Assembly (NCBI RefSeq): GCF_900108515.1
Contig: NZ_FNWW01000008.1
Span: 1-64,000, forward strand
DNA: 64,000 nt
Origin: Halobacillus karajensis
GTDB taxonomy: Bacteria > Bacillota > Bacilli > Bacillales > Halobacillaceae
Direction: 5' to 3'
Position numbers and translations under genes: made by a program. Positions 1 to 64,000 of the stretch are shown piece after piece. Positions within the stretch are counted from its first letter, which is position 1; each line of letters starts with the position of its first letter. The notes under the pieces are model-generated. The model was not told the DNA's origin. It did not search any database and saw only the letters and a program-made list of their open reading frames with translations.

Positions 1-44
1 AAGTTAGATGGAGGAGAGTCTTTTTTGGCTATAAGCTAGAGCGA

Positions 45-159
45 AGGAGCACAGACCATGACACTCCTGCGGAAAAACGGGCGATCCGAGACCCCGCAGT
101 GTGGGTTTCACGAGGAGGCTCGGGCGTTCGTCCGCGGAAAGGGAATGGTCTGTGCTCCT
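45..159. repeat. Palindromic intergenic repeat element
   Basis: The ends AGGAGCACAGACCAT (45-59) and ATGGTCTGTGCTCCT (145-159) are perfect inverted repeats around a G+C-rich core containing GACCCCGCAG and GTCCGCGGAAAG. Elements with this kind of core are, from memory, common between genes in Bacillaceae genomes. No coding potential is seen. A related, longer element lies at 23033-23273. Short ORFs overlapping it on both strands are shadows of the palindrome. Confidence 0.7.
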
Positions 160-171
160 GGAGGCAAGAAA

Positions 172-237
172 AAAGCTTGTAGAAAAACACGGGGTTTCTC
201 TACAAGCTGAAGCAGACATACGTCTGCTTTTTTATTT
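172..237 (+). terminator. Tandem hairpins ending in a rho-independent terminator
   Basis: A first hairpin pairs AGCTTGTAGA (about 173-182) with TCTACAAGCT (about 199-208). It is followed by AGCAGAC-ATAC-GTCTGCT (211-228) and a run of T residues. The second hairpin is a standard terminator. The transcript it ends starts left of the window or in the palindrome. Confidence 0.7.
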
Positions 238-280
238 TGGTTATTTTTCCTTTTGCACTCCGAATCGTACAACGCCCTTG

Positions 281-344
281 AATCTTCTAACCTTCCAATG
301 GGGCAGGAACCGTATGCCTTTCCCCATTGGAAGCTAAGAAGATT
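281..344. repeat. Long imperfect hairpin
   Basis: AATCTTCT (281-288) plus CCTTCCAATGGGG pair with CCCCATTGGAAG plus AAGAAGATT (322-344) across a loop of about 18 bases. There is no T tract, so it is not an ordinary terminator. Function unknown; it precedes the ardC-like remnant. Confidence 0.5.
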
Positions 345-524
345 AGGAAACCATCAATAAACTTTCACGGCATAGCCTTCACTTCGTTTCGGTATTCCAT
401 GGTTTTATTGACGTTTCCCTATAAGGGGTTGTGAGATTCTCCATAGCAAAAGGGAAAAATAATTCCCTTTTGGGGAACAAATTTCTCTTCGGAGTTCCAA
501 AGGAAAAACAAGGAGGAAAAAACC

Positions 525-1071
525 ATGAGTAAAAAAATCTATGAAATGATTACAAACCAAATCATCGAGAAATTGGAGCAAGGGGTTATTCCTTGGAGAA
601 AACCTTGGGTGAATGGCATTCCGGTGAATTGGAAGACACAAAAACCTTATCGAGGAATTAATACCATGCTTTTAGATGGTGGAGAATATGCAACATTTAA
701 GCAGATCAAAGAAGCAGGAGGAAGTCAAAAAAGGAGAAAAATCTCATATTGTGGTCTTTTGGAAGATGATAAAAGTTGAAGATGAAAAAAAAGAAGAAGA
801 AAAAAACATTCCATTACTGCGGTATTATCGAGTTTTTGATGTAGGCTCTCAAGTGGAAGGGTTAGAAACGAAACGAACCTATGAAATTTTCGATCATGAC
901 CCTATTGAAGAAGCCGAGAAGATTAAAAAGGAATATTTTAATGGTCCATCTTACAGCTTTCAAAGTGGTCGAGCTTATTATGTACCTTTTGAAGATCGTG
1001 TTAATGTTCCACCTAAGAAAGACTTTCCAAACGTCCACGAATATTACAGCACCCTTTTCCATGAAATGATA
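525..1071 (+). pseudogene. ArdC-like antirestriction protein, frameshifted and intron-interrupted
   Basis: The product starts with the ArdC/DUF1738-type N-terminal domain (KLEQGVIPWRKPW, then YRGIN near residue 45), the ssDNA-binding part of plasmid and ICE antirestriction proteins. The strong GGAGG site at 511-515 supports the ATG at 525. After GG near position 720 the frame is lost; homology (KKGEKSHIVVFWK) continues in another frame, consistent with a 2-base deletion or a 1-base insertion. The second frame runs to YYSTLFHEMI, the start of the zincin-like metallopeptidase motif HEMIH, and stops exactly where a group II intron begins at 1072. The gene is therefore doubly dead: frameshift plus intron, with no 3' exon in the window. 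Family assignment is from remembered consensus. Confidence 0.75.
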
Positions 1072-1597
1072 GTGCGTCCATAAGGATGTGTTTGGGATTG
1101 CTGTCGTAGCAAACAGCTGATGTGGTCATACCATCATAAGGTCAAAGTCTTATTGATATTTCTAAAATATCAAGACACTCGTGTTGGGAAACCAACAGGG
1201 GGACCATAGCATGTCTATAAAGCCATAAGTTACTGGCGTGTTACAGTACGACTGAATGGCAAGACCAAAGTAATAGACAAGGATGAAAGCTACACTGCTT
1301 AAACGATAGCCAGAGGGGTTATATCATGGACCATAATAAACAGCACGTGAAATATTATGCAAGTGGGAATTTTAATGGATGTGTCAGGCGTTGAAATATG
1401 ACCTCCCACTGACCAACATCTATACGATGATAAATGGCGAAAGTCGCATCCGATACTATTACGAGCTTCCCTGCACAATCTAAATGGAGATTGTCTAAGT
1501 CGATATGCCCTTACGGGCTATGTCCTCTTGGAACTGAATAATCGATAGGACAACGGAGTCTTCGTAGTAGTTTGAGATAGGGAAAACCTATATAAAC
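1072..1597 (+). mobile_element. Group II intron, 5' part (domains I-III), truncated
   Basis: Position 1072 begins GTGCG, the consensus group II 5' end, directly after an interrupted coding motif (HEMI). Downstream segments match the layout of the lactococcal Ll.LtrB intron: a stretch with GTACGACTGA (about 1226-1255), then CGGAGTCTTCGTAGTAGT (about 1554-1571) and TTTGAGATAGGGAAAACC, which in Ll.LtrB lie just before domain IV and the reverse transcriptase start. No reverse transcriptase, domain V or 3' exon follows. Instead the sequence passes directly into phage capsid coding sequence. The intron cannot splice; it is the left side of a deletion junction. Confidence 0.8.
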
Positions 1598-1612
1598 CTT
1601 AAATCCACTAAC

Positions 1613-1849
1613 ATGGAAAAAGGCACACTATACGCTGGTAACTTTGACCAGCTACGCTATGGTATTCCGTTCAATATTGATTACAAGATTGATGAGTCTG
1701 CACAGCTTTCTACAATCACAAATGAAGACGGCTCTCCAATCAACCTATTTGAACAGGAAATGGTAGCACTACGCGCAACTATGGATGTAGGTTTGATGAT
1801 CGTTAAAGATGGAGCCTTTGCCAAGTTGACGCCAGCCCCTGAAGTTTAA
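1613..1849 (+). pseudogene. Phage major capsid protein, C-terminal fragment
   Basis: The 78 residues include [34 protein letters not shown] and [11 protein letters not shown], which resemble the C-terminal end of HK97-fold major capsid proteins of Gram-positive siphoviruses. A full capsid protein is about 300-400 residues, so most of the gene is missing. The frame is open upstream only to about 1571, inside the group II intron remnant, and there is no ribosome site before the ATG. The ATG is probably an internal methionine. The fragment lies in the normal capsid position, followed at once by the head-tail connector genes. Confidence 0.75.
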
Positions 1850-1869
1850 TATGGAAAGGATGAAGTTAA

Positions 1870-2271
1870 ATGACCTATCGAGTAATTAGAGCATTCAGAG
1901 ATAAAGAGAATGACCATCACACCTATAAAAAAGGTGATGTTTTCCCGGTAAGTGGAGAGGAATCAGAAGAACGTATTGAGTATCTTATGAGCCCCGACAA
2001 TAAATTAGGGGAGCCTGTTATTGAAAAACTAAATCAGGCTCCTGAAGAAGGTTTGGGGGAGTGGGATTCGCAAGAGAATTCCTCTAATACTGAAAGTGAC
2101 GGTAATGAAGAAAATGCTAAGGAAGACTCTGGTGAGGGCGAAAGCGATACTGACAGTGAGGACAAGGGTGAATTCCCTATACACACAGGCGGTGCCTGGT
2201 TCGAACTTTCTAATGGTGAAAAGATCCAGGGTAAAGAAGAAGCTGTTCAAGCTGAAGAAGAGTTGAAGTGA
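1870..2271 (+). CDS. YqbF-like phage structural-region protein
   Basis: 133 residues. The N-terminal part (MTYRVIRAFRDKENDHHTYKKGD) resembles the YqbF domain of the B. subtilis skin/PBSX-type prophages. The middle (about residues 65-100) is a very acidic Glu/Ser/Asp linker. The end carries HTGGAWFELSNGEKIQGKEEA, a small C-terminal motif shared by such phage proteins. AAAGGATG at 1856 precedes the ATG. Position after the capsid gene and before the head-tail connector is the usual one; the role in the virion is not established. Confidence 0.6.
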   Translation: MTYRVIRAFRDKENDHHTYKKGDVFPVSGEESEERIEYLMSPDNKLGEPVIEKLNQAPEEGLGEWDSQENSSNTESDGNEENAKEDSGEGESDTDSEDKGEFPIHTGGAWFELSNGEKIQGKEEAVQAEEELK

Positions 2272-2275
2272 TGGT

Positions 2276-2611
2276 ATGGCTACTACTAAAGATAATGTGA
2301 AAACGGTCCTGGGGCTACAAGATAATCTCCAGGACAACGTTATAGATATTATCATCCGAAACATTGAATCACGTCTCACGGTTTGGTTTAAACAGCATAC
2401 TGATTTAACAACTATCCCTGATGAGCTTCAGTTTATTGTAGAAGAAATGGCGGTCAATCGTTTTAACCGTATCGGAAGTGAAGGAATGGAGTCCGAGTCT
2501 GTAGAAGGGCGATCCGTTTCATTTAAAGAGGATGACTTCAAACCTTATCTCAATATCTTGGAATCTTACATTCCTAAACAAGATGGTTCTGGAAAGGTGA
2601 TGTTCTTCTGA
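2276..2611 (+). CDS. Phage head-tail connector protein (gp6-like adaptor)
   Basis: 111 residues, the size of the gp6/Phage_connect_1 family that docks under the portal. The helical N-terminus (VKTVLGLQDNLQDNVIDIII) and the EEMAVNRFNRIGSEGMESES segment followed by VSFKEDDF are typical. The start lies 5 bases after the preceding stop and the stop overlaps the next start by one base (TGATG), indicating translational coupling in a late morphogenesis operon. Head-completion role is inferred from family and gene order. Confidence 0.75.
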   Translation: MATTKDNVKTVLGLQDNLQDNVIDIIIRNIESRLTVWFKQHTDLTTIPDELQFIVEEMAVNRFNRIGSEGMESESVEGRSVSFKEDDFKPYLNILESYIPKQDGSGKVMFF

Positions 2612-2922
2612 TGAGATATGCAGAGCGCCTCACCTTGCATCAGACCATTGGAAGTGGGTATAACCCCGAAACAGGAAAAACCGAAGTCCAAGTCGATGAA
2701 GGGGTAACTCTCCCTTGTAATGCTTCGCCTGTGAGTTTGGAAAGAGTAAAGACGATATTCGGGTCCATCGACAAGGAAGTCACTTCAGTAAGGCTCCAAC
2801 GTCCATTTAAAGATAAGGCCGATAAAGCCATGATGGACGGAAAGAAATATAACGTTCTTCGGCATGTATCTCATCGTTCGGAGAGCGTTTTTTATTTGGA
2901 AGAGGTGAGCTCATGGAACTAG
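2611..2922 (+). CDS. Phage head closure protein
   Basis: 103 residues, mostly beta-strand by eye. In this gene order (connector, head closure, gp10-like, terminator, major tail) the second short protein is the head-closure ring that plugs the connector. Motifs are weak, so the call rests largely on position and length. Translation is coupled at both ends: one base overlap with the connector and ten bases with the next gene. Confidence 0.6.
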   Translation: MRYAERLTLHQTIGSGYNPETGKTEVQVDEGVTLPCNASPVSLERVKTIFGSIDKEVTSVRLQRPFKDKADKAMMDGKKYNVLRHVSHRSESVFYLEEVSSWN

Positions 2923-3260
2923 ATGGGTTGGATGCATTGCTTGCCAAATTGGAGCAGATGGAAGACGGCATTGACGATGATGTGAATACCATTGTTAAAA
3001 ATAATACGATCGAGATGACTGGTGAGACGAAAATGAATGAAAGGGATCGCTTTGATAAGGGTTATTGGACGGGTCACACTATAAGGAATACGAAGACTCA
3101 AAAGCTCGGAGCCTTGCATTATCGAACATTCGCAGACTCTGAATATGCTGGGTATCTGAACTTTGGTACCCGTTATATGGACCCGACGTGGTTCCTGAGA
3201 GATGCTTTTTATAAGCAAAGAGAGAAGTTCAAAGAAGATCTCGATCGACTCGTAAAGTAG
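2913..3260 (+). CDS. HK97 gp10-like tail completion protein
   Basis: 115 residues: an N-terminal amphipathic helix (LDALLAKLEQMEDGIDDDV), a central beta region with TGHTIRNTK, then YAGYLNFGTRYMDPTWFLRDAF. The E-x-G-T-R-x-M/x-P-x-F/W-L-R-x-A pattern is the hallmark of the HK97 gp10 family that helps join head and tail. The ATG lies inside the preceding gene after a GAGGTGAGCTC ribosome site. Confidence 0.8.
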   Translation: MELDGLDALLAKLEQMEDGIDDDVNTIVKNNTIEMTGETKMNERDRFDKGYWTGHTIRNTKTQKLGALHYRTFADSEYAGYLNFGTRYMDPTWFLRDAFYKQREKFKEDLDRLVK

Positions 3261-3268
3261 GTGGATGA

Positions 3269-3658
3269 ATGTTATCACCACAAATTCAATTATATAACGC
3301 CATATTCGCTGCATCTTTAGAGCAGGAATATGACACTATTGATTATTCGCCGACGACTGACGATAGCTTAGATTATCCATTTGTGTTTGTCGCAGAAACT
3401 AATAGTGATGATGTAATCAGTAATAAGGACGTTATTACAGGAAGGCTGAGGCAAACAGTGCATGTGTGGGGCTACGCTCATAATCGTGCGTTGTTTACAG
3501 ATATGGTTTATCAGCTCGAAATGAAGATGAGGCACTTAACACGACTTCAAAACTATTATTTGGAGCTTGCAGGGTTAAATTCCAATCAGATATTTGATAA
3601 CACGACGACGGATAACCTGCTCCATGGAACGATTGAAGTCGAATATAAATTAACTTAG
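3269..3658 (+). CDS. Putative tail terminator / tail component protein
   Basis: 129 residues between the gp10-like protein and the major tail protein, the normal position of the tail terminator. It begins with a helix (PQIQLYNAIFAASLEQ) and has a central beta segment (YPFVFVAETNSDD, LRQTVHVWGYAHN) and a helix-strand end, consistent with the ferredoxin-like tail-terminator fold. No diagnostic motif; assignment by size, position and secondary-structure pattern. Confidence 0.55.
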   Translation: MLSPQIQLYNAIFAASLEQEYDTIDYSPTTDDSLDYPFVFVAETNSDDVISNKDVITGRLRQTVHVWGYAHNRALFTDMVYQLEMKMRHLTRLQNYYLELAGLNSNQIFDNTTTDNLLHGTIEVEYKLT

Positions 3659-3669
3659 GAGGAAAAGCC

Positions 3670-4218
3670 ATGAGTGAAATTGCAAAAGGCGTACACAAGG
3701 TTTTGTACTTCCGTAAGCTTGGAGAAGCTGCAGAAGGTGCGAAACTTGTTTTTCAAACAGAACACTCCAAATCTTATTCCAGGGAACGTGAAAAAACGGA
3801 AACCAAGGATGGGGCCGTATCAGGTTCATCTACATTGGAGAACGAAGTGAGTATTTCAGCGCTTCAATCTACCAATGATCCGACGTTTAAAATGTTAGAG
3901 GATTCCATTGTAGAAGACTTTCCTGTGGAGATGTGGGAAGTAGACCTCTCCACCAAGGAAGTGGATGACAGTGGCACTGAACCGGTAACGACGTTTGATT
4001 CTGAGTATCGTCAAGGCTACGTTACCGAGTGGGAGCCAGCGAGCCCGGCTGAAGGAGATGCAACTGTTGAAGGGACATACATGACCGAAGGGACACGACA
4101 AAAAGGAAAGGTGACTCTGCCAGATGGTGACCTTGAGACCTTATCATATGTGTTCCACGATTTAGTTTCAGATGATCCTGCAGATGATGGACTAGCACCT
4201 GAAGAACCGGCTGTATAA
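3670..4218 (+). CDS. Phage major tail (tube) protein, TP901-1 family
   Basis: 182 residues. The start IAKGVHKVLYFRKL, the segment SYSREREKTETKDGAVSGSS and the end GKVTLPDGDLETLSYVFHDLV fit the TP901-1-type major tail protein that polymerises as hexameric rings around the tape measure. A strong TTAGGAGGAAAAGCC precedes the ATG, as expected for the most abundant tail protein, and a terminator follows at once. The last about 15 residues are an acidic Pro/Ala tail. Confidence 0.8.
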   Translation: MSEIAKGVHKVLYFRKLGEAAEGAKLVFQTEHSKSYSREREKTETKDGAVSGSSTLENEVSISALQSTNDPTFKMLEDSIVEDFPVEMWEVDLSTKEVDDSGTEPVTTFDSEYRQGYVTEWEPASPAEGDATVEGTYMTEGTRQKGKVTLPDGDLETLSYVFHDLVSDDPADDGLAPEEPAV

Positions 4219-4250
4219 AGGAGAGGGAGAAAATCCCCTCTCCTCTTTTT
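4219..4250 (+). terminator. Terminator after the major tail gene
   Basis: GGAGAGGG (4220-4227), a short loop, CCCCTCTCC and then TCTTTTT. Placed between the major tail gene and the chaperone genes, it would lower expression of the downstream assembly genes relative to the tube protein. Confidence 0.8.
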
Positions 4251-4285
4251 ATGTAAAAAATTAAAAACGAAGGTGGAATTTTTTT

Positions 4286-4675
4286 ATGCATATCAACTTT
4301 AACGGAAGAGACATTCAACTTGTATTCGGACTACGCACACTTACAGAAATTGACCGTGAACTAGGCTTTGAAATCGAAGGAGCGAGCCTTGGAGAGGGAC
4401 TGGAAATGCTTATTCCTAAACTGCAAACCGGTAACATTGTGGGCCTATCTAAGATAATTAAAGCAGCATCTTCCCACGATAAGAAACCTCCGAAAACGTT
4501 TGATGAATTAGAAGAGGTATTGGATGGCATTGCGGAAAGCGAAGGTTTTGAAGCGTTTGGTGAGCAGGTTATCGAAGAGCTGGGAAAGCGACCTATGACC
4601 CGAAGTCTTCTACCCGACGATCTAAAAGAAGATCGAGAGAACGAGGAGGAGAAAACCAATCTAGAGATGGTTTAA
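4286..4675 (+). CDS. Tail assembly chaperone, short form (gpG-like)
   Basis: 129 residues. It starts MHINFNGRDIQLVFGLRTL and is mainly helical, as in tail assembly chaperones that coat the tape measure protein before tube growth. It sits between major tail and tape measure genes, the fixed place of this protein. Within its 3' part is GGGAAAG (4582-4588), placed so that codons GGA-AAG can slip by -1; the alternative product is the G-T fusion. Read without slippage the protein ends with a charged tail (EDRENEEEKTNLEMV). Confidence 0.8.
   Translation: MHINFNGRDIQLVFGLRTLTEIDRELGFEIEGASLGEGLEMLIPKLQTGNIVGLSKIIKAASSHDKKPPKTFDELEEVLDGIAESEGFEAFGEQVIEELGKRPMTRSLLPDDLKEDRENEEEKTNLEMV
4582..4588 (+). 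promoter_or_regulatory. -1 ribosomal frameshift site GGGAAAG
   Basis: GGGAAAG is in register X-XXY-YYZ with the chaperone frame (G GGA AAG) and is the same heptamer used by phage lambda for its gpG-gpGT switch. After slippage the frame is open with no stop from 4588 to 5040, entering the separate downstream frame. The two frames differ by exactly -1, as required. Confidence 0.85.
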
Positions 4676-5040
4676 CCTACGATGAAATTGTCATCTATGC
4701 TCTACGCAAGTTAGGCATGGAACGCTTGCGGGATGTTGAAATGATGACTTTATCGGAGTTCCACTATAAGTACTATGCTCAAGAATATAAAGAAATCGAC
4801 AACGAATATGAACTTCATAAAATGGCGTTTTTAATACGTAATGCCAAAGCTACGAAGAATGTCGGCACGGAGAAGAGTCCAAAAGAAGAGTTTGTGTTCA
4901 AAGACTTTAAGGACTTCTTTAATTACGAGAAGGCATTAAAACTCATTGATGAACCTATTGAAGAGAAAAAAGAAGAAGTGGCTAAAGAGAAATTATCGCC
5001 TGCTCAAATAGCTGCTAAACATAACAGCAGAAAGGGGTGA
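4588..5040 (+). CDS. Tail assembly chaperone, T part of the G-T frameshift fusion
   Basis: This frame is entered by -1 slippage at 4582-4588, giving a fusion of about 251 residues (101 from the G frame plus 150). It contains TYDEIVIYALRKLGMERLRDVEMM and a lysine-rich end (LSPAQIAAKHNSRKG). The first ATG in this frame, at 4717, has no convincing ribosome site, so independent translation is unlikely. The linker between the slip site and the T domain is rich in Arg and Ser. In lambda-type phages the T domain recruits the tail tube protein to the chaperone-tape measure complex; that role is carried over by analogy. Confidence 0.8.
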   Translation, partial: ATYDPKSSTRRSKRRSRERGGENQSRDGLTYDEIVIYALRKLGMERLRDVEMMTLSEFHYKYYAQEYKEIDNEYELHKMAFLIRNAKATKNVGTEKSPKEEFVFKDFKDFFNYEKALKLIDEPIEEKKEEVAKEKLSPAQIAAKHNSRKG

Positions 5041-5044
5041 GGGA

Positions 5045-7543
5045 ATGGCAGAGTATTCGATTGGAGCTGAGTTAAAGGCAAACGCCAGTAAATACAAAAG
5101 AGCGATTCAATCAGCAAAAAGGGTAACTGAAAAGTTTAAGCGTGAGTCTGAGTCAATTAAAGATGCTCGCTTAGGTGCAGACACAACACCTTTGAAAAGG
5201 AACCTGAAAAAGGCGCGTCAGATGATGAATTTGTTTTCGCGTAAGAAGTCAAAAGCTGAAATCAATGTCGGTGTCGATGACTCTGAGGCTAAACGAAAGA
5301 TGGGGCTCTTGCAAGCCGTCAAAACAGCCCTCAATAAGAAAGTAGTTATACCGGTAGAGGCTAGGATTAACAAGTTCCAAAAAACGATGGGACGAATAGC
5401 TAATTCCATTCAAGCATTTGACACGGTAGCCAGTAATACATTTCGCGGACTTGGAATTATGGTTTCTTCAAGCCTAGTACCGATTATCGCTTCTTTAGTA
5501 CCTGTAATTATGGCTGTCGGTAATGCCATCGGAGTTGTTGGTTCAGGTGCAGTCGCCATGGCTGCAGCGTTCGGAATCGCTGGTGGTGCAGCTATTGCCT
5601 ATGGTGCAACTGCGGCACCTACAATTAAATCAATTATCGATGGAACTGCTGAATCAACAAAAGAGAATATTAAAGCGGCCAAACAATTGAATTCCCTTAA
5701 AGATGCTTGGAGTAAAGTCCAGGAAGTCATTGCCCCCCAAGTAGCGGTAGCTTTTGGCAATGCGATGAAAGGTTTAGAGACAGTAATCGAGTCTTTAAAT
5801 CCAATGTTTACGAACATAGCAGACACCGTAGCAAAACTATCCGAAAGATTTAACACGTTTTTTGAGTCTTCTTCAGCTCAAAGTTTCTTTGACTATTTAA
5901 ATGGAAGCGCAGCTCCTATTCTTGAAAAAATAGTCAATGGGGTTACTGGATTCATAGAAGGGCTCATGAACCTTACGGTAGCTTTTGCCCCATTAACGGA
6001 CTTCATGGCTCAAGGCTTTGAAGATATGGGTGGATCATTTGCTGAATTCACTGAGAAAGTAGCTGGTTCACAGGAATTGCAGTCTTTCATTCAATATGTG
6101 AAAGAGAATCTTCCAAAGATAAAGCAGATATTCGGTGATGTATTCCGAGGAATTATAAATTTATTCACAGCTTTCAGCGATAATAGCTCTACTATTTTCG
6201 ATTCATTATCCACAATGGCCGCGAAGTTTAGAGAGTGGTCTTCAACAATCGCTGAGTCAGACGGCTTCCAGAAGTTTATTCAGTACGTGCAGGAGAACGG
6301 CCCTAAGGTAGTCGCTCTTATCGGGAATGTAATCAAGTTTATTATTAACCTGGGTATAGCGTTAGCACCTATGGGCGCTAAGATTCTAGACATTGCTAAC
6401 AAATTCATTAGCTGGACGAATTCCATGATGGAAAGTCATCCGATTATTGGCAAGATCATCGCTATTGCCACAGTTTTAGCCGGGGCATTTATAGCATTAA
6501 TACCTAATATTTTAGCCGTAATCAGTGCCTTCCCTGGCTTAGGTGGCGCAATCATGAAAGTGCTACCTATAATAGCTCGAATTGGCGGAACCCTCATGCG
6601 GTTCGCAGGCGGTCCGATCGGACTCGTTATTCAAGCTGTTATTTTGTTGGCCATGATTATTTATAATAACTGGGATTCCATTAAAGTCTGGACGTTACAG
6701 GCGTGGGGCGCAGTAAAAGACTTCCTTCTAAAAACATGGCGACAGATAAAAGCTTTTGTAATTAAATATGCTTCTCTTTTGTATGTGAAAGCACGTTATT
6801 ATTTCAATTTAGCGAAGACTGCAATCGAATTAGCCATGTCTACAGCTTGGAGCATTATCCAAGGAATTTGGCGCAGTATTAAATCGTTCTTTACCGAAAC
6901 TCTAGCTGGTATCGTTCGGACAGCCAAGAGAAAATTCTCTGAATTTGTAAGTGGCGTTCGCCAAAAGATGAACGATGCCTGGAACAAGGTAGAAGAAATC
7001 TGGGGGAAAGTTCAAGGTTTCTTCGAGGGAATCGATTTAATGAGTATCGGACAAAACATCATTCAAGGGTTAATTGATGGAATTGGCTCTATGTTCGGTT
7101 CAATTAAGAACATGGTTTCGAAAGCTGCCAACCTTGTGCCTGATTGGCTCAAGAAGAAATTAGGAATCGCTTCTCCTTCCAAAGTTACAACTCAATTAGG
7201 TGAATTTACTGGAGAAGGAATGGTCGTTGGTGTTGGTAAAATGCTGCCGAGATTAGCTAAGAAAGCGAAAGAAATGGCTGGTGCTATCACGCCTAAAGAG
7301 AAAGATATGACCATAAACCCTGCGCTTCAGATGAAGTCATCAAAGATTTCTTCCAGTTTAAGAAGCTTGAAGAGGAAGAGCATGGGACAGGTGGAGAGTG
7401 CTGTCCATGCAGATGTACGTTTCAGTAATCGACAACCGGCAAATATCAATCTTCATTTAGGTTCAAGAAACTATCGAGGGTTTGTGAATGACATATCAGA
7501 CCAACAAGAATTAGAAGTAGATTTAGAGGATGAATTTGCGTAA
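5045..7543 (+). CDS. Phage tail tape measure protein
   Basis: 832 residues, the longest late gene but one, directly after the chaperone pair. The N-terminus is helical and charged (coiled-coil, about residues 1-120). Hydrophobic segments around residues 135-190 and 465-560 alternate with amphipathic helices, and imperfect repeats such as FIQYVKENLPKIKQIFGDVFR and FIQYVQENGPKVVALIGNVIK are seen. The C-terminal part has SIGQNIIQGLIDGIGSMFGSI and LGIASPSKV, a pattern typical of tape measure C-termini. It sets tail length; by the usual about 0.15 nm per residue this suggests a tail near 120 nm. Confidence 0.9.
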   Translation: MAEYSIGAELKANASKYKRAIQSAKRVTEKFKRESESIKDARLGADTTPLKRNLKKARQMMNLFSRKKSKAEINVGVDDSEAKRKMGLLQAVKTALNKKVVIPVEARINKFQKTMGRIANSIQAFDTVASNTFRGLGIMVSSSLVPIIASLVPVIMAVGNAIGVVGSGAVAMAAAFGIAGGAAIAYGATAAPTIKSIIDGTAESTKENIKAAKQLNSLKDAWSKVQEVIAPQVAVAFGNAMKGLETVIESLNPMFTNIADTVAKLSERFNTFFESSSAQSFFDYLNGSAAPILEKIVNGVTGFIEGLMNLTVAFAPLTDFMAQGFEDMGGSFAEFTEKVAGSQELQSFIQYVKENLPKIKQIFGDVFRGIINLFTAFSDNSSTIFDSLSTMAAKFREWSSTIAESDGFQKFIQYVQENGPKVVALIGNVIKFIINLGIALAPMGAKILDIANKFISWTNSMMESHPIIGKIIAIATVLAGAFIALIPNILAVISAFPGLGGAIMKVLPIIARIGGTLMRFAGGPIGLVIQAVILLAMIIYNNWDSIKVWTLQAWGAVKDFLLKTWRQIKAFVIKYASLLYVKARYYFNLAKTAIELAMSTAWSIIQGIWRSIKSFFTETLAGIVRTAKRKFSEFVSGVRQKMNDAWNKVEEIWGKVQGFFEGIDLMSIGQNIIQGLIDGIGSMFGSIKNMVSKAANLVPDWLKKKLGIASPSKVTTQLGEFTGEGMVVGVGKMLPRLAKKAKEMAGAITPKEKDMTINPALQMKSSKISSSLRSLKRKSMGQVESAVHADVRFSNRQPANINLHLGSRNYRGFVNDISDQQELEVDLEDEFA

Positions 7544-7554
7544 GGAGGTACGCT

Positions 7555-9090
7555 ATGTACGATTTTGTTGATTTTTCAGAAGTAGGTACTAGACGTGCCT
7601 CTTCTTCTATTCAAACCATATTTAAAGGCATTAACTTAGATGAAGCTTTAACCGATCAAACAGGAAAGTTTCAAACCCTAACAGTATCGGGGCGCAGTGA
7701 CACCACGAATCGAATTAATACTGTTGAGATCCCTGGTAAAGATGGGTTGCTTGAGGTTGAAGGTAACACAATGAAGGAAAGAGAAATTACCATCAAATAT
7801 CAGATTTCTGATCAAACGAATGAAGGATTCAGAAACAGATGTAATCGACTTAATGCTTTTCTTGCTGGTTCTGGTGAAATTGTAGAATTCACGGATGAGG
7901 ATGCTCATTTCATAGGCACGGTGTCATCCAATGTCCTACCAGAAGAAGACAGCAATACGTTGGTTGGTACTCTAACCTTCTTGTGTACGAACCCTAGGAA
8001 ATATGGAAAACAGAAAGAAGAAAGCTTTAATGATGGTTATTTAACTCTGAATAATGAAGGGACGGCCACAACAGATCCCATCTTTGAAATTGAGGTCCTC
8101 GAAGATCTGACTCATATCGATTTAGTCAAACAGCTGCAGGATGACATTGAATTTATTCGAATAGGTAGACCACCTCTGGCATCAGAAAATGTGTACGAAC
8201 GTGAAACCTTGGTGATGCATGATACTTGTTCGACGACCAATGGTTGGACGGAAGCGGGTTATGTAGATAGTGGATATGTAGAGGGGAATATTGTGTCTGA
8301 AGGCGGGCGTTTCACACCGGAACTATTCGGTGGAGCAATTTCTCCTTATAAATGGCAAGGGCCCAGTATTAAAAAATCCATAGGAAAGCCCTTGGATAGT
8401 TATAAATTGGACGTCTCACTTGAAATGCAAAACGTAGGAAAAGGAACCGGGATGATAGAAGTTTACCTGCTAGATGCAGATAATAATACGGTTGCAAAAA
8501 TCGGCATTGAGGATATATGGAGAACCCTTGATAAAATTCAAGCGAAATTCCAATTGGGTCCTGATGATGACGATCGATTTCATCATTATCGCGAAGCAGA
8601 TTATGTTTGGGGATGGAATGACTTTAAAGGAGTCCTTAGAATATGGAGTCATGATCATTATGAGGGAGGAAAAAGGAGAATTCGTCCCTACTTTGCCATT
8701 GTAGAACCAGACGGCACTCATAACTGGGTATCATCTGAGTTTATCTATATAGGTCCTCGAGGGTTGCATGACACCCCTATTACTCAAGTGCAAGTAGCAT
8801 TTAGAATATGGGCGCCTACATCAAATAAAGCAGACATGTTCATAGATGATATTAAGGTTTCAGAAATTAACACTCAACCAGCTGAAGGTATTCAATATTT
8901 GGCTAACGCTGGGGACAAAATCATTATCGACACAGCTAAAGAAGAGATGTTATTAAATGGAGAGTCTATACGCAAGGACCGTTCCTTTTGGTCGGAGTAC
9001 TTTGAACTTGATCCGGGGGGCAATGTTTTATATCAATACCCAGCAGGTGCCCTGAATACAAAAGTGAAATACTCGCCGGCATACAGGTAG
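7555..9090 (+). CDS. Distal tail protein (Dit) with inserted carbohydrate-binding-like domain
   Basis: 511 residues. The N-terminal 140 residues (LTVSGRSDTTNRINTVEIPGKDG; LTFLCTNPRKYG near 150) are the Sipho_tail/Dit belt domain that forms the hexameric hub under the tube. The last about 60 residues (ANAGDKIIIDTAKEEMLLNGESI) return to the Dit galectin-like domain. Between them, about residues 220-440 form a beta-rich insertion (HDTCSTTNGW to MFIDDIKVSEI) ending in the F-I-D-D-I/V pattern common in concanavalin-like domains. Plain Dit proteins are about 250 residues, so this is an 'evolved' Dit that may bind wall polysaccharide. AAGGAGG precedes the ATG. Confidence 0.8.
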   Translation: MYDFVDFSEVGTRRASSSIQTIFKGINLDEALTDQTGKFQTLTVSGRSDTTNRINTVEIPGKDGLLEVEGNTMKEREITIKYQISDQTNEGFRNRCNRLNAFLAGSGEIVEFTDEDAHFIGTVSSNVLPEEDSNTLVGTLTFLCTNPRKYGKQKEESFNDGYLTLNNEGTATTDPIFEIEVLEDLTHIDLVKQLQDDIEFIRIGRPPLASENVYERETLVMHDTCSTTNGWTEAGYVDSGYVEGNIVSEGGRFTPELFGGAISPYKWQGPSIKKSIGKPLDSYKLDVSLEMQNVGKGTGMIEVYLLDADNNTVAKIGIEDIWRTLDKIQAKFQLGPDDDDRFHHYREADYVWGWNDFKGVLRIWSHDHYEGGKRRIRPYFAIVEPDGTHNWVSSEFIYIGPRGLHDTPITQVQVAFRIWAPTSNKADMFIDDIKVSEINTQPAEGIQYLANAGDKIIIDTAKEEMLLNGESIRKDRSFWSEYFELDPGGNVLYQYPAGALNTKVKYSPAYR

Positions 9091-9099
9091 AAAACACAG

Positions 9100-9119
9100 T
9101 CCCCAAAGGGGATTTTTTT
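9100..9119 (+). terminator. Short terminator between dit and tal
   Basis: TCCCC-AAA-GGGGA followed by seven T residues, immediately upstream of the tal ribosome site (GGAGG at 9123). The stem is short, so partial read-through into tal and the lysis genes is likely. Confidence 0.65.
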
Positions 9120-9134
9120 AATGGAGGTAAATAG

Positions 9135-11888
9135 ATGAGAAAGGGAGCTCAAATCCATGTTACGGACAAGAAAACGGGATCATTCCTAGATACACTTTCG
9201 AATAAGAAGAAAAATGTCTTTTGGGGAGATGAGCACGAAAGAGCTTTGAAAAACAATGCAGAAACTTTTAAATTCATTACACTGCCAAATGCAAGAGCAG
9301 CTAAATATCTGCACGGGCGAAATCGATTATTAATTCCAAATGAAGATAACCGTCTGCGCGAATTCATCATTCGTAATATAAAACAGAACCGTAAGGAAAG
9401 GCAGGTTCATTCGGTTGCTTCCTTTACCGAATTGAAACGAGGTAAACCCATCATGCCTGGCACTTACACAGGGGCTACGCTCAATACAATGATGGACCAT
9501 GCGTTATTTGGCACTCGTTGGACGCGAGGGTTTACAGAGTATGCCGGGACAATGGAATTTACGATTGAAGAGGTCATTACTCCTTATGATTTATTAAGGA
9601 AGATTGCTACTGAATTTGGTAGAGAGCTTAAGTTTTACATTGAGGTGGATGATGGAAACAACGTCATTGCTCGAAAAGTTGATGTAGTGGAAAAAGCCGA
9701 GGAGTGGAGAGGCAGAGAAATCACTTCTGGCAAAGACTTGATCAACGCGGAATGGGAAGAAACCAATGCCGATGTAGTTACAGCTTTATATGGTCTAGGA
9801 CCAAAGCGTGCTGACGGTTCAAGAGTTATCGTTGAGGTAAGGAACGAGGAAGCTCGGCAAGTCTGGGGTATCGACGGTGATCATGAATGGGGCATCCATT
9901 TTATTGATTCTGAGAATGAGGACATGACTGAGGAAGAAGTGAGACGCTATACCAAACAAGAATTAGATAAAAGGATAACTGCGAAAGTTCAGTATACCGT
10001 TGATGGGGCAGATTTAGAGTATATTCTCGGTCGTTCTCATGAAAAAATTCGATTAGGGGGTCGTCTATGGATTAAAGCAACAGAATATAAACCAGCGCTA
10101 TATCTGAATGCTAGAGTCATCAAGATTATAAGTCCAATTACAGATCGAAGTAAGAAAAAATATGTGCTGGGTGAGTATATCAGATATCAAAAAGAAGACT
10201 TGTCATCTTTGAAGAAATCTCTTCAAAAACAAATCGAAAAAAAAGCACGGGTGGTATTTTCAGATACACCCCCTCTAGATGAAAATTTGATCTGGATTGA
10301 TACTTCTGGTGAGAAAAATATAGCAAAGGTCTTTAACGAGAGTAGAGGATTATGGGAAGCCGACAGCATGAAAGGACCTAAAGGAGAGCGCGGCCCTCAG
10401 GGATTGCAGGGGATTCAAGGAGAAAAAGGTGACCAAGGAATACAAGGACAGCCGGGAGAAGACGGCCAACCTAGTTACACACATATCGCCTACGCAAATA
10501 GCTCAGATGGTTCCAATGGTTTCTCTGTAGGGGATTCGACAGGTAAAACCTATATCGGTATGTATGTAGATTCGAACCCGACCGATTCAAACACCCCGTC
10601 TGATTACGCCTGGTCGAAAATTAAAGGTGAAAAAGGTGATCAGGGTGTTCCTGGGCCGGAAGGTGACGATGGTCAAACGCCGTATTTCCACACCGCATGG
10701 GCTGATAGTGAGGACGGTTTTGTTAACTTCTCCACCACTAACGCAACTGAGCGTGATTACATCGGTACCTATACAGACTTTGCGCAGACGGATTCGAATA
10801 ACCCAGAGGATTATAAATGGACAAAGATTAAAGGAGAGAAGGGCGAAAAAGGTCCGCAGGGGCCACAAGGTATCGAAGGTCCACGTGGTTACCAAGGACC
10901 CGAAGGCGATCAAGGGCCTACCGGAGCGACTGGCCCTGAAGGACCGACAGGACCACAGGGTCCGAACATCGTTGACAGTACGACGGAAATCGAAGCTAAC
11001 GTAATCACTTCGAACCATATCACCGTATCGAACCTGTCAGCGATCACCGCAGATCTAGGCGATGTAACCGCAGGACGTTTACTTTCCAATACGGAAATTA
11101 GTGTCACAACCGACCTGCATGTCGGAGATAACATATACCTAGGGGACATTGACGACACGGCCACGACGAAGTATTTCTACTTCTCGTCAGGTGCAACAGT
11201 GGCTAGTGGCCCTGTTACGACAGGCGTTCCGTATATCAGTCTATCTGCGTATGAGCTCCGACTAGGAGACTTCGTAAAAATCGCAGGCGACGTAAAAATT
11301 GATAACGGGGTATTAGACGTCAATATCGGCGGTTCTAGTGTGGACTTGCACACCTTCAATGGGGGCGCTTCGTTTACAGGGTCGGTAAGCTCCGACGTGG
11401 GTATAAGCGCTAGTGGAACGTTAAGTGGAAGCCGTGTTGACGCAAACCATGCAGACATTAATGGTGACGTTGATTTCAATAACAACGCTCTTATCTCCGC
11501 AGGGAATAGTGGAGGCACTAACGTTGACCATATATGGCACGATGATTCACCTAACGAGTGGCACATGGTTTCCGACGGTTCCTACAAGGACAAAGGTAAC
11601 ACTACGTTGGTTGTCGGTGAGGTTATTACGACAGAGTCCGAGACAGGTTTTTGTGGAATCGGCGCTTATAGTCCGTACACCTCTGCAGGTTCCATGCTAG
11701 CCGGTTACGTAGTTCAATTTAAAAACAAAAAGGACTACACACCTTCTTCGGTTTCGTTAAGCGCACGGAGCACCTACGGAACCTACGAATATACCGCTGA
11801 CATTACGCCGGACGGTTTTTGGTTCTATATTCAAAACGATAACGATTCACAAAACTATAAATATTGGCGTGGTAATTACACGGCATAA
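9135..11888 (+). CDS. Tail-associated lysin/adhesin (Tal) with collagen-like repeats
   Basis: 917 residues. Residues about 1-360 resemble the prophage tail endopeptidase (Tal N-terminal hub) family. From residue 412 come Gly-X-Y repeats ([19 protein letters not shown]), again near 497 and 566-615. Between the collagen blocks is a duplicated module of about 70 residues with the pattern Y-x-H-x-A, YIG-x-Y, DS-x-x-P-x-DY-x-W-x-KIKGEKG (about 447-500 and 515-565). The C-terminal 300 residues have [13 protein letters not shown], a motif at the base of beta-helical or trimeric tip proteins, and end in a beta-rich domain that may be the receptor binder. The collagen block suggests a flexible trimeric fibre. 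GGAGG upstream supports the ATG. Confidence 0.8.
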
Positions 11889-11904
11889 GGAGGTTCTTCA
11901 TTTA

Positions 11905-12192
11905 ATGCTAAAGGCGATTAAAGGAAATGAAATCAAAGTCGAATGCGTTGATTGAGGGGCGTTGACGTCTCACGATGCCCTCGACATAGAGGTTAAATTC
12001 CTCGAGGAATTTAACGAATATCAAAACGTAGGGCTTCGCTGCCCATGCGGAACAAAGGAAGTTTTTAACGTCAACATTCCCGTAAACGACACGGATGAAA
12101 GCTTCCAAACAGGAGACCTTCCTATTAAGGAGGAAATACAACGGCATTATGTACGCATCCTTCAACGATTAGTTCGAGCAGATTTTAAGTGA
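11905..12192 (+). pseudogene. Small Cys-motif phage protein with in-frame TGA
   Basis: AAGGAGG at 11887 precedes ATG 11905. The frame reads 16 codons ending ...VECVD, meets TGA at 11953-11955, then continues GALTSHDALDIEVKFLEEF through RCPCG to 12192. Replacing TGA by TGT/TGC would give C-V-D-C-G plus C-P-C-G, a plausible zinc-ribbon arrangement, so the stop looks like a point mutation at a metal-binding cysteine. A restart at TTG 11962 would lack the first cysteine pair and has no ribosome site. Family unknown. Confidence 0.6.
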
Positions 12193-12203
12193 GGTGATTC
12201 GTA

Positions 12204-12350
12204 ATGAACGATCAAAAAATCAATGTGAATGATTTACTAAAGGTTTATAAACAGAAGATTGCGGATTTAGCACATCAAAACGTAATTCTAGAAGCGAGAC
12301 TAAACGCTCTCCAAAATGAAGGAGATGATGATAAACGAAGTAAAAAATGA
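12204..12350 (+). CDS. Short coiled-coil phage protein
   Basis: 48 residues, ATG 12204 with GAGGTGATTC upstream and stop TGA ending at 12350. The sequence NDLLKVYKQKIADLAHQNVILEARL is a clear amphipathic or coiled-coil helix followed by a charged tail. Similar tiny helical proteins sit between tail fibre and lysis genes in Gram-positive siphoviruses. No function can be assigned. A terminator follows at once. Confidence 0.65.
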   Translation: MNDQKINVNDLLKVYKQKIADLAHQNVILEARLNALQNEGDDDKRSKK

Positions 12351-12371
12351 TATTTGAAAAGAAAATTTAGA

Positions 12372-12395
12372 ACGCCAGTTAAGGCGTATTTTTTA
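12372..12395 (+). terminator. Terminator before lysis genes
   Basis: ACGCC-AGTTAA-GGCGT followed by ATTTTTTAT, directly after the 48-residue gene. The stem is only five pairs, so it is probably leaky. Confidence 0.6.
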
Positions 12396-12452
12396 TGCTT
12401 GAAAAGGGGCAATTCAATACGGGTCTCTTTACTAGATTTTAGGGGGGTAAAT

Positions 12453-12689
12453 ATGGAAGGACAATATGTGACACGTGAAGAGTTTAGCAAGTTGGACGAT
12501 AAGGTGGATGAGTTGCAGAAGGAGCAAACTCAAACCAAGCAAAGAGTCCGTCACGTCGAGCAGAAGTTAGACAAAATTGAAAGTAATACAACATGGATCT
12601 TGCGCCTAATTTTAGGCGCATTTATTTTGGCCATTTTAGGTTTGGTATTCAAATCACCAGACCAGGTGACATCTTTAGGAGGGTTCTAA
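12453..12689 (+). CDS. xhlA: XhlA-like hemolysin/holin-associated protein
   Basis: 78 residues from ATG 12453 (AGGGGGG at 12441-12447). An upstream in-frame codon exists but lies before the ribosome site. Residues about 8-45 are a heptad-rich coiled coil (LDDKVDELQKEQTQTKQRVR) and residues 50-68 are one membrane span (ILRLILGAFILAILGLVF). This is the layout of XhlA of PBSX, which acts with a holin to lyse the host. Its stop is followed immediately by the holin start. Confidence 0.8.
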   Translation: MEGQYVTREEFSKLDDKVDELQKEQTQTKQRVRHVEQKLDKIESNTTWILRLILGAFILAILGLVFKSPDQVTSLGGF

Positions 12690-12980
12690 ATGGAGAATGA
12701 AATCATGACACAGGTATTAATGTTTGCGACAGTAATCAGTCCCTTTGTTGCAGGGTTGCTCGAAGTAATTAAGCGACTTGCTGCATTACCAAAGAACTTC
12801 ATTCCACTGATTGCAGTAGTGATTGGGGTGATTTTAGGAGTTGTTGCTTACCCTTTCACAGAAATGGATGGGACCATGCGATTATGGGCCGGAGCTGGCG
12901 CAGGACTATCAGCAACCGGTCTTTTTGAGTTGGTGCAAAGGCGAGATGGTCGGACCACAAAAATTAAGGAGGATGCCTGA
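12690..12980 (+). CDS. Phage holin
   Basis: 96 residues with hydrophobic segments at about 5-25, 37-55 and 63-82 and a charged C-terminus (RRDGRTTKIKEDA). Size, topology and position directly before the endolysin identify a holin that opens the membrane for lysin release. It starts on the base after the xhlA stop and overlaps the endolysin start by one base, so the three lysis genes are translationally coupled. Confidence 0.8.
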   Translation: MENEIMTQVLMFATVISPFVAGLLEVIKRLAALPKNFIPLIAVVIGVILGVVAYPFTEMDGTMRLWAGAGAGLSATGLFELVQRRDGRTTKIKEDA

Positions 12981-14074
12981 TGGCTAAATTGCTTAAGCCG
13001 AATGGAAGTTGGAACGGAAAGACAGTCGCCCTTGATGATGGTCATGGAATGGGGACACCAGGAAAACGAACGTCTTACATTCCGGAGCTCGGCCGATCCA
13101 TTCGAGAAAATGAATTTAACCGAAAAGTTGTAGCTTTCTTAACTGAAATGCTTTTAGCGCATGGGTTTAGAGTTTTGCTTGTCGCGCCGACAGACGCAGA
13201 TACCTCATTAAATGACAGGACCAACGCAGCCAACCGTCATAACGTCGACATTTATGTATCTATTCATTTTAACGCTATGAGTTTTGAATTTGATTTCTCA
13301 ACAGCGGACGGAATCAGCACCCATGTATATTTAGGCAACATGAAATACAAGAGCGGCGACCTTGCCCGATGTCTGGCGAAATATTTAAGACAGGGAACGA
13401 AACAGGACTGGCGCGGATTTAAAGAAAATAACTTTCATGTACTACGCGAGACAAACATGCCTGCCGTATTGACGGAGAATGGTTTTATGGACGATCCGCG
13501 CGAGGCTATGCTAATGATTAAAGAATCGTATCAAATAGAAACTGCTGCTGAACATGCACAAGGTATTTGTGATTACTTTAATATTGCTTGGAAAGGCGCA
13601 AATGTCACGGAGAAAAACTGGCTAGAGCGTGGCGATACTGGTGCTAAAGTGTTGGAGGCACAACGCGAATTGAAAGAGCTAGGACATTATAAAGGAGAGC
13701 TTGATGGATCTTATGGTCCAGCTACTGAGGACGCCGTGAAATCATTTCAAAAGGAGCAAGAAATTAAAGAGGACGGTATTTTTGGACCTAACACTCAAAA
13801 ACACATAAACGCAGCTATGGACAAATACACTGCTGCGCAGGAGGATGAAAAACAAATGGAGAAAAATTTAAAAGAGACAGGCTTCAAAGATGTTGAAAAA
13901 GGTTCAACACTTCAACAAGAAATAACCAAAGCAAAGCAATTAGGGATTACAAAGGGTGTAGGTAATGACTTGTTTAATCCCAATCAAAATGTCACTCGTG
14001 CTGAGTCTGTAGCTTTTGCTGTTCGCGCTTATGAGAAAGCTTTTAAGGACGCTAAACAGTCGTTTGATAAGTAA
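12980..14074 (+). CDS. Endolysin: amidase with peptidoglycan-binding and SLH-like domains
   Basis: 364 residues. Residues about 15-205 are an Amidase_3 N-acetylmuramoyl-L-alanine amidase (VALDDGHGMG with the zinc His, VDIYVSIHFNA, AVLTENGFMDD with the catalytic Glu). Residues about 213-275 are a PG_binding_1 domain (RGDTGAKVLEAQRELKELG, SYGPATEDAVKSFQKEQ). The last 75 residues look like one S-layer homology domain (GFKDVEKGST, AKQLGITKGVG, FNPNQNVTRAESVAFAVRAY). Two wall-targeting modules on one phage lysin is uncommon; the SLH part may bind secondary wall polymer. It ends the prophage. Confidence 0.85.
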   Translation: MAKLLKPNGSWNGKTVALDDGHGMGTPGKRTSYIPELGRSIRENEFNRKVVAFLTEMLLAHGFRVLLVAPTDADTSLNDRTNAANRHNVDIYVSIHFNAMSFEFDFSTADGISTHVYLGNMKYKSGDLARCLAKYLRQGTKQDWRGFKENNFHVLRETNMPAVLTENGFMDDPREAMLMIKESYQIETAAEHAQGICDYFNIAWKGANVTEKNWLERGDTGAKVLEAQRELKELGHYKGELDGSYGPATEDAVKSFQKEQEIKEDGIFGPNTQKHINAAMDKYTAAQEDEKQMEKNLKETGFKDVEKGSTLQQEITKAKQLGITKGVGNDLFNPNQNVTRAESVAFAVRAYEKAFKDAKQSFDK

Positions 14075-14192
14075 ATTAAATAAAATATATGCATAAAATT
14101 GAAGGTGAAGAATAAATTATTGGTGTGGTAAGTAATACTCAATAATATATCGTAGAGAAAGTCCCTCTAACTTAATGGTATTTGTGAACATG

Positions 14193-14226
14193 CCCACCCT
14201 ATATCCACAGGTGGGTTTTTTTTTAT
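14193..14226 (+). terminator. Terminator downstream of endolysin
   Basis: CCCACC (14193-14198) pairs with GGTGGG (14210-14215), followed by a run of T residues. It closes the prophage late operon. Confidence 0.8.
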
Positions 14227-14311
14227 TTCTTTGAAAAGTGCGAGATGTTAAAGTTAAGTTGACCCTAAAACATTAATCATATATAAGGAATGTGATGTTT
14301 TTGTTATAGGG

Positions 14312-14351
14312 AAACCCCTCACCATCTTTTAGGAATGGTGAGGGGTTTTTA
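14312..14351. terminator. Terminator between convergent units
   Basis: AACCCCTCACCAT pairs with ATGGTGAGGGGTTTTT. It separates the phage operon from the antiporter operon on the opposite strand. On the minus strand only a few T residues follow, so it serves mainly the plus strand. Confidence 0.7.
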
Positions 14352-14408
14352 TTAGGATAGTCAGGATTGCAAGATGTGTCCCTTCCTTATATTAAAAGAT
14401 AACTACAC

Positions 14409-15896
14409 CTAAAGGAGACTGGTCTCACGCTTTTTTTCTAATACTTTAGTAAGATGATTTTTATATCTTGATTCAACAAGAATATAAAGAAAATCCCCAG
14501 CTTGAACCTCAGTTTCACCGTAGGGGGTAATAACTTGATTGTTTCTGATTATTGCGCTGACATTAGATTTGTTAGGAAGAGATAATTCACGTAATTTTTT
14601 CCCCACTACCGCGGATTCTTCATTAGTTTGAAATTGTATCATTTCTGCGGCTACTTTCCCCATGGATATCAATTCAATAGAATGATGAGGTACATCTTTC
14701 TTTGGCCCTACCAATTTAAGTTTGTTTGCAACCCAAGAAATGGTTGACCCTTGGACTAAGGCTGAAGTTAGGACAATGAAAAATACAATGTTAAAGATCG
14801 TTTGGCTATTTTCCAGGCCTTCGACTATAGGGAACGTTGCTAAAACAATTGGAACTGCACCTCGTAAACCCGCCCAGGAAATAAATAGCTTTTCCTTAAA
14901 TGAGTAATTCATTTTTATTAAGGAAAGGAAAACGGCAATTGGTCTAGCTACTAGGATTAATAATACAGATAGTATCAATCCATCTAGGATGACCTTAGAA
15001 GAGAAAAGCTGCTCCGGAAACACTAAAAGCCCCAAAATTATAAACATAATAATTTGAGCCATCCATGCAAACCCTTCATTGAATTGGAAAATGGAATAAC
15101 GGTAAGTTAATTCTCTATTGCCGATAACTAATGCTGCTATATACACCGCTAAGAATCCACTTCCTCCAATGAAAGCTGTTACACCATAAGTAACAAGGGC
15201 AAAAGCCACAGATAAAATAGGATAAAGAGCGCTTGAGCCTAACTTAATTCGGTTAATTGAGAAGGAAGCTAGCCGACCAATAAGTATTCCCATGATTAAC
15301 CCAAGTCCCATTTGCAGAAAGAATGTAGGAATTAACATCCAAATCGATTGATTCTGCATAGTAATTAACTCTATAAAGGATAAAGTTAAAAACACAGCCA
15401 TAGGATCATTGGTGCCAGATTCGGCCTCAAGAGTAGCTCCCATTTTAGCCTTAATATTTCTTTCTTTTAGAGTAGCAAATACTGCGGCTGCATCCGTGGA
15501 ACCTACAATAGCACCTAATAACATTCCTTCTAAAAGTGTTAAATCAAATATTAGATAAGCAGAAAATCCGATTAACGAGGAGGTTAACAATACTCCTATA
15601 GTAGCTAGTGATACAGAGGGAAGAGCTACGGAGCGAACCGTTGCCCACTTTGTATGAAGGCCACCTTCAAATAAGATAATCACTAAAGCAAAAACCCCTA
15701 TTACTTGCGCTAAACTTGCATTATCGAAGTATACAATGCCTAACCCGTCACTTCCTACAAACATCCCTACAATGATAAACAAAATAAGTGAAGGAACGCC
15801 CCACCTATTAGAAAATTTTGCAGCGAATATCCCACTAAAAAGTAAAAAGGCAGTGAGTAATAAAAAAGCATCTGTGCCGAAAGCATCAAAAAACAT
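14409..15896 (-). CDS. NhaP2-type cation/proton antiporter, copy 1
   Basis: 495 residues. Residues 1-390 form 12 or more membrane spans of the CPA1 fold with STDAAAVFATL and ESGTNDPMAVF (the ion-binding ND motif). Residues about 400-485 form a soluble TrkA-C (RCK C-terminal) domain (KVAAEMIQFQTNEESAVVGKKL, VITPYGETEVQAGDFLYILVE). This is the NhaP2/CvrA architecture of K+ or Na+/H+ antiporters, in which the RCK part senses a ligand. It is the last gene of a three-gene unit. A nearly identical protein is encoded at 26637-28133. Ion specificity cannot be read from sequence. Confidence 0.85.
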   Translation of the reverse strand: MFFDAFGTDAFLLLTAFLLFSGIFAAKFSNRWGVPSLILFIIVGMFVGSDGLGIVYFDNASLAQVIGVFALVIILFEGGLHTKWATVRSVALPSVSLATIGVLLTSSLIGFSAYLIFDLTLLEGMLLGAIVGSTDAAAVFATLKERNIKAKMGATLEAESGTNDPMAVFLTLSFIELITMQNQSIWMLIPTFFLQMGLGLIMGILIGRLASFSINRIKLGSSALYPILSVAFALVTYGVTAFIGGSGFLAVYIAALVIGNRELTYRYSIFQFNEGFAWMAQIIMFIILGLLVFPEQLFSSKVILDGLILSVLLILVARPIAVFLSLIKMNYSFKEKLFISWAGLRGAVPIVLATFPIVEGLENSQTIFNIVFFIVLTSALVQGSTISWVANKLKLVGPKKDVPHHSIELISMGKVAAEMIQFQTNEESAVVGKKLRELSLPNKSNVSAIIRNNQVITPYGETEVQAGDFLYILVESRYKNHLTKVLEKKRETSLL

Positions 15897-15943
15897 CCTA
15901 AAATGATTCTCCTTCTATTTTTAATAATTTTTAAAAGGAAGAC

Positions 15944-15964
15944 AGTGCCCATAATAAGGGCACT
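15944..15964 (-). promoter_or_regulatory. Hairpin between the 61-residue gene and the antiporter
   Basis: AGTGCCC-ATAATAA-GGGCACT lies in the gap before the antiporter. The same gap of the second copy holds a hairpin of different sequence (28174-28203). Conservation of the structure but not the sequence suggests an mRNA-processing or attenuation role; on the minus strand A/T-rich sequence follows. Confidence 0.5.
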
Positions 15965-15971
15965 ATCCAAT

Positions 15972-16157
15972 TTATAATCCGATAATTTGCTTTAGCTCTT
16001 CTATATTAAACATGTTCCACGAAAAGTCGATCCAGTAAGAACTCCACTCCACACCAGCAAATATACCGGAAAAATAAATCCCACCAAAAAAACAAACATA
16101 TATAGCGAGGTTTATTATTACGTATTCCAGTATTTCTTTTGTATTTTTCAATTTCAT
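15972..16157 (-). CDS. Small single-span membrane protein, copy 1
   Basis: 61 residues with one membrane span (about 12-32, YVIINLAIYVCFFGGIYFSG) and a C-terminal segment FSWNMFNIEELKQIIGL. The copy at 28207-28392 has the same length and the same ending (EELKQIIGL), with YWIDFSW also retained, while the span itself has drifted. The retained C-terminus is probably the functional contact. Always found before an NhaP2-type antiporter here, so a regulatory or assembly subunit is plausible. Family not recognised. Confidence 0.7.
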   Translation of the reverse strand: MKLKNTKEILEYVIINLAIYVCFFGGIYFSGIFAGVEWSSYWIDFSWNMFNIEELKQIIGL

Positions 16158-16201
16158 TCCCCTTTATTCTTTAATAAAGTTTGTGCGAACTTTTGGGGGA
16201 A

Positions 16202-16534
16202 TTATGTATAGTTGGAATGATATTGCACCGGTATTAGAAAGCCAAGGACTTCACCATTTCCATCATATATATTTTTTGCTTGACTGACCCCCTTTTTCTC
16301 TTTTAAGGAAATAGGGGTGTCTAAATAAAATGAAGGATCTGGTGGGTCAGTAATAACAGGAAAGAGGGGTGGTGTTTTGTTAATGATGGCTTTAATACCA
16401 GCATGGGATTGCTCAGATGTAATTTTTTCGTCTGATGTGTATTTGATCGTTAAACTATTTAGCTTTTCGGTAGGTATATTAACCAGAGTGAAAAGCAGTA
16501 ATAAGTTTACCAATAAAACTTTAATTAGCTTAAT
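16202..16534 (-). CDS. Short membrane-anchored secreted-side protein, copy 1, AUU start
   Basis: Start placed at ATT (16534), six bases after a GGAGGGG ribosome site; from there the protein has 110 codons, exactly as in the copy at 28435-28767. A TTG at 16555 is in frame but lies upstream of the ribosome site and is absent from the other copy. The protein has an N-terminal hydrophobic helix (KVLLVNLLLLFTLVNI), then an extracytoplasmic part with KYTSDEKITS and HAGIKAIINKTPPLFPV. Conserved between copies: TSDEKITS, KAIINK, LFP, GFL-x-PV-x-Y. First gene of the three-gene antiporter unit. Function unknown. Confidence 0.65.
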   Translation of the reverse strand: MKLIKVLLVNLLLLFTLVNIPTEKLNSLTIKYTSDEKITSEQSHAGIKAIINKTPPLFPVITDPPDPSFYLDTPISLKEKKGVSQAKNIYDGNGEVLGFLIPVQYHSNYT

Positions 16535-16844
16535 GAAAATCCCCTCCTTCCACAAACATTATAACAATAAAATTGTCCTTGAGAGTAAAGAAGGTACTTC
16601 AAAAGTTCCTTTGGAACTAAGGAACTTTTGTGAACTTCATATAAATCCATTTTATGGTAGACGGTAGAATAATAGTTCAAAATAAAAAATTAAGTGATTT
16701 GAAATAGGATTAATTAATTATCTGAATTTACTGCTAACCTTTCTTCGGTTACATAAGACTCATTTGAGGTTATTTCTATTATAATAAATAATCATATATG
16801 ATAAAGTTTCATATGTACCAAAAATTAGAAAGGATGTATATTTC
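16535..16844. other. Intergenic region between divergent units
   Basis: A/T-rich. It contains a hairpin AAAAGTTCC (16601-16609) / GGAACTTTT (16621-16629) and TATAAT at about 16777-16782. Divergent promoters for the antiporter unit and the secreted-protein unit should lie here; no -35/-10 pair stands out with confidence. Confidence 0.35.
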
Positions 16845-17378
16845 ATGAAAAAAAGTAAATTATTTTCTTCTTTAGGTATTGCATTATTAGCTTCTGTTAC
16901 GATTTCTGCAGGTGTTAGCGCGGATACGGATGAAGGTGAACAGTTAACAGAACAACATGAAATTAACTGGGAAGATGCTTGGAGTAATCAAAAGAACCTT
17001 GATGCATCAGTTGAATTTGGTAACAGTTCTGAAACAAATGGGGACGGAATGGCCAGGGCTAGTAGTTGGGGGTCATTATCAACTGGTAAAACAGACGTAT
17101 CCTCTAACATCATCACAGACAAAGTCTCTAGTACAGGAACCTCTAAAGGTAAAGTCTATACAACTACAACATCAGCAACTACCAGCTTAAGAGACGTTGA
17201 TACTGGTTACACAGTGAATGGAGATAAAAGTATTGCATTGGCTAAGTTTACAGCTGAATCTTCGGCGGAAATGTCAGCAGCAAGCCTAAACGTTTATTCT
17301 GGTCTTACTATACATACTGCAACAGATTCTGGCGTGTTGTACGAAGCAAGAACTGGAGATAGCGTGGTACACTACTAA
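16845..17378 (+). CDS. Secreted protein of unknown family
   Basis: 177 residues. A Sec signal peptide covers residues 1-26 (MKKSKLFSSLGIALLASVTI, then AGVSADT with an A-x-A-like site). The mature part is Ser/Thr-rich and beta-prone (STGKTDVSSNIITDKVSSTG, YTTTTSATTSL) with no Cys. The strong AGAAAGGATG site upstream supports the start. It is followed by a lipoprotein and a membrane protein in the same direction, which may form one exported system, although a terminator separates it from the lipoprotein. No family recognised. Confidence 0.7.
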   Translation: MKKSKLFSSLGIALLASVTISAGVSADTDEGEQLTEQHEINWEDAWSNQKNLDASVEFGNSSETNGDGMARASSWGSLSTGKTDVSSNIITDKVSSTGTSKGKVYTTTTSATTSLRDVDTGYTVNGDKSIALAKFTAESSAEMSAASLNVYSGLTIHTATDSGVLYEARTGDSVVHY

Positions 17379-17391
17379 TAAATAATAGAGG

Positions 17392-17427
17392 TTGCACTAG
17401 GCTTTATAAAGCTTAGTGCAATTTTAG
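17392..17427 (+). terminator. Terminator after the secreted-protein gene
   Basis: TTGCACTA pairs with TAGTGCAA around AGGCTTTATAAAGCT, followed by TTTTAG. The weak T tract suggests partial read-through into the lipoprotein gene. Confidence 0.6.
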
Positions 17428-17447
17428 TTAGAGGGAGTGTTTATGAA

Positions 17448-18506
17448 ATGAAGAGAGTATTTTTTATGTTGCTAATAATTTCTTTTTTGGGAGTGGGGTG
17501 CTCTAATGATGTACTAAATAAGCAATTTGACGAAGAGGATGTTACATATTTATCTAATGAAAACAATATTTTTGACAGTGGTAAAGAACTAAAGCTACTT
17601 AATCAATCTGACCAGGTAGCAACTTCATCTATCCCATTTACTTTAGTTAAAGCATTTATTCCAGATGATAGCTATGTGAAAACCATGAATATACAGGGGA
17701 GTGAAAGTTTTACTTATCTTACGTTGGCACATGGCAAGAGTGCAATTAGCGGGAAAGTTGTTGTTGAAAATTCTACTGATGAAGCTATTGAATTTCAAGC
17801 GGTTTTTCTGCAGGGAAATAAAGCAACAGAATTTAAACCTAAAGACTCAAAAGAATGGTCTAAATCTCTTAATTTTTCAGTACCCTCAAAAACTTCAATG
17901 AGTCTTCCAGTGGAAGTTGCAATTAATAAAGAAGGCATGCAAGAGTTATCTTTCGTGCCAATAGAAAAAGTGCCTAGTAACGAAAAATTAAGTAATGAAA
18001 CAATAAACAATTTCCGCTTTTTTTTGCAGTTGGATGATGTTAATATAGATAATAATTCTTTAGAGGAGCAATCGTTTGAATTAAATAATGAACAGATTGC
18101 ATCTTTAAAAAATCCTCTTCCCTCCCCTGAATGGTATGGAAAAGATAAAAAAGAGGTAACGTTTATCGAGGAGGATGGCGAATTTTTCAGTAAGCAGTCA
18201 GTTGAAGGAATTAAACTTAATCAAATTCCATACAGCACTAGTGTAGATGTAGTTCTTTTTGATGAATATGGTAACTCCTCTTTAATAAAAGAAAATGTTT
18301 CTATAAAGAAAAATGAGGAATCATACATCTCATTAAATGAAGATTTAATCAATGAAATGTACGATGAGAAAATGCGACAATACATAATGGTGACTAATAA
18401 TAGAGAAGAAGACATACTTGCTGACATTAGAGCACTTAAGGATAAACAAAAACCATTTCCTACATCTTACCAGGGAATTATTGAACTGCATCCTGTGAAG
18501 AAATAA
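17448..18506 (+). CDS. Lipoprotein of unknown family
   Basis: 352 residues. The N-terminus (KRVFFMLLIISFLGVGCSND) is a lipoprotein signal with lipobox LGVGC, lipid-anchored Cys18. The mature chain appears to hold two beta-sandwich-like parts (about 60-190 and 205-345): GKVVVENSTDEAIEFQAVFLQ and STSVDVVLFDEYGNSSL. GAGGGAGTG upstream supports ATG 17448; an ATG five bases earlier is closed at once by TGA. No known family recognised; it would sit on the outer face of the membrane beside the product of the next gene. Confidence 0.7.
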   Translation: MKRVFFMLLIISFLGVGCSNDVLNKQFDEEDVTYLSNENNIFDSGKELKLLNQSDQVATSSIPFTLVKAFIPDDSYVKTMNIQGSESFTYLTLAHGKSAISGKVVVENSTDEAIEFQAVFLQGNKATEFKPKDSKEWSKSLNFSVPSKTSMSLPVEVAINKEGMQELSFVPIEKVPSNEKLSNETINNFRFFLQLDDVNIDNNSLEEQSFELNNEQIASLKNPLPSPEWYGKDKKEVTFIEEDGEFFSKQSVEGIKLNQIPYSTSVDVVLFDEYGNSSLIKENVSIKKNEESYISLNEDLINEMYDEKMRQYIMVTNNREEDILADIRALKDKQKPFPTSYQGIIELHPVKK

Positions 18507-18521
18507 CATAAATAAAAGAAG

Positions 18522-19025
18522 GTGTCCCTCATCAATAGATGGAGTATATATCAATTGTTAAGCATAATAGGATTATTTGCTTTTTTCTTTTCAGTGGAGA
18601 CAATTGGATCTGATTTATTTACATCCTTCGTATCAAATAATAACTCTACATTTATACAATTTAGTGTGGGCTTACTTATATTAGTCCTTTTAGGGTTCAG
18701 CTTTTTCTTAACTTCTTTTCAAAATAAGAAGTATGAAGGTAATATATTTAAAAGTAACTTTTGGAGAAGTGCACCATTTATCTTTGTAATTGCTGAAACG
18801 TTGCTTATAGTTCTTTTTATTGTATTTGGTGTCACCGGAGATCTTTTCGTGTGGGTAGAAAATCAAAGGTGGATTATTTACCTTTTCATGACATCATTTA
18901 TCTTAATATTGTACCTCGCAGTAGTTTCCATTGTTGCACGATTCAATGAATCTTCACAATCAATTTTAAAAGTTAGCTTTTATGGTTCATTTCTTTTTTT
19001 AATAATATCTATTCTTATGATGTGA
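18522..19025 (+). CDS. Four- to five-span membrane protein of unknown family
   Basis: 167 residues beginning with GTG (AGAAGG site six bases upstream), 15 bases after the lipoprotein stop. Hydrophobic segments lie at about 12-25, 44-66, 84-106, 117-139 and 148-165. No soluble domain or motif is recognised. Its closeness to the lipoprotein gene suggests a joint function. Confidence 0.65.
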   Translation: MSLINRWSIYQLLSIIGLFAFFFSVETIGSDLFTSFVSNNNSTFIQFSVGLLILVLLGFSFFLTSFQNKKYEGNIFKSNFWRSAPFIFVIAETLLIVLFIVFGVTGDLFVWVENQRWIIYLFMTSFILILYLAVVSIVARFNESSQSILKVSFYGSFLFLIISILMM

Positions 19026-19033
19026 ATGCGAAC

Positions 19034-19070
19034 AAAAACCAACAGCTATTAAAAGCTGTTGGTTTTTGTT
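19034..19070 (+). terminator. Terminator, also resembling part of the dispersed repeat
   Basis: AAAAACCAACAGC pairs with GCTGTTGGTTTTT. The bases after it (GTTGGCGAATTGTAGACC) resemble the segment that follows the CCAACAGC...GCTGTTGG hairpin in the 35 kb and 62.9 kb repeat copies, so this may be a fragment of that repeat family doing terminator duty. Confidence 0.75.
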
Positions 19071-19200
19071 GGCGAATTGTAGACCAAACTCGTTAACTAC
19101 GGTCAAACCCAATCTTAACTTCGGAAATGTCAGTCTAAACTAAATTTATTCAGTTTAGACTACATTAAATGAAGAAACTTTTTTAAGGTGATAGCTCCTG

Positions 19201-19661
19201 TGGGGCAGAGTTTTATTATTACTGCCTCATTTTTAATGGTAAAGATTGTTTTTAATCCTTAAGAACGTTAACCTAATGGTGTTTAAACATGCATGGGCGT
19301 TAGCTATCTTAAGGGGGTCAAAGTTTTTTACACTGTTGGTCTTTTTGAATGTAGAATTGTTAATCAAACTGGTGAAGTAGAATGTGACTTTTTAAAAGTC
19401 ACAAGATAAGTCACGAGGAACAAAAATAATATGAAGTTAAGCAAACCGAATTTTAATTTTGAAGTGTTTGAACGATAAAACTGTAACCGAAAAAAGTGGA
19501 GGGAAGGTCCAAGAAATATACTGATGTATGGGCGGCATGATGTGATAGCGCCCAAAATCCTTTCGCCATAAGGTTTGAGAATGATTTGACTGGTTTTTAT
19601 AATCGTTTACTAAATCTAAATGCCTCTCAAGAGTTCATAAACTTTTGAGAGGTTTTTCTTT
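19201..19661 (+). repeat. Dispersed structured repeat, diverged copy A
   Basis: Diverged copy of the element at 34858-35473 and 62738-63293. Shared landmarks in order: GGGGCAGA...TGCCTCAT (19202-19230), CTGTTGGTCTTTTT, GTAGAATGTGACTTTTTAAAAGTCACAAG (hairpin), GTCACGAGGAAC, then the core GGGCGGCATGATGT (19530-19543) closing as GGGCG...CGCCC, and finally a terminator CCTCTCAAGAGTTC...TTTTGAGAGG-TTTTT (19622-19661). Indels that are not multiples of three separate the copies, which argues against protein coding. The LexA box of the other copies is not present here. Confidence 0.7.
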
Positions 19662-19775
19662 TATGCTCTAAAATAGGGCTCTACTGGTGAATAACAGAAA
19701 AGTGCAAAATATTTGTGATGTTACTTAACCTAATATAAAATGTATTTAAGTAACATTAATAAAGGAGGCAAAATT

Positions 19776-20339
19776 TTGGAATTTGTCGAGCCGATTCGTG
19801 GTATTAAAGATATTAATAAAATGAAAGGAATATTAAAACAGCACTCCCAAAGAGATTTGTTGTTTTTCGTTCTTGGCATTAATACTGGCTTGAGAGTCAG
19901 CGATCTTCTTTCCTTGAAAGTCAAGGATGTATGGGAGGATGCCAAGCCTAGGGATTTTTTATATGTAGTTGAATCTCACAGTGATCAGGAACAATCCTAT
20001 TATATTAACAGAAGTGTAAAAAAAGAATTGAAAGCCTTCCTTTCCTGCCTTGACCCTAATCCACAGGACTACCTCTTTAAGTCCAAAAAGAATAATAACC
20101 CAATCACACGCCAGCAAGCTTACCGGATTATTAATCTGGCCGCAAAGGAGGCTGGGTTAACAGGAAAAATCGGTACCCACACATTACGCAAGACATTTGG
20201 CTATCATGCTTACCGTAAAGGGATTGCTATTTCATTTATCTCTCAAATTTTCCATCATCATTCAAGTTCTGAAACGTTACATTATATCGGTATCGATAAA
20301 AGTGAAAAAAGGGCGGTGAAAGTAGATGTTAATTTATAG
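19776..20339 (+). CDS. Small tyrosine recombinase (catalytic domain only)
   Basis: 187 residues starting at TTG 19776, seven bases after AAAGGAGG; an upstream ATG in frame precedes the ribosome site. Catalytic set: R in NTGLRVSDLL, HTLRKTFGYH (H-x-x-R), FHHHS, and Tyr in ETLHYIGI. Classical integrases have an N-terminal SAM-like DNA-binding domain that is missing here; solitary short recombinases such as YoeC of B. subtilis look alike. Substrate unknown. It follows a repeat copy with a strong terminator by about 115 bases. Confidence 0.8.
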   Translation: MEFVEPIRGIKDINKMKGILKQHSQRDLLFFVLGINTGLRVSDLLSLKVKDVWEDAKPRDFLYVVESHSDQEQSYYINRSVKKELKAFLSCLDPNPQDYLFKSKKNNNPITRQQAYRIINLAAKEAGLTGKIGTHTLRKTFGYHAYRKGIAISFISQIFHHHSSSETLHYIGIDKSEKRAVKVDVNL

Positions 20340-20394
20340 TAGCTAAAATAGTATTTCAGTTATAAAAATTAAAAAGAAAGGGCTGAGAAAATAA

Positions 20395-21900
20395 TTGAAT
20401 GTATTGGTTTCAAAAGTAAAAGAAGTCTTATTTGCTGTCCTTCCTATAACTGCAATAGTTCTACTCCTTCATTTCACTTTAACGCCACTTGACCCTACTC
20501 TGATCATTCGCTTTATTATTGGAGCTATCCTGATCATTCTTGGACTGTCTGTATTTCTTATTGGAGTCGACATCGGAATTACACCTATTGGACAGACAAT
20601 CGGGAAAGCAGTCGCCAAATCAAATAAAATTTGGATTGTTATCGTTGCGGGTTTACTGCTGGGCTTTTTCATTTCGATTGCGGAACCTGATTTGCACATT
20701 CTGGCCGGACAAGTTGAAATGGTTACATCAGGACTGATATCGAAAGTAATTCTAGTGATTGTTGTATCAATAGGAATTGGCCTGCTTATTGCTACCGGGC
20801 TTGTGCGAATTGTCTATAATTTCCCGCTTTATAAGCTGTTGACAATCTTGTATCTGATTATTTTAGTTCTTGCAGTATTTACCTCTCCGGAGTTTCTGGC
20901 AATTTCTTTTGATGCCTCAGGAGCGACCACGGGGGCCTTGACCGTACCTTTCATTCTGGCGCTTGCTTTAGGTATTTCCACATTAAAGAAAGACAGTAAA
21001 GCTTCCGAGAAGGATAGCTTTGGTTTAGTAGCTATTGCTTCAACGGGTGCCATTATTTCCGTGATGATCATGAATATTGTGATGCAAACTGACAAAATGA
21101 CAGGGAGTTTAAATACAGAAGCACATGACTCAAATTCTATCTTTGGCCCTTTTTTACATGAAATTCCGATTATAACGTTTGAAATTATAATCGCACTGAT
21201 ACCGATTTTAATAGTTTTTCTTGTATTTCAGAAAAAATCGTTCAAAATGACTAAGAAGGCCGTCAGGAAAATTTTAATGGGAATGCTATTTACATTTATT
21301 GGGCTTGTCCTGTTTCTTGTAGGGGTAAATGCAGGATTCATGGACGTCGGGAGTGCAATGGGCTATAACCTGGCCTCCTTGGATAATAATGCGTATATTA
21401 TTATGATATCCTTTGTTCTGGGTCTTGTTACAATTTTGGCTGAACCAGCTGTGCATGTTCTTACAAATCAGGTTGAGGATGTAACAAGTGGTTATGTGAA
21501 AAGGGCGGTCGTATTGAGTACACTGTCACTAGGTGTTGGGCTGGCGATTCTTTTATCCATGCTGAGAGTGCTGATTACAGACCTGGAGCTGTGGCATTTT
21601 CTGTTACCCGGATATATTATAGCGATTACGCTAACGTATTTTGCACCGAAATTGTTTGTAGGAATAGCTTTTGATTCAGGCGGGGTTGCTTCTGGGCCGA
21701 TGACCGCAACTTTTATACTGGCGTTTGTCCAGGGAGCTGCCGGGGCGACTTCAGGAGCTGACGTTCTGGTGGATGGATTTGGCATGATTGCACTAGTTGC
21801 CATGACACCTTTGATAGCTTTACAGATTTTGGGGCTGGTATTTAAAATGAAATCAAAAAAGAGAAAAGGAGGAGTAGAGCACCATGTCGAGCAAAACTGA
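20395..21900 (+). CDS. DUF1538 family membrane transporter-like protein
   Basis: 501 residues, about 12 membrane spans, made of two homologous halves: SIAEPDLHILAGQVEMVTSG (about 98-117) and AEPAVHVLTNQVEDVTSG (about 344-361), with SFDASGATTGALTVPFILAL mirrored by AFDSGGVASGPMTATFILAF. This inverted or tandem duplicated DUF1538 fold is assumed to transport a solute, as yet unknown. TTG start with a weak AAAGGG site. The next gene, a double PII protein, overlaps it by 17 bases, which implies that a PII-type sensor controls the transporter, as GlnK does AmtB. Confidence 0.8.
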   Translation: MNVLVSKVKEVLFAVLPITAIVLLLHFTLTPLDPTLIIRFIIGAILIILGLSVFLIGVDIGITPIGQTIGKAVAKSNKIWIVIVAGLLLGFFISIAEPDLHILAGQVEMVTSGLISKVILVIVVSIGIGLLIATGLVRIVYNFPLYKLLTILYLIILVLAVFTSPEFLAISFDASGATTGALTVPFILALALGISTLKKDSKASEKDSFGLVAIASTGAIISVMIMNIVMQTDKMTGSLNTEAHDSNSIFGPFLHEIPIITFEIIIALIPILIVFLVFQKKSFKMTKKAVRKILMGMLFTFIGLVLFLVGVNAGFMDVGSAMGYNLASLDNNAYIIMISFVLGLVTILAEPAVHVLTNQVEDVTSGYVKRAVVLSTLSLGVGLAILLSMLRVLITDLELWHFLLPGYIIAITLTYFAPKLFVGIAFDSGGVASGPMTATFILAFVQGAAGATSGADVLVDGFGMIALVAMTPLIALQILGLVFKMKSKKRKGGVEHHVEQN

Positions 21901-22552
21901 TAGAGTGGAACTTGAATTAGTTTGTGTGATTGTGAACGTCGGCCTGGGAAGTAAAATAATGAAATCGGCTAAGAAACACGGGATCTCAGGTGGTACTGTG
22001 CTGGTTGGCAGAGGTACAGTAAAAAGTCGTGTTCTTGGTATGTTTGGAGTTACTAATGTGAAGAAGGAAATCATTTTAATGGGTTCCAATAAATTAACGG
22101 CATCTCAGGTTCTCGAAAAATTAAATGAGAAATTCAAGTTTAACAAGCCAAATCACGGCATTGCGTTTACTACTTCAGTGAATCAGATCTTTGGTGCAAG
22201 CAGTTTTAAAAGTGATCGTTTAATAGGAGGCGGAGGTGCAGATAATAAAATGTATCATGCTATCACGGTGATTATTGAAAAAGGAAATGCGGAAGAAGTC
22301 ATTGATGCAGCAACCGAAGCTGGTTCAAAGGGCGGTACAATCATCAATGCAAGAGGCTCAGGGATACACGAAACCAGCAAAGTTTTCTCAATGGATATTG
22401 AACCCGAAAAGGAGATCGTGTTAATCCTTTCTGAACAGGATAGCACCGATGCGATTGTCTCATCAATCAGAAGAAAGCTCAAAATAGATGAGCCGGGCAA
22501 CGGAATTATTTTTATACAGGATATTAATAGCACGTACGGATTGTATAAGTGA
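21884..22552 (+). CDS. Tandem PII-like regulator of the DUF1538 protein
   Basis: 222 residues formed by two PII-like ferredoxin folds (about 8-110 and 120-222). Each has the strand-T-loop-strand pattern: KKHGISGGTVLVGRGTV and ATEAGSKGGTIINARGSG, ending LNEKFKFNKPNHGIAFTTSV and RRKLKIDEPGNGIIFIQDI. The conserved G-G-T-x-x-x-x-R-G of the T-loop base is present in both; no classical uridylylated Tyr is seen in the short loops. It begins inside the DUF1538 gene with GGAGGAG upstream. Fusion of two PII units is unusual, since normal PII proteins are homotrimers of about 112 residues. Confidence 0.8.
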   Translation: MSSKTDRVELELVCVIVNVGLGSKIMKSAKKHGISGGTVLVGRGTVKSRVLGMFGVTNVKKEIILMGSNKLTASQVLEKLNEKFKFNKPNHGIAFTTSVNQIFGASSFKSDRLIGGGGADNKMYHAITVIIEKGNAEEVIDAATEAGSKGGTIINARGSGIHETSKVFSMDIEPEKEIVLILSEQDSTDAIVSSIRRKLKIDEPGNGIIFIQDINSTYGLYK

Positions 22553-22585
22553 TGTATTTGCTATCAGTATCTGCTTGCAAATTAA

Positions 22586-22641
22586 AAAGGTCACTGACTA
22601 CGGTTGCAATTCGTGTAATCCGTAATCAGTGATCTTTTTTT
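22586..22641 (+). terminator. Terminator after the DUF1538-PII operon
   Basis: AAAAAGGTCACTGA...TACGG pairs with CCGTAATCAGTGATCTTTTTTT. Long stem with T run. Confidence 0.85.
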
Positions 22642-22877
22642 ATTAACCAGCAAAAGTATGGTGGATAATTCGAAAAACTCCTGGTATTTTTCAGGATGGT
22701 GGGCAAGTATTTCTTTCACTGCATTTTCATCCTAATCTATTCAATTCGTTTGCTGAAGTCTTACCTTAAGCAAAATAAGACCAGTTTCCCATGAATAATT
22801 GTGTCTTCCCCCATGCCTTCAGTATTGAGATTATCCGATATATTATTAAGATATATCCATACGCGCAGCTATTAATA

Positions 22878-23020
22878 AAGAAATACATCCTCATCAATTA
22901 AGGCGCAGTTATGCTACCCATATGCTTAAATAATGGAGCGCCAATCGAAGTTATCCAAAGCTTGTTAGGGTATGAGAAAAGTGAAACAACAAAAATTTAT
23001 GCTCAATTAATTGGTAAATT
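22878..23020 (+). pseudogene. Tyrosine recombinase relic (C-terminal catalytic part)
   Basis: Reading from 22878 gives KEIHPHQLRRSYATHMLK, then after a one-base shift NNGAPIEVIQSLLGYEKSE and TTKIYAQL. These are the H-x-L-R, LGH/LGY and catalytic Tyr boxes of phage or XerC-type integrases. Upstream catalytic parts are gone and the frame is broken near 22930. A footprint of a lost mobile element, directly left of the palindromic repeat at 23033. Confidence 0.7.
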
Positions 23021-23032
23021 AATTCTATCAAA

Positions 23033-23273
23033 TGGTGTCAGGGAAAACGGGGAGACTCCTGTGGGATGAACATGATAGGTGAGCTCTCGGAAGACGAAGT
23101 CTGAGAAAGCTCACCACATGCCCACGGAAAGTGTTCGAATACGGAATCGCCCTGGTAGACACGACTGGCATAAGCAAAACAACCACGGAATGTGCTTTTT
23201 CATTCCTTGGATGTTTTGCTTATGACGCGAGTGTCTGGGCGATGGAGCTGAACGAGCCGTTTCCCTGACACCA
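23033..23273. repeat. Nested palindromic intergenic element
   Basis: Outer ends TGGTGTCAGGGAAAACGG (23033-23050) and CCGTTTCCCTGACACCA (23257-23273) are inverted repeats. Inside, TCGCCCTGGTAGACAC pairs with GTGTCTGGGCGA, GCATAAGCAAAACA pairs with TGTTTTGCTTATG around CATTCC/GGAATG, and AGGTGAGCT pairs with AGCTCACC. The whole 241 bp can fold into a branched cruciform. Core motifs GACTCCTGTGGG and CCCACGGAAAG relate it to the element at 45-159. No ORF. Confidence 0.75.
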
Positions 23274-23590
23274 TCCCTGCATGCAAAAGTCTCGAAACTG
23301 AGTCTTCAAGAATAGGGAGCGATTGTTCAATATAAGCAATCGCTTTTCTACTAATGAGCAGTTACCGTGAAGACTTGTTCATTATGCAAAGTGTTTACAT
23401 CCCACAAATTAGATTCGCTTCGCTTGTCATTTATCATTGTTGAATATATTTTTTAATGGTACATTTTGTGAAGTCTACTTTACACTATATATAAGCTAAT
23501 AACTGCACTAATCATAGTGATTGGATAGAGATGAAAAACCACATTATTATAGGGTAGCTCCTGCTCTAATGAAAAGAAGGTGATAAACTG

Positions 23591-25446
23591 ATGATCGATT
23601 CTCTTTTACTTGAATTTATGTTAATAGGGCTCCTAGGCGTAGGGTCACAATTGGTCTCCTGGAGGTTCAGGTTTCCTGCTATTGTACTCATGTCCGTTGC
23701 TGGTTTATTAGCTGGTCCTATCTTTGGATTGATAAATCCTGAAGAAGACTTTGGAGAATTATATAAACCAATTATTTCTTTGGCAGTTGCAGTTATCTTA
23801 TTTGAGGGTAGTTTAAATCTAGACTTTAAGGAAGTAAAAGGTTTAGGAAGACCTGTTTTCCGAATAGTAACGTTTGGGGCTTTTATTAGTTGGAATTAGG
23901 GTCCCTCACTGCTCATTATATTGCAGGGTTGTCCTGGGCGGTCGCATTTACCATTGGGGGCTTATTCATTGTCACAGGGCCTACAGTCATCCTACCCTTG
24001 CTTAGACAGGCAAAGTTAAAACCAAGACCTGCAAAAATTTTAAAGTGGGAAGGAATCATTGTAGATCCGATTGGAGCGTTGCTTGCCGTTTTTGCTTTTG
24101 AAATTATTGTGTTTTTAACAGGTAATAATGAAAGTGCAACCAGTCTACTTTTATTCTTTGCAGCCTCATTATTTGCTGTTTTTTTAGGTTGGATATGTGG
24201 ACGTTGTGTTGGATGGATGTTTGAAACTGGGTATGTTCCGGAGTTCCTTAAATCGCCTACCGTTTTGTCTATAGTTATTGCATGTTTTACAATTGCTGAT
24301 GAAATCATGCATGAAACAGGGCTCCTATCCGTAACAGCAATGGGAATGACCCTTGCCAATATGCATATTTCATCTATAGCTGATATGCGACATTTCAAAG
24401 AGAATATCTCTCTCTTGTTGATTTCGACCATTTTTGTAATGCTAACAGCATCGCTAACTGTTGATACTCTCTTACAAATATTTAATGTACAAATCATCGG
24501 TTATGTCGCTTTAATGCTATTTGTTGTCCGGCCGATTTCAATATTCCTATCCACTATAAGAACTGACTTGTCAAATTCGGAAAAACTACTCGTTGGATGG
24601 ATTGCTCCTAGAGGGATTGTTGCCCTTACTGTGGCCGGTTACTTTGCAAGTGTTTTACTGGGGGAAGGGTATGAAGACGCATCTATTCTTATTTCCCTGA
24701 CTTTCGCGCTAGTATTTACGACGGTAGTAGCACACGGGTTCTCAATCGGCTGGCTTGCGAAGAAATTAGGCTTGTCATTGGAAGGCCCTCCGGGGGTTTT
24801 AATTATAGGCGGAAGTGCTTTTACAACAGGTTTAGCTAAAACGCTTGAGGAGTTGAAGGTCCCTGTATTGTTGACGGATTCATCATGGAAAAAACTGTCT
24901 CGTGCGCGGTCTAGAGGAATTAAGTCTTATCATGGAGAAATTTTATCTGAGCAGACAGAATATTATTTAAACATGACTCCTTATGATTACATGATTGCTG
25001 CTACAGAATTGGATTCTTATAATGCTCTTGTTTGCACAACTTTTGTTCCGGAATTTGGAAGGAACAACACCTTTCAATTAAGCTTAAGTAACAGAAAAGA
25101 GGATGACCTAGAGGAACTTGTCCATACTGTTCGTGGAAGGATTTTATTCAAAGAAGGGGCTTCCTGGGAAGAGTTAAATGCTAGAGTAGAGAACGGCTAT
25201 GTATTTCGTAAAACGACCATTACCAATCAATACACGTTCGCACATTACTTGGAAGGTATTGATAAGCATTCTCTGTTGCTATTTGTAAAACGAAATACCG
25301 GTAACGTGGAATTTTTCAACCCTGAAACTAATCCTAAAGGGGAAAATGGTGATATTATTGTATCACTCATGCCTCCAATCAAGGAATTTGAAAAAATTCA
25401 AGAAAAGCTGAGGAGACATCATAAAGCTAACAATAGTAATATTTAA
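23591..25446 (+). pseudogene. CPA1 cation/proton antiporter with RCK domain, frameshifted
   Basis: The first 102 codons (to ISW at 23896) and the second frame (from about 23890, LGSLTAHYIAGLSWAVAFTIGG) together make one antiporter of about 618 residues. Spans cover about 1-400, including TGPTVILPLLRQ and DPIGALLAVFAFE, the CPA1 ion-binding region. A Rossmann-like RCK domain follows (GVLIIGGSAFTTGLAKTLEEL, VLLTDSSWKKL), then a C-terminal sensor part. One base is missing near 23890-23898 with no slippery heptamer, so this looks like mutation or sequence error. A strong GAAGGTGAT precedes ATG 23591. Confidence 0.8.
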
Positions 25447-26062
25447 TATAAGAAGGTCCGATGGGTTTATTGTTTTAGTAAAAACTCTGAAGCAAAAAAT
25501 ACAGGGAGGGGATCAATGAATAACTCAAAGTTGTGCTGCTGATAGAGAGCACGGAAATGGATCAATATGGGTGCATATCTTTTTGTTAATAGTAGGTATA
25601 TGCATTAGTTACTTTTAATGCTAAAGTCGATCCTTTTTCAGATGTTTACTGTCTAAAAAATATTTCTAAGTCCAATTTATCTTGAAACCAAGTCTTAAAC
25701 AATCGGGGGCATTACTGTAACTCCAAATGTGAATAAAGTGTAAGGAGGCTCTTAAAGTTTGGGGTTAGATTCTCAAGTCCATTTCTGTTATAGCATTAGG
25801 ACCCATTAAACGACTCACCCCCTTGAATCGAGAAATCTGACACTACGTTATGTTATATCCCGAGAAAAGTTAACCATTTCTAATTATAAAGCTCAAACCC
25901 CAGGTGAAATAAATTCTATTTAACAACGTTTACATAGGAGAAGGTAGGATTTCTAAGAATTATTAAAACCTACTTCAGGTTTTGGTTCGTATACTATATA
26001 CTGGCAGGAGATAAACCCATATTTAGATGGCAGAGACTGAAGTAGTTATAGGAGGGAATGTT
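25447..26062. other. Gene-free region
   Basis: No convincing coding frame. GGGAGGGGATCA at 25504 precedes an eight-codon ORF (25516-25542) that could be a decayed start. A weak hairpin GTAGGTTTTAATA-like pairing exists around 25946-25978 (GTAGGATTTCTAAG / AAACCTAC). Probably decayed DNA. Confidence 0.4.
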
Positions 26063-26338
26063 ATGAGAAAAGTAATTAAGGGGAAATTGTATGATACTGA
26101 ACGTGCTACCCTTATTCATGAATATCAAAAATATGCGAATGTAAATAGCCCTTACGGACATACAAAAACATGGGTGAACGCCAAGTTATATAAAACGCAG
26201 AAAGGAAATTGGTTTGAGTTTGTTGAAGGGAAAAACACTTCTGATGTATTAAATAAACTAGACGAAGATAATGTGAAAGAGATTCTCTCCAATGACCCTG
26301 AAAAATATGAGAAGTTTTTTGAACTGGAAGATGCTTAA
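26063..26338 (+). CDS. Conserved hypothetical protein, about 91 residues
   Basis: ATG 26063 follows AGGAGGGAATGTT; an ATG at 26027 is in frame but has no site. The protein (RKVIKGKLYDTERATLIHEYQ, WVNAKLYKTQKGNWFEFVEG) belongs to a type of small cytoplasmic protein frequent in Firmicutes with a K-G-x-x-Y-D-T-E-x-A start, of unknown role. The acidic C-terminal half (LNKLDEDNVKEILSNDPEKYEKFF) is helical. It stands alone, upstream of a terminator. Confidence 0.65.
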   Translation: MRKVIKGKLYDTERATLIHEYQKYANVNSPYGHTKTWVNAKLYKTQKGNWFEFVEGKNTSDVLNKLDEDNVKEILSNDPEKYEKFFELEDA

Positions 26339-26554
26339 AGGGTTATAATATAAGATTCATCAAAATGAGGGTGTGGCGGGTAGTATTAATTATTGTATAA
26401 GCTGCGATTTTATGTAATTCCATCGTCGGTTCTATTATAAAAGCCTTCGGAAAAGAATTCGTGGTAAAATTCTATTTCGAATGTCTAAATATAAGCTTCT
26501 TACTTGAACCTTTCTTGGTTACCAGATTACAACCTCTATCCTGATAAAAACAGA

Positions 26555-26591
26555 AGCAGGGACTTCCTATAAGGAAGTTCCCTGCTTTTTT
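26555..26591. terminator. Bidirectional-type terminator
   Basis: AGCAGGGACTTCCT-ATA-AGGAAGTTCCCTGCT followed by TTTTT. A short A-rich stretch (ATAAAAACAG) precedes it. It lies between convergent genes and can serve the antiporter on the minus strand as well. Confidence 0.85.
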
Positions 26592-26636
26592 GAGCTGTTC
26601 CAATCTAACTCTTATACTCTATAACATTTTTTGGCT

Positions 26637-28133
26637 TCAACCTTTTTGTATACCAACATCCTTAGACCTTTTTTCCAATACTTTAGTGAGTTGTTCTTTA
26701 TATTTTGACTCAACAAGTATATAAAGGAAATCCCCAGCCTCTACTTCTGTTTCTCCATAGGGTGTAATAACTTGGTTGTTTCTGATAATTGCATTTACAT
26801 TTGAGTGATTAGGAAGAGATATCTCTCTCAATTTTTTTCCGACAACGGCAGATTCCTCGTTCGTTTGAAATTGAATCATCTCGGCGGCTACTTTTCCCAT
26901 TGATATCAATTCGATCGAGTGGTGAGGTAAGTCTTTCTTCGGGCCAACTAAGTTCAGTTTTTTAGCAAACCAAGAGATAGTTGATCCTTGTACTAATGCG
27001 GAAGTTAATACAATAAAAAATACTATATTAAAGAGGGATTGACTATTTTCTAAACCTTCGACTATTGGAAATGTGGCTAAAACAATAGGAACGGCACCTC
27101 GTAAGCCTGCCCAGGATATAAACAGCTTTTCTTTTAAGGAATAGTTCATTTTTATTAAAGAAAGAAATACGGCAATCGGCCGAGCCACAAGGATTAACAA
27201 CACAGATAGGATTAACCCTTCCAAAATGACCTGTGGAGAAAAGAGTTGCTCTGGGAATGCCAATAGCCCTAAAATGATAAACATAATAATTTGGGCCATC
27301 CAAGCGAATCCTTCGTTAAATTGGAAGATCGAGTAACGGTATGTTAATTCTCTGTTTCCAATTACTAACGCGGCTACGTAAACAGCTAAAAAGCCACTCC
27401 CACCGATAAATGCTGTAACTCCGTAAGTGACGAGCGCAAAAGCCACAGACAATATAGGATAAAGAGCGCTTGAACCTAATTTGATTCGGTTGATTGAAAA
27501 AGAAGCTAACCTTCCAAACAGGATGCCTAGAATTAATCCAAGCCCCATTTGTAAAAAGAATGTCGGAAATAACATCCAGAACGATTGATTTTCAATTGTT
27601 ATTAGTTCTATGAAGGAAAGCGTTAAGAAAACAGCCATGGGATCATTGGTACCAGATTCGGCTTCGAGAGTGGCTCCCATCTTTGCCTTTATATTTCTTT
27701 CTTTTAGTGTGGCAAACACGGCGGCTGCGTCCGTTGAACCTACAATAGCGCCAAGTAACATTCCTTCTAAAAGTGTCAGATTAAATAACAGGTAAGCAGA
27801 TAGTCCAATTAAGGAGGATGTAATCAAAACTCCTATGGTTGCTAGTGAGACAGATGGCAATACTACGGAACGGACAGTTGCCCATTTAGTATGAAGCCCA
27901 CCTTCGAATAAGATAAGCACTAAAGCAAAAACTCCGATTACTTGTGCTATACTCGCATTATCGAAGTACACGATGCCTAATCCATCACTTCCAACCAGCA
28001 TCCCTACAATGATAAAAAGTATGAGAGCAGGGACACCCCATCTGTTCGAAAACTTTGCTGCAAAAATACCACTGAAAAGTAAAAAAGCAGTGAGCAATAA
28101 AAATGCGTCTGTTCCAAAAGCATCAAAGAACAT
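26637..28133 (-). CDS. NhaP2-type cation/proton antiporter, copy 2
   Basis: 498 residues, over 90 percent identical by eye to the copy at 14409-15896, with the same STDAAAVFATL and ESGTNDPMAVF boxes and TrkA-C domain. Differences are conservative, mostly Val/Ile/Leu swaps and the last ten residues. DNA is more diverged than protein, at third positions, so both copies have been kept under selection since duplication or were acquired separately. Last gene of the second three-gene unit. Confidence 0.85.
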   Translation of the reverse strand: MFFDAFGTDAFLLLTAFLLFSGIFAAKFSNRWGVPALILFIIVGMLVGSDGLGIVYFDNASIAQVIGVFALVLILFEGGLHTKWATVRSVVLPSVSLATIGVLITSSLIGLSAYLLFNLTLLEGMLLGAIVGSTDAAAVFATLKERNIKAKMGATLEAESGTNDPMAVFLTLSFIELITIENQSFWMLFPTFFLQMGLGLILGILFGRLASFSINRIKLGSSALYPILSVAFALVTYGVTAFIGGSGFLAVYVAALVIGNRELTYRYSIFQFNEGFAWMAQIIMFIILGLLAFPEQLFSPQVILEGLILSVLLILVARPIAVFLSLIKMNYSLKEKLFISWAGLRGAVPIVLATFPIVEGLENSQSLFNIVFFIVLTSALVQGSTISWFAKKLNLVGPKKDLPHHSIELISMGKVAAEMIQFQTNEESAVVGKKLREISLPNHSNVNAIIRNNQVITPYGETEVEAGDFLYILVESKYKEQLTKVLEKRSKDVGIQKG

Positions 28134-28173
28134 CTATTATAATAACTCCTTCAAAAATTTATTTTTAGAGCAT

Positions 28174-28203
28174 AAGGTAGTACCCTTTAAAAGGTACTAC
28201 CTT
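28174..28203 (-). promoter_or_regulatory. Hairpin upstream of antiporter copy 2
   Basis: AAGGTAGTACC-CTTTAAAA-GGTACTACCTT, an 11-pair perfect stem between the 61-residue gene and the antiporter, at the same place as the unrelated-sequence hairpin of copy 1. Confidence 0.55.
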
Positions 28204-28206
28204 ATT

Positions 28207-28392
28207 TTATAAGCCAATGATTTGTTTCAGCTCTTCTACATTGAGCATAGTCCATGAAAAGTCAATCCAATAATTTGTCCAATCTACACCGGTATAAACT
28301 CCAGCAAAATAGATTCCACCGAAAAGAATGAGGTATATTGAAACGATTACTGAAATGTACTCTAACAATTCTCTATTGTTTTTCACTTTCAT
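28207..28392 (-). CDS. Small single-span membrane protein, copy 2
   Basis: 61 residues, homologous over its whole length to the product of 15972-16157: ELLEYISVIVSIYLILFGGI span, then YWIDFSWTMLNVEELKQIIG. The start has AAGGGGAATG upstream. Its stop is about 70 bases before the antiporter start, with the hairpin in between. Confidence 0.7.
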   Translation of the reverse strand: MKVKNNRELLEYISVIVSIYLILFGGIYFAGVYTGVDWTNYWIDFSWTMLNVEELKQIIGL

Positions 28393-28434
28393 TCCCCTTT
28401 GAATTTGGATTTTTTAAATCAAATCCATCGGGTG

Positions 28435-28767
28435 CTATGTAAAGTTAGATTGATATCTTACTGGCAACAAAAAGCCATTTACTTCCTTAAAGTCCTCGTA
28501 TAAAGCATCTGGATTAATAGTCCCTGTTTGTTTTTTGAAATGTACAGGATGACTAATTGGGAATAAAGGATCAGAAGGGTCAGAAGTAATAGGAAAGAGG
28601 GGGAGAGCTTTGTTTATAATGGCTTTATGTCCAGCATAGTATTGATTGGATGTGATTTTTTCATCTGATGTGTACGTGATCGAAAGACTATGTAACTTTT
28701 CGATAGGTACATTAACCAGTGTGAAAAGCAGTATAAAGTGGACCAGTAAAACTTTGATTAACTTAAT
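28435..28767 (-). CDS. Short membrane-anchored protein, copy 2, AUU start
   Basis: Read from ATT 28767, six bases after GGAGGGG (28774-28780), this gives 110 codons matching the copy at 16202-16534: KLIKVLLVHFILLFTLVNVP, YTSDEKITSNQ, AGHKAIINKALPLFP, GFLLPVRYQSNFT. No ATG, GTG or TTG lies in frame between the ribosome site and the conserved region; upstream in this frame is TAA. Hence AUU initiation is the simplest reading, or the gene is untranslated. First gene of the second antiporter unit. Standard gene callers would miss it. Confidence 0.6.
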   Translation of the reverse strand: MKLIKVLLVHFILLFTLVNVPIEKLHSLSITYTSDEKITSNQYYAGHKAIINKALPLFPITSDPSDPLFPISHPVHFKKQTGTINPDALYEDFKEVNGFLLPVRYQSNFT

Positions 28768-29217
28768 AGAAAACCCCTCCTTCCACCACCATTATAACAA
28801 TAAAATGGTAGTTTAAGATACGTTTGCTATTGAATGTTTCCTTTTAGATTACCTTTCAAATCCTGGGAGAATTCAGTTCCTATTAGAGAGGTATTAGATA
28901 GAATATTTTATGTTGAATAATGGCCGTCACAGAAAAGGACCAAAGGGTAAGATGACTTTTCAGCTCGTGACGTTGGTTTATAATGCATCAAAATTAGTTG
29001 TCGACCGCATAAACAGCAGGAAAAATCAGAAAGTGATTGCCTCGTAAATTAAAAAATGCATTTATCCAAATTCTGAAGGACTGAACTAAATGGATGAAAG
29101 TATCCTTTTCCTTCAATAACTTCAAATTGATTTTCAACTTCAATTTAAGGTGGCCATGTATATATCCCCTGTCCATGCCTGTATTGGTACAATGGTTGTA
29201 AAGTTAATCTTGCTTAT
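28768..29217. other. Gene-free region upstream of antiporter copy 2
   Basis: The promoter of the minus-strand antiporter unit must lie near 28790-28850. The rest has stop codons in all frames and no recognisable relic. Confidence 0.35.
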
Positions 29218-29718
29218 TCATTCTCCCCGTGAAAAAAGGTGCACATCCTCCCTTGCTGATGTCCCTAATGACAAACCATCAGATGTAAGACCTAATTTCC
29301 CCCTATGTTCGATAAAAGCTTCTGTAAATCTTCAAAAAAATCTGCATTGCTGAACACCATTCTCTCTAATATCCCTTGCTAAATTAATGATGGGCTCCAG
29401 TGTCTTATCTTCATTAATCAACTTGGAATATTCCTGCAGTGAAAGCGCCATGCTATTCTGAATATATGGCGTCCAGAGCAGGACTATTTCATTAGCTGTT
29501 AACATTTTTTTCGCATGTCGGTTTTCCTCCTTAATTATTTGTGGCTGTCTCATATCCTTATCTTTCGCCTCTTCTTTATACAGCAGCAGCCCAGGCAGAA
29601 GCATTAAATTCACTAAAAATATATAGATCAATACTTTGGTTAACCAATCGATTATGAAAATTATGGATATTAATATCAGGGTGACAATATGTAATGGAGA
29701 TATATAGACATATATCAT
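29218..29718 (-). pseudogene. CotF/DUF3231-like protein with two N-terminal spans, nonsense mutation
   Basis: ATG 29718 follows GGGAGG on the minus strand. The chain starts with two hydrophobic segments (LHIVTLILISIIFIID, VLIYIFLVNLMLLPGLLL), then a helical part LTANEIVLLWTPYIQNSMAL that resembles the start of DUF3231/CotF-like spore proteins. TGA at 29332-29334 interrupts; the same frame continues RFTEAFIEHRGKLGLTSDGL for 38 codons. It is divergent from the germination operon, which fits a spore-associated role. Confidence 0.5.
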
Positions 29719-29820
29719 ACGTGACCTCCCTGTATTTTTAGAGTTTCCAACAAGGTATAAATCATTTACAGGATGTGGATGATAATAATTAGAAGTCACA
29801 CGAGAAGTAAGGGGTTCATC

Positions 29821-31328
29821 ATGTGGAAATGGAAAAGGAAAGAAAAAAGCTCTACGGAACAAACACAGCAAAAATCGAATCAAAAAAAGTCCCTTACTGA
29901 ATTCATTCAATCCCTACAAAAATCAGAGGACTTCATACGCTATAGTCTTGGGGGAGAAGAGTGCACGGTCTATTATATAAAGACAATGAGTGATTCAAAA
30001 ATTCTGAATCGGAGTGTACTTCCAATCCTTAACGATGAGACCTTTCAAAGTTTAGAAGGTATTAAGCAACATATACCTGTAGAAAATATGACAGTGACGG
30101 AAGATATTACTCTTATTCAAGAGAAAGTGATGTTTGGTTATATTATGGTCCAGCTCCACCATTCTGCTCAAGAGGTTCTCCTTATTCCGGCCGTATCCCT
30201 TGAGTCGAGAAGTGTTAGTATCCCAGAAGTGGAATTCAGTGTGGTCGGACCTAAAGAGGCATTTGTCGAAAACATTAACACGAATATAAATCTCATTCGA
30301 AAACGAATGCCTTTGCCACAGCTTACTATTAAAGAACTCAAAATAGGAAAAGTAACGAAGTCTCGTGTTGCTGTGATCTTTCTGGATGGGGTGGTTGATC
30401 CAGAAAATGTCGAAACCGTAACTCAACGTTTGAAGGATATTGAGTACGATCAGATAATTGATAGCTCATTCATTACACAAATCATTGACGATAACTCTAA
30501 CTCTCCTTTTCCGCAATTTCTTGACACAGAGCGGCCGGACCGGGTGGTGTCGAACTTAATTGAGGGAAAAGTGGCAATTATGGTCGATGGCGCTCCTCAT
30601 GCGTTAACTTGCCCAACAACGGTTGTTGAGCTTTTCGGAGCCTCCGATGATTATTTTCTTCCATGGCATTTAGCGACTGTATTTCGTTTAATTCGATTAT
30701 TTGCGGTAATATTTTCTGTTTTGAGTACACCTCTTTATGTAGCTGTACTTACCTACCATCATGAGATGATTCCTGGTGAGTTGATGGCGACAATCGTTTC
30801 TAGCAGATCTGATATTCCATTTTCACCGATATTAGAAGTAATTGTATTAGAACTAACGATTGAGCTATTAAGAGAAGCAGGAGCAAGGCTCCCGACGAAA
30901 ATCGGGCAAACGATCGGTATCGTAGGTGGTATTGTCATCGGAACAGCTGCCGTCGATGCGGGTCTGACAAGTAATGTCTTACTGATTATCGTTGCCTTAA
31001 GTGCACTTGCCTCATTTACGACGCCTATTTATCAGATTGGTAACACCATTCGCTTGATCCGGTTCCCATTTATCATTGGTGCCCAGATGTGGGGATTGAT
31101 CGGTGTGTCCATGTGTATGGTTTTTTTATCGGCCATTTAGTCAAATTACAATCGATCGGTCGTCCATTTTTCGAACCGATCTATCCATTACGAATCCATG
31201 ATTTGAAAGACTCGTTCATACGGTTACCTTTCAGTAAGCAGACAGAACGGCCAACTTTATTGCGTACCAAAGATTCTCAAAGGATGGATGCATCCCGTGT
31301 GAATGCAAAGAGGGATATTGATGAATAG
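29821..31328 (+). pseudogene. Spore germination protein, GerA (A subunit) family, shifted at a T7 tract
   Basis: ATG 29821 (AAGGGG upstream) begins a GerAA/GerKA-type receptor A subunit of about 502 residues: hydrophilic N-terminal domain (1-230), then spans from about 280 with FLPWHLATVFRLIRLFAVI, IPFSPILEVIVLELTIELLREAG and LPTKIGQTIGIVGGIVIG. After MCMVF the 0 frame stops at 31138-31140, while IGHLVKLQSIGRPFFEP and IYPLRIHDLKDS, the conserved C-terminal tail, continue in the -1 frame to 31328. The switch point is TTTTTTTA (T-TTT-TTA in frame). It may be a one-base loss in an eight-T tract, a sequencing error, or recoding. The gene overlaps gerB by eight bases. Confidence 0.85.
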
Positions 31329-32436
31329 ATTAAACAGCACTCCTGGCTGGAATATTCCCATTAATTATTTAATAACCCCTATGTATGTACTCTTTTTGAT
31401 TCACAGTATGCAAATCGGGGTCGGAATTCTTGGGTTTGAAAAGTACCTGGTAGAAAAAGCAGGATACGATGCCTGGATTTCTTTATTGATTGCCGGAGGG
31501 TTCATGCATATTATTCTTTGGATGATCTACCGCTTCCTTCAAAATGGAGGTGGAGATATTGTCCAAATTCATAAGAATGTTTTTGGAAAGTATATCGGCT
31601 GGTTCTTAAGTCTTGTTTTTAGTTTGTATTTCCTCTTATTAACCTTTAACGTCATCATCACATTCACAGAGGTCATTAAAGTATGGGTGTTTCCTGATCT
31701 GCAAGTTTGGATATTCTTATTTTTCCTCCTTGCTCTTGTCTACTATCTTGTCTCAGGAGGAGTCCGGGTGATTACAGGGATTTGCCTGATCAGCGTTTTC
31801 ATTGGGCTCCCACTCTTTCTATTGAAATACTTCCCGGTTCAGGCAGGTCATTCGATGAATGTATCTCCGATGATCAGTCATAGTGTTACAGACATTTTAG
31901 CGGCAACAAAACAGAGTGTATTGAGTTTTCTTGGTTTTGAATTCCTGTTGATCTTTTATCCATTTATTAAAGAACCAGCTAAGTCCAAAAAATGGGCGCA
32001 TTTTGCAGTTTTTTATACGACGATGATTTATTTGATTAGTCTACTTGTTACATTTGTTTATTTTAATGAAAAACAACTGAAACAGGTGGTATGGGGGACA
32101 ATATCAACCTGGAAAATCGTTGAACTTCCTTTTATTGAACGATTTGAGTATATAGGGATTGCGATGTGGTTGTATGTCATCTTACCAAATATTTGCCTAG
32201 GTTTATGGGGAGCGACGAAGATTCCGAAACGCGTGTTTAATATAAAACAGAAATACGTATTAATTGTGTTCCTCCTTGTAATTTTCTTTCCTGCGGCGAT
32301 GATCGATGGCCGTTCAGTCATTAATATGGTAAATAATTTTTCCAGTCAGGCTGGCTTTTATGTTTTACTTTATATCCCTGTCCTGCTTGTACTCAAAACT
32401 ATCTCAGACAAAGTGAGGAAGAGACGTGAAGGCTAA
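31321..32436 (+). CDS. Spore germination permease, GerB (B subunit) family
   Basis: 371 residues from ATG 31321 overlapping the gerA end. About ten membrane spans of the APC-superfamily amino-acid permease fold: YLITPMYVLFLIHSMQIGVG (span 1), PFIERFEYIGIAMWLYVI, a signature of GerB proteins around residue 270, and a basic end (KVRKRREG). The B subunit forms the germinant-binding pocket of the Ger receptor in the spore inner membrane. It overlaps gerC by 11 bases. Confidence 0.85.
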   Translation: MNRLNSTPGWNIPINYLITPMYVLFLIHSMQIGVGILGFEKYLVEKAGYDAWISLLIAGGFMHIILWMIYRFLQNGGGDIVQIHKNVFGKYIGWFLSLVFSLYFLLLTFNVIITFTEVIKVWVFPDLQVWIFLFFLLALVYYLVSGGVRVITGICLISVFIGLPLFLLKYFPVQAGHSMNVSPMISHSVTDILAATKQSVLSFLGFEFLLIFYPFIKEPAKSKKWAHFAVFYTTMIYLISLLVTFVYFNEKQLKQVVWGTISTWKIVELPFIERFEYIGIAMWLYVILPNICLGLWGATKIPKRVFNIKQKYVLIVFLLVIFFPAAMIDGRSVINMVNNFSSQAGFYVLLYIPVLLVLKTISDKVRKRREG

Positions 32437-33508
32437 AAATTTTCTTGTATTACTAATTTCAATGTCCTTACTATCAGGGTGTATGCAGCATACAAGTGTA
32501 GAAGAGAATGCGATAATCCAAATGGCAGGGTATGACAAAGGGGAAAATAAGCGAATCCGAGGGACTATGTTGATTCCTCAATATGGAAGCAGCGAAAGTA
32601 AGTCCGCTACAAGCGAAGTTTATTTGACAGCTAATGGTGACGGAGTTAAGGAAGTGGAAAAGGAGATTCAAAAGCAATCTTCAAAACCGATTTCTATTGG
32701 GAAACTTTCTGTAACGCTTTATAGCAAGGAGCTGGCTGAAGGGGGAATATCCGATATTATTGACATTTTGAGTCGTGACCCACGAATGAGCCGAAACATG
32801 TATCTGGGAATTGTGGATGGAGAGGCGATAGATTTAATTGAAAGTCAGTATCCCCAGGAAGACACAACCTACAAACAATTGGAAGATTTAATTAAAAATA
32901 ATGCGCGTTTCAATTTTCCTATGACGAATCTCCACGATTTTCTCTACTCCTATTATGCTCAAGGGATGGATGCATTCCTCCCGCTTATTACAAAAAAAGA
33001 AGCAAATGTTGAACTTTCCGGACTAGCTTTTTTTAAGGGGGGGACCGTAGTAAGTACCATACCAGATTCCAATGTCTTTACGTATAAAATGCTTAATGAA
33101 AACTTTAAAAGAGGAATGCAGAATATCCCCTACAAAGACGGAACGATTATGTTGGATAATATTGGTTCATCTGTAGAATACGAATTGAAGAATGGGTTGG
33201 GTGAACCCAAATTCGATATCAGGGTCAATATTAAAGCAGAAGTCAATGAAATGGTCGGAGTGGACAGGGAAGCAAATCCTTCTTTGATGAAAGAGTTGGA
33301 AGAGGTATCTGTGGAATTTTTCGAAACCAATGCCAATGAGCTGATACAAATGTTCAAAGAGAAGGAAATCGATCCACTTGGGTTAGGGAACTTTGCGAAA
33401 ACAAGAAAAAGGGATTTTGATCTTACCAAATGGAAGGATAATTATTCTGACCTTAAAGTCAATGTGAAAGTAAATGTAGAGATTACGGAATACGGCATAT
33501 TCTCCTAA
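32426..33508 (+). CDS. Spore germination lipoprotein, Ger(x)C (C subunit) family
   Basis: 360 residues from GTG 32426. Lipobox LLSGC with lipid-anchored Cys19. Typical GerC segments: VEENAIIQMAGYDKG (the E-x-x-I-I-x-x-x-G-x-D start), KPISIGKLSVTLYS, SRDPRMSRNMYLGI, then a C-terminal domain ending KVNVEITEYGIFS. It completes the A-B-C receptor encoded by this operon. No terminator is evident directly after it. The germinant cannot be inferred. Confidence 0.85.
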   Translation: MKAKNFLVLLISMSLLSGCMQHTSVEENAIIQMAGYDKGENKRIRGTMLIPQYGSSESKSATSEVYLTANGDGVKEVEKEIQKQSSKPISIGKLSVTLYSKELAEGGISDIIDILSRDPRMSRNMYLGIVDGEAIDLIESQYPQEDTTYKQLEDLIKNNARFNFPMTNLHDFLYSYYAQGMDAFLPLITKKEANVELSGLAFFKGGTVVSTIPDSNVFTYKMLNENFKRGMQNIPYKDGTIMLDNIGSSVEYELKNGLGEPKFDIRVNIKAEVNEMVGVDREANPSLMKELEEVSVEFFETNANELIQMFKEKEIDPLGLGNFAKTRKRDFDLTKWKDNYSDLKVNVKVNVEITEYGIFS

Positions 33509-33599
33509 GAAACATGCCTGATAGAAAATACAAGCTACTTAACTTCTGATAGCGAACCAAGGTTGGATTGTGTTACTTGGCTAAATCCAATGGAGAGGA

Positions 33600-34010
33600 G
33601 ATTCTCCATTGGATAAGAGCAAAGTTCTTTAAGCAATTTTTTGAAGTATTGCATTACTAGGGTTTGTACAAATTCTAAATGGGAAGATAATAAATGGTTT
33701 CATGTTTATTGTTCTGGAAATTTTTATTAACGTTAAATCTAATTTTAATGAAGTTATTTAAGTTTACCCATGCGCGTATATGTTTGCAATGTGGGATGCA
33801 TATAAAGATGCTGTTGGTGGAAAGGAACCATTTGCATTCTTTTTATTTGTTTTTCCAGCTTTTACAATTACAGACTGATATAGTTAAAGATAACACCAAA
33901 TTTTTTAGAATTTTTCAGATAATATATCCAAAATGTTTAATTTTTTATACAAAGGGTACAAATAAAGAGACACAGGATTGGGTTGGGGCTTTCATGCCCT
34001 TTTTCTTATG
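33600..34010 (+). pseudogene. Decayed second copy of the gene at 60511-60998
   Basis: Segments reading GFVQILNGKI, GFMFIVLEIFINVKSNFNEV and MFAMWDAYKDAVGGKEPF match, in order, the membrane protein encoded at 60511-60998. About 75 bases after NEV are deleted and stops interrupt the frame. Similarity goes on in the non-coding DNA after it: ACAAATAAAGA(GA)CACAGGATTGG and the terminator GGGGC-TTTCAT-GCCC (33986-34005) correspond to 61114-61161. So a gene plus its downstream region was duplicated and this copy decayed. Confidence 0.7.
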
Positions 34011-34857
34011 TTTAAGACCGTTATCCCAGTTTCATTATCAACACTTCCTTCATCCTGAATGACAAGGATGTCTTATTTGTGAAGTTCATTTAATGCCATG
34101 TTTGGGGGGCGATGCCTCTGACTGGATATTCTTCAATAATACTGATATAAGTGAGCGAGTACATTTTCACTTTCACCATTGAAGTTGATGCTCAATAATA
34201 TTCTGTTGCACTATATGGAAATTCCTCGACCTTAACCTCGGCGGGGATCTTTTATGTATTTATTAAATCTAAGATCATCAATATTGTAAAAATTCCACAG
34301 GTGGTACATAGAAACATTCGTGTTGTGGAAGTCTGCAAAAACCATGTCCTTAGGTGAGTCACAATTGAAATGTTTGTTGGTGCCCACTTGAGATTAAGAA
34401 AAGCTTTAATATTCACCAGCGTAACTCTTCATGTTCAATAGCCTCGGGATCCCAGAAACAATTTTAGCTCATTATGAAGAAAGGCATATTATATTGGGGT
34501 CACTTTCCTTAGTGCTTCTTTCATCCATCACATTAACCTCCATATCACAATTCAGTTCTTTAATTCCCTCCACAAAGCTTCCTCTGAAGACTCGCGGTCT
34601 TTAAGTTTCCAATCTGGAAATTCCCGGTTAAGCCCAAGTGACATTGTTGGAGTACTTAAAGCACATAGAATATGTTTGTCCCTTTCAATAACTTCCCAAC
34701 TGCCCCTATACTTTAATAATTGGATTTAATGCATTCCCTACTTTGGTAATAAGAATGAAGTATTCTTATATATAATTAATGAGTGAATGGATATGTTTTT
34801 AAAGATGGACAGTTTAATGGAAGAAACTCGAGAAAATAGAAGTGGAAACGGGGTGGT
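34011..34857. other. Decayed intergenic DNA
   Basis: No intact gene. Up to about 34075 it still aligns with the region after 61161. On the minus strand about 34475-34640, frames reading GLNREFPDWKLKDRESSEEA and, shifted, KELNCDMEVNVMDERSTKE look like the 3' end of a lost gene of unknown family. The last 60 bases (MDSLMEETRENRSGNG-like frame into WGAENGAEFH) may be the 3' end of an integrase-like gene feeding into the repeat. Confidence 0.35.
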
Positions 34858-35473
34858 TGGGGCAGAAAATGGGGCAGAATTTCATTATTATTGCCCCATT
34901 TATAACTTAAGATATCCATTTTAATCATAAAGAACGTTGACTTAATAGTGTTCTGTCATAGTCCATCTTATGCATTCCTACCTACTCCAACAGCCTTCTA
35001 AGCTGTTGGTCTTTTTGTTGACGGCATTCTAAACCAATTCGTCAAGGAGAATGTGACTTTTAAAAAGTCACAAGAAAAGTAACGGGGGACAATAATCACT
35101 CGATGTGTATGGTGGAGTGATTGTGGTTTTGCTTCATTAATAAATTCTAAGTGGAGGATACTTGTGAGGTTTTAGAACCTCACAGAAAACCTCACGAATC
35201 GGAAAAGTTCTCTGAAATTACACGAACACATGTTCTGTTTTGCCTGTGTGATTAACACGAATTTAAGGTGAATCACGGAGATGAAAAGTGGGGGAAAACT
35301 CTTTCAAGTATGGGCGGCATGATGTAATAACGCCCGAAATCCTATTATGAAGGGATTTATACCCTTATGTAATCTTTGATTGACATACTTCTTGTCATTC
35401 TAAATAGACAAAACATCATATATTCTAGTTACCCTCTCATGAGTTCGCTGAACTTTTGAGAGGCTTTTTCTTA
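34858..35473 (+). repeat. Dispersed structured repeat, copy B
   Basis: Parts in order: GGGGCAGA...TGCCCCAT hairpin (34871-34901), terminator-like CCAACAGC-CTTCTAA-GCTGTTGG-TCTTTTT (34987-35016), hairpins GTGACTTT/AAAGTCAC, AATCACTC/GAGTGATT and GTGAGGTT/AACCTCAC, a LexA-type box (35223-35236), the core GGGCGGCATGATGT (35312-35325) closing as GGGCG...CGCCC, then a terminator CCCTCTCATGAGTTC...TTTTGAGAGG-CTTTTT (35437-35473). From 34987 to 35326 it is nearly identical to 62875-63205. Confidence 0.8.
35223..35236. promoter_or_regulatory. LexA/DinR box in repeat copy B
   Basis: CGAACACATGTTCT matches the Gram-positive LexA consensus CGAACRNRYGTTYG at all but the last base. The corresponding site of copy C is CGAACATATGTTCC. 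Confidence 0.65.
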
Positions 35474-35851
35474 CATGGTTTCAGTAATTTGCGAATAAAT
35501 CGTGGCATGATTTAAGATTGGTTGATTTATATCCAATTCCTGATTAAGAGGGAAGTTGCAAGGGAGAGATTTAAAAAACACTTATCATATTAAATATAAT
35601 TAAATACGAGCTGTGAATTTGTGAAGGATTATTATATATCAAGCACATAACTATTTCTAATGTATTGAAGTGATAATATTACTTAGTATCTATTTTCATA
35701 AGTGAAAATTTGTCCTCAAATTTCTCCACCAGTATTTTGCTAAGTATGAACATTACATACGTAAGTTCCTTTTTCCAGAAGTCCTAGCAAGTCATTGATA
35801 TCATTTACTCCTACATTCTTTTCTTCGATTTCCTTACTTGTAATAATACCA

Positions 35852-36001
35852 GTAACCGATGCCTACTGTGGGATTGGTATTTTTGCCAATGAGAAAGCTA
35901 GAAAGGTGGTCCACGTAGAGGCAAATAAATATGCGGTTCGAGATGCTATCCCGAATACAAAGCGTAATGGTGTGAAAAATTTAGCTAAAATTGTAGATTG
36001 A
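35852..36001 (+). pseudogene. RlmD/TrmA-type RNA methyltransferase fragment
   Basis: The frame VTDAYCGIGIFANEKARKVV, followed by HVEANKYAVRDAIPNTKRNGVKN in the same frame, is the SAM-binding motif I region of the RlmD/TrmA family of rRNA/tRNA uracil-5-methyltransferases (DAYCG-x-G). Only about 50 of about 450 residues remain, with no upstream TRAM domain or downstream catalytic Cys. Relic. Confidence 0.65.
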
Positions 36002-36106
36002 CGTCGAACAGTGCTTATAATCATTCATTAGTTGCAGGGAACGTATGGTAGAGTATCATCATTTTTTTACAGACATATCGTCTTGTGAAGGAAACGATTG
36101 TCGTTT

Positions 36107-37435
36107 CTACAACGATCTAATCAGTTCATTTAAATCTTCAATATCTTCAAGATTACGAATAGAATCAATGATTTGTTCACGTCTATTTTGAGCGTAATAA
36201 TTGTGGGAGCACATGTGAAACTTGTCTTCGATATCCTTCCAGGAAAACGGCCTTTCCGGATCACCCTTTGTATGATAGATTTCCTCTGTAAAAGTTGTGC
36301 CATCCTTTATTTTTATGATGACCCTTGCTGGACGAGTTTCTGGAAAATGGCGTTCTAAGTCAGGGGCATGAACTAAATGTACTTTATTTATAAGAGACAT
36401 GATATCTTCATCATTTAAGTGATCCTCGGCTACATGAATAGGAGCAACATCCCCATGAACAAGAGCGCAAGCAAGTGTATAGGGGATGCTGTATTGTGCT
36501 TCGACACTTGTGGTAGGCTTTTTATGATCTAGGGTTAGTGCCTTGTCAAAACTCTGCACAGTAATGGTTTGTACATCTGAATGAGAAAAAGGGTTATTAT
36601 TACGAATTTTTAAGGCAGCGGTGATAGGGGAGTGCGTCCACTTGCATGAAGGAAAGGGTTTGAAATATACATGATTGATTTCATATCTATCTCCTAAGTC
36701 TCGGAAAACTTTCGTACTATTTTCCTTGTAAATATCTTTGTCTAACAAAATATCATCGGGTCCTGTAAAGCCCTGGTTCGATAATAACAACGATGATAAT
36801 GCTGTAACAGAGCCCCATCCTACGCTCTCCTTCGTCATAGAACCGTTTGAAATAGATTTTCCACATTGAGCCGTAGGTCCATGAACTTCACATATGGTAA
36901 GAGCGTTTTTAGTACTTTCTTGATTCAACTTCATAAGTTTTGCACCAGCAGCTGCGGCTCCAAATAAAGCCCATCCTCCAGATCCATAAAAACGACTGTC
37001 ATGATGAGAGTTCATTACAATGCCACAGCGAATCGCAATTTCATAACCGCAAATAATCGAAAGCAGCCAATCCCTGCCGTGAACTTTCTCTAATAGATCA
37101 CTAATTGTCCACAATGTAGAGATTACAGTAGACCCAGGATGACCTACAGGCTGGCGATGACCATCATCATAATCAAGAGCACTAGCTTGGGTAGCATTCG
37201 TAAAGACAGCTGCAAATGGTGAGGTTTTCTCCTCCTCTCCAATCACCTTGCATCTGCCTGCTCCCTGTGTTGCTTTGAAAGCTTGTCTACTTATCCGATA
37301 GGCTTTTTCATATTTACCAGCGTAAACACACCCCAACCAATCCAACACACACTTTTTGGCTGTCTCAATAGAATCTTCGGATAAACTTTTATACTCTGTA
37401 TTCTGTAAAAAGTTTACGATATGTTGAACGACCAA
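36107..37435 (-). CDS. MmgE/PrpD family dehydratase/isomerase
   Basis: 442 residues, normal length for MmgE/PrpD (2-methylcitrate dehydratase, cis-aconitate decarboxylase, iminodisuccinate epimerase relatives). Typical motifs: KKCVLDWLGCVYAG, ATQASALDYDDGH with the catalytic DYDD, HPGSTVISTLW, CEVHGPTAQCGKSISNG, YFKPFPSCKWTHSPITAAL. It is transcribed after the rpiR-like regulator (41 bp gap), divergent from the Rieske/BCCT operon, so its substrate is probably an intermediate of the same catabolic route. Not a prp operon: no methylcitrate synthase or methylisocitrate lyase nearby. Confidence 0.85.
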   Translation of the reverse strand: MVVQHIVNFLQNTEYKSLSEDSIETAKKCVLDWLGCVYAGKYEKAYRISRQAFKATQGAGRCKVIGEEEKTSPFAAVFTNATQASALDYDDGHRQPVGHPGSTVISTLWTISDLLEKVHGRDWLLSIICGYEIAIRCGIVMNSHHDSRFYGSGGWALFGAAAAGAKLMKLNQESTKNALTICEVHGPTAQCGKSISNGSMTKESVGWGSVTALSSLLLSNQGFTGPDDILLDKDIYKENSTKVFRDLGDRYEINHVYFKPFPSCKWTHSPITAALKIRNNNPFSHSDVQTITVQSFDKALTLDHKKPTTSVEAQYSIPYTLACALVHGDVAPIHVAEDHLNDEDIMSLINKVHLVHAPDLERHFPETRPARVIIKIKDGTTFTEEIYHTKGDPERPFSWKDIEDKFHMCSHNYYAQNRREQIIDSIRNLEDIEDLNELIRSL

Positions 37436-37476
37436 CTCCTATTCCCCCTTCTTTTGAAGTATGCTAGAAAATTCCT

Positions 37477-38334
37477 TTAAGAGCTAGTAATATTCCTTTC
37501 TCTTAAAACTTTCCCCAATTCATCGAGATGACTGATGGAAGTGTCAGATTTATTTCGACCAAATTCAATGACAAGAGATTCTAATAGGGCAATGGCAGGG
37601 AGAATAGTGTATTGGTTTTTGCTACTTTTTGTGTTGAGAACAATAGAACTATATGAAGCAGCTGGGCATGATGGGAGGTCGGTGATGAGGATAATGGATA
37701 CACCTCTTTCATGCAGAAATTTTGCTACTTCTACACTTTGTATGGTGTAAGGGGCGTTAGCAACTAGAACGAGTGTATCTTTTTCTGTGAGACGGGAGGC
37801 ACGATCATAAATAAAATCACTCTCGTGGCTGAGCTGGATGATATGGGGATAAAATTCTTCCATCAAATGACCAAAATATACAGCTGGGGCTTTAGAAGTA
37901 CGTAATCCGAGTACACTGATTTTTTCAGACTGCACCATTAGCTCAACGGCCTGGTCAAATTCATACATAAGGGACTTCGTAATGGTTTGCTCTAATAATT
38001 TTGTAATCTCACTCCATACATCAGTCAAAATATGTTCTTTTTGATTATCCTCAAATGATTTCTGCATGTGCCACCAAGTAGCACGGGTTGCCACAACTTC
38101 TTTGTGGATGGCTTTTCTTAATTCTAGATAGCTTTCAAAACCTAAAGCTTTCACTACTCTCATGATAGTAGAAACGCCTACATCTGCCTTATGGGAAAGG
38201 TCGGATAGCGTATATGTTTCAATAGAATCGTAGTGTTCTACCAAGTAATCACAGACCTGCTTTTGTTTTTTGGGCAGTTCTTCTTTGATATCAATGATAT
38301 TTTTCTGGATGTGCTTTTTCGTGGGATTGCTCAC
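37477..38334 (-). CDS. MurR/RpiR family transcriptional regulator
   Basis: 285 residues from GTG 38334, which has GAAAGGTGAT a few bases upstream; in-frame ATGs at 38349 and 38376 lack sites. N-terminal RpiR-type helix-turn-helix (about 15-75: KQKQVCDYLVEHYDSIETYT, KADVGVSTIMRVVKALGF) and a C-terminal SIS domain (about 115-265: KISVLGLRTSKAPAVYF, DTLVLVANAPYTIQSVEVA). SIS domains usually bind phosphosugars, yet RpiR proteins also control non-sugar catabolism. It heads the rpiR-mmgE unit and faces the catabolic operon across a 184-bp gap, so it is the likely regulator of both. Confidence 0.85.
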   Translation of the reverse strand: MSNPTKKHIQKNIIDIKEELPKKQKQVCDYLVEHYDSIETYTLSDLSHKADVGVSTIMRVVKALGFESYLELRKAIHKEVVATRATWWHMQKSFEDNQKEHILTDVWSEITKLLEQTITKSLMYEFDQAVELMVQSEKISVLGLRTSKAPAVYFGHLMEEFYPHIIQLSHESDFIYDRASRLTEKDTLVLVANAPYTIQSVEVAKFLHERGVSIILITDLPSCPAASYSSIVLNTKSSKNQYTILPAIALLESLVIEFGRNKSDTSISHLDELGKVLRERNITSS

Positions 38335-38448
38335 TTTATCACCTTTCATATTTATAAATTTGAAAAGCTTCCTCATTCTCTATTCCCAGTATACCAAAAG
38401 CATGGCTAGGTGTTAAGGATTAAAATTGTTCATTTTTAAAATTTATGG

Positions 38449-38477
38449 TTGCATACACTCCTTATGGCTAGTATTCT
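38449..38477 (+). promoter_or_regulatory. Putative sigma-A promoter of the catabolic operon
   Basis: TTGCAT (38449-38454), 17-base spacer, TATTCT (38472-38477), 40 bases before the first ATG. Boxes each have imperfect matches; spacing is optimal. Confidence 0.45.
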
Positions 38478-38517
38478 AAAGGTGTTAAATATTTCTGTAA
38501 ATTTAGGAGGCGCAAAT

Positions 38518-39570
38518 ATGAGTACGGAAACGGCTACGAATCAGGAAGTAAATGTGCGTTGGTTGTCACAGGAAGAGTGTATTGAAGCCGGGGCGAAAAA
38601 CATGGATATGATTCTTGAGTATGTGGAGAAGGTAAATTACTGGTTGGCTGAGGGGAAAGTGGTAGAACCTGAATTGCTGCATCTTCTCTGGGAAGAGGGC
38701 AATTACTCAGGTAAACGAATTGGTGTCCACGCAGCGTTGGTGCGTTCTGAAGAAATGAAAGTGGCGGCTGTTAAAGGGATTCCAAGTAATCCTATGAATC
38801 CAGTTAACTATCAGTCACCACGATCCAATGGCATGATCATTCTCTACAATGATGATACAGGATATCCTTTCGCTGTGATGGATGACACGATTGTAAGCGC
38901 TCTCAGAACGGGAGCTTCCAGTGCGTTGGGAGCTAAATATTGTGCCCGTCCTGACTCAGAAACAATAGGACTCGTGGGATGCGGCGTTATTCAAAACGCT
39001 CATATTGAGGCAACCAGCAAAGTCATGAACCATATCAAAACCGTTAAACTCTATGATCTCAATCAAGATAAAGCTCGTCAGTTTGCTGATAAATGGGAAC
39101 ACTTAGGCTACAATTTTGAAATTTGCGATGATATCGAACAAGCCGTTGCACCTTCTGATATTGTTTATACAGCGACCAACGTTAATTTAGGAAATGAGTA
39201 TATACCTAAGGAATGGATAAAGAAGGGATCCTTCCATTCAGGTGTATCGATGTGGGATCACACAAATGAGGCTATTCTTGAAGGATTCAATAAATATTGT
39301 ATGGATTATAAGCTGAGGCTTAAAGATGATAAATATCCACTTTCTGAGCTGACTAAAGCCGGCAAACTTAAGGAAGATGATATCTCTGAATTAGGGCAAG
39401 TGATGATGAAAAAACAAGTTTGTCGGGAGCATGAAGATGATGCTGTCTTCTTTGTTACCCTCGGGATTTGTGCCACGGACACAGCAAACAGCTATCGCAT
39501 TTATCAGAATGCTAAGGAAAGAGGATTAGGTACTAACGTTAAGCTCTGGTCAACTCCAGCTATGTTTTAG
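38518..39570 (+). CDS. Ornithine cyclodeaminase/mu-crystallin family protein
   Basis: 350 residues from ATG 38518 after TTAGGAGGCGC. OCD/mu-crystallin fold: substrate part with ALVRSEEMKVAAVKGIPSNP and RSNGMIILYNDDTGYPFAVMD, TALRTGA-type box (SALRTGASSALGAKYCA), Rossmann motif TIGLVGCGVIQNAHIEA and DLNQDKA. Family members are NAD(P)-dependent cyclodeaminases, ketimine or pyrroline-2-carboxylate reductases. Placed before a P5C-type dehydrogenase and a Rieske oxygenase, a role in converting a proline- or ornithine-like intermediate is likely. First gene of the operon. Confidence 0.8.
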   Translation: MSTETATNQEVNVRWLSQEECIEAGAKNMDMILEYVEKVNYWLAEGKVVEPELLHLLWEEGNYSGKRIGVHAALVRSEEMKVAAVKGIPSNPMNPVNYQSPRSNGMIILYNDDTGYPFAVMDDTIVSALRTGASSALGAKYCARPDSETIGLVGCGVIQNAHIEATSKVMNHIKTVKLYDLNQDKARQFADKWEHLGYNFEICDDIEQAVAPSDIVYTATNVNLGNEYIPKEWIKKGSFHSGVSMWDHTNEAILEGFNKYCMDYKLRLKDDKYPLSELTKAGKLKEDDISELGQVMMKKQVCREHEDDAVFFVTLGICATDTANSYRIYQNAKERGLGTNVKLWSTPAMF

Positions 39571-39582
39571 ATCTCAACATAA

Positions 39583-39609
39583 AAGGAGGGAGCGTTCGAT
39601 CCCTCCTTC
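39583..39609 (+). terminator. Hairpin between the OCD-like gene and the aldehyde dehydrogenase
   Basis: AAGGAGGGA-GCGTTCGA-TCCCTCCTT, followed by CCATTAT rather than a T run. Probably an mRNA-stability or partial attenuation hairpin inside the operon. Confidence 0.5.
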
Positions 39610-39639
39610 CATTATCAATCTAGTAAAGGGGTGAAGACG

Positions 39640-41187
39640 GTGGCAATTGCATCGTTTGTGAATGAAACAAACATAAATTGGAACGAAGCGGAGAATGAAA
39701 AGGTTCTTAGGGAAAAAATTTATGAAGTTCAGGCACGCTTTTCTGCCCATTATCCACTAGTGATCGGTGGAGAGCGGGTATATAAAGAGGATGAAAAACT
39801 TTCCTATAATCCTTCCAATCATGAGCAGGTCGTAGGTTATGTGAGTCAAGCTGCAAAAGAGGATATTGATGAAGCGATATTTTCGGCAAGAAATGCATCG
39901 CTTTCCTGGGGGTTGAAATCTTTCAGAGAGAGGGCCAGCTATATTTTTAAAATGGCTCAAGAGATTCGAAAAAGAAAATCCGAACTAATTGCTTGGCATG
40001 TGATGGAAGCAGGAAAGAATTGGGATGAATCCGAAGGTGACATTAATGAAGCCATTGATTTTCTTGAAATGTACGGAAGAAAAGCCATTGAGCTTGGAGA
40101 AGAAACGGATCTAAAGAAGGAGCAGCGTCTTGATAATCGAATGGAATATTTGCCACTTGGAACGGGTGTGATCATCCCTCCGTGGAATTTCCCTTTTGCC
40201 ATTCTTACAGGTATGACAGCCTCAGCCATTGTGACGGGAAATACGGTTCTTGTCAAACCTTCTTCCGCGACACCGGTCATCGGTTATCAGTTCATGGAAA
40301 TTCTAGAGGAAGTAGGCTTTCCTCCTGGTGTTGTTAATTTTGTCCCAGGATCTTCAAGAAAGATTGGGGACTATATGGTAGGTCATCGTGATGTGAACTT
40401 TGTGTCCTTTACGGGTTCTAAAGAGGTCGGGGTTCACATCGATGAAGTAGCTCATAGGAGAGTTGAAGGGCAACGATGGATCAAACGAGTCATTTCTGAG
40501 ATGGGAGGAAAAGACGGTATTGTCGTTGACCAGTCTGCAGACTTGGAGGAAGCAGCCCAAGCCATTGTAACTTCCGCGTTTGGGTTTCAAGGTCAGAAAT
40601 GTTCAGCAGGATCTCGGGCGATTATTCATGAGGACGTATATGATTCATTAACTGAGAAAGTGGTTTCCTTGACGACGCAATTATCAAAAGGTTCTCCAGT
40701 TGAAAATAATGAGGCTGGACCAGTCATCGACAGAGCCTCCTTTGATAAAATCTCTCAATATATTGAAAGAGGTATGAAAGAAGCAGACCTCATCGAAGGG
40801 GGAGGGACGGATGATAGTTATGGATATTATATCGATCCGACCATTTTCACTAATGCCCCTTATGAATCTGCCATCATGAAGGAAGAGATTTTCGGACCCG
40901 TACTGGCTATGACAAAAGTTTCTTCTTTTGAAGAAGGAATCGATGTTTTTAATAATACTGAATATGGCCTGACAGGATCGTTGTTCACTCGCAACCGTGA
41001 TCATATCGAGTACGCCAGACGCTTTATGACATGTGGGAATTTGTTTTTCAATGGGAAATGTACAGGAGCCGTTGTTGGCGTCCAGCCTTTTGGAGGTTAT
41101 TATATGTCCGGCACTGGAGCCAAAACAGGAACGCTTGATTACTTGAAACATTTTGTACAAACGAAGACCACCTCTGAAATTTTATGA
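39640..41187 (+). CDS. 1-pyrroline-5-carboxylate dehydrogenase-type aldehyde dehydrogenase (RocA-like)
   Basis: 515 residues from GTG 39640, eight bases after AAAGGGG. It follows B. subtilis RocA closely in layout: HYPLVIGGERVY start, GVIIPPWNFPFAILTGMTA, VNFVSFTGSKEVG, RVISEMGGKDG with catalytic Glu287, GFQGQKCSAGSR with catalytic Cys321, EEIFGPVLAM, and CTGAVVGVQPFGGYYMSGTG. RocA-type enzymes oxidise P5C/glutamate semialdehyde to glutamate. In this operon it would finish degradation of a proline-derived osmolyte, or oxidise a related aldehyde. Confidence 0.85.
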   Translation: MAIASFVNETNINWNEAENEKVLREKIYEVQARFSAHYPLVIGGERVYKEDEKLSYNPSNHEQVVGYVSQAAKEDIDEAIFSARNASLSWGLKSFRERASYIFKMAQEIRKRKSELIAWHVMEAGKNWDESEGDINEAIDFLEMYGRKAIELGEETDLKKEQRLDNRMEYLPLGTGVIIPPWNFPFAILTGMTASAIVTGNTVLVKPSSATPVIGYQFMEILEEVGFPPGVVNFVPGSSRKIGDYMVGHRDVNFVSFTGSKEVGVHIDEVAHRRVEGQRWIKRVISEMGGKDGIVVDQSADLEEAAQAIVTSAFGFQGQKCSAGSRAIIHEDVYDSLTEKVVSLTTQLSKGSPVENNEAGPVIDRASFDKISQYIERGMKEADLIEGGGTDDSYGYYIDPTIFTNAPYESAIMKEEIFGPVLAMTKVSSFEEGIDVFNNTEYGLTGSLFTRNRDHIEYARRFMTCGNLFFNGKCTGAVVGVQPFGGYYMSGTGAKTGTLDYLKHFVQTKTTSEIL

Positions 41188-41211
41188 TAATTGCATGAGA
41201 GGAGAATGACC

Positions 41212-42366
41212 ATGAAGACCATTGAGGGTGGATGGCCGGCGCACGCGAAGTTTGAGCCAACGTTTCTAGGTTACGAGTATAAGGATGAAGAGAACTTTCG
41301 TAAAGAAATAGAAAAAATTTGGATGAAAACTTGGCTTTTGGCAGGGCGAAGTGAAGAGATTCCTAATGTAGGAGACTACTTTACCATTCAATTGGAAAAC
41401 GAAAATTTGATCTGCATGAGGACTCAGAGCGGGAATGTGCACACGTATTTCAATGTGTGCAGGCACCGGGGTTCAAGACTTTGCGAAGAAGGCACGGGAA
41501 ATATGTCTAAAGGATATATTACTTGCCCTTATCATAGCTGGATGTATGACAGTGAAACCGGGCAGTTGAAAAGTGCACCTAATATCCCAAGAGACACAGA
41601 AGAATTCTCCTGTAGCCAAGTTCATTTACATTCCGTAAAAACGGAACTTTGGGACGGGTATATATGGATTAACATGGACGAAAACGCTCCTTCATTAGCG
41701 GAGAGTTTCCGCTTACCTGAGTCCTGGGTACCCTACGAAAAATATAATATGGAAAATTTGAAAATAGGGGCTCAGGATACCTATAAGGTAAAGGCTAACT
41801 GGAAGCTGCTTATGGAGAATGCTTCAGAGTGTTATCACTGCGGGAATATTCATCCAGAGCTAAGCAGGGTTACTCCTCCGACAAGCCAGCGTCAATGGAT
41901 TGACGAAAGCATTCCGGAAACAGAGGTATTAAAACATGTAGGGGCCATGAAATTAAAGAAAGGCTTTGAAAGGGTCAATATGGATGGGAAAGCCTATCGG
42001 AAGCCTTTTTCCCAATTAACGGCAGATGATGAATCAGCGATCTATTATGTACACATCTTCCCGCATTCCTATATTTGTATGGCTTCGGATTATGTGTTTA
42101 TCGCTGCCATGTGGCCAATCAGCGTATCTGAAACTTTAGTAAAAGGGTATTGGCTTTTTGACCCTGAAGCCCTCGAGAGTGGAGAACCTATTCAGGATGC
42201 GGTAGATATTTGGGATGTGACCAGCCAAGAAGACTGGGCAGCTTGTGAATGGGCACAAAAAGGGAATCAATCGAGAGTATATGAAAGTGGAGGCATCCTT
42301 ACGCCGATTGATTGGCGAGTGGCAAATTTTAAACAATTCGTATACAACAAAATGGAAGATCTCTAA
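41212..42366 (+). CDS. Rieske non-heme iron oxygenase, alpha subunit
   Basis: 384 residues from ATG 41212 after GAGAGGAGA. Rieske centre ligands Cys83-x-His85 (NVCRHRGSRLC) and Cys105-x-x-His108 (CPYHSWMYD). Mononuclear iron ligands in ENASECYHCGNIHPEL (His209, His214). These enzymes hydroxylate or demethylate; the closest functional types are oxygenases that demethylate quaternary amines (stachydrine, carnitine, glycine betaine). Its own ferredoxin and reductase follow, giving a complete three-component system, and a BCCT carrier closes the operon, which supports a betaine substrate. Exact substrate unproven. Confidence 0.85.
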   Translation: MKTIEGGWPAHAKFEPTFLGYEYKDEENFRKEIEKIWMKTWLLAGRSEEIPNVGDYFTIQLENENLICMRTQSGNVHTYFNVCRHRGSRLCEEGTGNMSKGYITCPYHSWMYDSETGQLKSAPNIPRDTEEFSCSQVHLHSVKTELWDGYIWINMDENAPSLAESFRLPESWVPYEKYNMENLKIGAQDTYKVKANWKLLMENASECYHCGNIHPELSRVTPPTSQRQWIDESIPETEVLKHVGAMKLKKGFERVNMDGKAYRKPFSQLTADDESAIYYVHIFPHSYICMASDYVFIAAMWPISVSETLVKGYWLFDPEALESGEPIQDAVDIWDVTSQEDWAACEWAQKGNQSRVYESGGILTPIDWRVANFKQFVYNKMEDL

Positions 42367-42386
42367 TAAATGGAGGGGTGAAAGAG

Positions 42387-42716
42387 GTGAGTGAAGTGGC
42401 AAATAAGAACCAATTGTTCTATGTAGATGAGTTAGCGGCTATTGAAGAAGAAGAACCCAGAGAAGTTTTGGCTGGAACTATGACGCTGGTGGTTGGTAAA
42501 TGGAATGGGGAAGTCTATGCGGTTGATGGCATTTGTACCCATGCTTATGCGGAGCTTGCAGAAGGAGATATGGATGAACACTGCTTATATTGTCCTCTTC
42601 ACCTTGCTGCTTTTGACATACGGGATGGCAGCGTGATTGATGGACCTACAGACCAGCCTCTTTCGACATATGAAGTCGTAGTGGAGGACGGACAGGTGTG
42701 GATTAACTTAGGATAG
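42387..42716 (+). CDS. Rieske-type [2Fe-2S] ferredoxin
   Basis: 109 residues from GTG 42387 (GGAGGGG eight bases upstream; GTG 42378 is too near the site). Ligands Cys50-x-His52 (ICTHAYAEL) and Cys69-x-x-His72 (YCPLHLAAF). Small soluble Rieske ferredoxins of this length shuttle electrons from a flavoprotein reductase to the terminal oxygenase; both partners are the adjacent genes. Confidence 0.85.
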   Translation: MSEVANKNQLFYVDELAAIEEEEPREVLAGTMTLVVGKWNGEVYAVDGICTHAYAELAEGDMDEHCLYCPLHLAAFDIRDGSVIDGPTDQPLSTYEVVVEDGQVWINLG

Positions 42717-42726
42717 GAGCGTGAGC

Positions 42727-43962
42727 ATGTTGGATCATAATAGAGTTGTCATTGTAGGGAGTGGAATAGCTGGACACAGCGCTGCACGCGAATTGCGCAA
42801 CCAAGGTTACGAAGGTGAAATACTTTTAATTGAAGGAGAAGCGGGCGTTCCTTACGACCGTCCGCCTCTTTCTAAAGAATTTCTTGCCGGAGAAAAGGAA
42901 GAAGGTCAGTTTACACTTTATAACCCTGATGATTATGACCAATTGTCGATTCACCTCTTATCAGGAGTTTATGCAGATTGGATCAGCAAGGAAGAAAAAG
43001 CAATCTATCTTAAGGATGGGAGTAAGATTGAATACTCTTCTCTTATTATTGCTACAGGTTCTTCCCTTCGTAAACTCTCTGTAGAAGGGGATCATTTACA
43101 AGGGGTTCACTATTTGAGAGCGCTTTCTGATGCGAAGAAATTGAGAGGTTCTCTGCCTAATTTGAATAGAATTGCCATTGTCGGAGCGGGATTTATAGGG
43201 CTGGAAGTCGCCTCTGTTTGCCGTGAGAAAGGCATTGAGGTAACGATCATTGAAAAAATCAAATGGCCAATGTCTCATATTTTCGGAGAAAATGTAGGCC
43301 AATATTTCCGCGAAATGCATGAAGCAAAGGGAGTGGAATTTTTGACAGGAGATTCCCTCCATACTATCCAGGGAGAGCAAGAAGTAGAAGGAGTCATTAC
43401 GGCAGAGGGCAAACAAATTACTTGCGATGCAGTACTGATTGGAATTGGAGTTGTGCCGACTATTACTTTCCAACATCCCGAGCTGGATGTTAATAAAGGA
43501 ATTGTAGTTGATGACTATGGTCGAACTTCTATAGAGAATGTCTATGCTGCAGGGGATTGTGCAGAGTGGCCCTATTTAAATAATAACGTAGTGGTTTCAC
43601 ATTGGGATCATGCGGTCCAGCACGGGAAAAGTATAGCGAAAAACATTGTAAATAACCTCTCAGAGCCTTACAGGAACATTCCTTATTTCTGGTCGAACCA
43701 GTATGATCGACACATTCAGTTTTTAGGAAAACCTGTTAAGAATTGTGAGATCGTCGTGCGCGGAAGTCTTAGTAATTCTTCTTTTAGTGTCTATTATTTA
43801 GATAAATATCAAATCGTACAAGCAGCCTTATTAGTCAATGAACCCAAACATATCATTAAAGCTAGAAAGATGATTCAAAAACAACAACCTATAGAAAGGA
43901 AAGAGTTAGAAGATCCGAAGATCCCGTTGAAGAAGGTTCAAATGTATCAACGTGTACAGTAA
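42727..43962 (+). CDS. FAD/NAD(P)-dependent ferredoxin reductase
   Basis: 411 residues from ATG 42727 (AGGAG seven bases upstream; GTG 42721 also possible). FAD-binding VVIVGSGIAGHSAARELR, YDRPPLSKEFLAGE, SLIIATGSSLR, NAD-binding IAIVGAGFIGLEVASVCREKG, and the C-terminal FAD box NVYAAGDCAEWP, then HWDHAVQHGKSIAKNI. This is the BphA4/toluene-dioxygenase reductase type that reduces the Rieske ferredoxin with NAD(P)H. Ten bases separate it from the ferredoxin gene. Confidence 0.85.
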   Translation: MLDHNRVVIVGSGIAGHSAARELRNQGYEGEILLIEGEAGVPYDRPPLSKEFLAGEKEEGQFTLYNPDDYDQLSIHLLSGVYADWISKEEKAIYLKDGSKIEYSSLIIATGSSLRKLSVEGDHLQGVHYLRALSDAKKLRGSLPNLNRIAIVGAGFIGLEVASVCREKGIEVTIIEKIKWPMSHIFGENVGQYFREMHEAKGVEFLTGDSLHTIQGEQEVEGVITAEGKQITCDAVLIGIGVVPTITFQHPELDVNKGIVVDDYGRTSIENVYAAGDCAEWPYLNNNVVVSHWDHAVQHGKSIAKNIVNNLSEPYRNIPYFWSNQYDRHIQFLGKPVKNCEIVVRGSLSNSSFSVYYLDKYQIVQAALLVNEPKHIIKARKMIQKQQPIERKELEDPKIPLKKVQMYQRVQ

Positions 43963-43988
43963 GCAAAACATAATGAGGAGGAGGTAGG

Positions 43989-45548
43989 TTGAAAAATCCA
44001 GTATTAAAGCTCTCAATTTTGGTGTGCGGTTTGTTTATTTTAGTTGGTATCATTTGGACTAGCTGGTTGGCGAGTGCCGCCAATACTCTGCTTAGTATAG
44101 CGCTAGACTACTTTGACTGGTTCTATCTTTTCGCTGGATCTGCTTTTGTAGGATTTTGTTTGTTCTTTATGTTTTCTAAGTACGGAAAGGTTAAGCTTGG
44201 TAAAGATTCAGATGAACCGGAGCATAGCACCCGTTCGTGGATTGCCATGTTGTTTAGTGGCGGAATGGGTGTGGGGCTGGTATTTTGGAGTGTAGCTGAG
44301 CCCGTTACTCACTATGCTAACCCTCCTTACGGGGAAGCCTCTAGTGCGGAGAGCGCAGCTCTATCTATGAAATATGTGTTCTTTCATTGGGGACTGCACC
44401 CGTGGGCAATTTTTGCCTTGCTAGGTCTAGGACTCGCTTATTTTCAGTATCGAATAGGATTACCTGCAACGATTAGTTCAATCTTTTATCCCATTTTAGG
44501 AGACAAAATTTATTCTCCAATAGGGAAGACCATCGATATCCTTGCTGTATTTATTACAGCGATTGGTGTTGCAAGTACGTTAGGATTAAGCGCCCTTCAA
44601 ATCACGGGTGGGTTAAATTTTTCCTACAGCATTCCAAATACGACGACCTTCCAAATAATAGTGATTGTAACGGCTACGGTTTTATTTTTAATATCCGCTT
44701 TATCTGGTCTTAATCGCGGCATCAAGGTTCTCTCAAATATTAATATGGTGTTAGCTGGAGTCTTGATGCTCACTCTTTTTATGATTGGACCTACCAAACA
44801 AATTCTTCAAGTCTTCTTGAGTTCTTCTAGCGGATATATAAGTGACATATTGAATTTAAGCTTTCGCTTGAATGCATTTGCACCTTCTGGCAACCAGTGG
44901 ATCCAAGATTGGACCGTTTTTTACTGGGCCTGGTGGATGACATGGGGGCCATTTGTAGGGTCATTCTTTGCACGAATTTCAAAAGGCCGAACTATAAAAG
45001 AATATTTAGCAGGCGTATTAATTGTTCCAACACTCATCACATTTATTTGGTTCGCTATTGTCGGGGTTTCAGCTATTCACCAAGTCCAGTCACTTGGAAA
45101 TAATCAGCTGGTGGAAGAAATTAATAACAATATCACCTATGCATTATTTGCCTTCCTGAATTTTTACCAAATTGGACCTATACTTAGTATCACTTCTTTC
45201 ATTATTATCCTTGTATTTTTCATAACTTCAGCTGACTCGGCAACTTATGTTCTGAGTATGCTGAGCTATGGAGGAGAATTAAATCCATCCAAAAAGCTGA
45301 AAGTCCTCTGGGGATTGATTATCGCAGGATCAGCCGTTGTCTTTCTACTCGCAGGGGGATTAGATGCTGTTAAAACGGTGGCTATCGTAGTAGCATCACC
45401 ATTTACACTTCTATTGGTTCTCATGGGATTTTCAATATTGAAATCTCTTCAAGACGAACATAGGGTTCCTGCTTCCCTGACTAAGGTGCATAGGGTTGGT
45501 TATTGGAAAAAGGATCAAGCAGCTGAGAAGATTTCGAAAGATGGATAG
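43989..45548 (+). CDS. BCCT family betaine/carnitine/choline-type transporter
   Basis: 519 residues from TTG 43989 after AGGAGGAGGTAGG. Twelve spans with BCCT signatures GGMGVGLVFWSVAEPVTHYA, FFHWGLHPWAIFAL and DWTVFYWAWWMTWGPFVGSF (the Trp box that holds the quaternary ammonium), ARISKGRTIKE. The C-terminal tail is short, so it is more likely a catabolic uptake system than a strongly osmoregulated one. Sodium- or proton-coupled. As the last gene of the Rieske operon it names the substrate class: a trimethylammonium or betaine osmolyte. Confidence 0.9.
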   Translation: MKNPVLKLSILVCGLFILVGIIWTSWLASAANTLLSIALDYFDWFYLFAGSAFVGFCLFFMFSKYGKVKLGKDSDEPEHSTRSWIAMLFSGGMGVGLVFWSVAEPVTHYANPPYGEASSAESAALSMKYVFFHWGLHPWAIFALLGLGLAYFQYRIGLPATISSIFYPILGDKIYSPIGKTIDILAVFITAIGVASTLGLSALQITGGLNFSYSIPNTTTFQIIVIVTATVLFLISALSGLNRGIKVLSNINMVLAGVLMLTLFMIGPTKQILQVFLSSSSGYISDILNLSFRLNAFAPSGNQWIQDWTVFYWAWWMTWGPFVGSFFARISKGRTIKEYLAGVLIVPTLITFIWFAIVGVSAIHQVQSLGNNQLVEEINNNITYALFAFLNFYQIGPILSITSFIIILVFFITSADSATYVLSMLSYGGELNPSKKLKVLWGLIIAGSAVVFLLAGGLDAVKTVAIVVASPFTLLLVLMGFSILKSLQDEHRVPASLTKVHRVGYWKKDQAAEKISKDG

Positions 45549-45856
45549 AGAAGTAATTTTTCTTTTATTGGTGAAGAGAGGAGTACTTTTAAAAGGAAGC
45601 TTCTCAGTACTATCTAGATTATGTATGTACAGAAGAGATTTCCTTTTATAAGAAACAAGGGGCGACTTTCGGTGAAGTGAATAAAATGCTAATGATGCTG
45701 AAGCTGGCTCCCAAATGAATGACATACCTTTTGACATACTATTTCTCATAAGTGCTTAAGGTTTATTTAATATTTTGCTTCATGTGAACAGATTACAAGC
45801 TTCTACTTCCAGATATTAAGGATGTCACTATTCTCTATTTTCTTAGGCGAATCCAT

Positions 45857-45958
45857 GGGCGGCATTATGTAAGGTCCTCCTTACACATCCCCTTATGTAA
45901 TAAAGTTACCAAACGAAAGAGCTTACTTCCTCAATGGGGGGAAGTAAGCTCTTTTGTT
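45857..45958 (+). repeat. Dispersed repeat, right-end fragment D with terminator
   Basis: Core GGGCGGCATTATGT (one mismatch to the other four), stem TGTAAGG/CCTTACA, then CAAACGAAAGAG and a strong terminator. It aligns with the right end of copy C only; the left, LexA-box part is missing. Confidence 0.65.
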
Positions 45959-46150
45959 TTAAAAACATTTCGCGCTATTGTTTAGTAGAGTGGTGGAGTA
46001 TAGGCACCGATCCCCTTATTTTATTTAGTGAATTTTAGTAAATAAAATACCGAGTTGTTTCACTGTTTTATAATTGGATGTAATCTTAGTGTCGTATATA
46101 TAGGGGTTATTTGGATATTAAAAAATTCAAACAATTTTACTGATTTATGT

Positions 46151-46164
46151 TGAAAGCGATAATA
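46151..46164. promoter_or_regulatory. Possible cre (CcpA) site
   Basis: TGAAAGCGATAATA matches the cre consensus TGWAARCGYTWNCW at 12 of 14 positions, about 70 bases before the regulator gene. Carbon catabolite control of an alpha-galactoside regulon would be expected. Confidence 0.45.
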
Positions 46165-46197
46165 TCAAGTGATAGTATAAAAATATAATACTGAAAT

Positions 46198-46211
46198 TTA
46201 CTGAAATTTTA
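46198..46211. promoter_or_regulatory. Possible auto-operator of the LacI-family gene
   Basis: ACTGAAATTTTAGT is a near-perfect palindrome (one mismatch) directly upstream of the ribosome site, preceded by a direct repeat TACTGAAATT. Autoregulation is inferred; the site lacks the central CG usual for LacI-family operators. Confidence 0.3.
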
Positions 46212-46230
46212 GTGAGGAGAAGGATTGATT

Positions 46231-47271
46231 ATGACTACGATTAAAGAAATTGCATTGAAAACAAATTTTTCTAGTACAACCATATCTCGTGTATTGAATA
46301 ACGATCAATCTTTATCAGTTGCCGCTGATACGAGGGAAAAAATCATGCAAGCGGCCAATGAATTAGGTTATAAAACGCTCCAAGAACGTAAGAAACAACA
46401 ACACATACCTGCGCAGGATGCATCCGAAAAAGTAGGTGTTTTATTATGCCACTCAGTTGAAGAAGAAATGAACGACCCATATTTCTTATCCATAAGACAA
46501 GGAATTGAAGAGGAATGTCGAAAAAGGGATTTTATAATTACTGAGCTATTTAGACTTACGAACTTGCGTAATGGACAAATCGATAAAGAGATTAAGAATT
46601 TAGTCGTCCTCGGAAGGATTGGTTCAGAAACGCTTCATCAAATTAGTGATCAACTGGAGAATGTTGTTTATATCAATCACACAGTTGAAGAAGAACAGTA
46701 TGATTCTGTCATTTTTGATTTTGAAAAAGCGACAAAAAAAGCGTTAGACCATCTTCTAGATCTCGGTTATGAAAAGATAGGGTTCATTGGTGGGGAAGAG
46801 ACAGAGCATTTCCGTAATGAACAGAAAGAGTTTGAAGATGAACGAAGGGTCACTTTCAAAACGTATATGGAAGAGAAGGGAGTATTCGATTCCAGTTCTT
46901 GCTACGTGGGTGAGTTTACCATGGCGTCTGCCTATAATCTTATGAAAAAAGCGATCCAGAAAGGTGATTTACCCGAAGCCTTCTTTATTGCAAGTGATTC
47001 AATGGCTATCGGCGCGTTAAGAGCTTTGCAGGAAAGTAATTACAAAGTGCCTGAAGATGTAGCAATCGTTGGTTTTAATGATGTTCAACTCGCACAGTTC
47101 GCGAGTACTCCTTTGACAACAGTTAGAGTCCATACAGAAGAAATGGGAAGAATGGGAGTCAAGTTAATGGAGGACCGTATCAATGGAAGGCAAATTCCTG
47201 TGAAAGTGACTCTACCTACAGAACTTGTGGTGCGAGACAGCTGTGGAGCAAAAGTGGCATCCGTTCAATAA
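46231..47271 (+). CDS. LacI/GalR family transcriptional regulator
   Basis: 346 residues from ATG 46231 after GAGGAGAAGG. N-terminal LacI helix-turn-helix and hinge (TTIKEIALKTNFSSTTISRV, KIMQAANELGYK), then a periplasmic-binding-like effector domain (VGVLLCHSVEEE, EKIGFIGGEETEHF, AFFIASDSMAIGALRALQ, VAIVGFNDVQLAQFASTPLT). It precedes the sugar ABC and alpha-galactosidase genes in the same direction, so it most likely represses them until an alpha-galactoside or galactose binds. Confidence 0.85.
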   Translation: MTTIKEIALKTNFSSTTISRVLNNDQSLSVAADTREKIMQAANELGYKTLQERKKQQHIPAQDASEKVGVLLCHSVEEEMNDPYFLSIRQGIEEECRKRDFIITELFRLTNLRNGQIDKEIKNLVVLGRIGSETLHQISDQLENVVYINHTVEEEQYDSVIFDFEKATKKALDHLLDLGYEKIGFIGGEETEHFRNEQKEFEDERRVTFKTYMEEKGVFDSSSCYVGEFTMASAYNLMKKAIQKGDLPEAFFIASDSMAIGALRALQESNYKVPEDVAIVGFNDVQLAQFASTPLTTVRVHTEEMGRMGVKLMEDRINGRQIPVKVTLPTELVVRDSCGAKVASVQ

Positions 47272-47374
47272 AACGGGTTACGAATTAACAACTTGGTAGT
47301 TCAATATTAGGAGGTGATTCGATAGGACAAGGTTAGGGGCCATTTGCTACAAGGTGAATGGTTATAAAATGTTT

Positions 47375-47388
47375 TGAAATCGATTTCA
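47375..47388. promoter_or_regulatory. Palindromic LacI-type operator upstream of the sugar operon
   Basis: TGAAATCGATTTCA is a perfect 14-base palindrome with the central CG usual for LacI-family operators, 24 bases before the solute-binding-protein start. The local regulator is the natural candidate; it also loosely resembles a cre site. Confidence 0.65.
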
Positions 47389-47411
47389 ATCTAAAGGTAG
47401 GAGGAGAAATT

Positions 47412-48644
47412 ATGTTTAAAAAAATAGGTGCTGTTATGGTGACTGTGTTGGCTATATTGCTCTTGTTAACTGGGTGTGGTGGTGATGAATCAGCGAGTCA
47501 GGATGGAAAAGTACAGTTGGAATTCTTCCAATTTAAAGGAGAAGCTGTAGAAGATTTTGATAAGCTAATAGAAAAATTTGAGGAAGAAAATCCGGATATA
47601 GATGTCGAACAAAATAATGTTCCTGATCCGGACACAGTTCTTTTTTCTCGATTATCTCAAAATGATGTACCAGATGTAATGACTATCAACGGCGGTGCTA
47701 CTTTTGGAGAAATCGCTCAGTCAGGGGTATTTAAGGATCAAAGTGAAAATGAAAACCTAGACAGTGTCATTGATGAATATGAAGACATGTTGAAACGATT
47801 GAGTGGTACGGAAGAATTGTATGCGCTTCCGCACACAGTAAATGCCAATGGAATTATTTATAACAAAGATAAATTCGAAGAGTTAGGTTTAGAAATTCCT
47901 AAAACTTGGGACGAGCTTATCTCACTTGCTGAGGAAATTCAGTCTCAGGGAGAGACTCCGTTCTATTCTACCTATGGCGAATCATGGACGATCTTGCCAC
48001 CTTTGAATACTCTAGCGACCAATATTCATGGGACAGAGTTTTTTGAAGAATTAGAAGCCGGAGAAACCTCATTCAGTGAGGAATACGGAATCATTGCAAA
48101 AAAATTAGAGGAACTTCTTCAATACACAGACAATGATGTATTCGGTGAAGACTATAATATTGGGAATAATGCATTTGCAAATGGAGAATCTGTGATGTAC
48201 ATGCAAGGGGTTTGGGCCCTTGGTCCAATTTTAGACGCTAATCCGGATATGAATTTAGGTGTATTCCCAATGCCGGCAACTAATGAAGAGGGAAGCAATG
48301 ATATCATTTCAGGAGTTGATGTAGCTTTGGCCGTCGCTGGAGACACAGAACACCCTGAAGAGGCTCAAAAGTTTGTCGATTTCTTGTTGAAACCTGAAAA
48401 TATTGAAATTTACTTAGAAAGTCAACGGATGTTCTCAGCGGTAGAAGGTGCAGAGCAAAAAGATGAATCCTTGCAAGAGTTGGGTGCTTATTTTGAGCAA
48501 GAACAGATTGCCCCTTTTGCGGATCATTATTACCCACAAGGGTTCCCTGTAGACGTGATATTTCAAGACTATCTGTTAGATGGAACTCTTGAAACCTTAT
48601 TGAGCGAACTGGATTCCGAATATGAACGTTTAACTGAGGAATGA
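47412..48644 (+). CDS. Sugar ABC transporter solute-binding lipoprotein
   Basis: 410 residues from ATG 47412 (GTAGGAGGAG upstream). Lipobox LLTGC, lipid-anchored Cys22. Family 1 extracellular binding protein (MsmE/RafE type): KVQLEFFQFKGEAVEDFDKL, GTEELYALPHTVNANGIIYN, IPKTWDELISLAEEIQ, FANGESVMYMQGVWALGPI, PEEAQKFVDFLLKPENIEIY. It presents the sugar to the two permeases that follow. A relic of a paralogue lies at 54112-54313. Confidence 0.85.
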   Translation: MFKKIGAVMVTVLAILLLLTGCGGDESASQDGKVQLEFFQFKGEAVEDFDKLIEKFEEENPDIDVEQNNVPDPDTVLFSRLSQNDVPDVMTINGGATFGEIAQSGVFKDQSENENLDSVIDEYEDMLKRLSGTEELYALPHTVNANGIIYNKDKFEELGLEIPKTWDELISLAEEIQSQGETPFYSTYGESWTILPPLNTLATNIHGTEFFEELEAGETSFSEEYGIIAKKLEELLQYTDNDVFGEDYNIGNNAFANGESVMYMQGVWALGPILDANPDMNLGVFPMPATNEEGSNDIISGVDVALAVAGDTEHPEEAQKFVDFLLKPENIEIYLESQRMFSAVEGAEQKDESLQELGAYFEQEQIAPFADHYYPQGFPVDVIFQDYLLDGTLETLLSELDSEYERLTEE

Positions 48645-48662
48645 CTGAAAGCGCTGACATAG

Positions 48663-48690
48663 AAGGGGGTGTGTGGTTTTCCCCTTTTTA
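48663..48690 (+). terminator. Attenuating terminator after the binding-protein gene
   Basis: AAGGGGG, loop GTGTGTGGTTTT, CCCCTTTTT. A short, leaky terminator between binding protein and permeases, as common in ABC sugar operons to make more binding protein than permease. Confidence 0.6.
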
Positions 48691-48730
48691 TGCTCACCGT
48701 TCTAAAGGTACTTTGAAAGGAGAAGATCGT

Positions 48731-49597
48731 GTGCTAAAGAAGAAGCCCTCTGTGTATTTTTATATGATTATACCGGCCCTCGTCTTGTTTTTCAGCTTTC
48801 ATACCCTCCCTGTCCTACAAGGGATATTTTATAGTTTTACTAACTTCAAAGGATATGGAAACTGGGATTTTATCGGATTTCAGAACTATATTAATATATT
48901 TCAAGATGACAGAGCGTATAACGCTTACTTTTTCACTTTCAAATTTGCTATTGTTTCCACGGTTCTAGTGAATGTAATCAGTTTGATTATCGCACTCGGG
49001 TTAAATGCGAAAATTAAATTCAAAAAGACCTTACGAGGCATTTATTTTATGCCGAACATACTCAGTATTCTTATCGTAGGTTTTATCTTCAATTACATTT
49101 TTGCCGTATTCATACCTGACATCGCGGAAAATATCGGCTTGACAGCTTTAACGACAAGTATTTTAGGTAGCCGGGATTACGCCTGGGTTGCCATTGTCAT
49201 CGTCGCTGTCTGGCAAGCGGCTGCTTTCAACACCATTTTATATTTAGCGGGGCTTGCAACGGTACCTCATGACCTTTATGAAGCTTCCAGCTTAGATGGA
49301 GCCAGTACATGGCAGAACTTTTGGCATGTCACTTTCCCTTTGATCGCTCCATTTTTTACAATCAACATGGTACTCGCAATGAAAAATTTCTTGATGGTGT
49401 TTGATCACATCGTTGCTTTGACTGGGGGAGGTCCAGGGAGATCAACACAGTCCATTTCTTTATTAATTTATGAAGATGGGTTTGCAGGTGGACAGTTTGC
49501 ATTACAGTCTGCTAACGCTGTGATCTATTTTGTTATCATTGTGACAATTTCTATATTCCAAATTCGCATCTTACAGAAGAGGGAGGTTCAATTGTAA
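48731..49597 (+). CDS. Sugar ABC transporter permease (MalF/MsmF type)
   Basis: 288 residues from GTG 48731 (GAAAGGAG upstream; earlier in-frame start at 48641 overlaps the previous gene and lacks a site). Six spans, PALVLFFSFHTLPVLQGIFY first. The EAA loop is EASSLDGASTWQNFWHVTFP. It forms the channel with the next gene's product. The end overlaps the next start by one base (TAATG). Confidence 0.85.
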   Translation: MLKKKPSVYFYMIIPALVLFFSFHTLPVLQGIFYSFTNFKGYGNWDFIGFQNYINIFQDDRAYNAYFFTFKFAIVSTVLVNVISLIIALGLNAKIKFKKTLRGIYFMPNILSILIVGFIFNYIFAVFIPDIAENIGLTALTTSILGSRDYAWVAIVIVAVWQAAAFNTILYLAGLATVPHDLYEASSLDGASTWQNFWHVTFPLIAPFFTINMVLAMKNFLMVFDHIVALTGGGPGRSTQSISLLIYEDGFAGGQFALQSANAVIYFVIIVTISIFQIRILQKREVQL

Positions 49598-50421
49598 TGA
49601 AGGAAAAACGCTATAACTGGCCAGTCACCACTTTGTTGATTATTGGGACAATTCTTATCCTGTTTCCGATTTACATTACGGTTGTGAATGCATTTAAGAC
49701 CCCAGCAGAAACAGCACAATCCATTCTGTCTCTCCCTGGTACATTTACATTCGCCAACTTCTTGCAGGCGATCGAAATGACTAACTTTTTTAATGCGTTT
49801 GGAAACAGCTTATATGTGACAGTTTTTACGGTTATATTCACGGTTCTCTCTAATTCTTTGGTGGCTTATGCGATCGCGAGGAATATGCATAAGAAAACGT
49901 ACCGTGTGTTGTTTTATTATTTTGTCAGCGCTATGTTTGTCCCGTTTCCAATTATTATGCTTCCAATCGTCAACCAAATGAGCAGTATTGGGTTAATGAA
50001 TTTGAATGGCCTGGTGTTGTTGTATATCGTTTATGGGCTGGCGTTCAATGTCTTTCTATATACCGGGTTTATAAAGGCGATTCCTAAGGAACTGGAGGAA
50101 GCGGCGATCGTCGATGGATGTTCTCGATGGGGCGTCTTTTGGCGAATCATTTTCCCACTTTTGTCACCGATTAATGCGACGGTAGGTATTCTGACGGCTC
50201 TATGGGCTTGGAATGACTTCCTGTTACCTTTGGTTATTCTATCAGACAAGTCTGATCATACACTGCCCTTGGTGCAATACGTCTTCCAAGGACAATTCGC
50301 AACGAACTATAACTTGGCTTTCGCATCCTACTTAATGGCGTTACTTCCAATGATCATTCTTTACTTGTTCTTACAGCGGTGGATTATCAGTGGTGTAACT
50401 CAAGGTGCCATCAAGTCGTAA
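49597..50421 (+). CDS. Sugar ABC transporter permease (MalG/MsmG type)
   Basis: 274 residues, six spans, EAA loop EEAAIVDGCSRWGVFWRIIF, C-terminal QRWIISGVTQGAIKS, typical of carbohydrate-uptake-1 permeases. No ATPase gene follows anywhere in the operon, so the importer presumably uses a shared MsmX-like ATPase encoded elsewhere, as known in B. subtilis. Confidence 0.85.
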   Translation: MKEKRYNWPVTTLLIIGTILILFPIYITVVNAFKTPAETAQSILSLPGTFTFANFLQAIEMTNFFNAFGNSLYVTVFTVIFTVLSNSLVAYAIARNMHKKTYRVLFYYFVSAMFVPFPIIMLPIVNQMSSIGLMNLNGLVLLYIVYGLAFNVFLYTGFIKAIPKELEEAAIVDGCSRWGVFWRIIFPLLSPINATVGILTALWAWNDFLLPLVILSDKSDHTLPLVQYVFQGQFATNYNLAFASYLMALLPMIILYLFLQRWIISGVTQGAIKS

Positions 50422-50443
50422 ACTTTATTGGAGGGTCTGATTT

Positions 50444-52633
50444 ATGTCTATTCACTACGATTCAAATAACAAGATATTTCATTTGAAATCTAAAAAATCA
50501 AGCTACATCATGCAGGTCGTGAAAGAAGGTTATTTAGCCCATCTTTACTGGGGGAAGAAAGTAAGGGAAACTCGAATCCCTAATCCTTTACGTTTTATGG
50601 ATCGGGGATTTTCGGCTAATCCTGATAAAAGAGATCGTGCATTTTCTTTAGATACATTACCCCAGGAATATCCATCATATGGGAATACGGATTTTAGAAA
50701 CCCCTCCATACATATCGAACTCCCTAATGGAGCATCGATTACGGATTTACGCTATCACCATCATGAAATCCTTTCTGGCAAACCCGATCTGGAAGATCTT
50801 CCTGCGACGTATGTAGAGGACGATAGCGAAGCAGAAACATTGCGGTTACAGTTGAAGGATGAAGAAACAGATTTATATGTCTCTCTTTTTTATACCGTTT
50901 ATCAGGAATTAGATGTGATTACTCGAGCGGTATTTGTAGAAAACAATGGAACAAATGAACTGCTACTCTCCAAAGTAGCGTCCATGAATGTGGATTTTCG
51001 CGAAAGTCAGTATGAAATGATCAATTTGCCAGGAGCACATGTGCGAGAGAGGGATATGGAACGACTTCCTCTCAGGCGAGGGAAGCAGTCTGTAGAAAGT
51101 AGCCGCGGAGCCAGCAGCCACCAGCAAAATCCTTTTATTGCGCTCGTGCGACCAGAGACCACGGAATGTACTGGTGAGGCTTATGGATTTAGTTTTGTAT
51201 ATAGTGGAAATTTTGAAGCCTCGGTTGAAGTGGACCAAACTTCTCAATCAAGAGTGACGATGGGGATCAATAGTTTTGACTTCAGCTGGCTTTTAGAGCC
51301 AGGGGAAACCTTCCAAACTCCAGAAGTTGTTATGGTATACAGTTCGGAAGGCCTTGGAGAGATGTCTCGTACTTATCATAAACTTTATCGAGAAAGGTTA
51401 TGTCGAGGGGCTTTCCGGGATCAAGAACGGCCCATTTTAATCAACAACTGGGAAGCCACGTATTTTGACTTTAATGAGGAATCGATTTTGGAAATTGCTG
51501 ATCAAGCATCCAAAACAGGGATAGAATTGTTCGTTCTTGATGATGGGTGGTTCGGGAAAAGGGATGATGACCATACTTCCCTGGGAGACTGGTTTGTCAA
51601 TAAATGGAAACTACCCAATGGATTGAATCATCTCGGGAAAAAAATCAATGAAAAAGGCATGCAATTTGGGCTGTGGGTTGAGCCGGAGATGGTATCTGTA
51701 AATAGCGAGCTGTATCGAAAGCATCCCGATTGGTGTCTCCATGTACCTGATCGAAGGCGATCGGAAAGCAGAAATCAGCTGGTATTGGATTTTTCGAGAT
51801 CTGACGTTTGTGAGGAAGTGCTGTCTAGGATTACATCGATATTGGAAAGCGCTCCTATCCACTACGTCAAATGGGACATGAATCGCAGTATGACTGAAAT
51901 CGGTTCCAAATCTCTCCCTGCCAAGCGTCAAAGAGAAACGGCCCATCGCTATATTCTTGGTTTATATTGGGTGTTGGAAAAGTTAACGACAAGGTTTCCT
52001 AACATTCTATTTGAAAGTTGTTCTGGTGGAGGGGGAAGGTTTGATCCTGGAATGCTCTATTACATGCCGCAAACATGGACAAGTGATAATACAGATGCCA
52101 TTTCACGCCTGCGTATTCAATACGGAACAAGCCTTGTTTATCCGTCTGGTTCCATGGGATCTCACGTTTCAGAAGTACCAAACCATCAAGTCGGTCGTGT
52201 GACACCGTTTGAAACAAGAGGGCATGTAGCAATGGACGGAAATCTAGGTTATGAACTAGATGTAACTAAATTATCTGATGAAGAACTCCAACAAATTAGT
52301 GAACAGGTGCAGGTTTATCAATCGATTAGGAAAACTGTCCAGTTCGGCGATCTTTACCGTCTAGTAGATCCATTCCAATGTCAAAACTACTCTACCATTC
52401 ATGTGAATGAGAATAAATCAGAAGCCGTTTTCTTTTATGTACATGTTTTGGCTGAGGCAAATGGTCCTTTTGACAAGGTGAAATTGGATGGATTGAATCC
52501 TGATAAAGATTATCGAATCATAGAAACTGGAGAAGTCTTTGGTGGTGATGAATTAATGTATATGGGATTGAACGTGCCTTATCCCGATCATGATTTCAAA
52601 AGTGTCATGTGGCGGTTGATAGAGCAACAATAG
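50444..52633 (+). CDS. Alpha-galactosidase, GH36 (AgaN/AgaA type)
   Basis: 729 residues, the length of the Geobacillus enzymes AgaN/AgaA. N-terminal beta-supersandwich (1-330), catalytic barrel with LFVLDDGWFGKRDDDHTSLG, GMQFGLWVEPEMVS, YVKWDMNRSM (nucleophile Asp478), ESCSGGGGRFDPGMLYYMP and TWTSDNTDAI (acid/base Asp548), then a C-terminal beta domain. The two catalytic positions coincide with the numbering known for the Geobacillus enzymes. No signal peptide: it acts in the cytoplasm on imported melibiose, raffinose or stachyose, releasing galactose. Confidence 0.9.
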   Translation: MSIHYDSNNKIFHLKSKKSSYIMQVVKEGYLAHLYWGKKVRETRIPNPLRFMDRGFSANPDKRDRAFSLDTLPQEYPSYGNTDFRNPSIHIELPNGASITDLRYHHHEILSGKPDLEDLPATYVEDDSEAETLRLQLKDEETDLYVSLFYTVYQELDVITRAVFVENNGTNELLLSKVASMNVDFRESQYEMINLPGAHVRERDMERLPLRRGKQSVESSRGASSHQQNPFIALVRPETTECTGEAYGFSFVYSGNFEASVEVDQTSQSRVTMGINSFDFSWLLEPGETFQTPEVVMVYSSEGLGEMSRTYHKLYRERLCRGAFRDQERPILINNWEATYFDFNEESILEIADQASKTGIELFVLDDGWFGKRDDDHTSLGDWFVNKWKLPNGLNHLGKKINEKGMQFGLWVEPEMVSVNSELYRKHPDWCLHVPDRRRSESRNQLVLDFSRSDVCEEVLSRITSILESAPIHYVKWDMNRSMTEIGSKSLPAKRQRETAHRYILGLYWVLEKLTTRFPNILFESCSGGGGRFDPGMLYYMPQTWTSDNTDAISRLRIQYGTSLVYPSGSMGSHVSEVPNHQVGRVTPFETRGHVAMDGNLGYELDVTKLSDEELQQISEQVQVYQSIRKTVQFGDLYRLVDPFQCQNYSTIHVNENKSEAVFFYVHVLAEANGPFDKVKLDGLNPDKDYRIIETGEVFGGDELMYMGLNVPYPDHDFKSVMWRLIEQQ

Positions 52634-52728
52634 AAAGTATTTTTGATACGATTTTGTTCTTGTTTTTACAAAAATATTTTGTGGCAGGTCTCTCTTCAGG
52701 ATCTGTTAAAGGGTAAAGGAGCGTATAT

Positions 52729-54048
52729 ATGTCAAAAATTACATTTTTAGGTGCTGGAAGTACGATTTTTGCTAAGAACGTGTTAGGGGATTGCATGTTG
52801 ACGCCGAGTGTTCAGGACTTTGAATTCGCCCTGTTCGATATCGATGAACAGCGTTTGGAGGATTCAGAAAACATGCTGAACAACTTGAAAAAAAGCCTTG
52901 GTGCTAATGTCACCATTAAATCTTACAAGGATAGGAAAGAGGCTCTACGTGGTGCTAAATATGTAGTCAACGCGATTCAGGTTGGTGGCTATGAGCCTAG
53001 TACGGTGATTGATTTTGAAATTCCGAAAAAGTACGGTCTTCGTCAGACGATTGGGGACACGATCGGTATCGGCGGGATTTTCCGGGCGCTTCGGACGATT
53101 CCTGTCATGCTTGATTTTGCCAAGGACATTGAGGAAGTATGTCCTGATGCCTGGTTCCTGAATTACACGAATCCAATGGCGTCCTTGACAGGGGCTATGC
53201 TTAGCTATACAAACGTAAAAACAGTGGGGCTTTGTCATAGTGTACAGGCTGCAGTTCCGGAACTATTTAAGTCGCTTGATATGGATGATGAAGGCGTGCA
53301 ATGGAAGATTGCCGGAATCAACCATCTGGCATGGCTGCTTGAAGTTACTAAAGACGGCAAGGATCTTTATCCGGAAATAAAAAAACGTGCTAGAGAGAAA
53401 CAAAAAGAGAAGCATGATGATATGGTACGGTTCGAATTGATGGAACGCTTCGGCTACTATGTCACGGAATCATCCGAACACAATGCCGAATATCATCCAT
53501 ATTTCATTAAGTGCAACTATCCGGAATTGATCGAAAAATTCAATATCCCGCTGGATGAATACCCAAGGCGCTGTGTCAATCAAATTAAGGATTGGGAAGA
53601 AATGCGGGAAGACATCGTTAACAACCAGAACCTTACGCATGAGCGTTCCCATGAATATGCTTCCTATATCATTGAAGCAATGGAAACCGGCCAGCCGTTC
53701 CGCCTCCATGGCAATGTGCTGAATACAGGAGGCTTAATCAGTAATCTACCAAAGAATGCCGCCGTAGAGGTACCGTGCCTGGTGGACCGCAGTGGCATTA
53801 CACCTTGTTATGTTGGTGACCTTCCTGAGCAGTTAGCTGCACTAGATCGCACTAATATCAATACACAGTTATTGACGATCGAAGCGGCTATGTCCGGTAA
53901 AAGGGAACATATTTACCAGGCAGCAATGCTCGATCCGCATACAGCGGCAGAGCTATCTATCGATGACATCATCGCGCTTTGTGATGACCTGATTGAAGCC
54001 CATGGTGACATGCTGCCGAACTTCGATAAGCCAAAAGCATTGGTATAA
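52729..54048 (+). CDS. melA: Alpha-galactosidase, GH4 (MelA type, NAD+/Mn2+ dependent)
   Basis: 439 residues. N-terminal NAD-binding KITFLGAGSTIFAKNVLGD, then FLNYTNPMASLTGAML, GLCHSVQ with the metal-binding Cys, and GINHLAWLLEV with the metal-binding His: the MelA signature of family GH4, which works by an oxidation-elimination mechanism, unlike the GH36 hydrolase next door. By eye its third codon positions are richer in G/C than its neighbours, so it may have joined the cluster by transfer. AAAGGAG upstream of ATG 52729. Confidence 0.9.
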   Translation: MSKITFLGAGSTIFAKNVLGDCMLTPSVQDFEFALFDIDEQRLEDSENMLNNLKKSLGANVTIKSYKDRKEALRGAKYVVNAIQVGGYEPSTVIDFEIPKKYGLRQTIGDTIGIGGIFRALRTIPVMLDFAKDIEEVCPDAWFLNYTNPMASLTGAMLSYTNVKTVGLCHSVQAAVPELFKSLDMDDEGVQWKIAGINHLAWLLEVTKDGKDLYPEIKKRAREKQKEKHDDMVRFELMERFGYYVTESSEHNAEYHPYFIKCNYPELIEKFNIPLDEYPRRCVNQIKDWEEMREDIVNNQNLTHERSHEYASYIIEAMETGQPFRLHGNVLNTGGLISNLPKNAAVEVPCLVDRSGITPCYVGDLPEQLAALDRTNINTQLLTIEAAMSGKREHIYQAAMLDPHTAAELSIDDIIALCDDLIEAHGDMLPNFDKPKALV

Positions 54049-54058
54049 AATTAACTAA

Positions 54059-54107
54059 AATCTCCGTATCCTCCAATTTCTTAAGGGTACGGGGAGATAA
54101 AATTTTG
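54059..54107 (+). terminator. Terminator after melA
   Basis: ATCTCCGTATCC pairs with GGGTACGGGGAGAT, followed by AAAATTTTG. It separates melA from the gal genes, which then need their own promoter. Confidence 0.65.
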
Positions 54108-54111
54108 ACTA

Positions 54112-54313
54112 AACATCGAAGTCTATCTGGAAGATCAACGGGTGTTTTCTGCAGTTGAAGGAGTTAACAAGCGGATGAGGCACTAGTTGATCATGAGTTT
54201 TGAAAATGGTGGATTATTATTACCCTCAGAGATTTAAAGGAGACGTTATTTGCCAGAAACATTTGCTGGATGGATCGTTAGATAACTTTTAGAAGGAAAT
54301 AGATGCAAAGTAA
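54112..54313 (+). pseudogene. Relic of a second sugar-binding protein gene (3' end)
   Basis: Frames read NIEVYLEDQRVFSAVEG and, after a shift, YYPQRFKGDVICQKHLLDGS, then DNF-stop-KEIDAK-stop. They match the C-terminal part of the binding protein at 47412-48644 (NIEIYLESQRMFSAVEG; YYPQGFPVDVIFQDYLLDGT). The relic has a frameshift and an in-frame stop. It implies that a second ABC cassette once stood before the gal genes, or that the cluster was rearranged by recombination between paralogues. Confidence 0.75.
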
Positions 54314-54324
54314 AAGCGTTTAGC
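54310..54324. promoter_or_regulatory. Possible cre-like site before galK
   Basis: GTAAAAGCGTTTAGC has the AAGCGTTT core of catabolite-responsive elements but mismatches at the edges. It lies about 105 bases before galK, at the end of the binding-protein relic. Confidence 0.3.
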
Positions 54325-54428
54325 AAAAAAGTAGGTATTAGTCACCACAGAGGGAGGGGGATTATTTTTATATAATGATTAAATTAAACAAATTAACTAA
54401 TTATTACGGTTAGAAATGAGGTGGACCA

Positions 54429-55601
54429 TTGAATAATTTATTTGATGAATTTGAGAAGAAGTTTGGAACGCTTAAGTGGACACATTCATTTTACGCGCCT
54501 GGAAGAGTCAATCTGATTGGTGAGCATACCGATTATAATGGCGGCCATGTGTTTCCGTGTGCCTTAAGTGTAGGGACCTATGCCGTTGCAAGGAAAAGAG
54601 AGGATACAAAACTGCGCTTTTATTCTATGAACTTTCCGGATCTAGGAATCATTGAGGTAGATATAGAAGACCTTATATATGAAGAAAGCCACGATTGGGC
54701 GAACTATCCGAAAGGTGTCATCACTACTTTCAGAAACGCAGGCTACGAGATTCCCAGCGGCTTGGATATAGCTTTTTACGGTAATATCCCGAATGGCGCA
54801 GGGTTATCATCATCTGCTTCCATCGAACTTGTGACGGGAACTATCCTCGAAGAACTCTTCAATCTATCAATTGATCGGTTGGACGTGATCAAATTAGCCC
54901 AGAAAGCAGAAAATGAATTTGTGGGCGTCAACTGCGGAATTATGGACCAATTTGCTATCGGGATGGGGAAAAAAGATCATGCCCTTTTGTTGAATTGCGA
55001 CACTTTGGACTATAAACAAACCCCTATAGACTTAACGGATCATACGTTAGTCATTGCAAATACGAATAAACGTCGAGGTCTCGCGGATTCCAAGTACAAC
55101 GAACGTCGTTCCGAATGTGAAGAAGCTCTGGAACAATTAAAACTATCTATTCCGATTCATAGCTTAGGTGATTTGTCGACCGAACAATTTGTATCCCATC
55201 AACATGTCATAACAAACCCAGTGGTACAGAAACGGGCCAAGCATGCTGTTTTTGAAAATCAGCGGACGCTTGCAGCGGTTGAGTTTTTGAGTCAAGGAGA
55301 TATTGATAGTTTTGGCAAGCTCATGAATGACTCCCATATTTCTTTACGGGACGACTACGAAGTGACCGGAAAAGAATTGGACGCTCTTGTAGAAGCTGCT
55401 TGGGATGAAGGAGCAATCGGCTCAAGAATGACAGGTGCCGGCTTTGGCGGCTGTACGATCAGTATTGTGAACAAAGATGATGTAGATTCATTTATTCATA
55501 ATGTTGGGGAACGTTACAAGGATAAGACAGGCATTGAGGCTGATTTTTACGTCGTAGCAATCGGAGATGGAGCAAAACGATTGGAAGGGGAGAGGATATG
55601 A
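54429..55601 (+). CDS. galK: Galactokinase
   Basis: 390 residues from TTG 54429 (GAGGTGG upstream). GHMP kinase motifs: GRVNLIGEHTDYNGGHVFP (galactokinase signature), NGAGLSSSASIELVTG (ATP-binding motif 2), NCGIMDQFAIGMG (catalytic Asp), GSRMTGAGFGGC (motif 3). It phosphorylates galactose released by the two alpha-galactosidases. The end overlaps galE by four bases (ATGA). Confidence 0.95.
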   Translation: MNNLFDEFEKKFGTLKWTHSFYAPGRVNLIGEHTDYNGGHVFPCALSVGTYAVARKREDTKLRFYSMNFPDLGIIEVDIEDLIYEESHDWANYPKGVITTFRNAGYEIPSGLDIAFYGNIPNGAGLSSSASIELVTGTILEELFNLSIDRLDVIKLAQKAENEFVGVNCGIMDQFAIGMGKKDHALLLNCDTLDYKQTPIDLTDHTLVIANTNKRRGLADSKYNERRSECEEALEQLKLSIPIHSLGDLSTEQFVSHQHVITNPVVQKRAKHAVFENQRTLAAVEFLSQGDIDSFGKLMNDSHISLRDDYEVTGKELDALVEAAWDEGAIGSRMTGAGFGGCTISIVNKDDVDSFIHNVGERYKDKTGIEADFYVVAIGDGAKRLEGERI

Positions 55602-56587
55602 CGGTTCTTGTATGTGGAGGAGCAGGATATATTGGAAGCCATGCAGTTGCTCAACTTCTCGATCGTAACGAAAAAGCGGTCGTAGTGGATAATTTACAAA
55701 AAGGACATGGAGAGGCGATTTTGGACGGGGTCACCTTTTGTCACGGTGACTTGCGTGATCAAGCATTTCTTGATCGCGTCTTTCAAGAAAACGAGATTCA
55801 CTCAGTCATACACTTTGCGGCAGACTCCCTTGTCGGAGAGAGTGTAGAAGATCCTTTACAATACTATGATAACAATGTTTACGGTGCCACCTGTCTTTTG
55901 AAAGCGATGGCAAGACACGAAGTGAAACAAATAGTTTTTTCCTCAACAGCTGCCGTCTATGGGGAGCCAGAGCATGTACCTATTCAAGAAGATGATCGGG
56001 CTGTACCAACCAATCCGTATGGGGAAACCAAGCTTGCCATTGAAAAAATGCTTCAATGGGCAGAACAAGCTCACGGTATCAAACATGTTGTGCTTCGTTA
56101 CTTTAATGTGGCAGGTGCCGATCCGGACGGCAGGATTGGGGAAGACCACCGACCTGAAACCCACTTGATCCCGATTGTCTTACAAGTTGCCCAAGGAAAG
56201 CGTGAGAAGATCATGATTTTTGGCGATGACTATCCGACGGAAGATGGGACATGTATTCGTGATTATATCCATGTCAACGATTTAGTGGATGCACACCTTC
56301 TAGCCATTGATAAACTGGAAAGTGATGGGGAGAGTGCAATCTATAACCTCGGGAACGGCCGAGGATTCAGCGTGAAAGAGGTCATTGATACAGCACGAAG
56401 AGTTACCGTCCATCCCATCCCTGCTGAAGTTTCTCCACGTCGACCAGGCGATCCTGCTCAGCTTGTTGCATCCTCAGAAAAAGCGATCAAGGAACTTGGA
56501 TGGAAGCCAAAGTATAAAGGATTAGATCCAATGATCCAAACCGCTTGGGATTGGTTCCGGGCACATCCCGATGGATACGAAAAATAA
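55598..56587 (+). CDS. galE: UDP-glucose 4-epimerase
   Basis: 329 residues. Short-chain dehydrogenase fold with VCGGAGYIGSHAV (NAD binding), VIHFAADSLVGES, SSTAAVYGEP and catalytic YGETK, RYFNVAGADPDG, and the C-terminal GWKPKY box. It interconverts UDP-galactose and UDP-glucose. ATGA overlap with galK and 22 bases to galT give a tight galKET operon in the usual order for bacilli. Confidence 0.95.
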   Translation: MTVLVCGGAGYIGSHAVAQLLDRNEKAVVVDNLQKGHGEAILDGVTFCHGDLRDQAFLDRVFQENEIHSVIHFAADSLVGESVEDPLQYYDNNVYGATCLLKAMARHEVKQIVFSSTAAVYGEPEHVPIQEDDRAVPTNPYGETKLAIEKMLQWAEQAHGIKHVVLRYFNVAGADPDGRIGEDHRPETHLIPIVLQVAQGKREKIMIFGDDYPTEDGTCIRDYIHVNDLVDAHLLAIDKLESDGESAIYNLGNGRGFSVKEVIDTARRVTVHPIPAEVSPRRPGDPAQLVASSEKAIKELGWKPKYKGLDPMIQTAWDWFRAHPDGYEK

Positions 56588-56609
56588 GCGAAAGGCTTGG
56601 TGAGCGGAG

Positions 56610-58121
56610 ATGACCATCTATCAAGACATCGAACGATTAATTCAATATGGTTTAAACAAAGAGATGATTTCAGTTTGGGATATCGATTACGTTCGCAACC
56701 GTTTGTTTCAACTATTCGAACTTAATGGGAAAAAGCCGGAACCTTTAAATGAGGGGCAGAAGCCTAATAACCCTGTCCCTATTTTGGAAAAAATGCTCGA
56801 TTTTTCCATTGAGCAGGGCTTGCTTGAAGATCATACAACAACAGATCGGGACCTTTTTGATGCGAAAATCATGGACACTCTCGTTCCAAGACCATCCGAA
56901 GTGGTTAGGAACTTTTATCATACGTTTGAGAAACAAGGACCGGAATCGGCCACGGATTATTTTTATCAACTGTCTAAGGATGCGCATTATATTAGAACGG
57001 ATCGCATCGCTAAAAATAGGCATTGGTACAGTGAAACAGACTATGGAAATTTGGAGATCACTATCAATTTGTCAAAACCGGAAAAAGATCCAAAAGCGAT
57101 TGCAGCTGCCAGGGCGCATACAGGTACAAAATATCCCGAGTGTCTGTTATGTAAAGAGAACGTTGGGTATGCAGGGCGGCTAGACCATCCTGCTCGGGAT
57201 AATCACCGGATCATTCCGATCGATCTCGAAGGAGAGCATTGGTTTTTACAATACTCCCCTTATGTCTATTACAATGAGCATGCGATTGTCTTCTCTCGCG
57301 AGCATCGTCCGATGGAAATATCGCAAGAGGGCTTACAGCGTTTACTGGATTTCACTGATCAACTTCCTCATTATTTTGTGGGTTCAAATGCGGATCTTCC
57401 CATTGTCGGTGGTTCGATTTTGAGCCATGATCACTTTCAAGGAGGCCATCACGAATTCCCAATGGCGAAAGCGGCGATTGAACAGGCATTCACGGTCCCA
57501 CATTTCGAAGACATAACAGTAGGGATCGTTCGTTGGCCGATGTCAGTGATCCGTCTTCGTGGAGACGACCGACACCGCCTATCCGAATTGGGGGGATTAG
57601 TCTTGAATTCCTGGCGCTCCTATTCGGATGAAGATGCGGATGTGTATGCTGAAACAAATGGTGAACCCCATAATACAATTACACCGATCGCTCGTTACCG
57701 AAAAGGTCATTATGAGTTGGATCTTGTATTGAGAAACAACCGCACGAGTGAGGAGCATCCGATGGGTATATTCCATCCTCATGAAGAAGTTCATCATATA
57801 AAAAAAGAGAACATCGGCTTAATTGAAGTTATGGGACTTGCCGTCTTACCAGGGCGTTTAATCGATGAAATGGAACAGCTCACCGAGTATATCCTTGCTG
57901 CTCAACTGGATACATATGCCCTTGAAGATGAGCACACAGCAAAACACGTGTCATGGGCAAAAAAAATCGATTGGAATCTATCGTCAGAAAAGGACTTATG
58001 GAATGATGTACAACATCAAATAGGCAAACGCTTTTCCACGGTGTTGGAACATGCAGGAGTCTTTAAAAGGAACCAAGAGGGCCAAGCAGCCTTCCAGCGT
58101 TTTATTGAACAAATAGGATAA
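56610..58121 (+). CDS. galT: Galactose-1-phosphate uridylyltransferase, class II
   Basis: 503 residues, the length of the Firmicutes type II GalT (about 490-500), longer than the type I enzyme. N-terminal VWDIDYVRNRLFQLFEL; active-site region GGSILSHDHFQGGHHEFPMA; ECLLCKENVGYAGRLDHPAR. It transfers UMP between UDP-glucose and galactose-1-phosphate, completing the Leloir pathway. A terminator follows. Confidence 0.95.
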   Translation: MTIYQDIERLIQYGLNKEMISVWDIDYVRNRLFQLFELNGKKPEPLNEGQKPNNPVPILEKMLDFSIEQGLLEDHTTTDRDLFDAKIMDTLVPRPSEVVRNFYHTFEKQGPESATDYFYQLSKDAHYIRTDRIAKNRHWYSETDYGNLEITINLSKPEKDPKAIAAARAHTGTKYPECLLCKENVGYAGRLDHPARDNHRIIPIDLEGEHWFLQYSPYVYYNEHAIVFSREHRPMEISQEGLQRLLDFTDQLPHYFVGSNADLPIVGGSILSHDHFQGGHHEFPMAKAAIEQAFTVPHFEDITVGIVRWPMSVIRLRGDDRHRLSELGGLVLNSWRSYSDEDADVYAETNGEPHNTITPIARYRKGHYELDLVLRNNRTSEEHPMGIFHPHEEVHHIKKENIGLIEVMGLAVLPGRLIDEMEQLTEYILAAQLDTYALEDEHTAKHVSWAKKIDWNLSSEKDLWNDVQHQIGKRFSTVLEHAGVFKRNQEGQAAFQRFIEQIG

Positions 58122-58149
58122 GGCTACGAAAGTTCCAAATAAATAATAA

Positions 58150-58196
58150 CCAAAAGACCACCTCATTTTCTGGTTGTCTTGAGGTGGTCTTGTTTC
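58150..58196 (+). terminator. Terminator of the galKET operon
   Basis: AAGACCACCTC pairs with GAGGTGGTCTT around TGGTTGTC, followed by GTTTCC. Strong stem, modest T tract. Confidence 0.8.
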
Positions 58197-58478
58197 CTCG
58201 CCCGATATCAGGCCTGAAATATTGTTATAGTAGTAAGTGAGATAGATACCTCAGATTAGCCAGAGGGGACCACTTTGAGTTCATTGAACTTTTGGGGGCT
58301 TTAATTTTATGATGGAATAATACCCCTTGTTTTTCAGTAATTGGAATACCTCTTCGTGAATATGTTGTCTTATATAACTGCTATGGCCGGCTTTCGGTGG
58401 TACTTCCGCTGGATAATGACTGGATTTTGTTTATTAAACTGATATCTTATTTTTTATTAATTAGTTAATACAGTGAAT

Positions 58479-58492
58479 GGGCGGCATGATGT
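58479..58492. repeat. Dispersed repeat core, isolated copy E
   Basis: GGGCGGCATGATGT followed by GTGATA as in copy A. Flanks otherwise differ from the long copies; upstream at 58265-58312 is GAGTTCATTGAACTTTTGGGGGC, reminiscent of the terminators of copies A and B. The region 58200-58850 has no gene. Confidence 0.55.
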
Positions 58493-58847
58493 GATAATAT
58501 TTATAGCTCTTTAAGGGTTTATTACCTTGGGGATTGAGAAGACTCATATTTATTGAATTTGATACTTCCGCGGAAAAAGTTTCTGTTGTATATAATATTA
58601 TGGCATAGCTTAATTGATTTAGTTTTAAAGGTTTTTGTTAAAGTTTTGGATATGCTATTGGAATTTTTGTACATTTGTGAAATAATTCTTTGTAGCAAGT
58701 GATCTCCCCTTAAAAATAATCCATTTGCTAAACAAAAAGACTCTGTGGTGATCGAAGCATCCGTTGTCTAAAAGATACCTTAAAAGTATTACTTGGCCAT
58801 CAAAGATAAAGACGTAAGAGGCAAAAAGGATATAAAGTTTGAAGGTA

Positions 58848-58880
58848 GGCCCCGGGTTAAGACTGGGGCCTTTTCTTTGT
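58848..58880 (+). terminator. Rho-independent-type terminator
   Basis: GGCCCC-GGGTTAAGACT-GGGGCC followed by TTTTCTTT. No plus-strand gene is visible just upstream, so it may end a non-coding transcript or be a relic. Confidence 0.6.
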
Positions 58881-59063
58881 TTAATGAGTTGTGAATGATT
58901 TACCTCCAATCATTTTTTCTTCCAATCGATCAATTTTGCTCTGTAGGATGCCAGAATATCCAGCCATATCTAAATATAACTCCAATAATTCATTATCCAT
59001 ATCGTTATGATGCTTCCTTAAAATTGCTCCCCATTCTTCTAACTTGGTCATAAGGTCTTCCAA
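58881..59063 (-). CDS. Small hypothetical helical protein
   Basis: 60 residues from TTG 59063, eight bases after AAAAGGAG; GTG 59072 is in frame but overlaps the site. Two helices (LMTKLEEWGAILRKHHNDMD; ELLELYLDMAGYSG) and a basic end. No Cys, no span. Unknown family; it stands alone. Confidence 0.5.
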   Translation of the reverse strand: MEDLMTKLEEWGAILRKHHNDMDNELLELYLDMAGYSGILQSKIDRLEEKMIGGKSFTTH

Positions 59064-59166
59064 ATTGAACACTCCTTTTCTTTTTCACCTTGTTATTCGA
59101 CAAGTAGTCTAAAAGTCCTTCGTAAAAATTGTAAAATAAATTACTTATTTACTTTGTAATAATATA

Positions 59167-59180
59167 GGAACGAACGTTTG
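59167..59180. promoter_or_regulatory. LexA/DinR box before a yolD relic
   Basis: GGAACGAACGTTTG matches CGAACRNRYGTTYG except at the first base and lies 17 bases before the ATG of the relic. yolD-uvrX type operons are classical LexA targets in bacilli. Confidence 0.6.
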
Positions 59181-59197
59181 TGATAGAGGTGTAATTA

Positions 59198-59266
59198 ATG
59201 GATGGATGTAATCGGGATTGAGGGACTATTAAATGGACCTCGTTAATAAAAGAACAGTAGGGGATT
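59198..59266 (+). pseudogene. YolD-like protein, N-terminal relic
   Basis: ATG 59198 (AGAGGTG upstream) reads MDGCNRD, TGA, then GTIKWTSLIKEQ. NRDRGTIKWTS is the typical start of YolD-like SOS proteins, with TGA in place of CGA (Arg). The rest of the gene and the expected Y-family polymerase are missing. Confidence 0.65.
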
Positions 59267-59516
59267 GCCCTTTTTAATTATCACGTATTATTTTCTTTCT
59301 TCAAGTTTTAATCAAGATTTCCATACAGTTTTTTGTATATACCTACACTTTTTCAATCCACATAGGAATTTTCCTTCTTAACATCAAAATCAAATATTAG
59401 TTCACTATACTTGATTTGACTAAATTTCAAATCGACAACACTAAATAGATTTACATATATAGTTATTTATTGGAGAAACTGAAGGTTAAGGAATATCCTA
59501 TTTTGGAGGGATGAAA

Positions 59517-60530
59517 ATGGATTCTACTCAACCATACGATATCAAATTAACATCGGCGGAGATAACAAATTTATGGGCTACATACATGAATGACAGTGGT
59601 ACCATCTGCCATTTAAAATATTACCTAAATACAGTGGAAGATACGGAAATTAAATCTGTAATTCAATATGCATTAGACATTTCACAATTGCACGTTAACA
59701 CAATAACCGAGATATTTACTCGGGAAGGTTACCCTGTTCCTCATGGTTTTAAATTAAATGAAGATGTTGATGTGACTGCACCAAGGTTGTTTTCTGATAC
59801 TTATTATTTAAATAACGTTAATCAATTGGGAAAGATTAGTTTAAATGCATATAGCATGGCTTTACCTGTTGCAGTAAGAGAAGATGTTTATAGCTTTTTT
59901 AGTCAATGTTTAAGTGAATCAGATGCCCTTATCAAACAAACGAATGATATATTATTGGCAAAGGGTCTGTTTATCAGGTCACCATATCTCCCAATACCTG
60001 AATCATATGATTTTGTAGAACAGAAAAGTTTTTTGGCAGGCTTTTTTGGAGAAAAAAGACCCCTTACAGGTACCGAAATTACAAACCTATATACCAACTT
60101 TCAAAGGAACGCATTAGGGGCAGCCACCCTGATTGGCTATAGCCAAGTTGCCCAGGATGAAGAAGTAAAACAGTTTCTATTAAGAGGAAAGGAAATGGCA
60201 AATAAGCATTGTGAAATATTTGGTTCACTCTTAAAGCAAAGTGATTTACCCTGTCCTATGACATGGGACACAGAGGCTACTGACTCTACTACGTACACTT
60301 TTTCTGACAGGAAAATGATGTTTTATACAACAAGTTTAATTGCACTTAGTGTAGGATACTACGGAGGAAGCATGTCCATGAGTCCAAGAAGGGATATTGG
60401 CGTTATGTATAGCAGATTAGTTGCGGAAATATTAAAATACGCTGATGACGGGGCTAAAATCATGATTAAAAATGGGTGGATGGAAGAACCGCCACGGGCA
60501 TTAGACCGTGATGAACTATCCAAAAAATGA
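59517..60530 (+). CDS. DUF3231 family protein (two repeats)
   Basis: 337 residues from ATG 59517, six bases after GGAGGG; ATG 59511 is too close. Two homologous halves: LTSAEITNLWATYMNDSGTI (about 11-30) and LTGTEITNLYTNFQRNALGA (about 181-200), each a four-helix ferritin-like bundle as in CotF/DUF3231 spore-related proteins. The end SRLVAEILKYADDGAKIMI, then NGWMEEPPRA is characteristic. It overlaps the next gene by 20 bases. A role in the spore or its coat is inferred from the family. Confidence 0.75.
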   Translation: MDSTQPYDIKLTSAEITNLWATYMNDSGTICHLKYYLNTVEDTEIKSVIQYALDISQLHVNTITEIFTREGYPVPHGFKLNEDVDVTAPRLFSDTYYLNNVNQLGKISLNAYSMALPVAVREDVYSFFSQCLSESDALIKQTNDILLAKGLFIRSPYLPIPESYDFVEQKSFLAGFFGEKRPLTGTEITNLYTNFQRNALGAATLIGYSQVAQDEEVKQFLLRGKEMANKHCEIFGSLLKQSDLPCPMTWDTEATDSTTYTFSDRKMMFYTTSLIALSVGYYGGSMSMSPRRDIGVMYSRLVAEILKYADDGAKIMIKNGWMEEPPRALDRDELSKK

Positions 60531-60998
60531 AATAGTAGAGGAAAAAAGCAAAGTTCTTGAAGCAATTTTTTGGAGTGTTGCATTGCCTGGCTTTGCACAA
60601 ATCCTAAACGGAAAGATATTAAAGGGTTTCGTGTTTATTGTTTTGGAAATTTTCATTAATGTTAAATCAAACTTTAATGAAGTTATTTATTTAAGTTTTC
60701 ATGGAAGAATTGAGGAAGCCATTGTACAAACAGATTATCAGTGGCTAATGTTTTATCCCTGCTTGTACATGTTTGCAGTGTGGGATGCACATAAAGATGC
60801 TGGTGGTGGAAAAGAACCCTTTTCATTATGCCATTTGTATTTTCTGCATTTTTTTTAACAGTTGGTTTAATATTTTCATCAACGTTTAAAATTGGTGGGC
60901 TTCTTTTAGGTTCAGTGTGGCTACCTATAATTTTTTTGCCTGTTGGGATAGTGTTAGGGTGTTTAATTAAGTCAATCTTGCTAAAGATTGTTAAATAA
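60511..60998 (+). pseudogene. Membrane protein gene with one-base shift
   Basis: Starts at ATG 60511 within the DUF3231 gene. Reads KVLEAIFWSVALPGFAQILN, GFVFIVLEIFINV, YMFAVWDAHKDAGGGKEPF. At about 60822-60828 one base seems lost (TTTCATTATG for TTTCATTTATG); the -1 frame then continues PFVFSAFFLTVGLIFSS to ILLKIVK and TAA at 60998. The full product would be about 162 residues with four spans (TM2-like small membrane protein). A decayed duplicate lies at 33600-34010, so DUF3231 plus this gene may form a recurring pair. Confidence 0.65.
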
Positions 60999-61332
60999 AT
61001 TGGATGTTTTTGCTTATTAGTGAACGATACAGACTACATTAAAAATCCACTAACTTAAATTTAGTGAAAAAGAATTAGTTAATAATGTTTATTTCTCAGA
61101 ATATCACGGGTATACAAATAAAGACACAGGATTGGATTGGGGGCTTTCATGCCCCCTTTTGTTATGATTAAGATTGTTCTTCCCCCTAGTTTCATTATAA
61201 ACACTACCTTCGTTCTGAATGACAAGAACGCCTTTATTGGGGATGCTTTCATAGCTTATAATAATGTTAAATAGAAAGAAACCACCTTAGCTTCTTTTTA
61301 GATATAATTTATTTTTTTAAGGGTGTTAAATT
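60999..61332. other. Intergenic region shared with 33900-34075
   Basis: Contains a terminator GGGGGC-TTTCAT-GCCCCC-TTTT (61138-61161). From about 61110 to 61235 it aligns with 33955-34070 (ACACAGGATTGG, TTTCATTAT, CACT, CCTTC, TCTGAATGACAAG). No gene. Confidence 0.6.
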
Positions 61333-61764
61333 GTGACTCATGAGTTTCCAAGAACTAAAGAAGATAAACTATTGAACAAGTATTTTGAAGACGAGGGAGG
61401 TCATTTATTTTTAGAGGTCCCTGTTGGATCTAATAGAAGAAATCATATTTGGCCAAAGGGATCAAAGACAAGAAGATTTGATGGCGTGATCTTTCCTAAT
61501 GATAAGAGTAAAATATATAATTATAGGAATTATGAGCACACATTTAATTCATTAATTACTTCTAATTATGAATTAGAAGTAATAGAGGTTAAGAACAGGC
61601 TCAATAGGTTAGTAATAGGTCAAATTATAGCTGGATATGATATGTTCAAAAGAGAGTATGCGGATAAACTCATCAATTGTAGGATAATATGTTCTGAAGG
61701 TGATCCGGCTCTTGAGTGGGTATGTGAACAGAGAAATATCAAAGTAAGTATCTATGAGAATTAG
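61333..61764 (+). CDS. Orphan protein with PD-(D/E)xK-nuclease-like core
   Basis: 143 residues from GTG 61333 (AAGGGTG upstream). The core KTRRFDGVIFP, later YELEVIEVKNRLNRLVIGQI, then ICSEGDPALEWVCEQR, follows the alpha-beta-beta-beta pattern with Asp at the first strand and E-x-K (EVK) in the next, as in PD-(D/E)xK endonuclease-like folds. A helix with Gln (GQIIAGYDMF) follows, as in several of these families. No partner methylase or helicase is present. Function unknown; DNA repair or defence are possibilities. Confidence 0.5.
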   Translation: MTHEFPRTKEDKLLNKYFEDEGGHLFLEVPVGSNRRNHIWPKGSKTRRFDGVIFPNDKSKIYNYRNYEHTFNSLITSNYELEVIEVKNRLNRLVIGQIIAGYDMFKREYADKLINCRIICSEGDPALEWVCEQRNIKVSIYEN

Positions 61765-61901
61765 AGAAGCTGTTATGGGAAGCCAATTTTAATTCTTAAT
61801 TGTGTATCCCTGAAGATTATATTGTGAATAAAATAAACACACCTACTGAACGTGGCACTATCGAGGATATGCAATTACTAGCGGTGTCACGTTAACATTT
61901 T

Positions 61902-62151
61902 TATGAACTATCGGGGGCAACCCTGCTGGGAGTGTGCTTAACCCAGGGCCTTGGAATTTTACTTACAGCCTTAATAGTTTTAGCTTTAATAAGATACTTT
62001 AGCTATCTGTTGGTTTCAACTTTTAAGGGAGAGATGCGTATGATAAATATCGCTTATCAAGTAAAATTAACTGCTTCATCAGTACTTGAAACATTATGGG
62101 CTGTAGGAGTTAGTTACTTGGTCGGGACTAGCTTGTCCCCGATAGTTCATA
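61902..62151. mobile_element. MITE-like element with 19-bp terminal inverted repeats
   Basis: TATGAACTATCGGGGGCAA (61902-61920) and TTGTCCCCGATAGTTCATA (62133-62151) are inverted repeats with one mismatch, 250 bp end to end. The inside has no transposase; an ORF through it (61932-62168) lacks a convincing ribosome site and would encode two hydrophobic stretches. Just left of it CGTGGCAC / GTGTCACG (61849-61891) forms another palindrome, possibly the insertion target. Confidence 0.5.
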
Positions 62152-62262
62152 AAGAATATTTATATTAAATATCGAAAAAATGTAAGCGCCAAATATTGCC
62201 CACCTTCTAACCTTCAAAAGTCTATGAGATACTAACCTCATAACTTTTTAGGAGGAGTGTTG

Positions 62263-62561
62263 ATGACTAAACAGGACAAAAAATCGCTTTGGGAAGACCG
62301 ATTGGTTCACTTTCATGAATCAGGTCAAACGGCTAAGGAATGGTGTTCAGAGCATCAAATTAATATTCATACCTTCCGGTACTGAAAAAGAAGATACAGG
62401 CGCCCCTTCATCAAGATTCTTCGTGGGTAGCTGTAGAAGTAGAAGACATTTCCCGACGCTCATCAGTACATATTTCGATCGGACGAGCGACGAAAGCGTC
62501 CGAGGATATCCATCCTGATCATCTAGCCAACGTGCTGAAAGTGGTTCAAGCGACATGTTGA
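62263..62561 (+). pseudogene. IS66 family accessory gene tnpA, frameshifted
   Basis: ATG 62263 after TAGGAGGAG. The frame KSLWEDRLVHFHESGQTAKE, then WCSEHQINIHTFRYW is the IS66 TnpA start. The codon TGG after TAC is TGA because one G is lost near 62382. The shifted frame KKKIQAPLHQDSSWVAVEVE runs to TGA 62561. Confidence 0.75.
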
Positions 62562-62680
62562 ATGATGCCTCTGTTGAAAAGGTATATCTAGCACAGGGTT
62601 GTATAGATTTATGAAAGTCGATTGATGGGCTAGCGATCCTGGTTCAGGAACCTTTGACTACATTACATGAATACCCGATA
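62555..62680 (+). pseudogene. IS66 family tnpB, 5' relic
   Basis: ATG 62555 overlaps the tnpA end, as in IS66 elements. LNDASVEKVYLAQGCIDL, TGA (for CGA, Arg), KSIDGLAILVQE is the IS66 Orf2/TnpB start. Homology fades after about 62670; the DDE transposase gene tnpC is absent. Confidence 0.7.
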
Positions 62681-62737
62681 CTCCTTCAATTGGTAATATA
62701 TAATGAAGAAACTCAAGTAATTAAGAATATGTTCCTT

Positions 62738-63293
62738 TGGGGCAGAAATGGGGCAGAATTTCATAATTATTGCCCCATTTCTATTTGGATCCATCAGATT
62801 TAATCCCCAAAGAGCTTAATTTGCTGGTATTACAACCTTACTTGTAAAGTTTTATCATATGCACTCCAACAGCCTTCTAAGCTGTTGGTCTTTTTTTGAC
62901 GGCATTCTAAACCAATTCGTCAAGGAGAATGTGACTTTTAAAAAGTCACAAGAAAAGTAACGAGGGAAAATAATCACTCGATGTGTATGGTGGAGTGATT
63001 GTGGTTTTGCTTCATTAATAAATTCTAAGTGGAGATACTTGTGAGGTTTTAGAACCTCACAGAAAACCTCACGAATCGGAAAAGTTCTCTGAAATTACAC
63101 GAACATATGTTCCCTTTTTTGCCTGTGTGGTTAACTCGAATTTAAGGTGAATCACGGAGGTGAAAAGTGGGGGAAAACTCTTTCAAGTATGGGCGGCATG
63201 ATGTAAGGTTTCTCTTACACTTCGCCCCTTATATAACAAAGCTATCAAACGAAAGAGGACTACTACCTTTATTGGAAAGTAGTCTTTTTTTTT
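62738..63293 (+). repeat. Dispersed structured repeat, copy C
   Basis: Same order of parts as copy B: GGGGCAGA/TGCCCC hairpin, CCAACAGC/GCTGTTGG terminator-like hairpin (62875-62904), GTGACTTTT/AAAAGTCAC (62931-62949), AATCACTC/GAGTGATT (62972-63000), GTGAGGTT/AACCTCAC (63041-63060), LexA box (63100-63113), core GGGCGGCATGATGT (63191-63204) with inner stem TGTAAG/CTTACA closing on CGCCCC, and a final terminator GGACTACT.../AGTAGTC-TTTTTTTTT ending near 63293. Its right flank resembles copy D instead of copy B. Confidence 0.8.
63100..63113. promoter_or_regulatory. LexA/DinR box in repeat copy C
   Basis: CGAACATATGTTCC is one base from the ideal Gram-positive SOS box. The site is conserved with copy B although the bases around it vary. 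Confidence 0.7.
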
Positions 63294-63474
63294 TCATCCT
63301 TTAATCTTAATGATTGTTTCCTTTAGCAGGATAATGTGGCTGAGGGAGGTGCCGAAATTAGATAATGATAAGGCTGGAAGGGAATTTACTGAGTCGTACC
63401 AACATCATATATGGTTCAAAGGGATAGGATCTTATCCATATACACATACTAGGAAAAAACGAAGGTGTGTCTCC

Positions 63475-63696
63475 ATGAAAATTATTCTTATCTTCCTTTT
63501 TATAAGTATTGGCATGGCCTTGATTAATTACGGAATAGACCTATTATTGGTGAACGATACAAAAGTAGCGACCACCAACCTTTTCAATCCTTTTTGGGTG
63601 ATGAAACCTTTTGAGTACTTACTTTTAATTCTCTTGATTTTATTGGCTATAGCCGTCCTCATCATTCGAGCCATTAAAAATAGGAACAAAGCTTAA
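63475..63696 (+). CDS. Small two-span membrane protein
   Basis: 73 residues from ATG 63475, seven bases after GAAGGTG. Spans at about 2-21 (KIILIFLFISIGMALINYGI) and 47-67 (LLLILLILLAIAVLIIRAI). Small two-span proteins with this layout often accompany ger operons, but the family is not recognised. It converges on the gerB-type gene; the two stops overlap by four bases. Confidence 0.55.
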   Translation: MKIILIFLFISIGMALINYGIDLLLVNDTKVATTNLFNPFWVMKPFEYLLLILLILLAIAVLIIRAIKNRNKA

Positions 63697-64000
63697 TTTG
63701 ATTTAATGTGTCTGCGAATCAGGGCGATCGCGAGCAGGATGAATGGGATCCCCACTTGAAAAGGAAGGTGTATATAATAGGGGACGAGTTCCACCCCTTT
63801 TTTAATGTGATCGACTGAATTACTGGCCACACTCATGGATGATAATAAAACCACGATACTTAGTGGAAAGATTAATGATGTATATTTTTTAACTTTAAAT
63901 AATTCTGTAGCGCTTACGAGAGCGGCATAAAAAAAGATGGCGATCTTAAAAAAACCTCCAATGATGAGCGTCAACACTACGGCAACATCCAGCCGTTGAA
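63693..64000 (-). CDS. GerB family spore germination permease, C-terminal part (runs off window)
   Basis: The frame is open to the window edge (RLDVAVVLTLIIGGFFKIAI at the edge). GGFFKIAIFFYAALVSATELF and YYIHLPFQVGIPFILLAIAL are typical for spans 8-10 of GerAB/GerKB permeases. About 100 residues are visible; the start lies beyond 64000. It shows a second germination locus near the first. Confidence 0.75.
   Translation of the reverse strand, partial: QRLDVAVVLTLIIGGFFKIAIFFYAALVSATELFKVKKYTSLIFPLSIVVLLSSMSVASNSVDHIKKGVELVPYYIHLPFQVGIPFILLAIALIRRHIKSN

Follow-up and report, generated by a model that had tools for sequence, protein, structure and literature searches.

The window, a 64,000-nucleotide stretch of DNA from Halobacillus karajensis, holds five copies of a 14-base core, GGGCGGCATGATGT, all of them on the + strand. 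A preliminary description of this DNA had called the core five-fold; it is indeed repeated, as four exact copies and a fifth, core D, that reads GGGCGGCATTATGT and has a single mismatch, compared with a mean of 0.14 and a largest count of 2 in 100 shuffles. From core to core the window divides into four units, whose cargo includes galactose, betaine-type transport and germination genes. Unit A-B carries genes for a small tyrosine recombinase, DUF1538 and P-II proteins, Na/H exchangers and a GerA-type operon; unit B-D, a Rieske oxygenase, an aldehyde dehydrogenase, a BCCT transporter and others; unit D-E, a LacI regulator, a melibiase, a galactose-1-P uridylyltransferase and sugar-transport-like ORFs; and unit E-C, a DUF3231 protein and short ORFs. 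The features are listed below, with the cores located by a core search and the arms numbered from the core.

19398..19414, + strand: right-end arm pair GTCAC/GTCAC of copy A, type VII, -132/-120 from the core
19530..19543, + strand: core of copy A, exact, identical to the groEL 3' end at C17:29176
19530..35325, + strand: unit A-B, 15.8 kb, with differing end types (I left, V right)
19740..20339, + strand: 199-aa protein, PF00589 over residues 26-187, a tyrosine recombinase of catalytic-domain size
34859..35006, + strand: tRNA-Arg-type right end of copy B, GGGGCAG repeats at 34859 and 34871
35067..35084, + strand: second arm pair of copy B, GTCAC/GTAACG, -245/-233 from the core; the same in copy C
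35160..35311, + strand: groEL-type right end of copy B, CCTCAC arms (type V) at 35178 and 35190, -134/-122
35312..35325, + strand: core of copy B, exact
35312..45870, + strand: unit B-D, 10.5 kb, type II at both ends
35326..35472, + strand: left end of unit B-D, GACATAC arm (type II) at 35382 and a terminator-like hairpin
45721..45856, + strand: right end ahead of core D, GACATAC pair (type II), -136/-124
45857..45870, + strand: core D, one mismatch
45857..58492, + strand: unit D-E, 12.6 kb, ends not typable
58479..58492, + strand: core E, exact
58479..63204, + strand: unit E-C, 4.7 kb, right end type V, left end not typable
62739..62885, + strand: tRNA-Arg-type right end of copy C, GGGGCAG at 62739 and 62750, anticodon-arm core at 62867-62885
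63037..63190, + strand: groEL-type right end of copy C, CCTCAC arms at 63055 and 63067, -136/-124 from the core
63191..63204, + strand: core of copy C, exact

Three of these cores belong to longer repeats, copies A, B and C, and much of what had been said of them stands. B (34858-35473) and C (62738-63293) are 97% identical over query bases 1-315 of 333 (96-98% in ungapped blocks), copy A is a diverged relative of both (82% over 67 bases, 92% over 36), and none of the three contains an ORF of 100 aa or more. The repeats are real, but their appearance suits neither an RNA gene nor one single element. Each copy has paired short direct repeats 12 bp apart, about 135 bp ahead of the core, which resemble the arm sites of integrases; in copy B, an inverted CCTCAC copy lies directly ahead of the arms at 35178 and 35190. 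Read together with their cores, copies A, B and C are the right ends of core-bounded units.

The core itself led to a gene. At up to one mismatch, the window's own genome contains 14 copies (nine exact), compared with one for the reversed control, and one of the exact copies, at C17:29176, forms the tail of groEL (...MGGMGGMM-stop). A 20-base version of the core found at least 118 stretches in other bacterial genomes, and among the matches listed all 118 have the MGGMM-stop ending. The groEL end was exact for the core in all 19 genomes in which it was compared, the window's own included. By sequence, then, the core is the last bases of groEL (MGGMM-stop), so that the borders of the units are the groEL 3' end, as in groEL-targeted tyrosine-integrase elements, and it apparently serves such integrases as an attachment site. 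Read in the groEL frame, the core and the two bases that follow it end in a stop codon at 42 of the 43 exact cores outside groEL, compared with an expectation of 3 in 16 under equal base use; the left ends therefore look fit for a place behind groEL.

The arm repeats keep a regular distance from the core. Exact 6-mer direct repeats spaced 11 or 12 bp apart start within -140..-131 at 31 of the 43 non-groEL exact cores, whereas any other upstream 10-bp bin holds two at most and control spacings give no peak. On the right of the unit, upstream of the core, arm repeats fall within -142..-118 at 33/43 cores; a left-side pair within +52..+90 occurs at 23 of 62 sites only, so that a fixed distance is seen on both sides but less strongly on the left. 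The repeats are of several types, GACTGG (I), GACATAC (II), GCTCAT/GCTAAC (III), CCTCAC (V) and GTCAC (VII). We counted 45 core-to-core units, a number that includes at least two at probable chance one-mismatch cores (G004 28293 and G005 C4:7303, neither typed at both ends) and, for genomes G002, G019 and G021, covers the surroundings of some cores. Twelve of the 45 were untypable, and 33 could be typed at both ends. Ends were of equal type in 24 of the 33 and mismatched in 9; with arm motifs that were picked after inspection of the sequences, the shuffle mean was 13.06 and none of 20,000 shuffles reached 24. On these counts arm geometry is fixed, and matching arms at the two ends of a unit are commoner than chance. 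Within the window only one of the four units (B-D) has matching ends; A-B is mismatched, D-E and E-C could not be typed, and the GACTGG repeat of core E lies near -61, away from -124.

Both B and C have a composite make-up, in which a tRNA-Arg-type end (about 34858-35010 in copy B) is joined to a groEL-type end (about 35157-35311), and the order in both copies is tRNA-Arg-type right end, second arm pair GTCAC/GTAACG, groEL-type right end. The left part had been thought to resemble the 3' end of a gene; what it holds is the anticodon arm of tRNA-Arg(UCU), with the anticodon-arm core CAACAGCCTTCTAAGCTGT at 34988-35006 in copy B. Other genomes contain the left 155 bp of B and C by itself, ahead of a tRNA-Arg 3' half, so the two copies join separate end types. 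G006 has both an intact tRNA-Arg (tct) and, 8.5 kb away, a displaced 3' half, and G019 has a similar join of tRNA-Arg-type and groEL-type ends, with type I arms. Elsewhere in the window's own genome, at C12, C21 and C13, different sequence comes after the tRNA-type end. We also considered cargo common to tRNA-Arg islands and groEL units; the longest such piece, 2.7 kb over reverse-transcriptase-like ORFs, was read by eye as a group II intron and lends the idea no weight.

Core-bounded units form same-strand arrays in Halobacillus, the genus to which plasmid matches point: two of the congeneric genomes have contigs 100% identical to plasmids of H. litoralis and H. halophilus DSM 2266, the latter a 16-kb plasmid matched in G009. 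The clearest case is G017, a single contig with eight exact cores on one strand over 59 kb (3793121-3851961), the first of them at groEL. Five exact cores, again on one strand, extend over 108 kb in G014 and over 34 kb in G007, where the row closes with a terminator like that directly after groEL in G003. At least three exact 18-base sites are present in 23 of 44 genomes of the family, compared with 3 of the 191 genomes in the order sample that lie outside it (hand count, groEL included). The array of G047 lies about 1.6 Mb from groEL, so a relocation or a second site must be explained there. The window's cores sit on a contig that has no junction with groEL, and no other flank in the comparison matched the 16 kb that follow copy C. 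We considered G003 as a clean empty site: the terminator after its groEL core is like the row ends of G007 and G002, but the flank beyond differs, and it serves as a junction comparison only. A protein from the G007 flank was likewise set aside as a marker of the native locus (no match in G014 or G011, 46-64% identity elsewhere, none beside the window array). Neither a circle nor a vacant site from the same strain was observed.

Most units carry cargo without an integrase. Their sizes range from about 2 to 69 kb, and in a hand count over eight genomes, 26 of 33 had no PF00589 domain and 7 had one; PF07508 gave two matches, neither within an array of these eight genomes. As far as these two families go, most units have attL/attR borders and no recombinase, as CIMEs do. 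The 199-aa protein is the only PF00589 recombinase in the window units. The same cargo can occupy different places: a compact unit that lacks an integrase and encodes two proteins resembling ThrE (so named by eye) adjoins groEL in G009, where it measures 2.0 kb, and in G015, is second in G017 and last in G007. The first units (7.0 kb) of G007 and G010 are 98.3% identical, compared with 94.4% for groEL, and in 27 of 33 pairs, which are not independent, common unit stretches are more alike than groEL. This suggests that units have been transferred between species.

Integrases are present in some larger elements at the same site. The unit directly behind groEL in G014 is a 49.6-kb prophage (judged by eye from phage-like ORFs) with a PF00589 gene beside the core at its left end and, at both ends, CCTCAC arms, which are the arms of B and C. 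G016 has a left end similar to that of G014 followed by genes of conjugative look, and at the groEL of G000 a like left end with type II arms precedes conjugative-looking genes up to the contig end (both by eye). Among viral records, GBSV1 has the exact core between GACCAC arms on both sides with an integrase adjoining, an attP-like arrangement. Of 82 viral stretches found, 80 sites were counted, and at 25 of them an opposed integrase ORF starts +50..+160 from the core; seven of these 25 have arms on both sides and seven were labelled groEL, by a loose rule under which some sites labelled otherwise look like groEL ends. The right end of B had no blastn match in phage records. A groEL-adjacent prophage is already in print: phiOH2 is reported to adjoin groES and groEL and to have its integrase at its end (PMC3744691, PMC8303945). 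Its record holds no core with fewer than two mismatches. The arrays and these phages share integration beside groEL, and GBSV1 further shares the exact core, two-sided arm pairs and an adjacent integrase; phiOH2 and GBSV1 are single phages, for which the accessible portions of the reports describe no rows of cargo units.

These observations very probably mean that each patch is the attachment-site end of an integrative unit whose insertion point is the groEL tail. A tyrosine integrase from an element of prophage or conjugative type would take a circular unit and recombine its core with the one at groEL or in another unit, and the right-end patch and the short left end would hold the paired arm sites for it. 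The left end would supply the stop codon that leaves GroEL intact, and repeated insertion would build up rows of units, among them presumably the window array. Most units, which carry cargo and no recombinase, probably depend for their movement on integrases that act in trans and recognise the arms, and some may still be moving. Two suggestions of the preliminary description are recovered here in altered form. The attachment-site end of a lost integrative element fits as an attachment-site end, but the units are present rather than lost; and a non-autonomous mobile element is apt in that most units lack an integrase, but the patches are unit ends and not whole elements.

It had also been suggested that B and C are an SOS-induced structured RNA; on this reading LexA would be the repressor and the hairpins the working part of the RNA. 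The LexA-type boxes, CGAAC-N4-GTTC, are there at 35223 and 63100 (at least two matches arose in 2 of 100 shuffles), as are hairpins and terminator-like ends. However, the palindrome is kept in only two of seven homologous ends, and no Rfam family matched the window at gathering scores. The proposed covariation check found both partners changed in one of 43 predicted pairs and gave a covariation term of -0.13 over seven sequences, in which the main hairpin hardly varies and many pairs are invariant and hence silent. Where A and B differ in their hairpin arms, a third copy, direct and unpaired, differs in step, a pattern that binding repeats would give, and we regard an SOS RNA as exceedingly improbable. 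The presence of B and C, almost identical and non-coding, in a single genome would also suit a self-mobilising, MITE-like small repeat that spreads the core and its flank alone. Against this, the core is accompanied by several unrelated types of right and left end, and array cores run on one strand starting from groEL, which makes such a repeat very unlikely. We also considered ends of a Tn554-like transposon, with a GATGTA core; the core here is groEL, and the proteins scanned near the copies lack such a gene set.

A further question is whether integrative units of this kind still move. The arrays could be fossils of autonomous elements whose integrases were deleted, leaving the units immobile, and the mismatched ends of 9 of the 33 typed units, an integrase beside groEL in G017 that is split in two pieces, and remnants of one gene set ahead of both B and C agree with this. 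The differing array places of the ThrE-like unit and the high similarity of unit stretches relative to groEL speak against it, and we find it possible but rather doubtful. Beyond insertion at the groEL tail, we offer only tentatively that the groEL 3' end is, in this family, the entry to a chromosomal cassette bank, in which standardised integrase-free cassettes would be gained, lost and reordered in trans by resident ICE and prophage integrases of several arm specificities, and the composite ends of B and C would give two addresses, groEL and tRNA-Arg.

Among the papers listed by a literature search, which covered few subscription journals, none dealt with cassette arrays at groEL in Bacillaceae or Halobacillus. 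In salt-loving bacteria, rows of units stand at the groEL tail; some of these units contain virus genes, and many contain common metabolic ones. A non-coding repeat thereby becomes a readable map, its core marking the borders of units gained for osmoprotection, sugar use and germination in halophiles, and the system offers a natural test of helper integrases that would move integrase-free cassettes through common arm sites. Several known systems are comparable. In streptococci, CIMEs and tandem ICE accretion stack attachment-site-bounded units without an integrase of their own at a gene 3' end. The window arrays are alike in their tandem, integrase-free, att-bounded units, but they concern another genus and another gene, include numerous small units with metabolic genes and combine several arm types in one array, and their mobilisation is putative. 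Tycheposons form tyrosine-recombinase-linked cargo rows at a conserved chromosomal site and use tRNA genes; the arrays described here share the cargo rows at a conserved site and differ in the groEL target and in neighbours of ICE and prophage type. Integron cassette arrays are one-orientation cargo rows parted by a repeated site. The window arrays resemble them in their oriented rows and differ in units of about 2 to 69 kb and in having arm pairs and a groEL core as sites.

The genes for phage tail, connector and lysin at 676-14074 of the window may constitute the left part of the unit (a core-to-core stretch of mobile DNA) that ends at core A, and the start of this lysin is similar to that of the lysin in the prophage following groEL in genome G014. 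A sodium/proton exchanger gene is present twice in adjacent units together with its flank, at 14432-16576 and 26669-28809, with 71-81% similarity between them. One copy was annotated as follows:
26637-28133, exchanger copy with a PF00999 match

Remnants of the same genes are common to the stretches preceding B (33611-34079) and C (60540-61239), with 79-86% similarity in ungapped blocks. The left flank beginning AAGG, which follows cores D (45871) and C (63205) of the window, recurs at further positions:
G000 (the window's own genome) contig C11:354824, AAGG left flank
G014 1671507, AAGG left flank
G018 21816, AAGG left flank
G047 3081138, AAGG left flank
Most of these flanks, in the window and elsewhere, have a terminator-like end, and an arm pair, the putative integrase sites, was not found in any of them.

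Elsewhere in G000, three right ends of the tRNA-Arg type (C12:385446, C21:3915 and C13:624255; loci L331, L339 and L340) are followed by no tRNA half, and all three share the sequence TTGGTC...GTTGAC in its place. The element adjoining groEL in G000 (C17:1-29176; L179, L180) reaches the contig end, close to which a reverse-transcriptase-like ORF was read by eye; the meeting of this element with the contig end near that ORF may account for the splitting of the array over contigs. A single contig of G047 bears two core arrays (L344-L352), the first beginning at groEL (2968448) and the second, without groEL, lying ~1.6 Mb away at 4755008-4825263.
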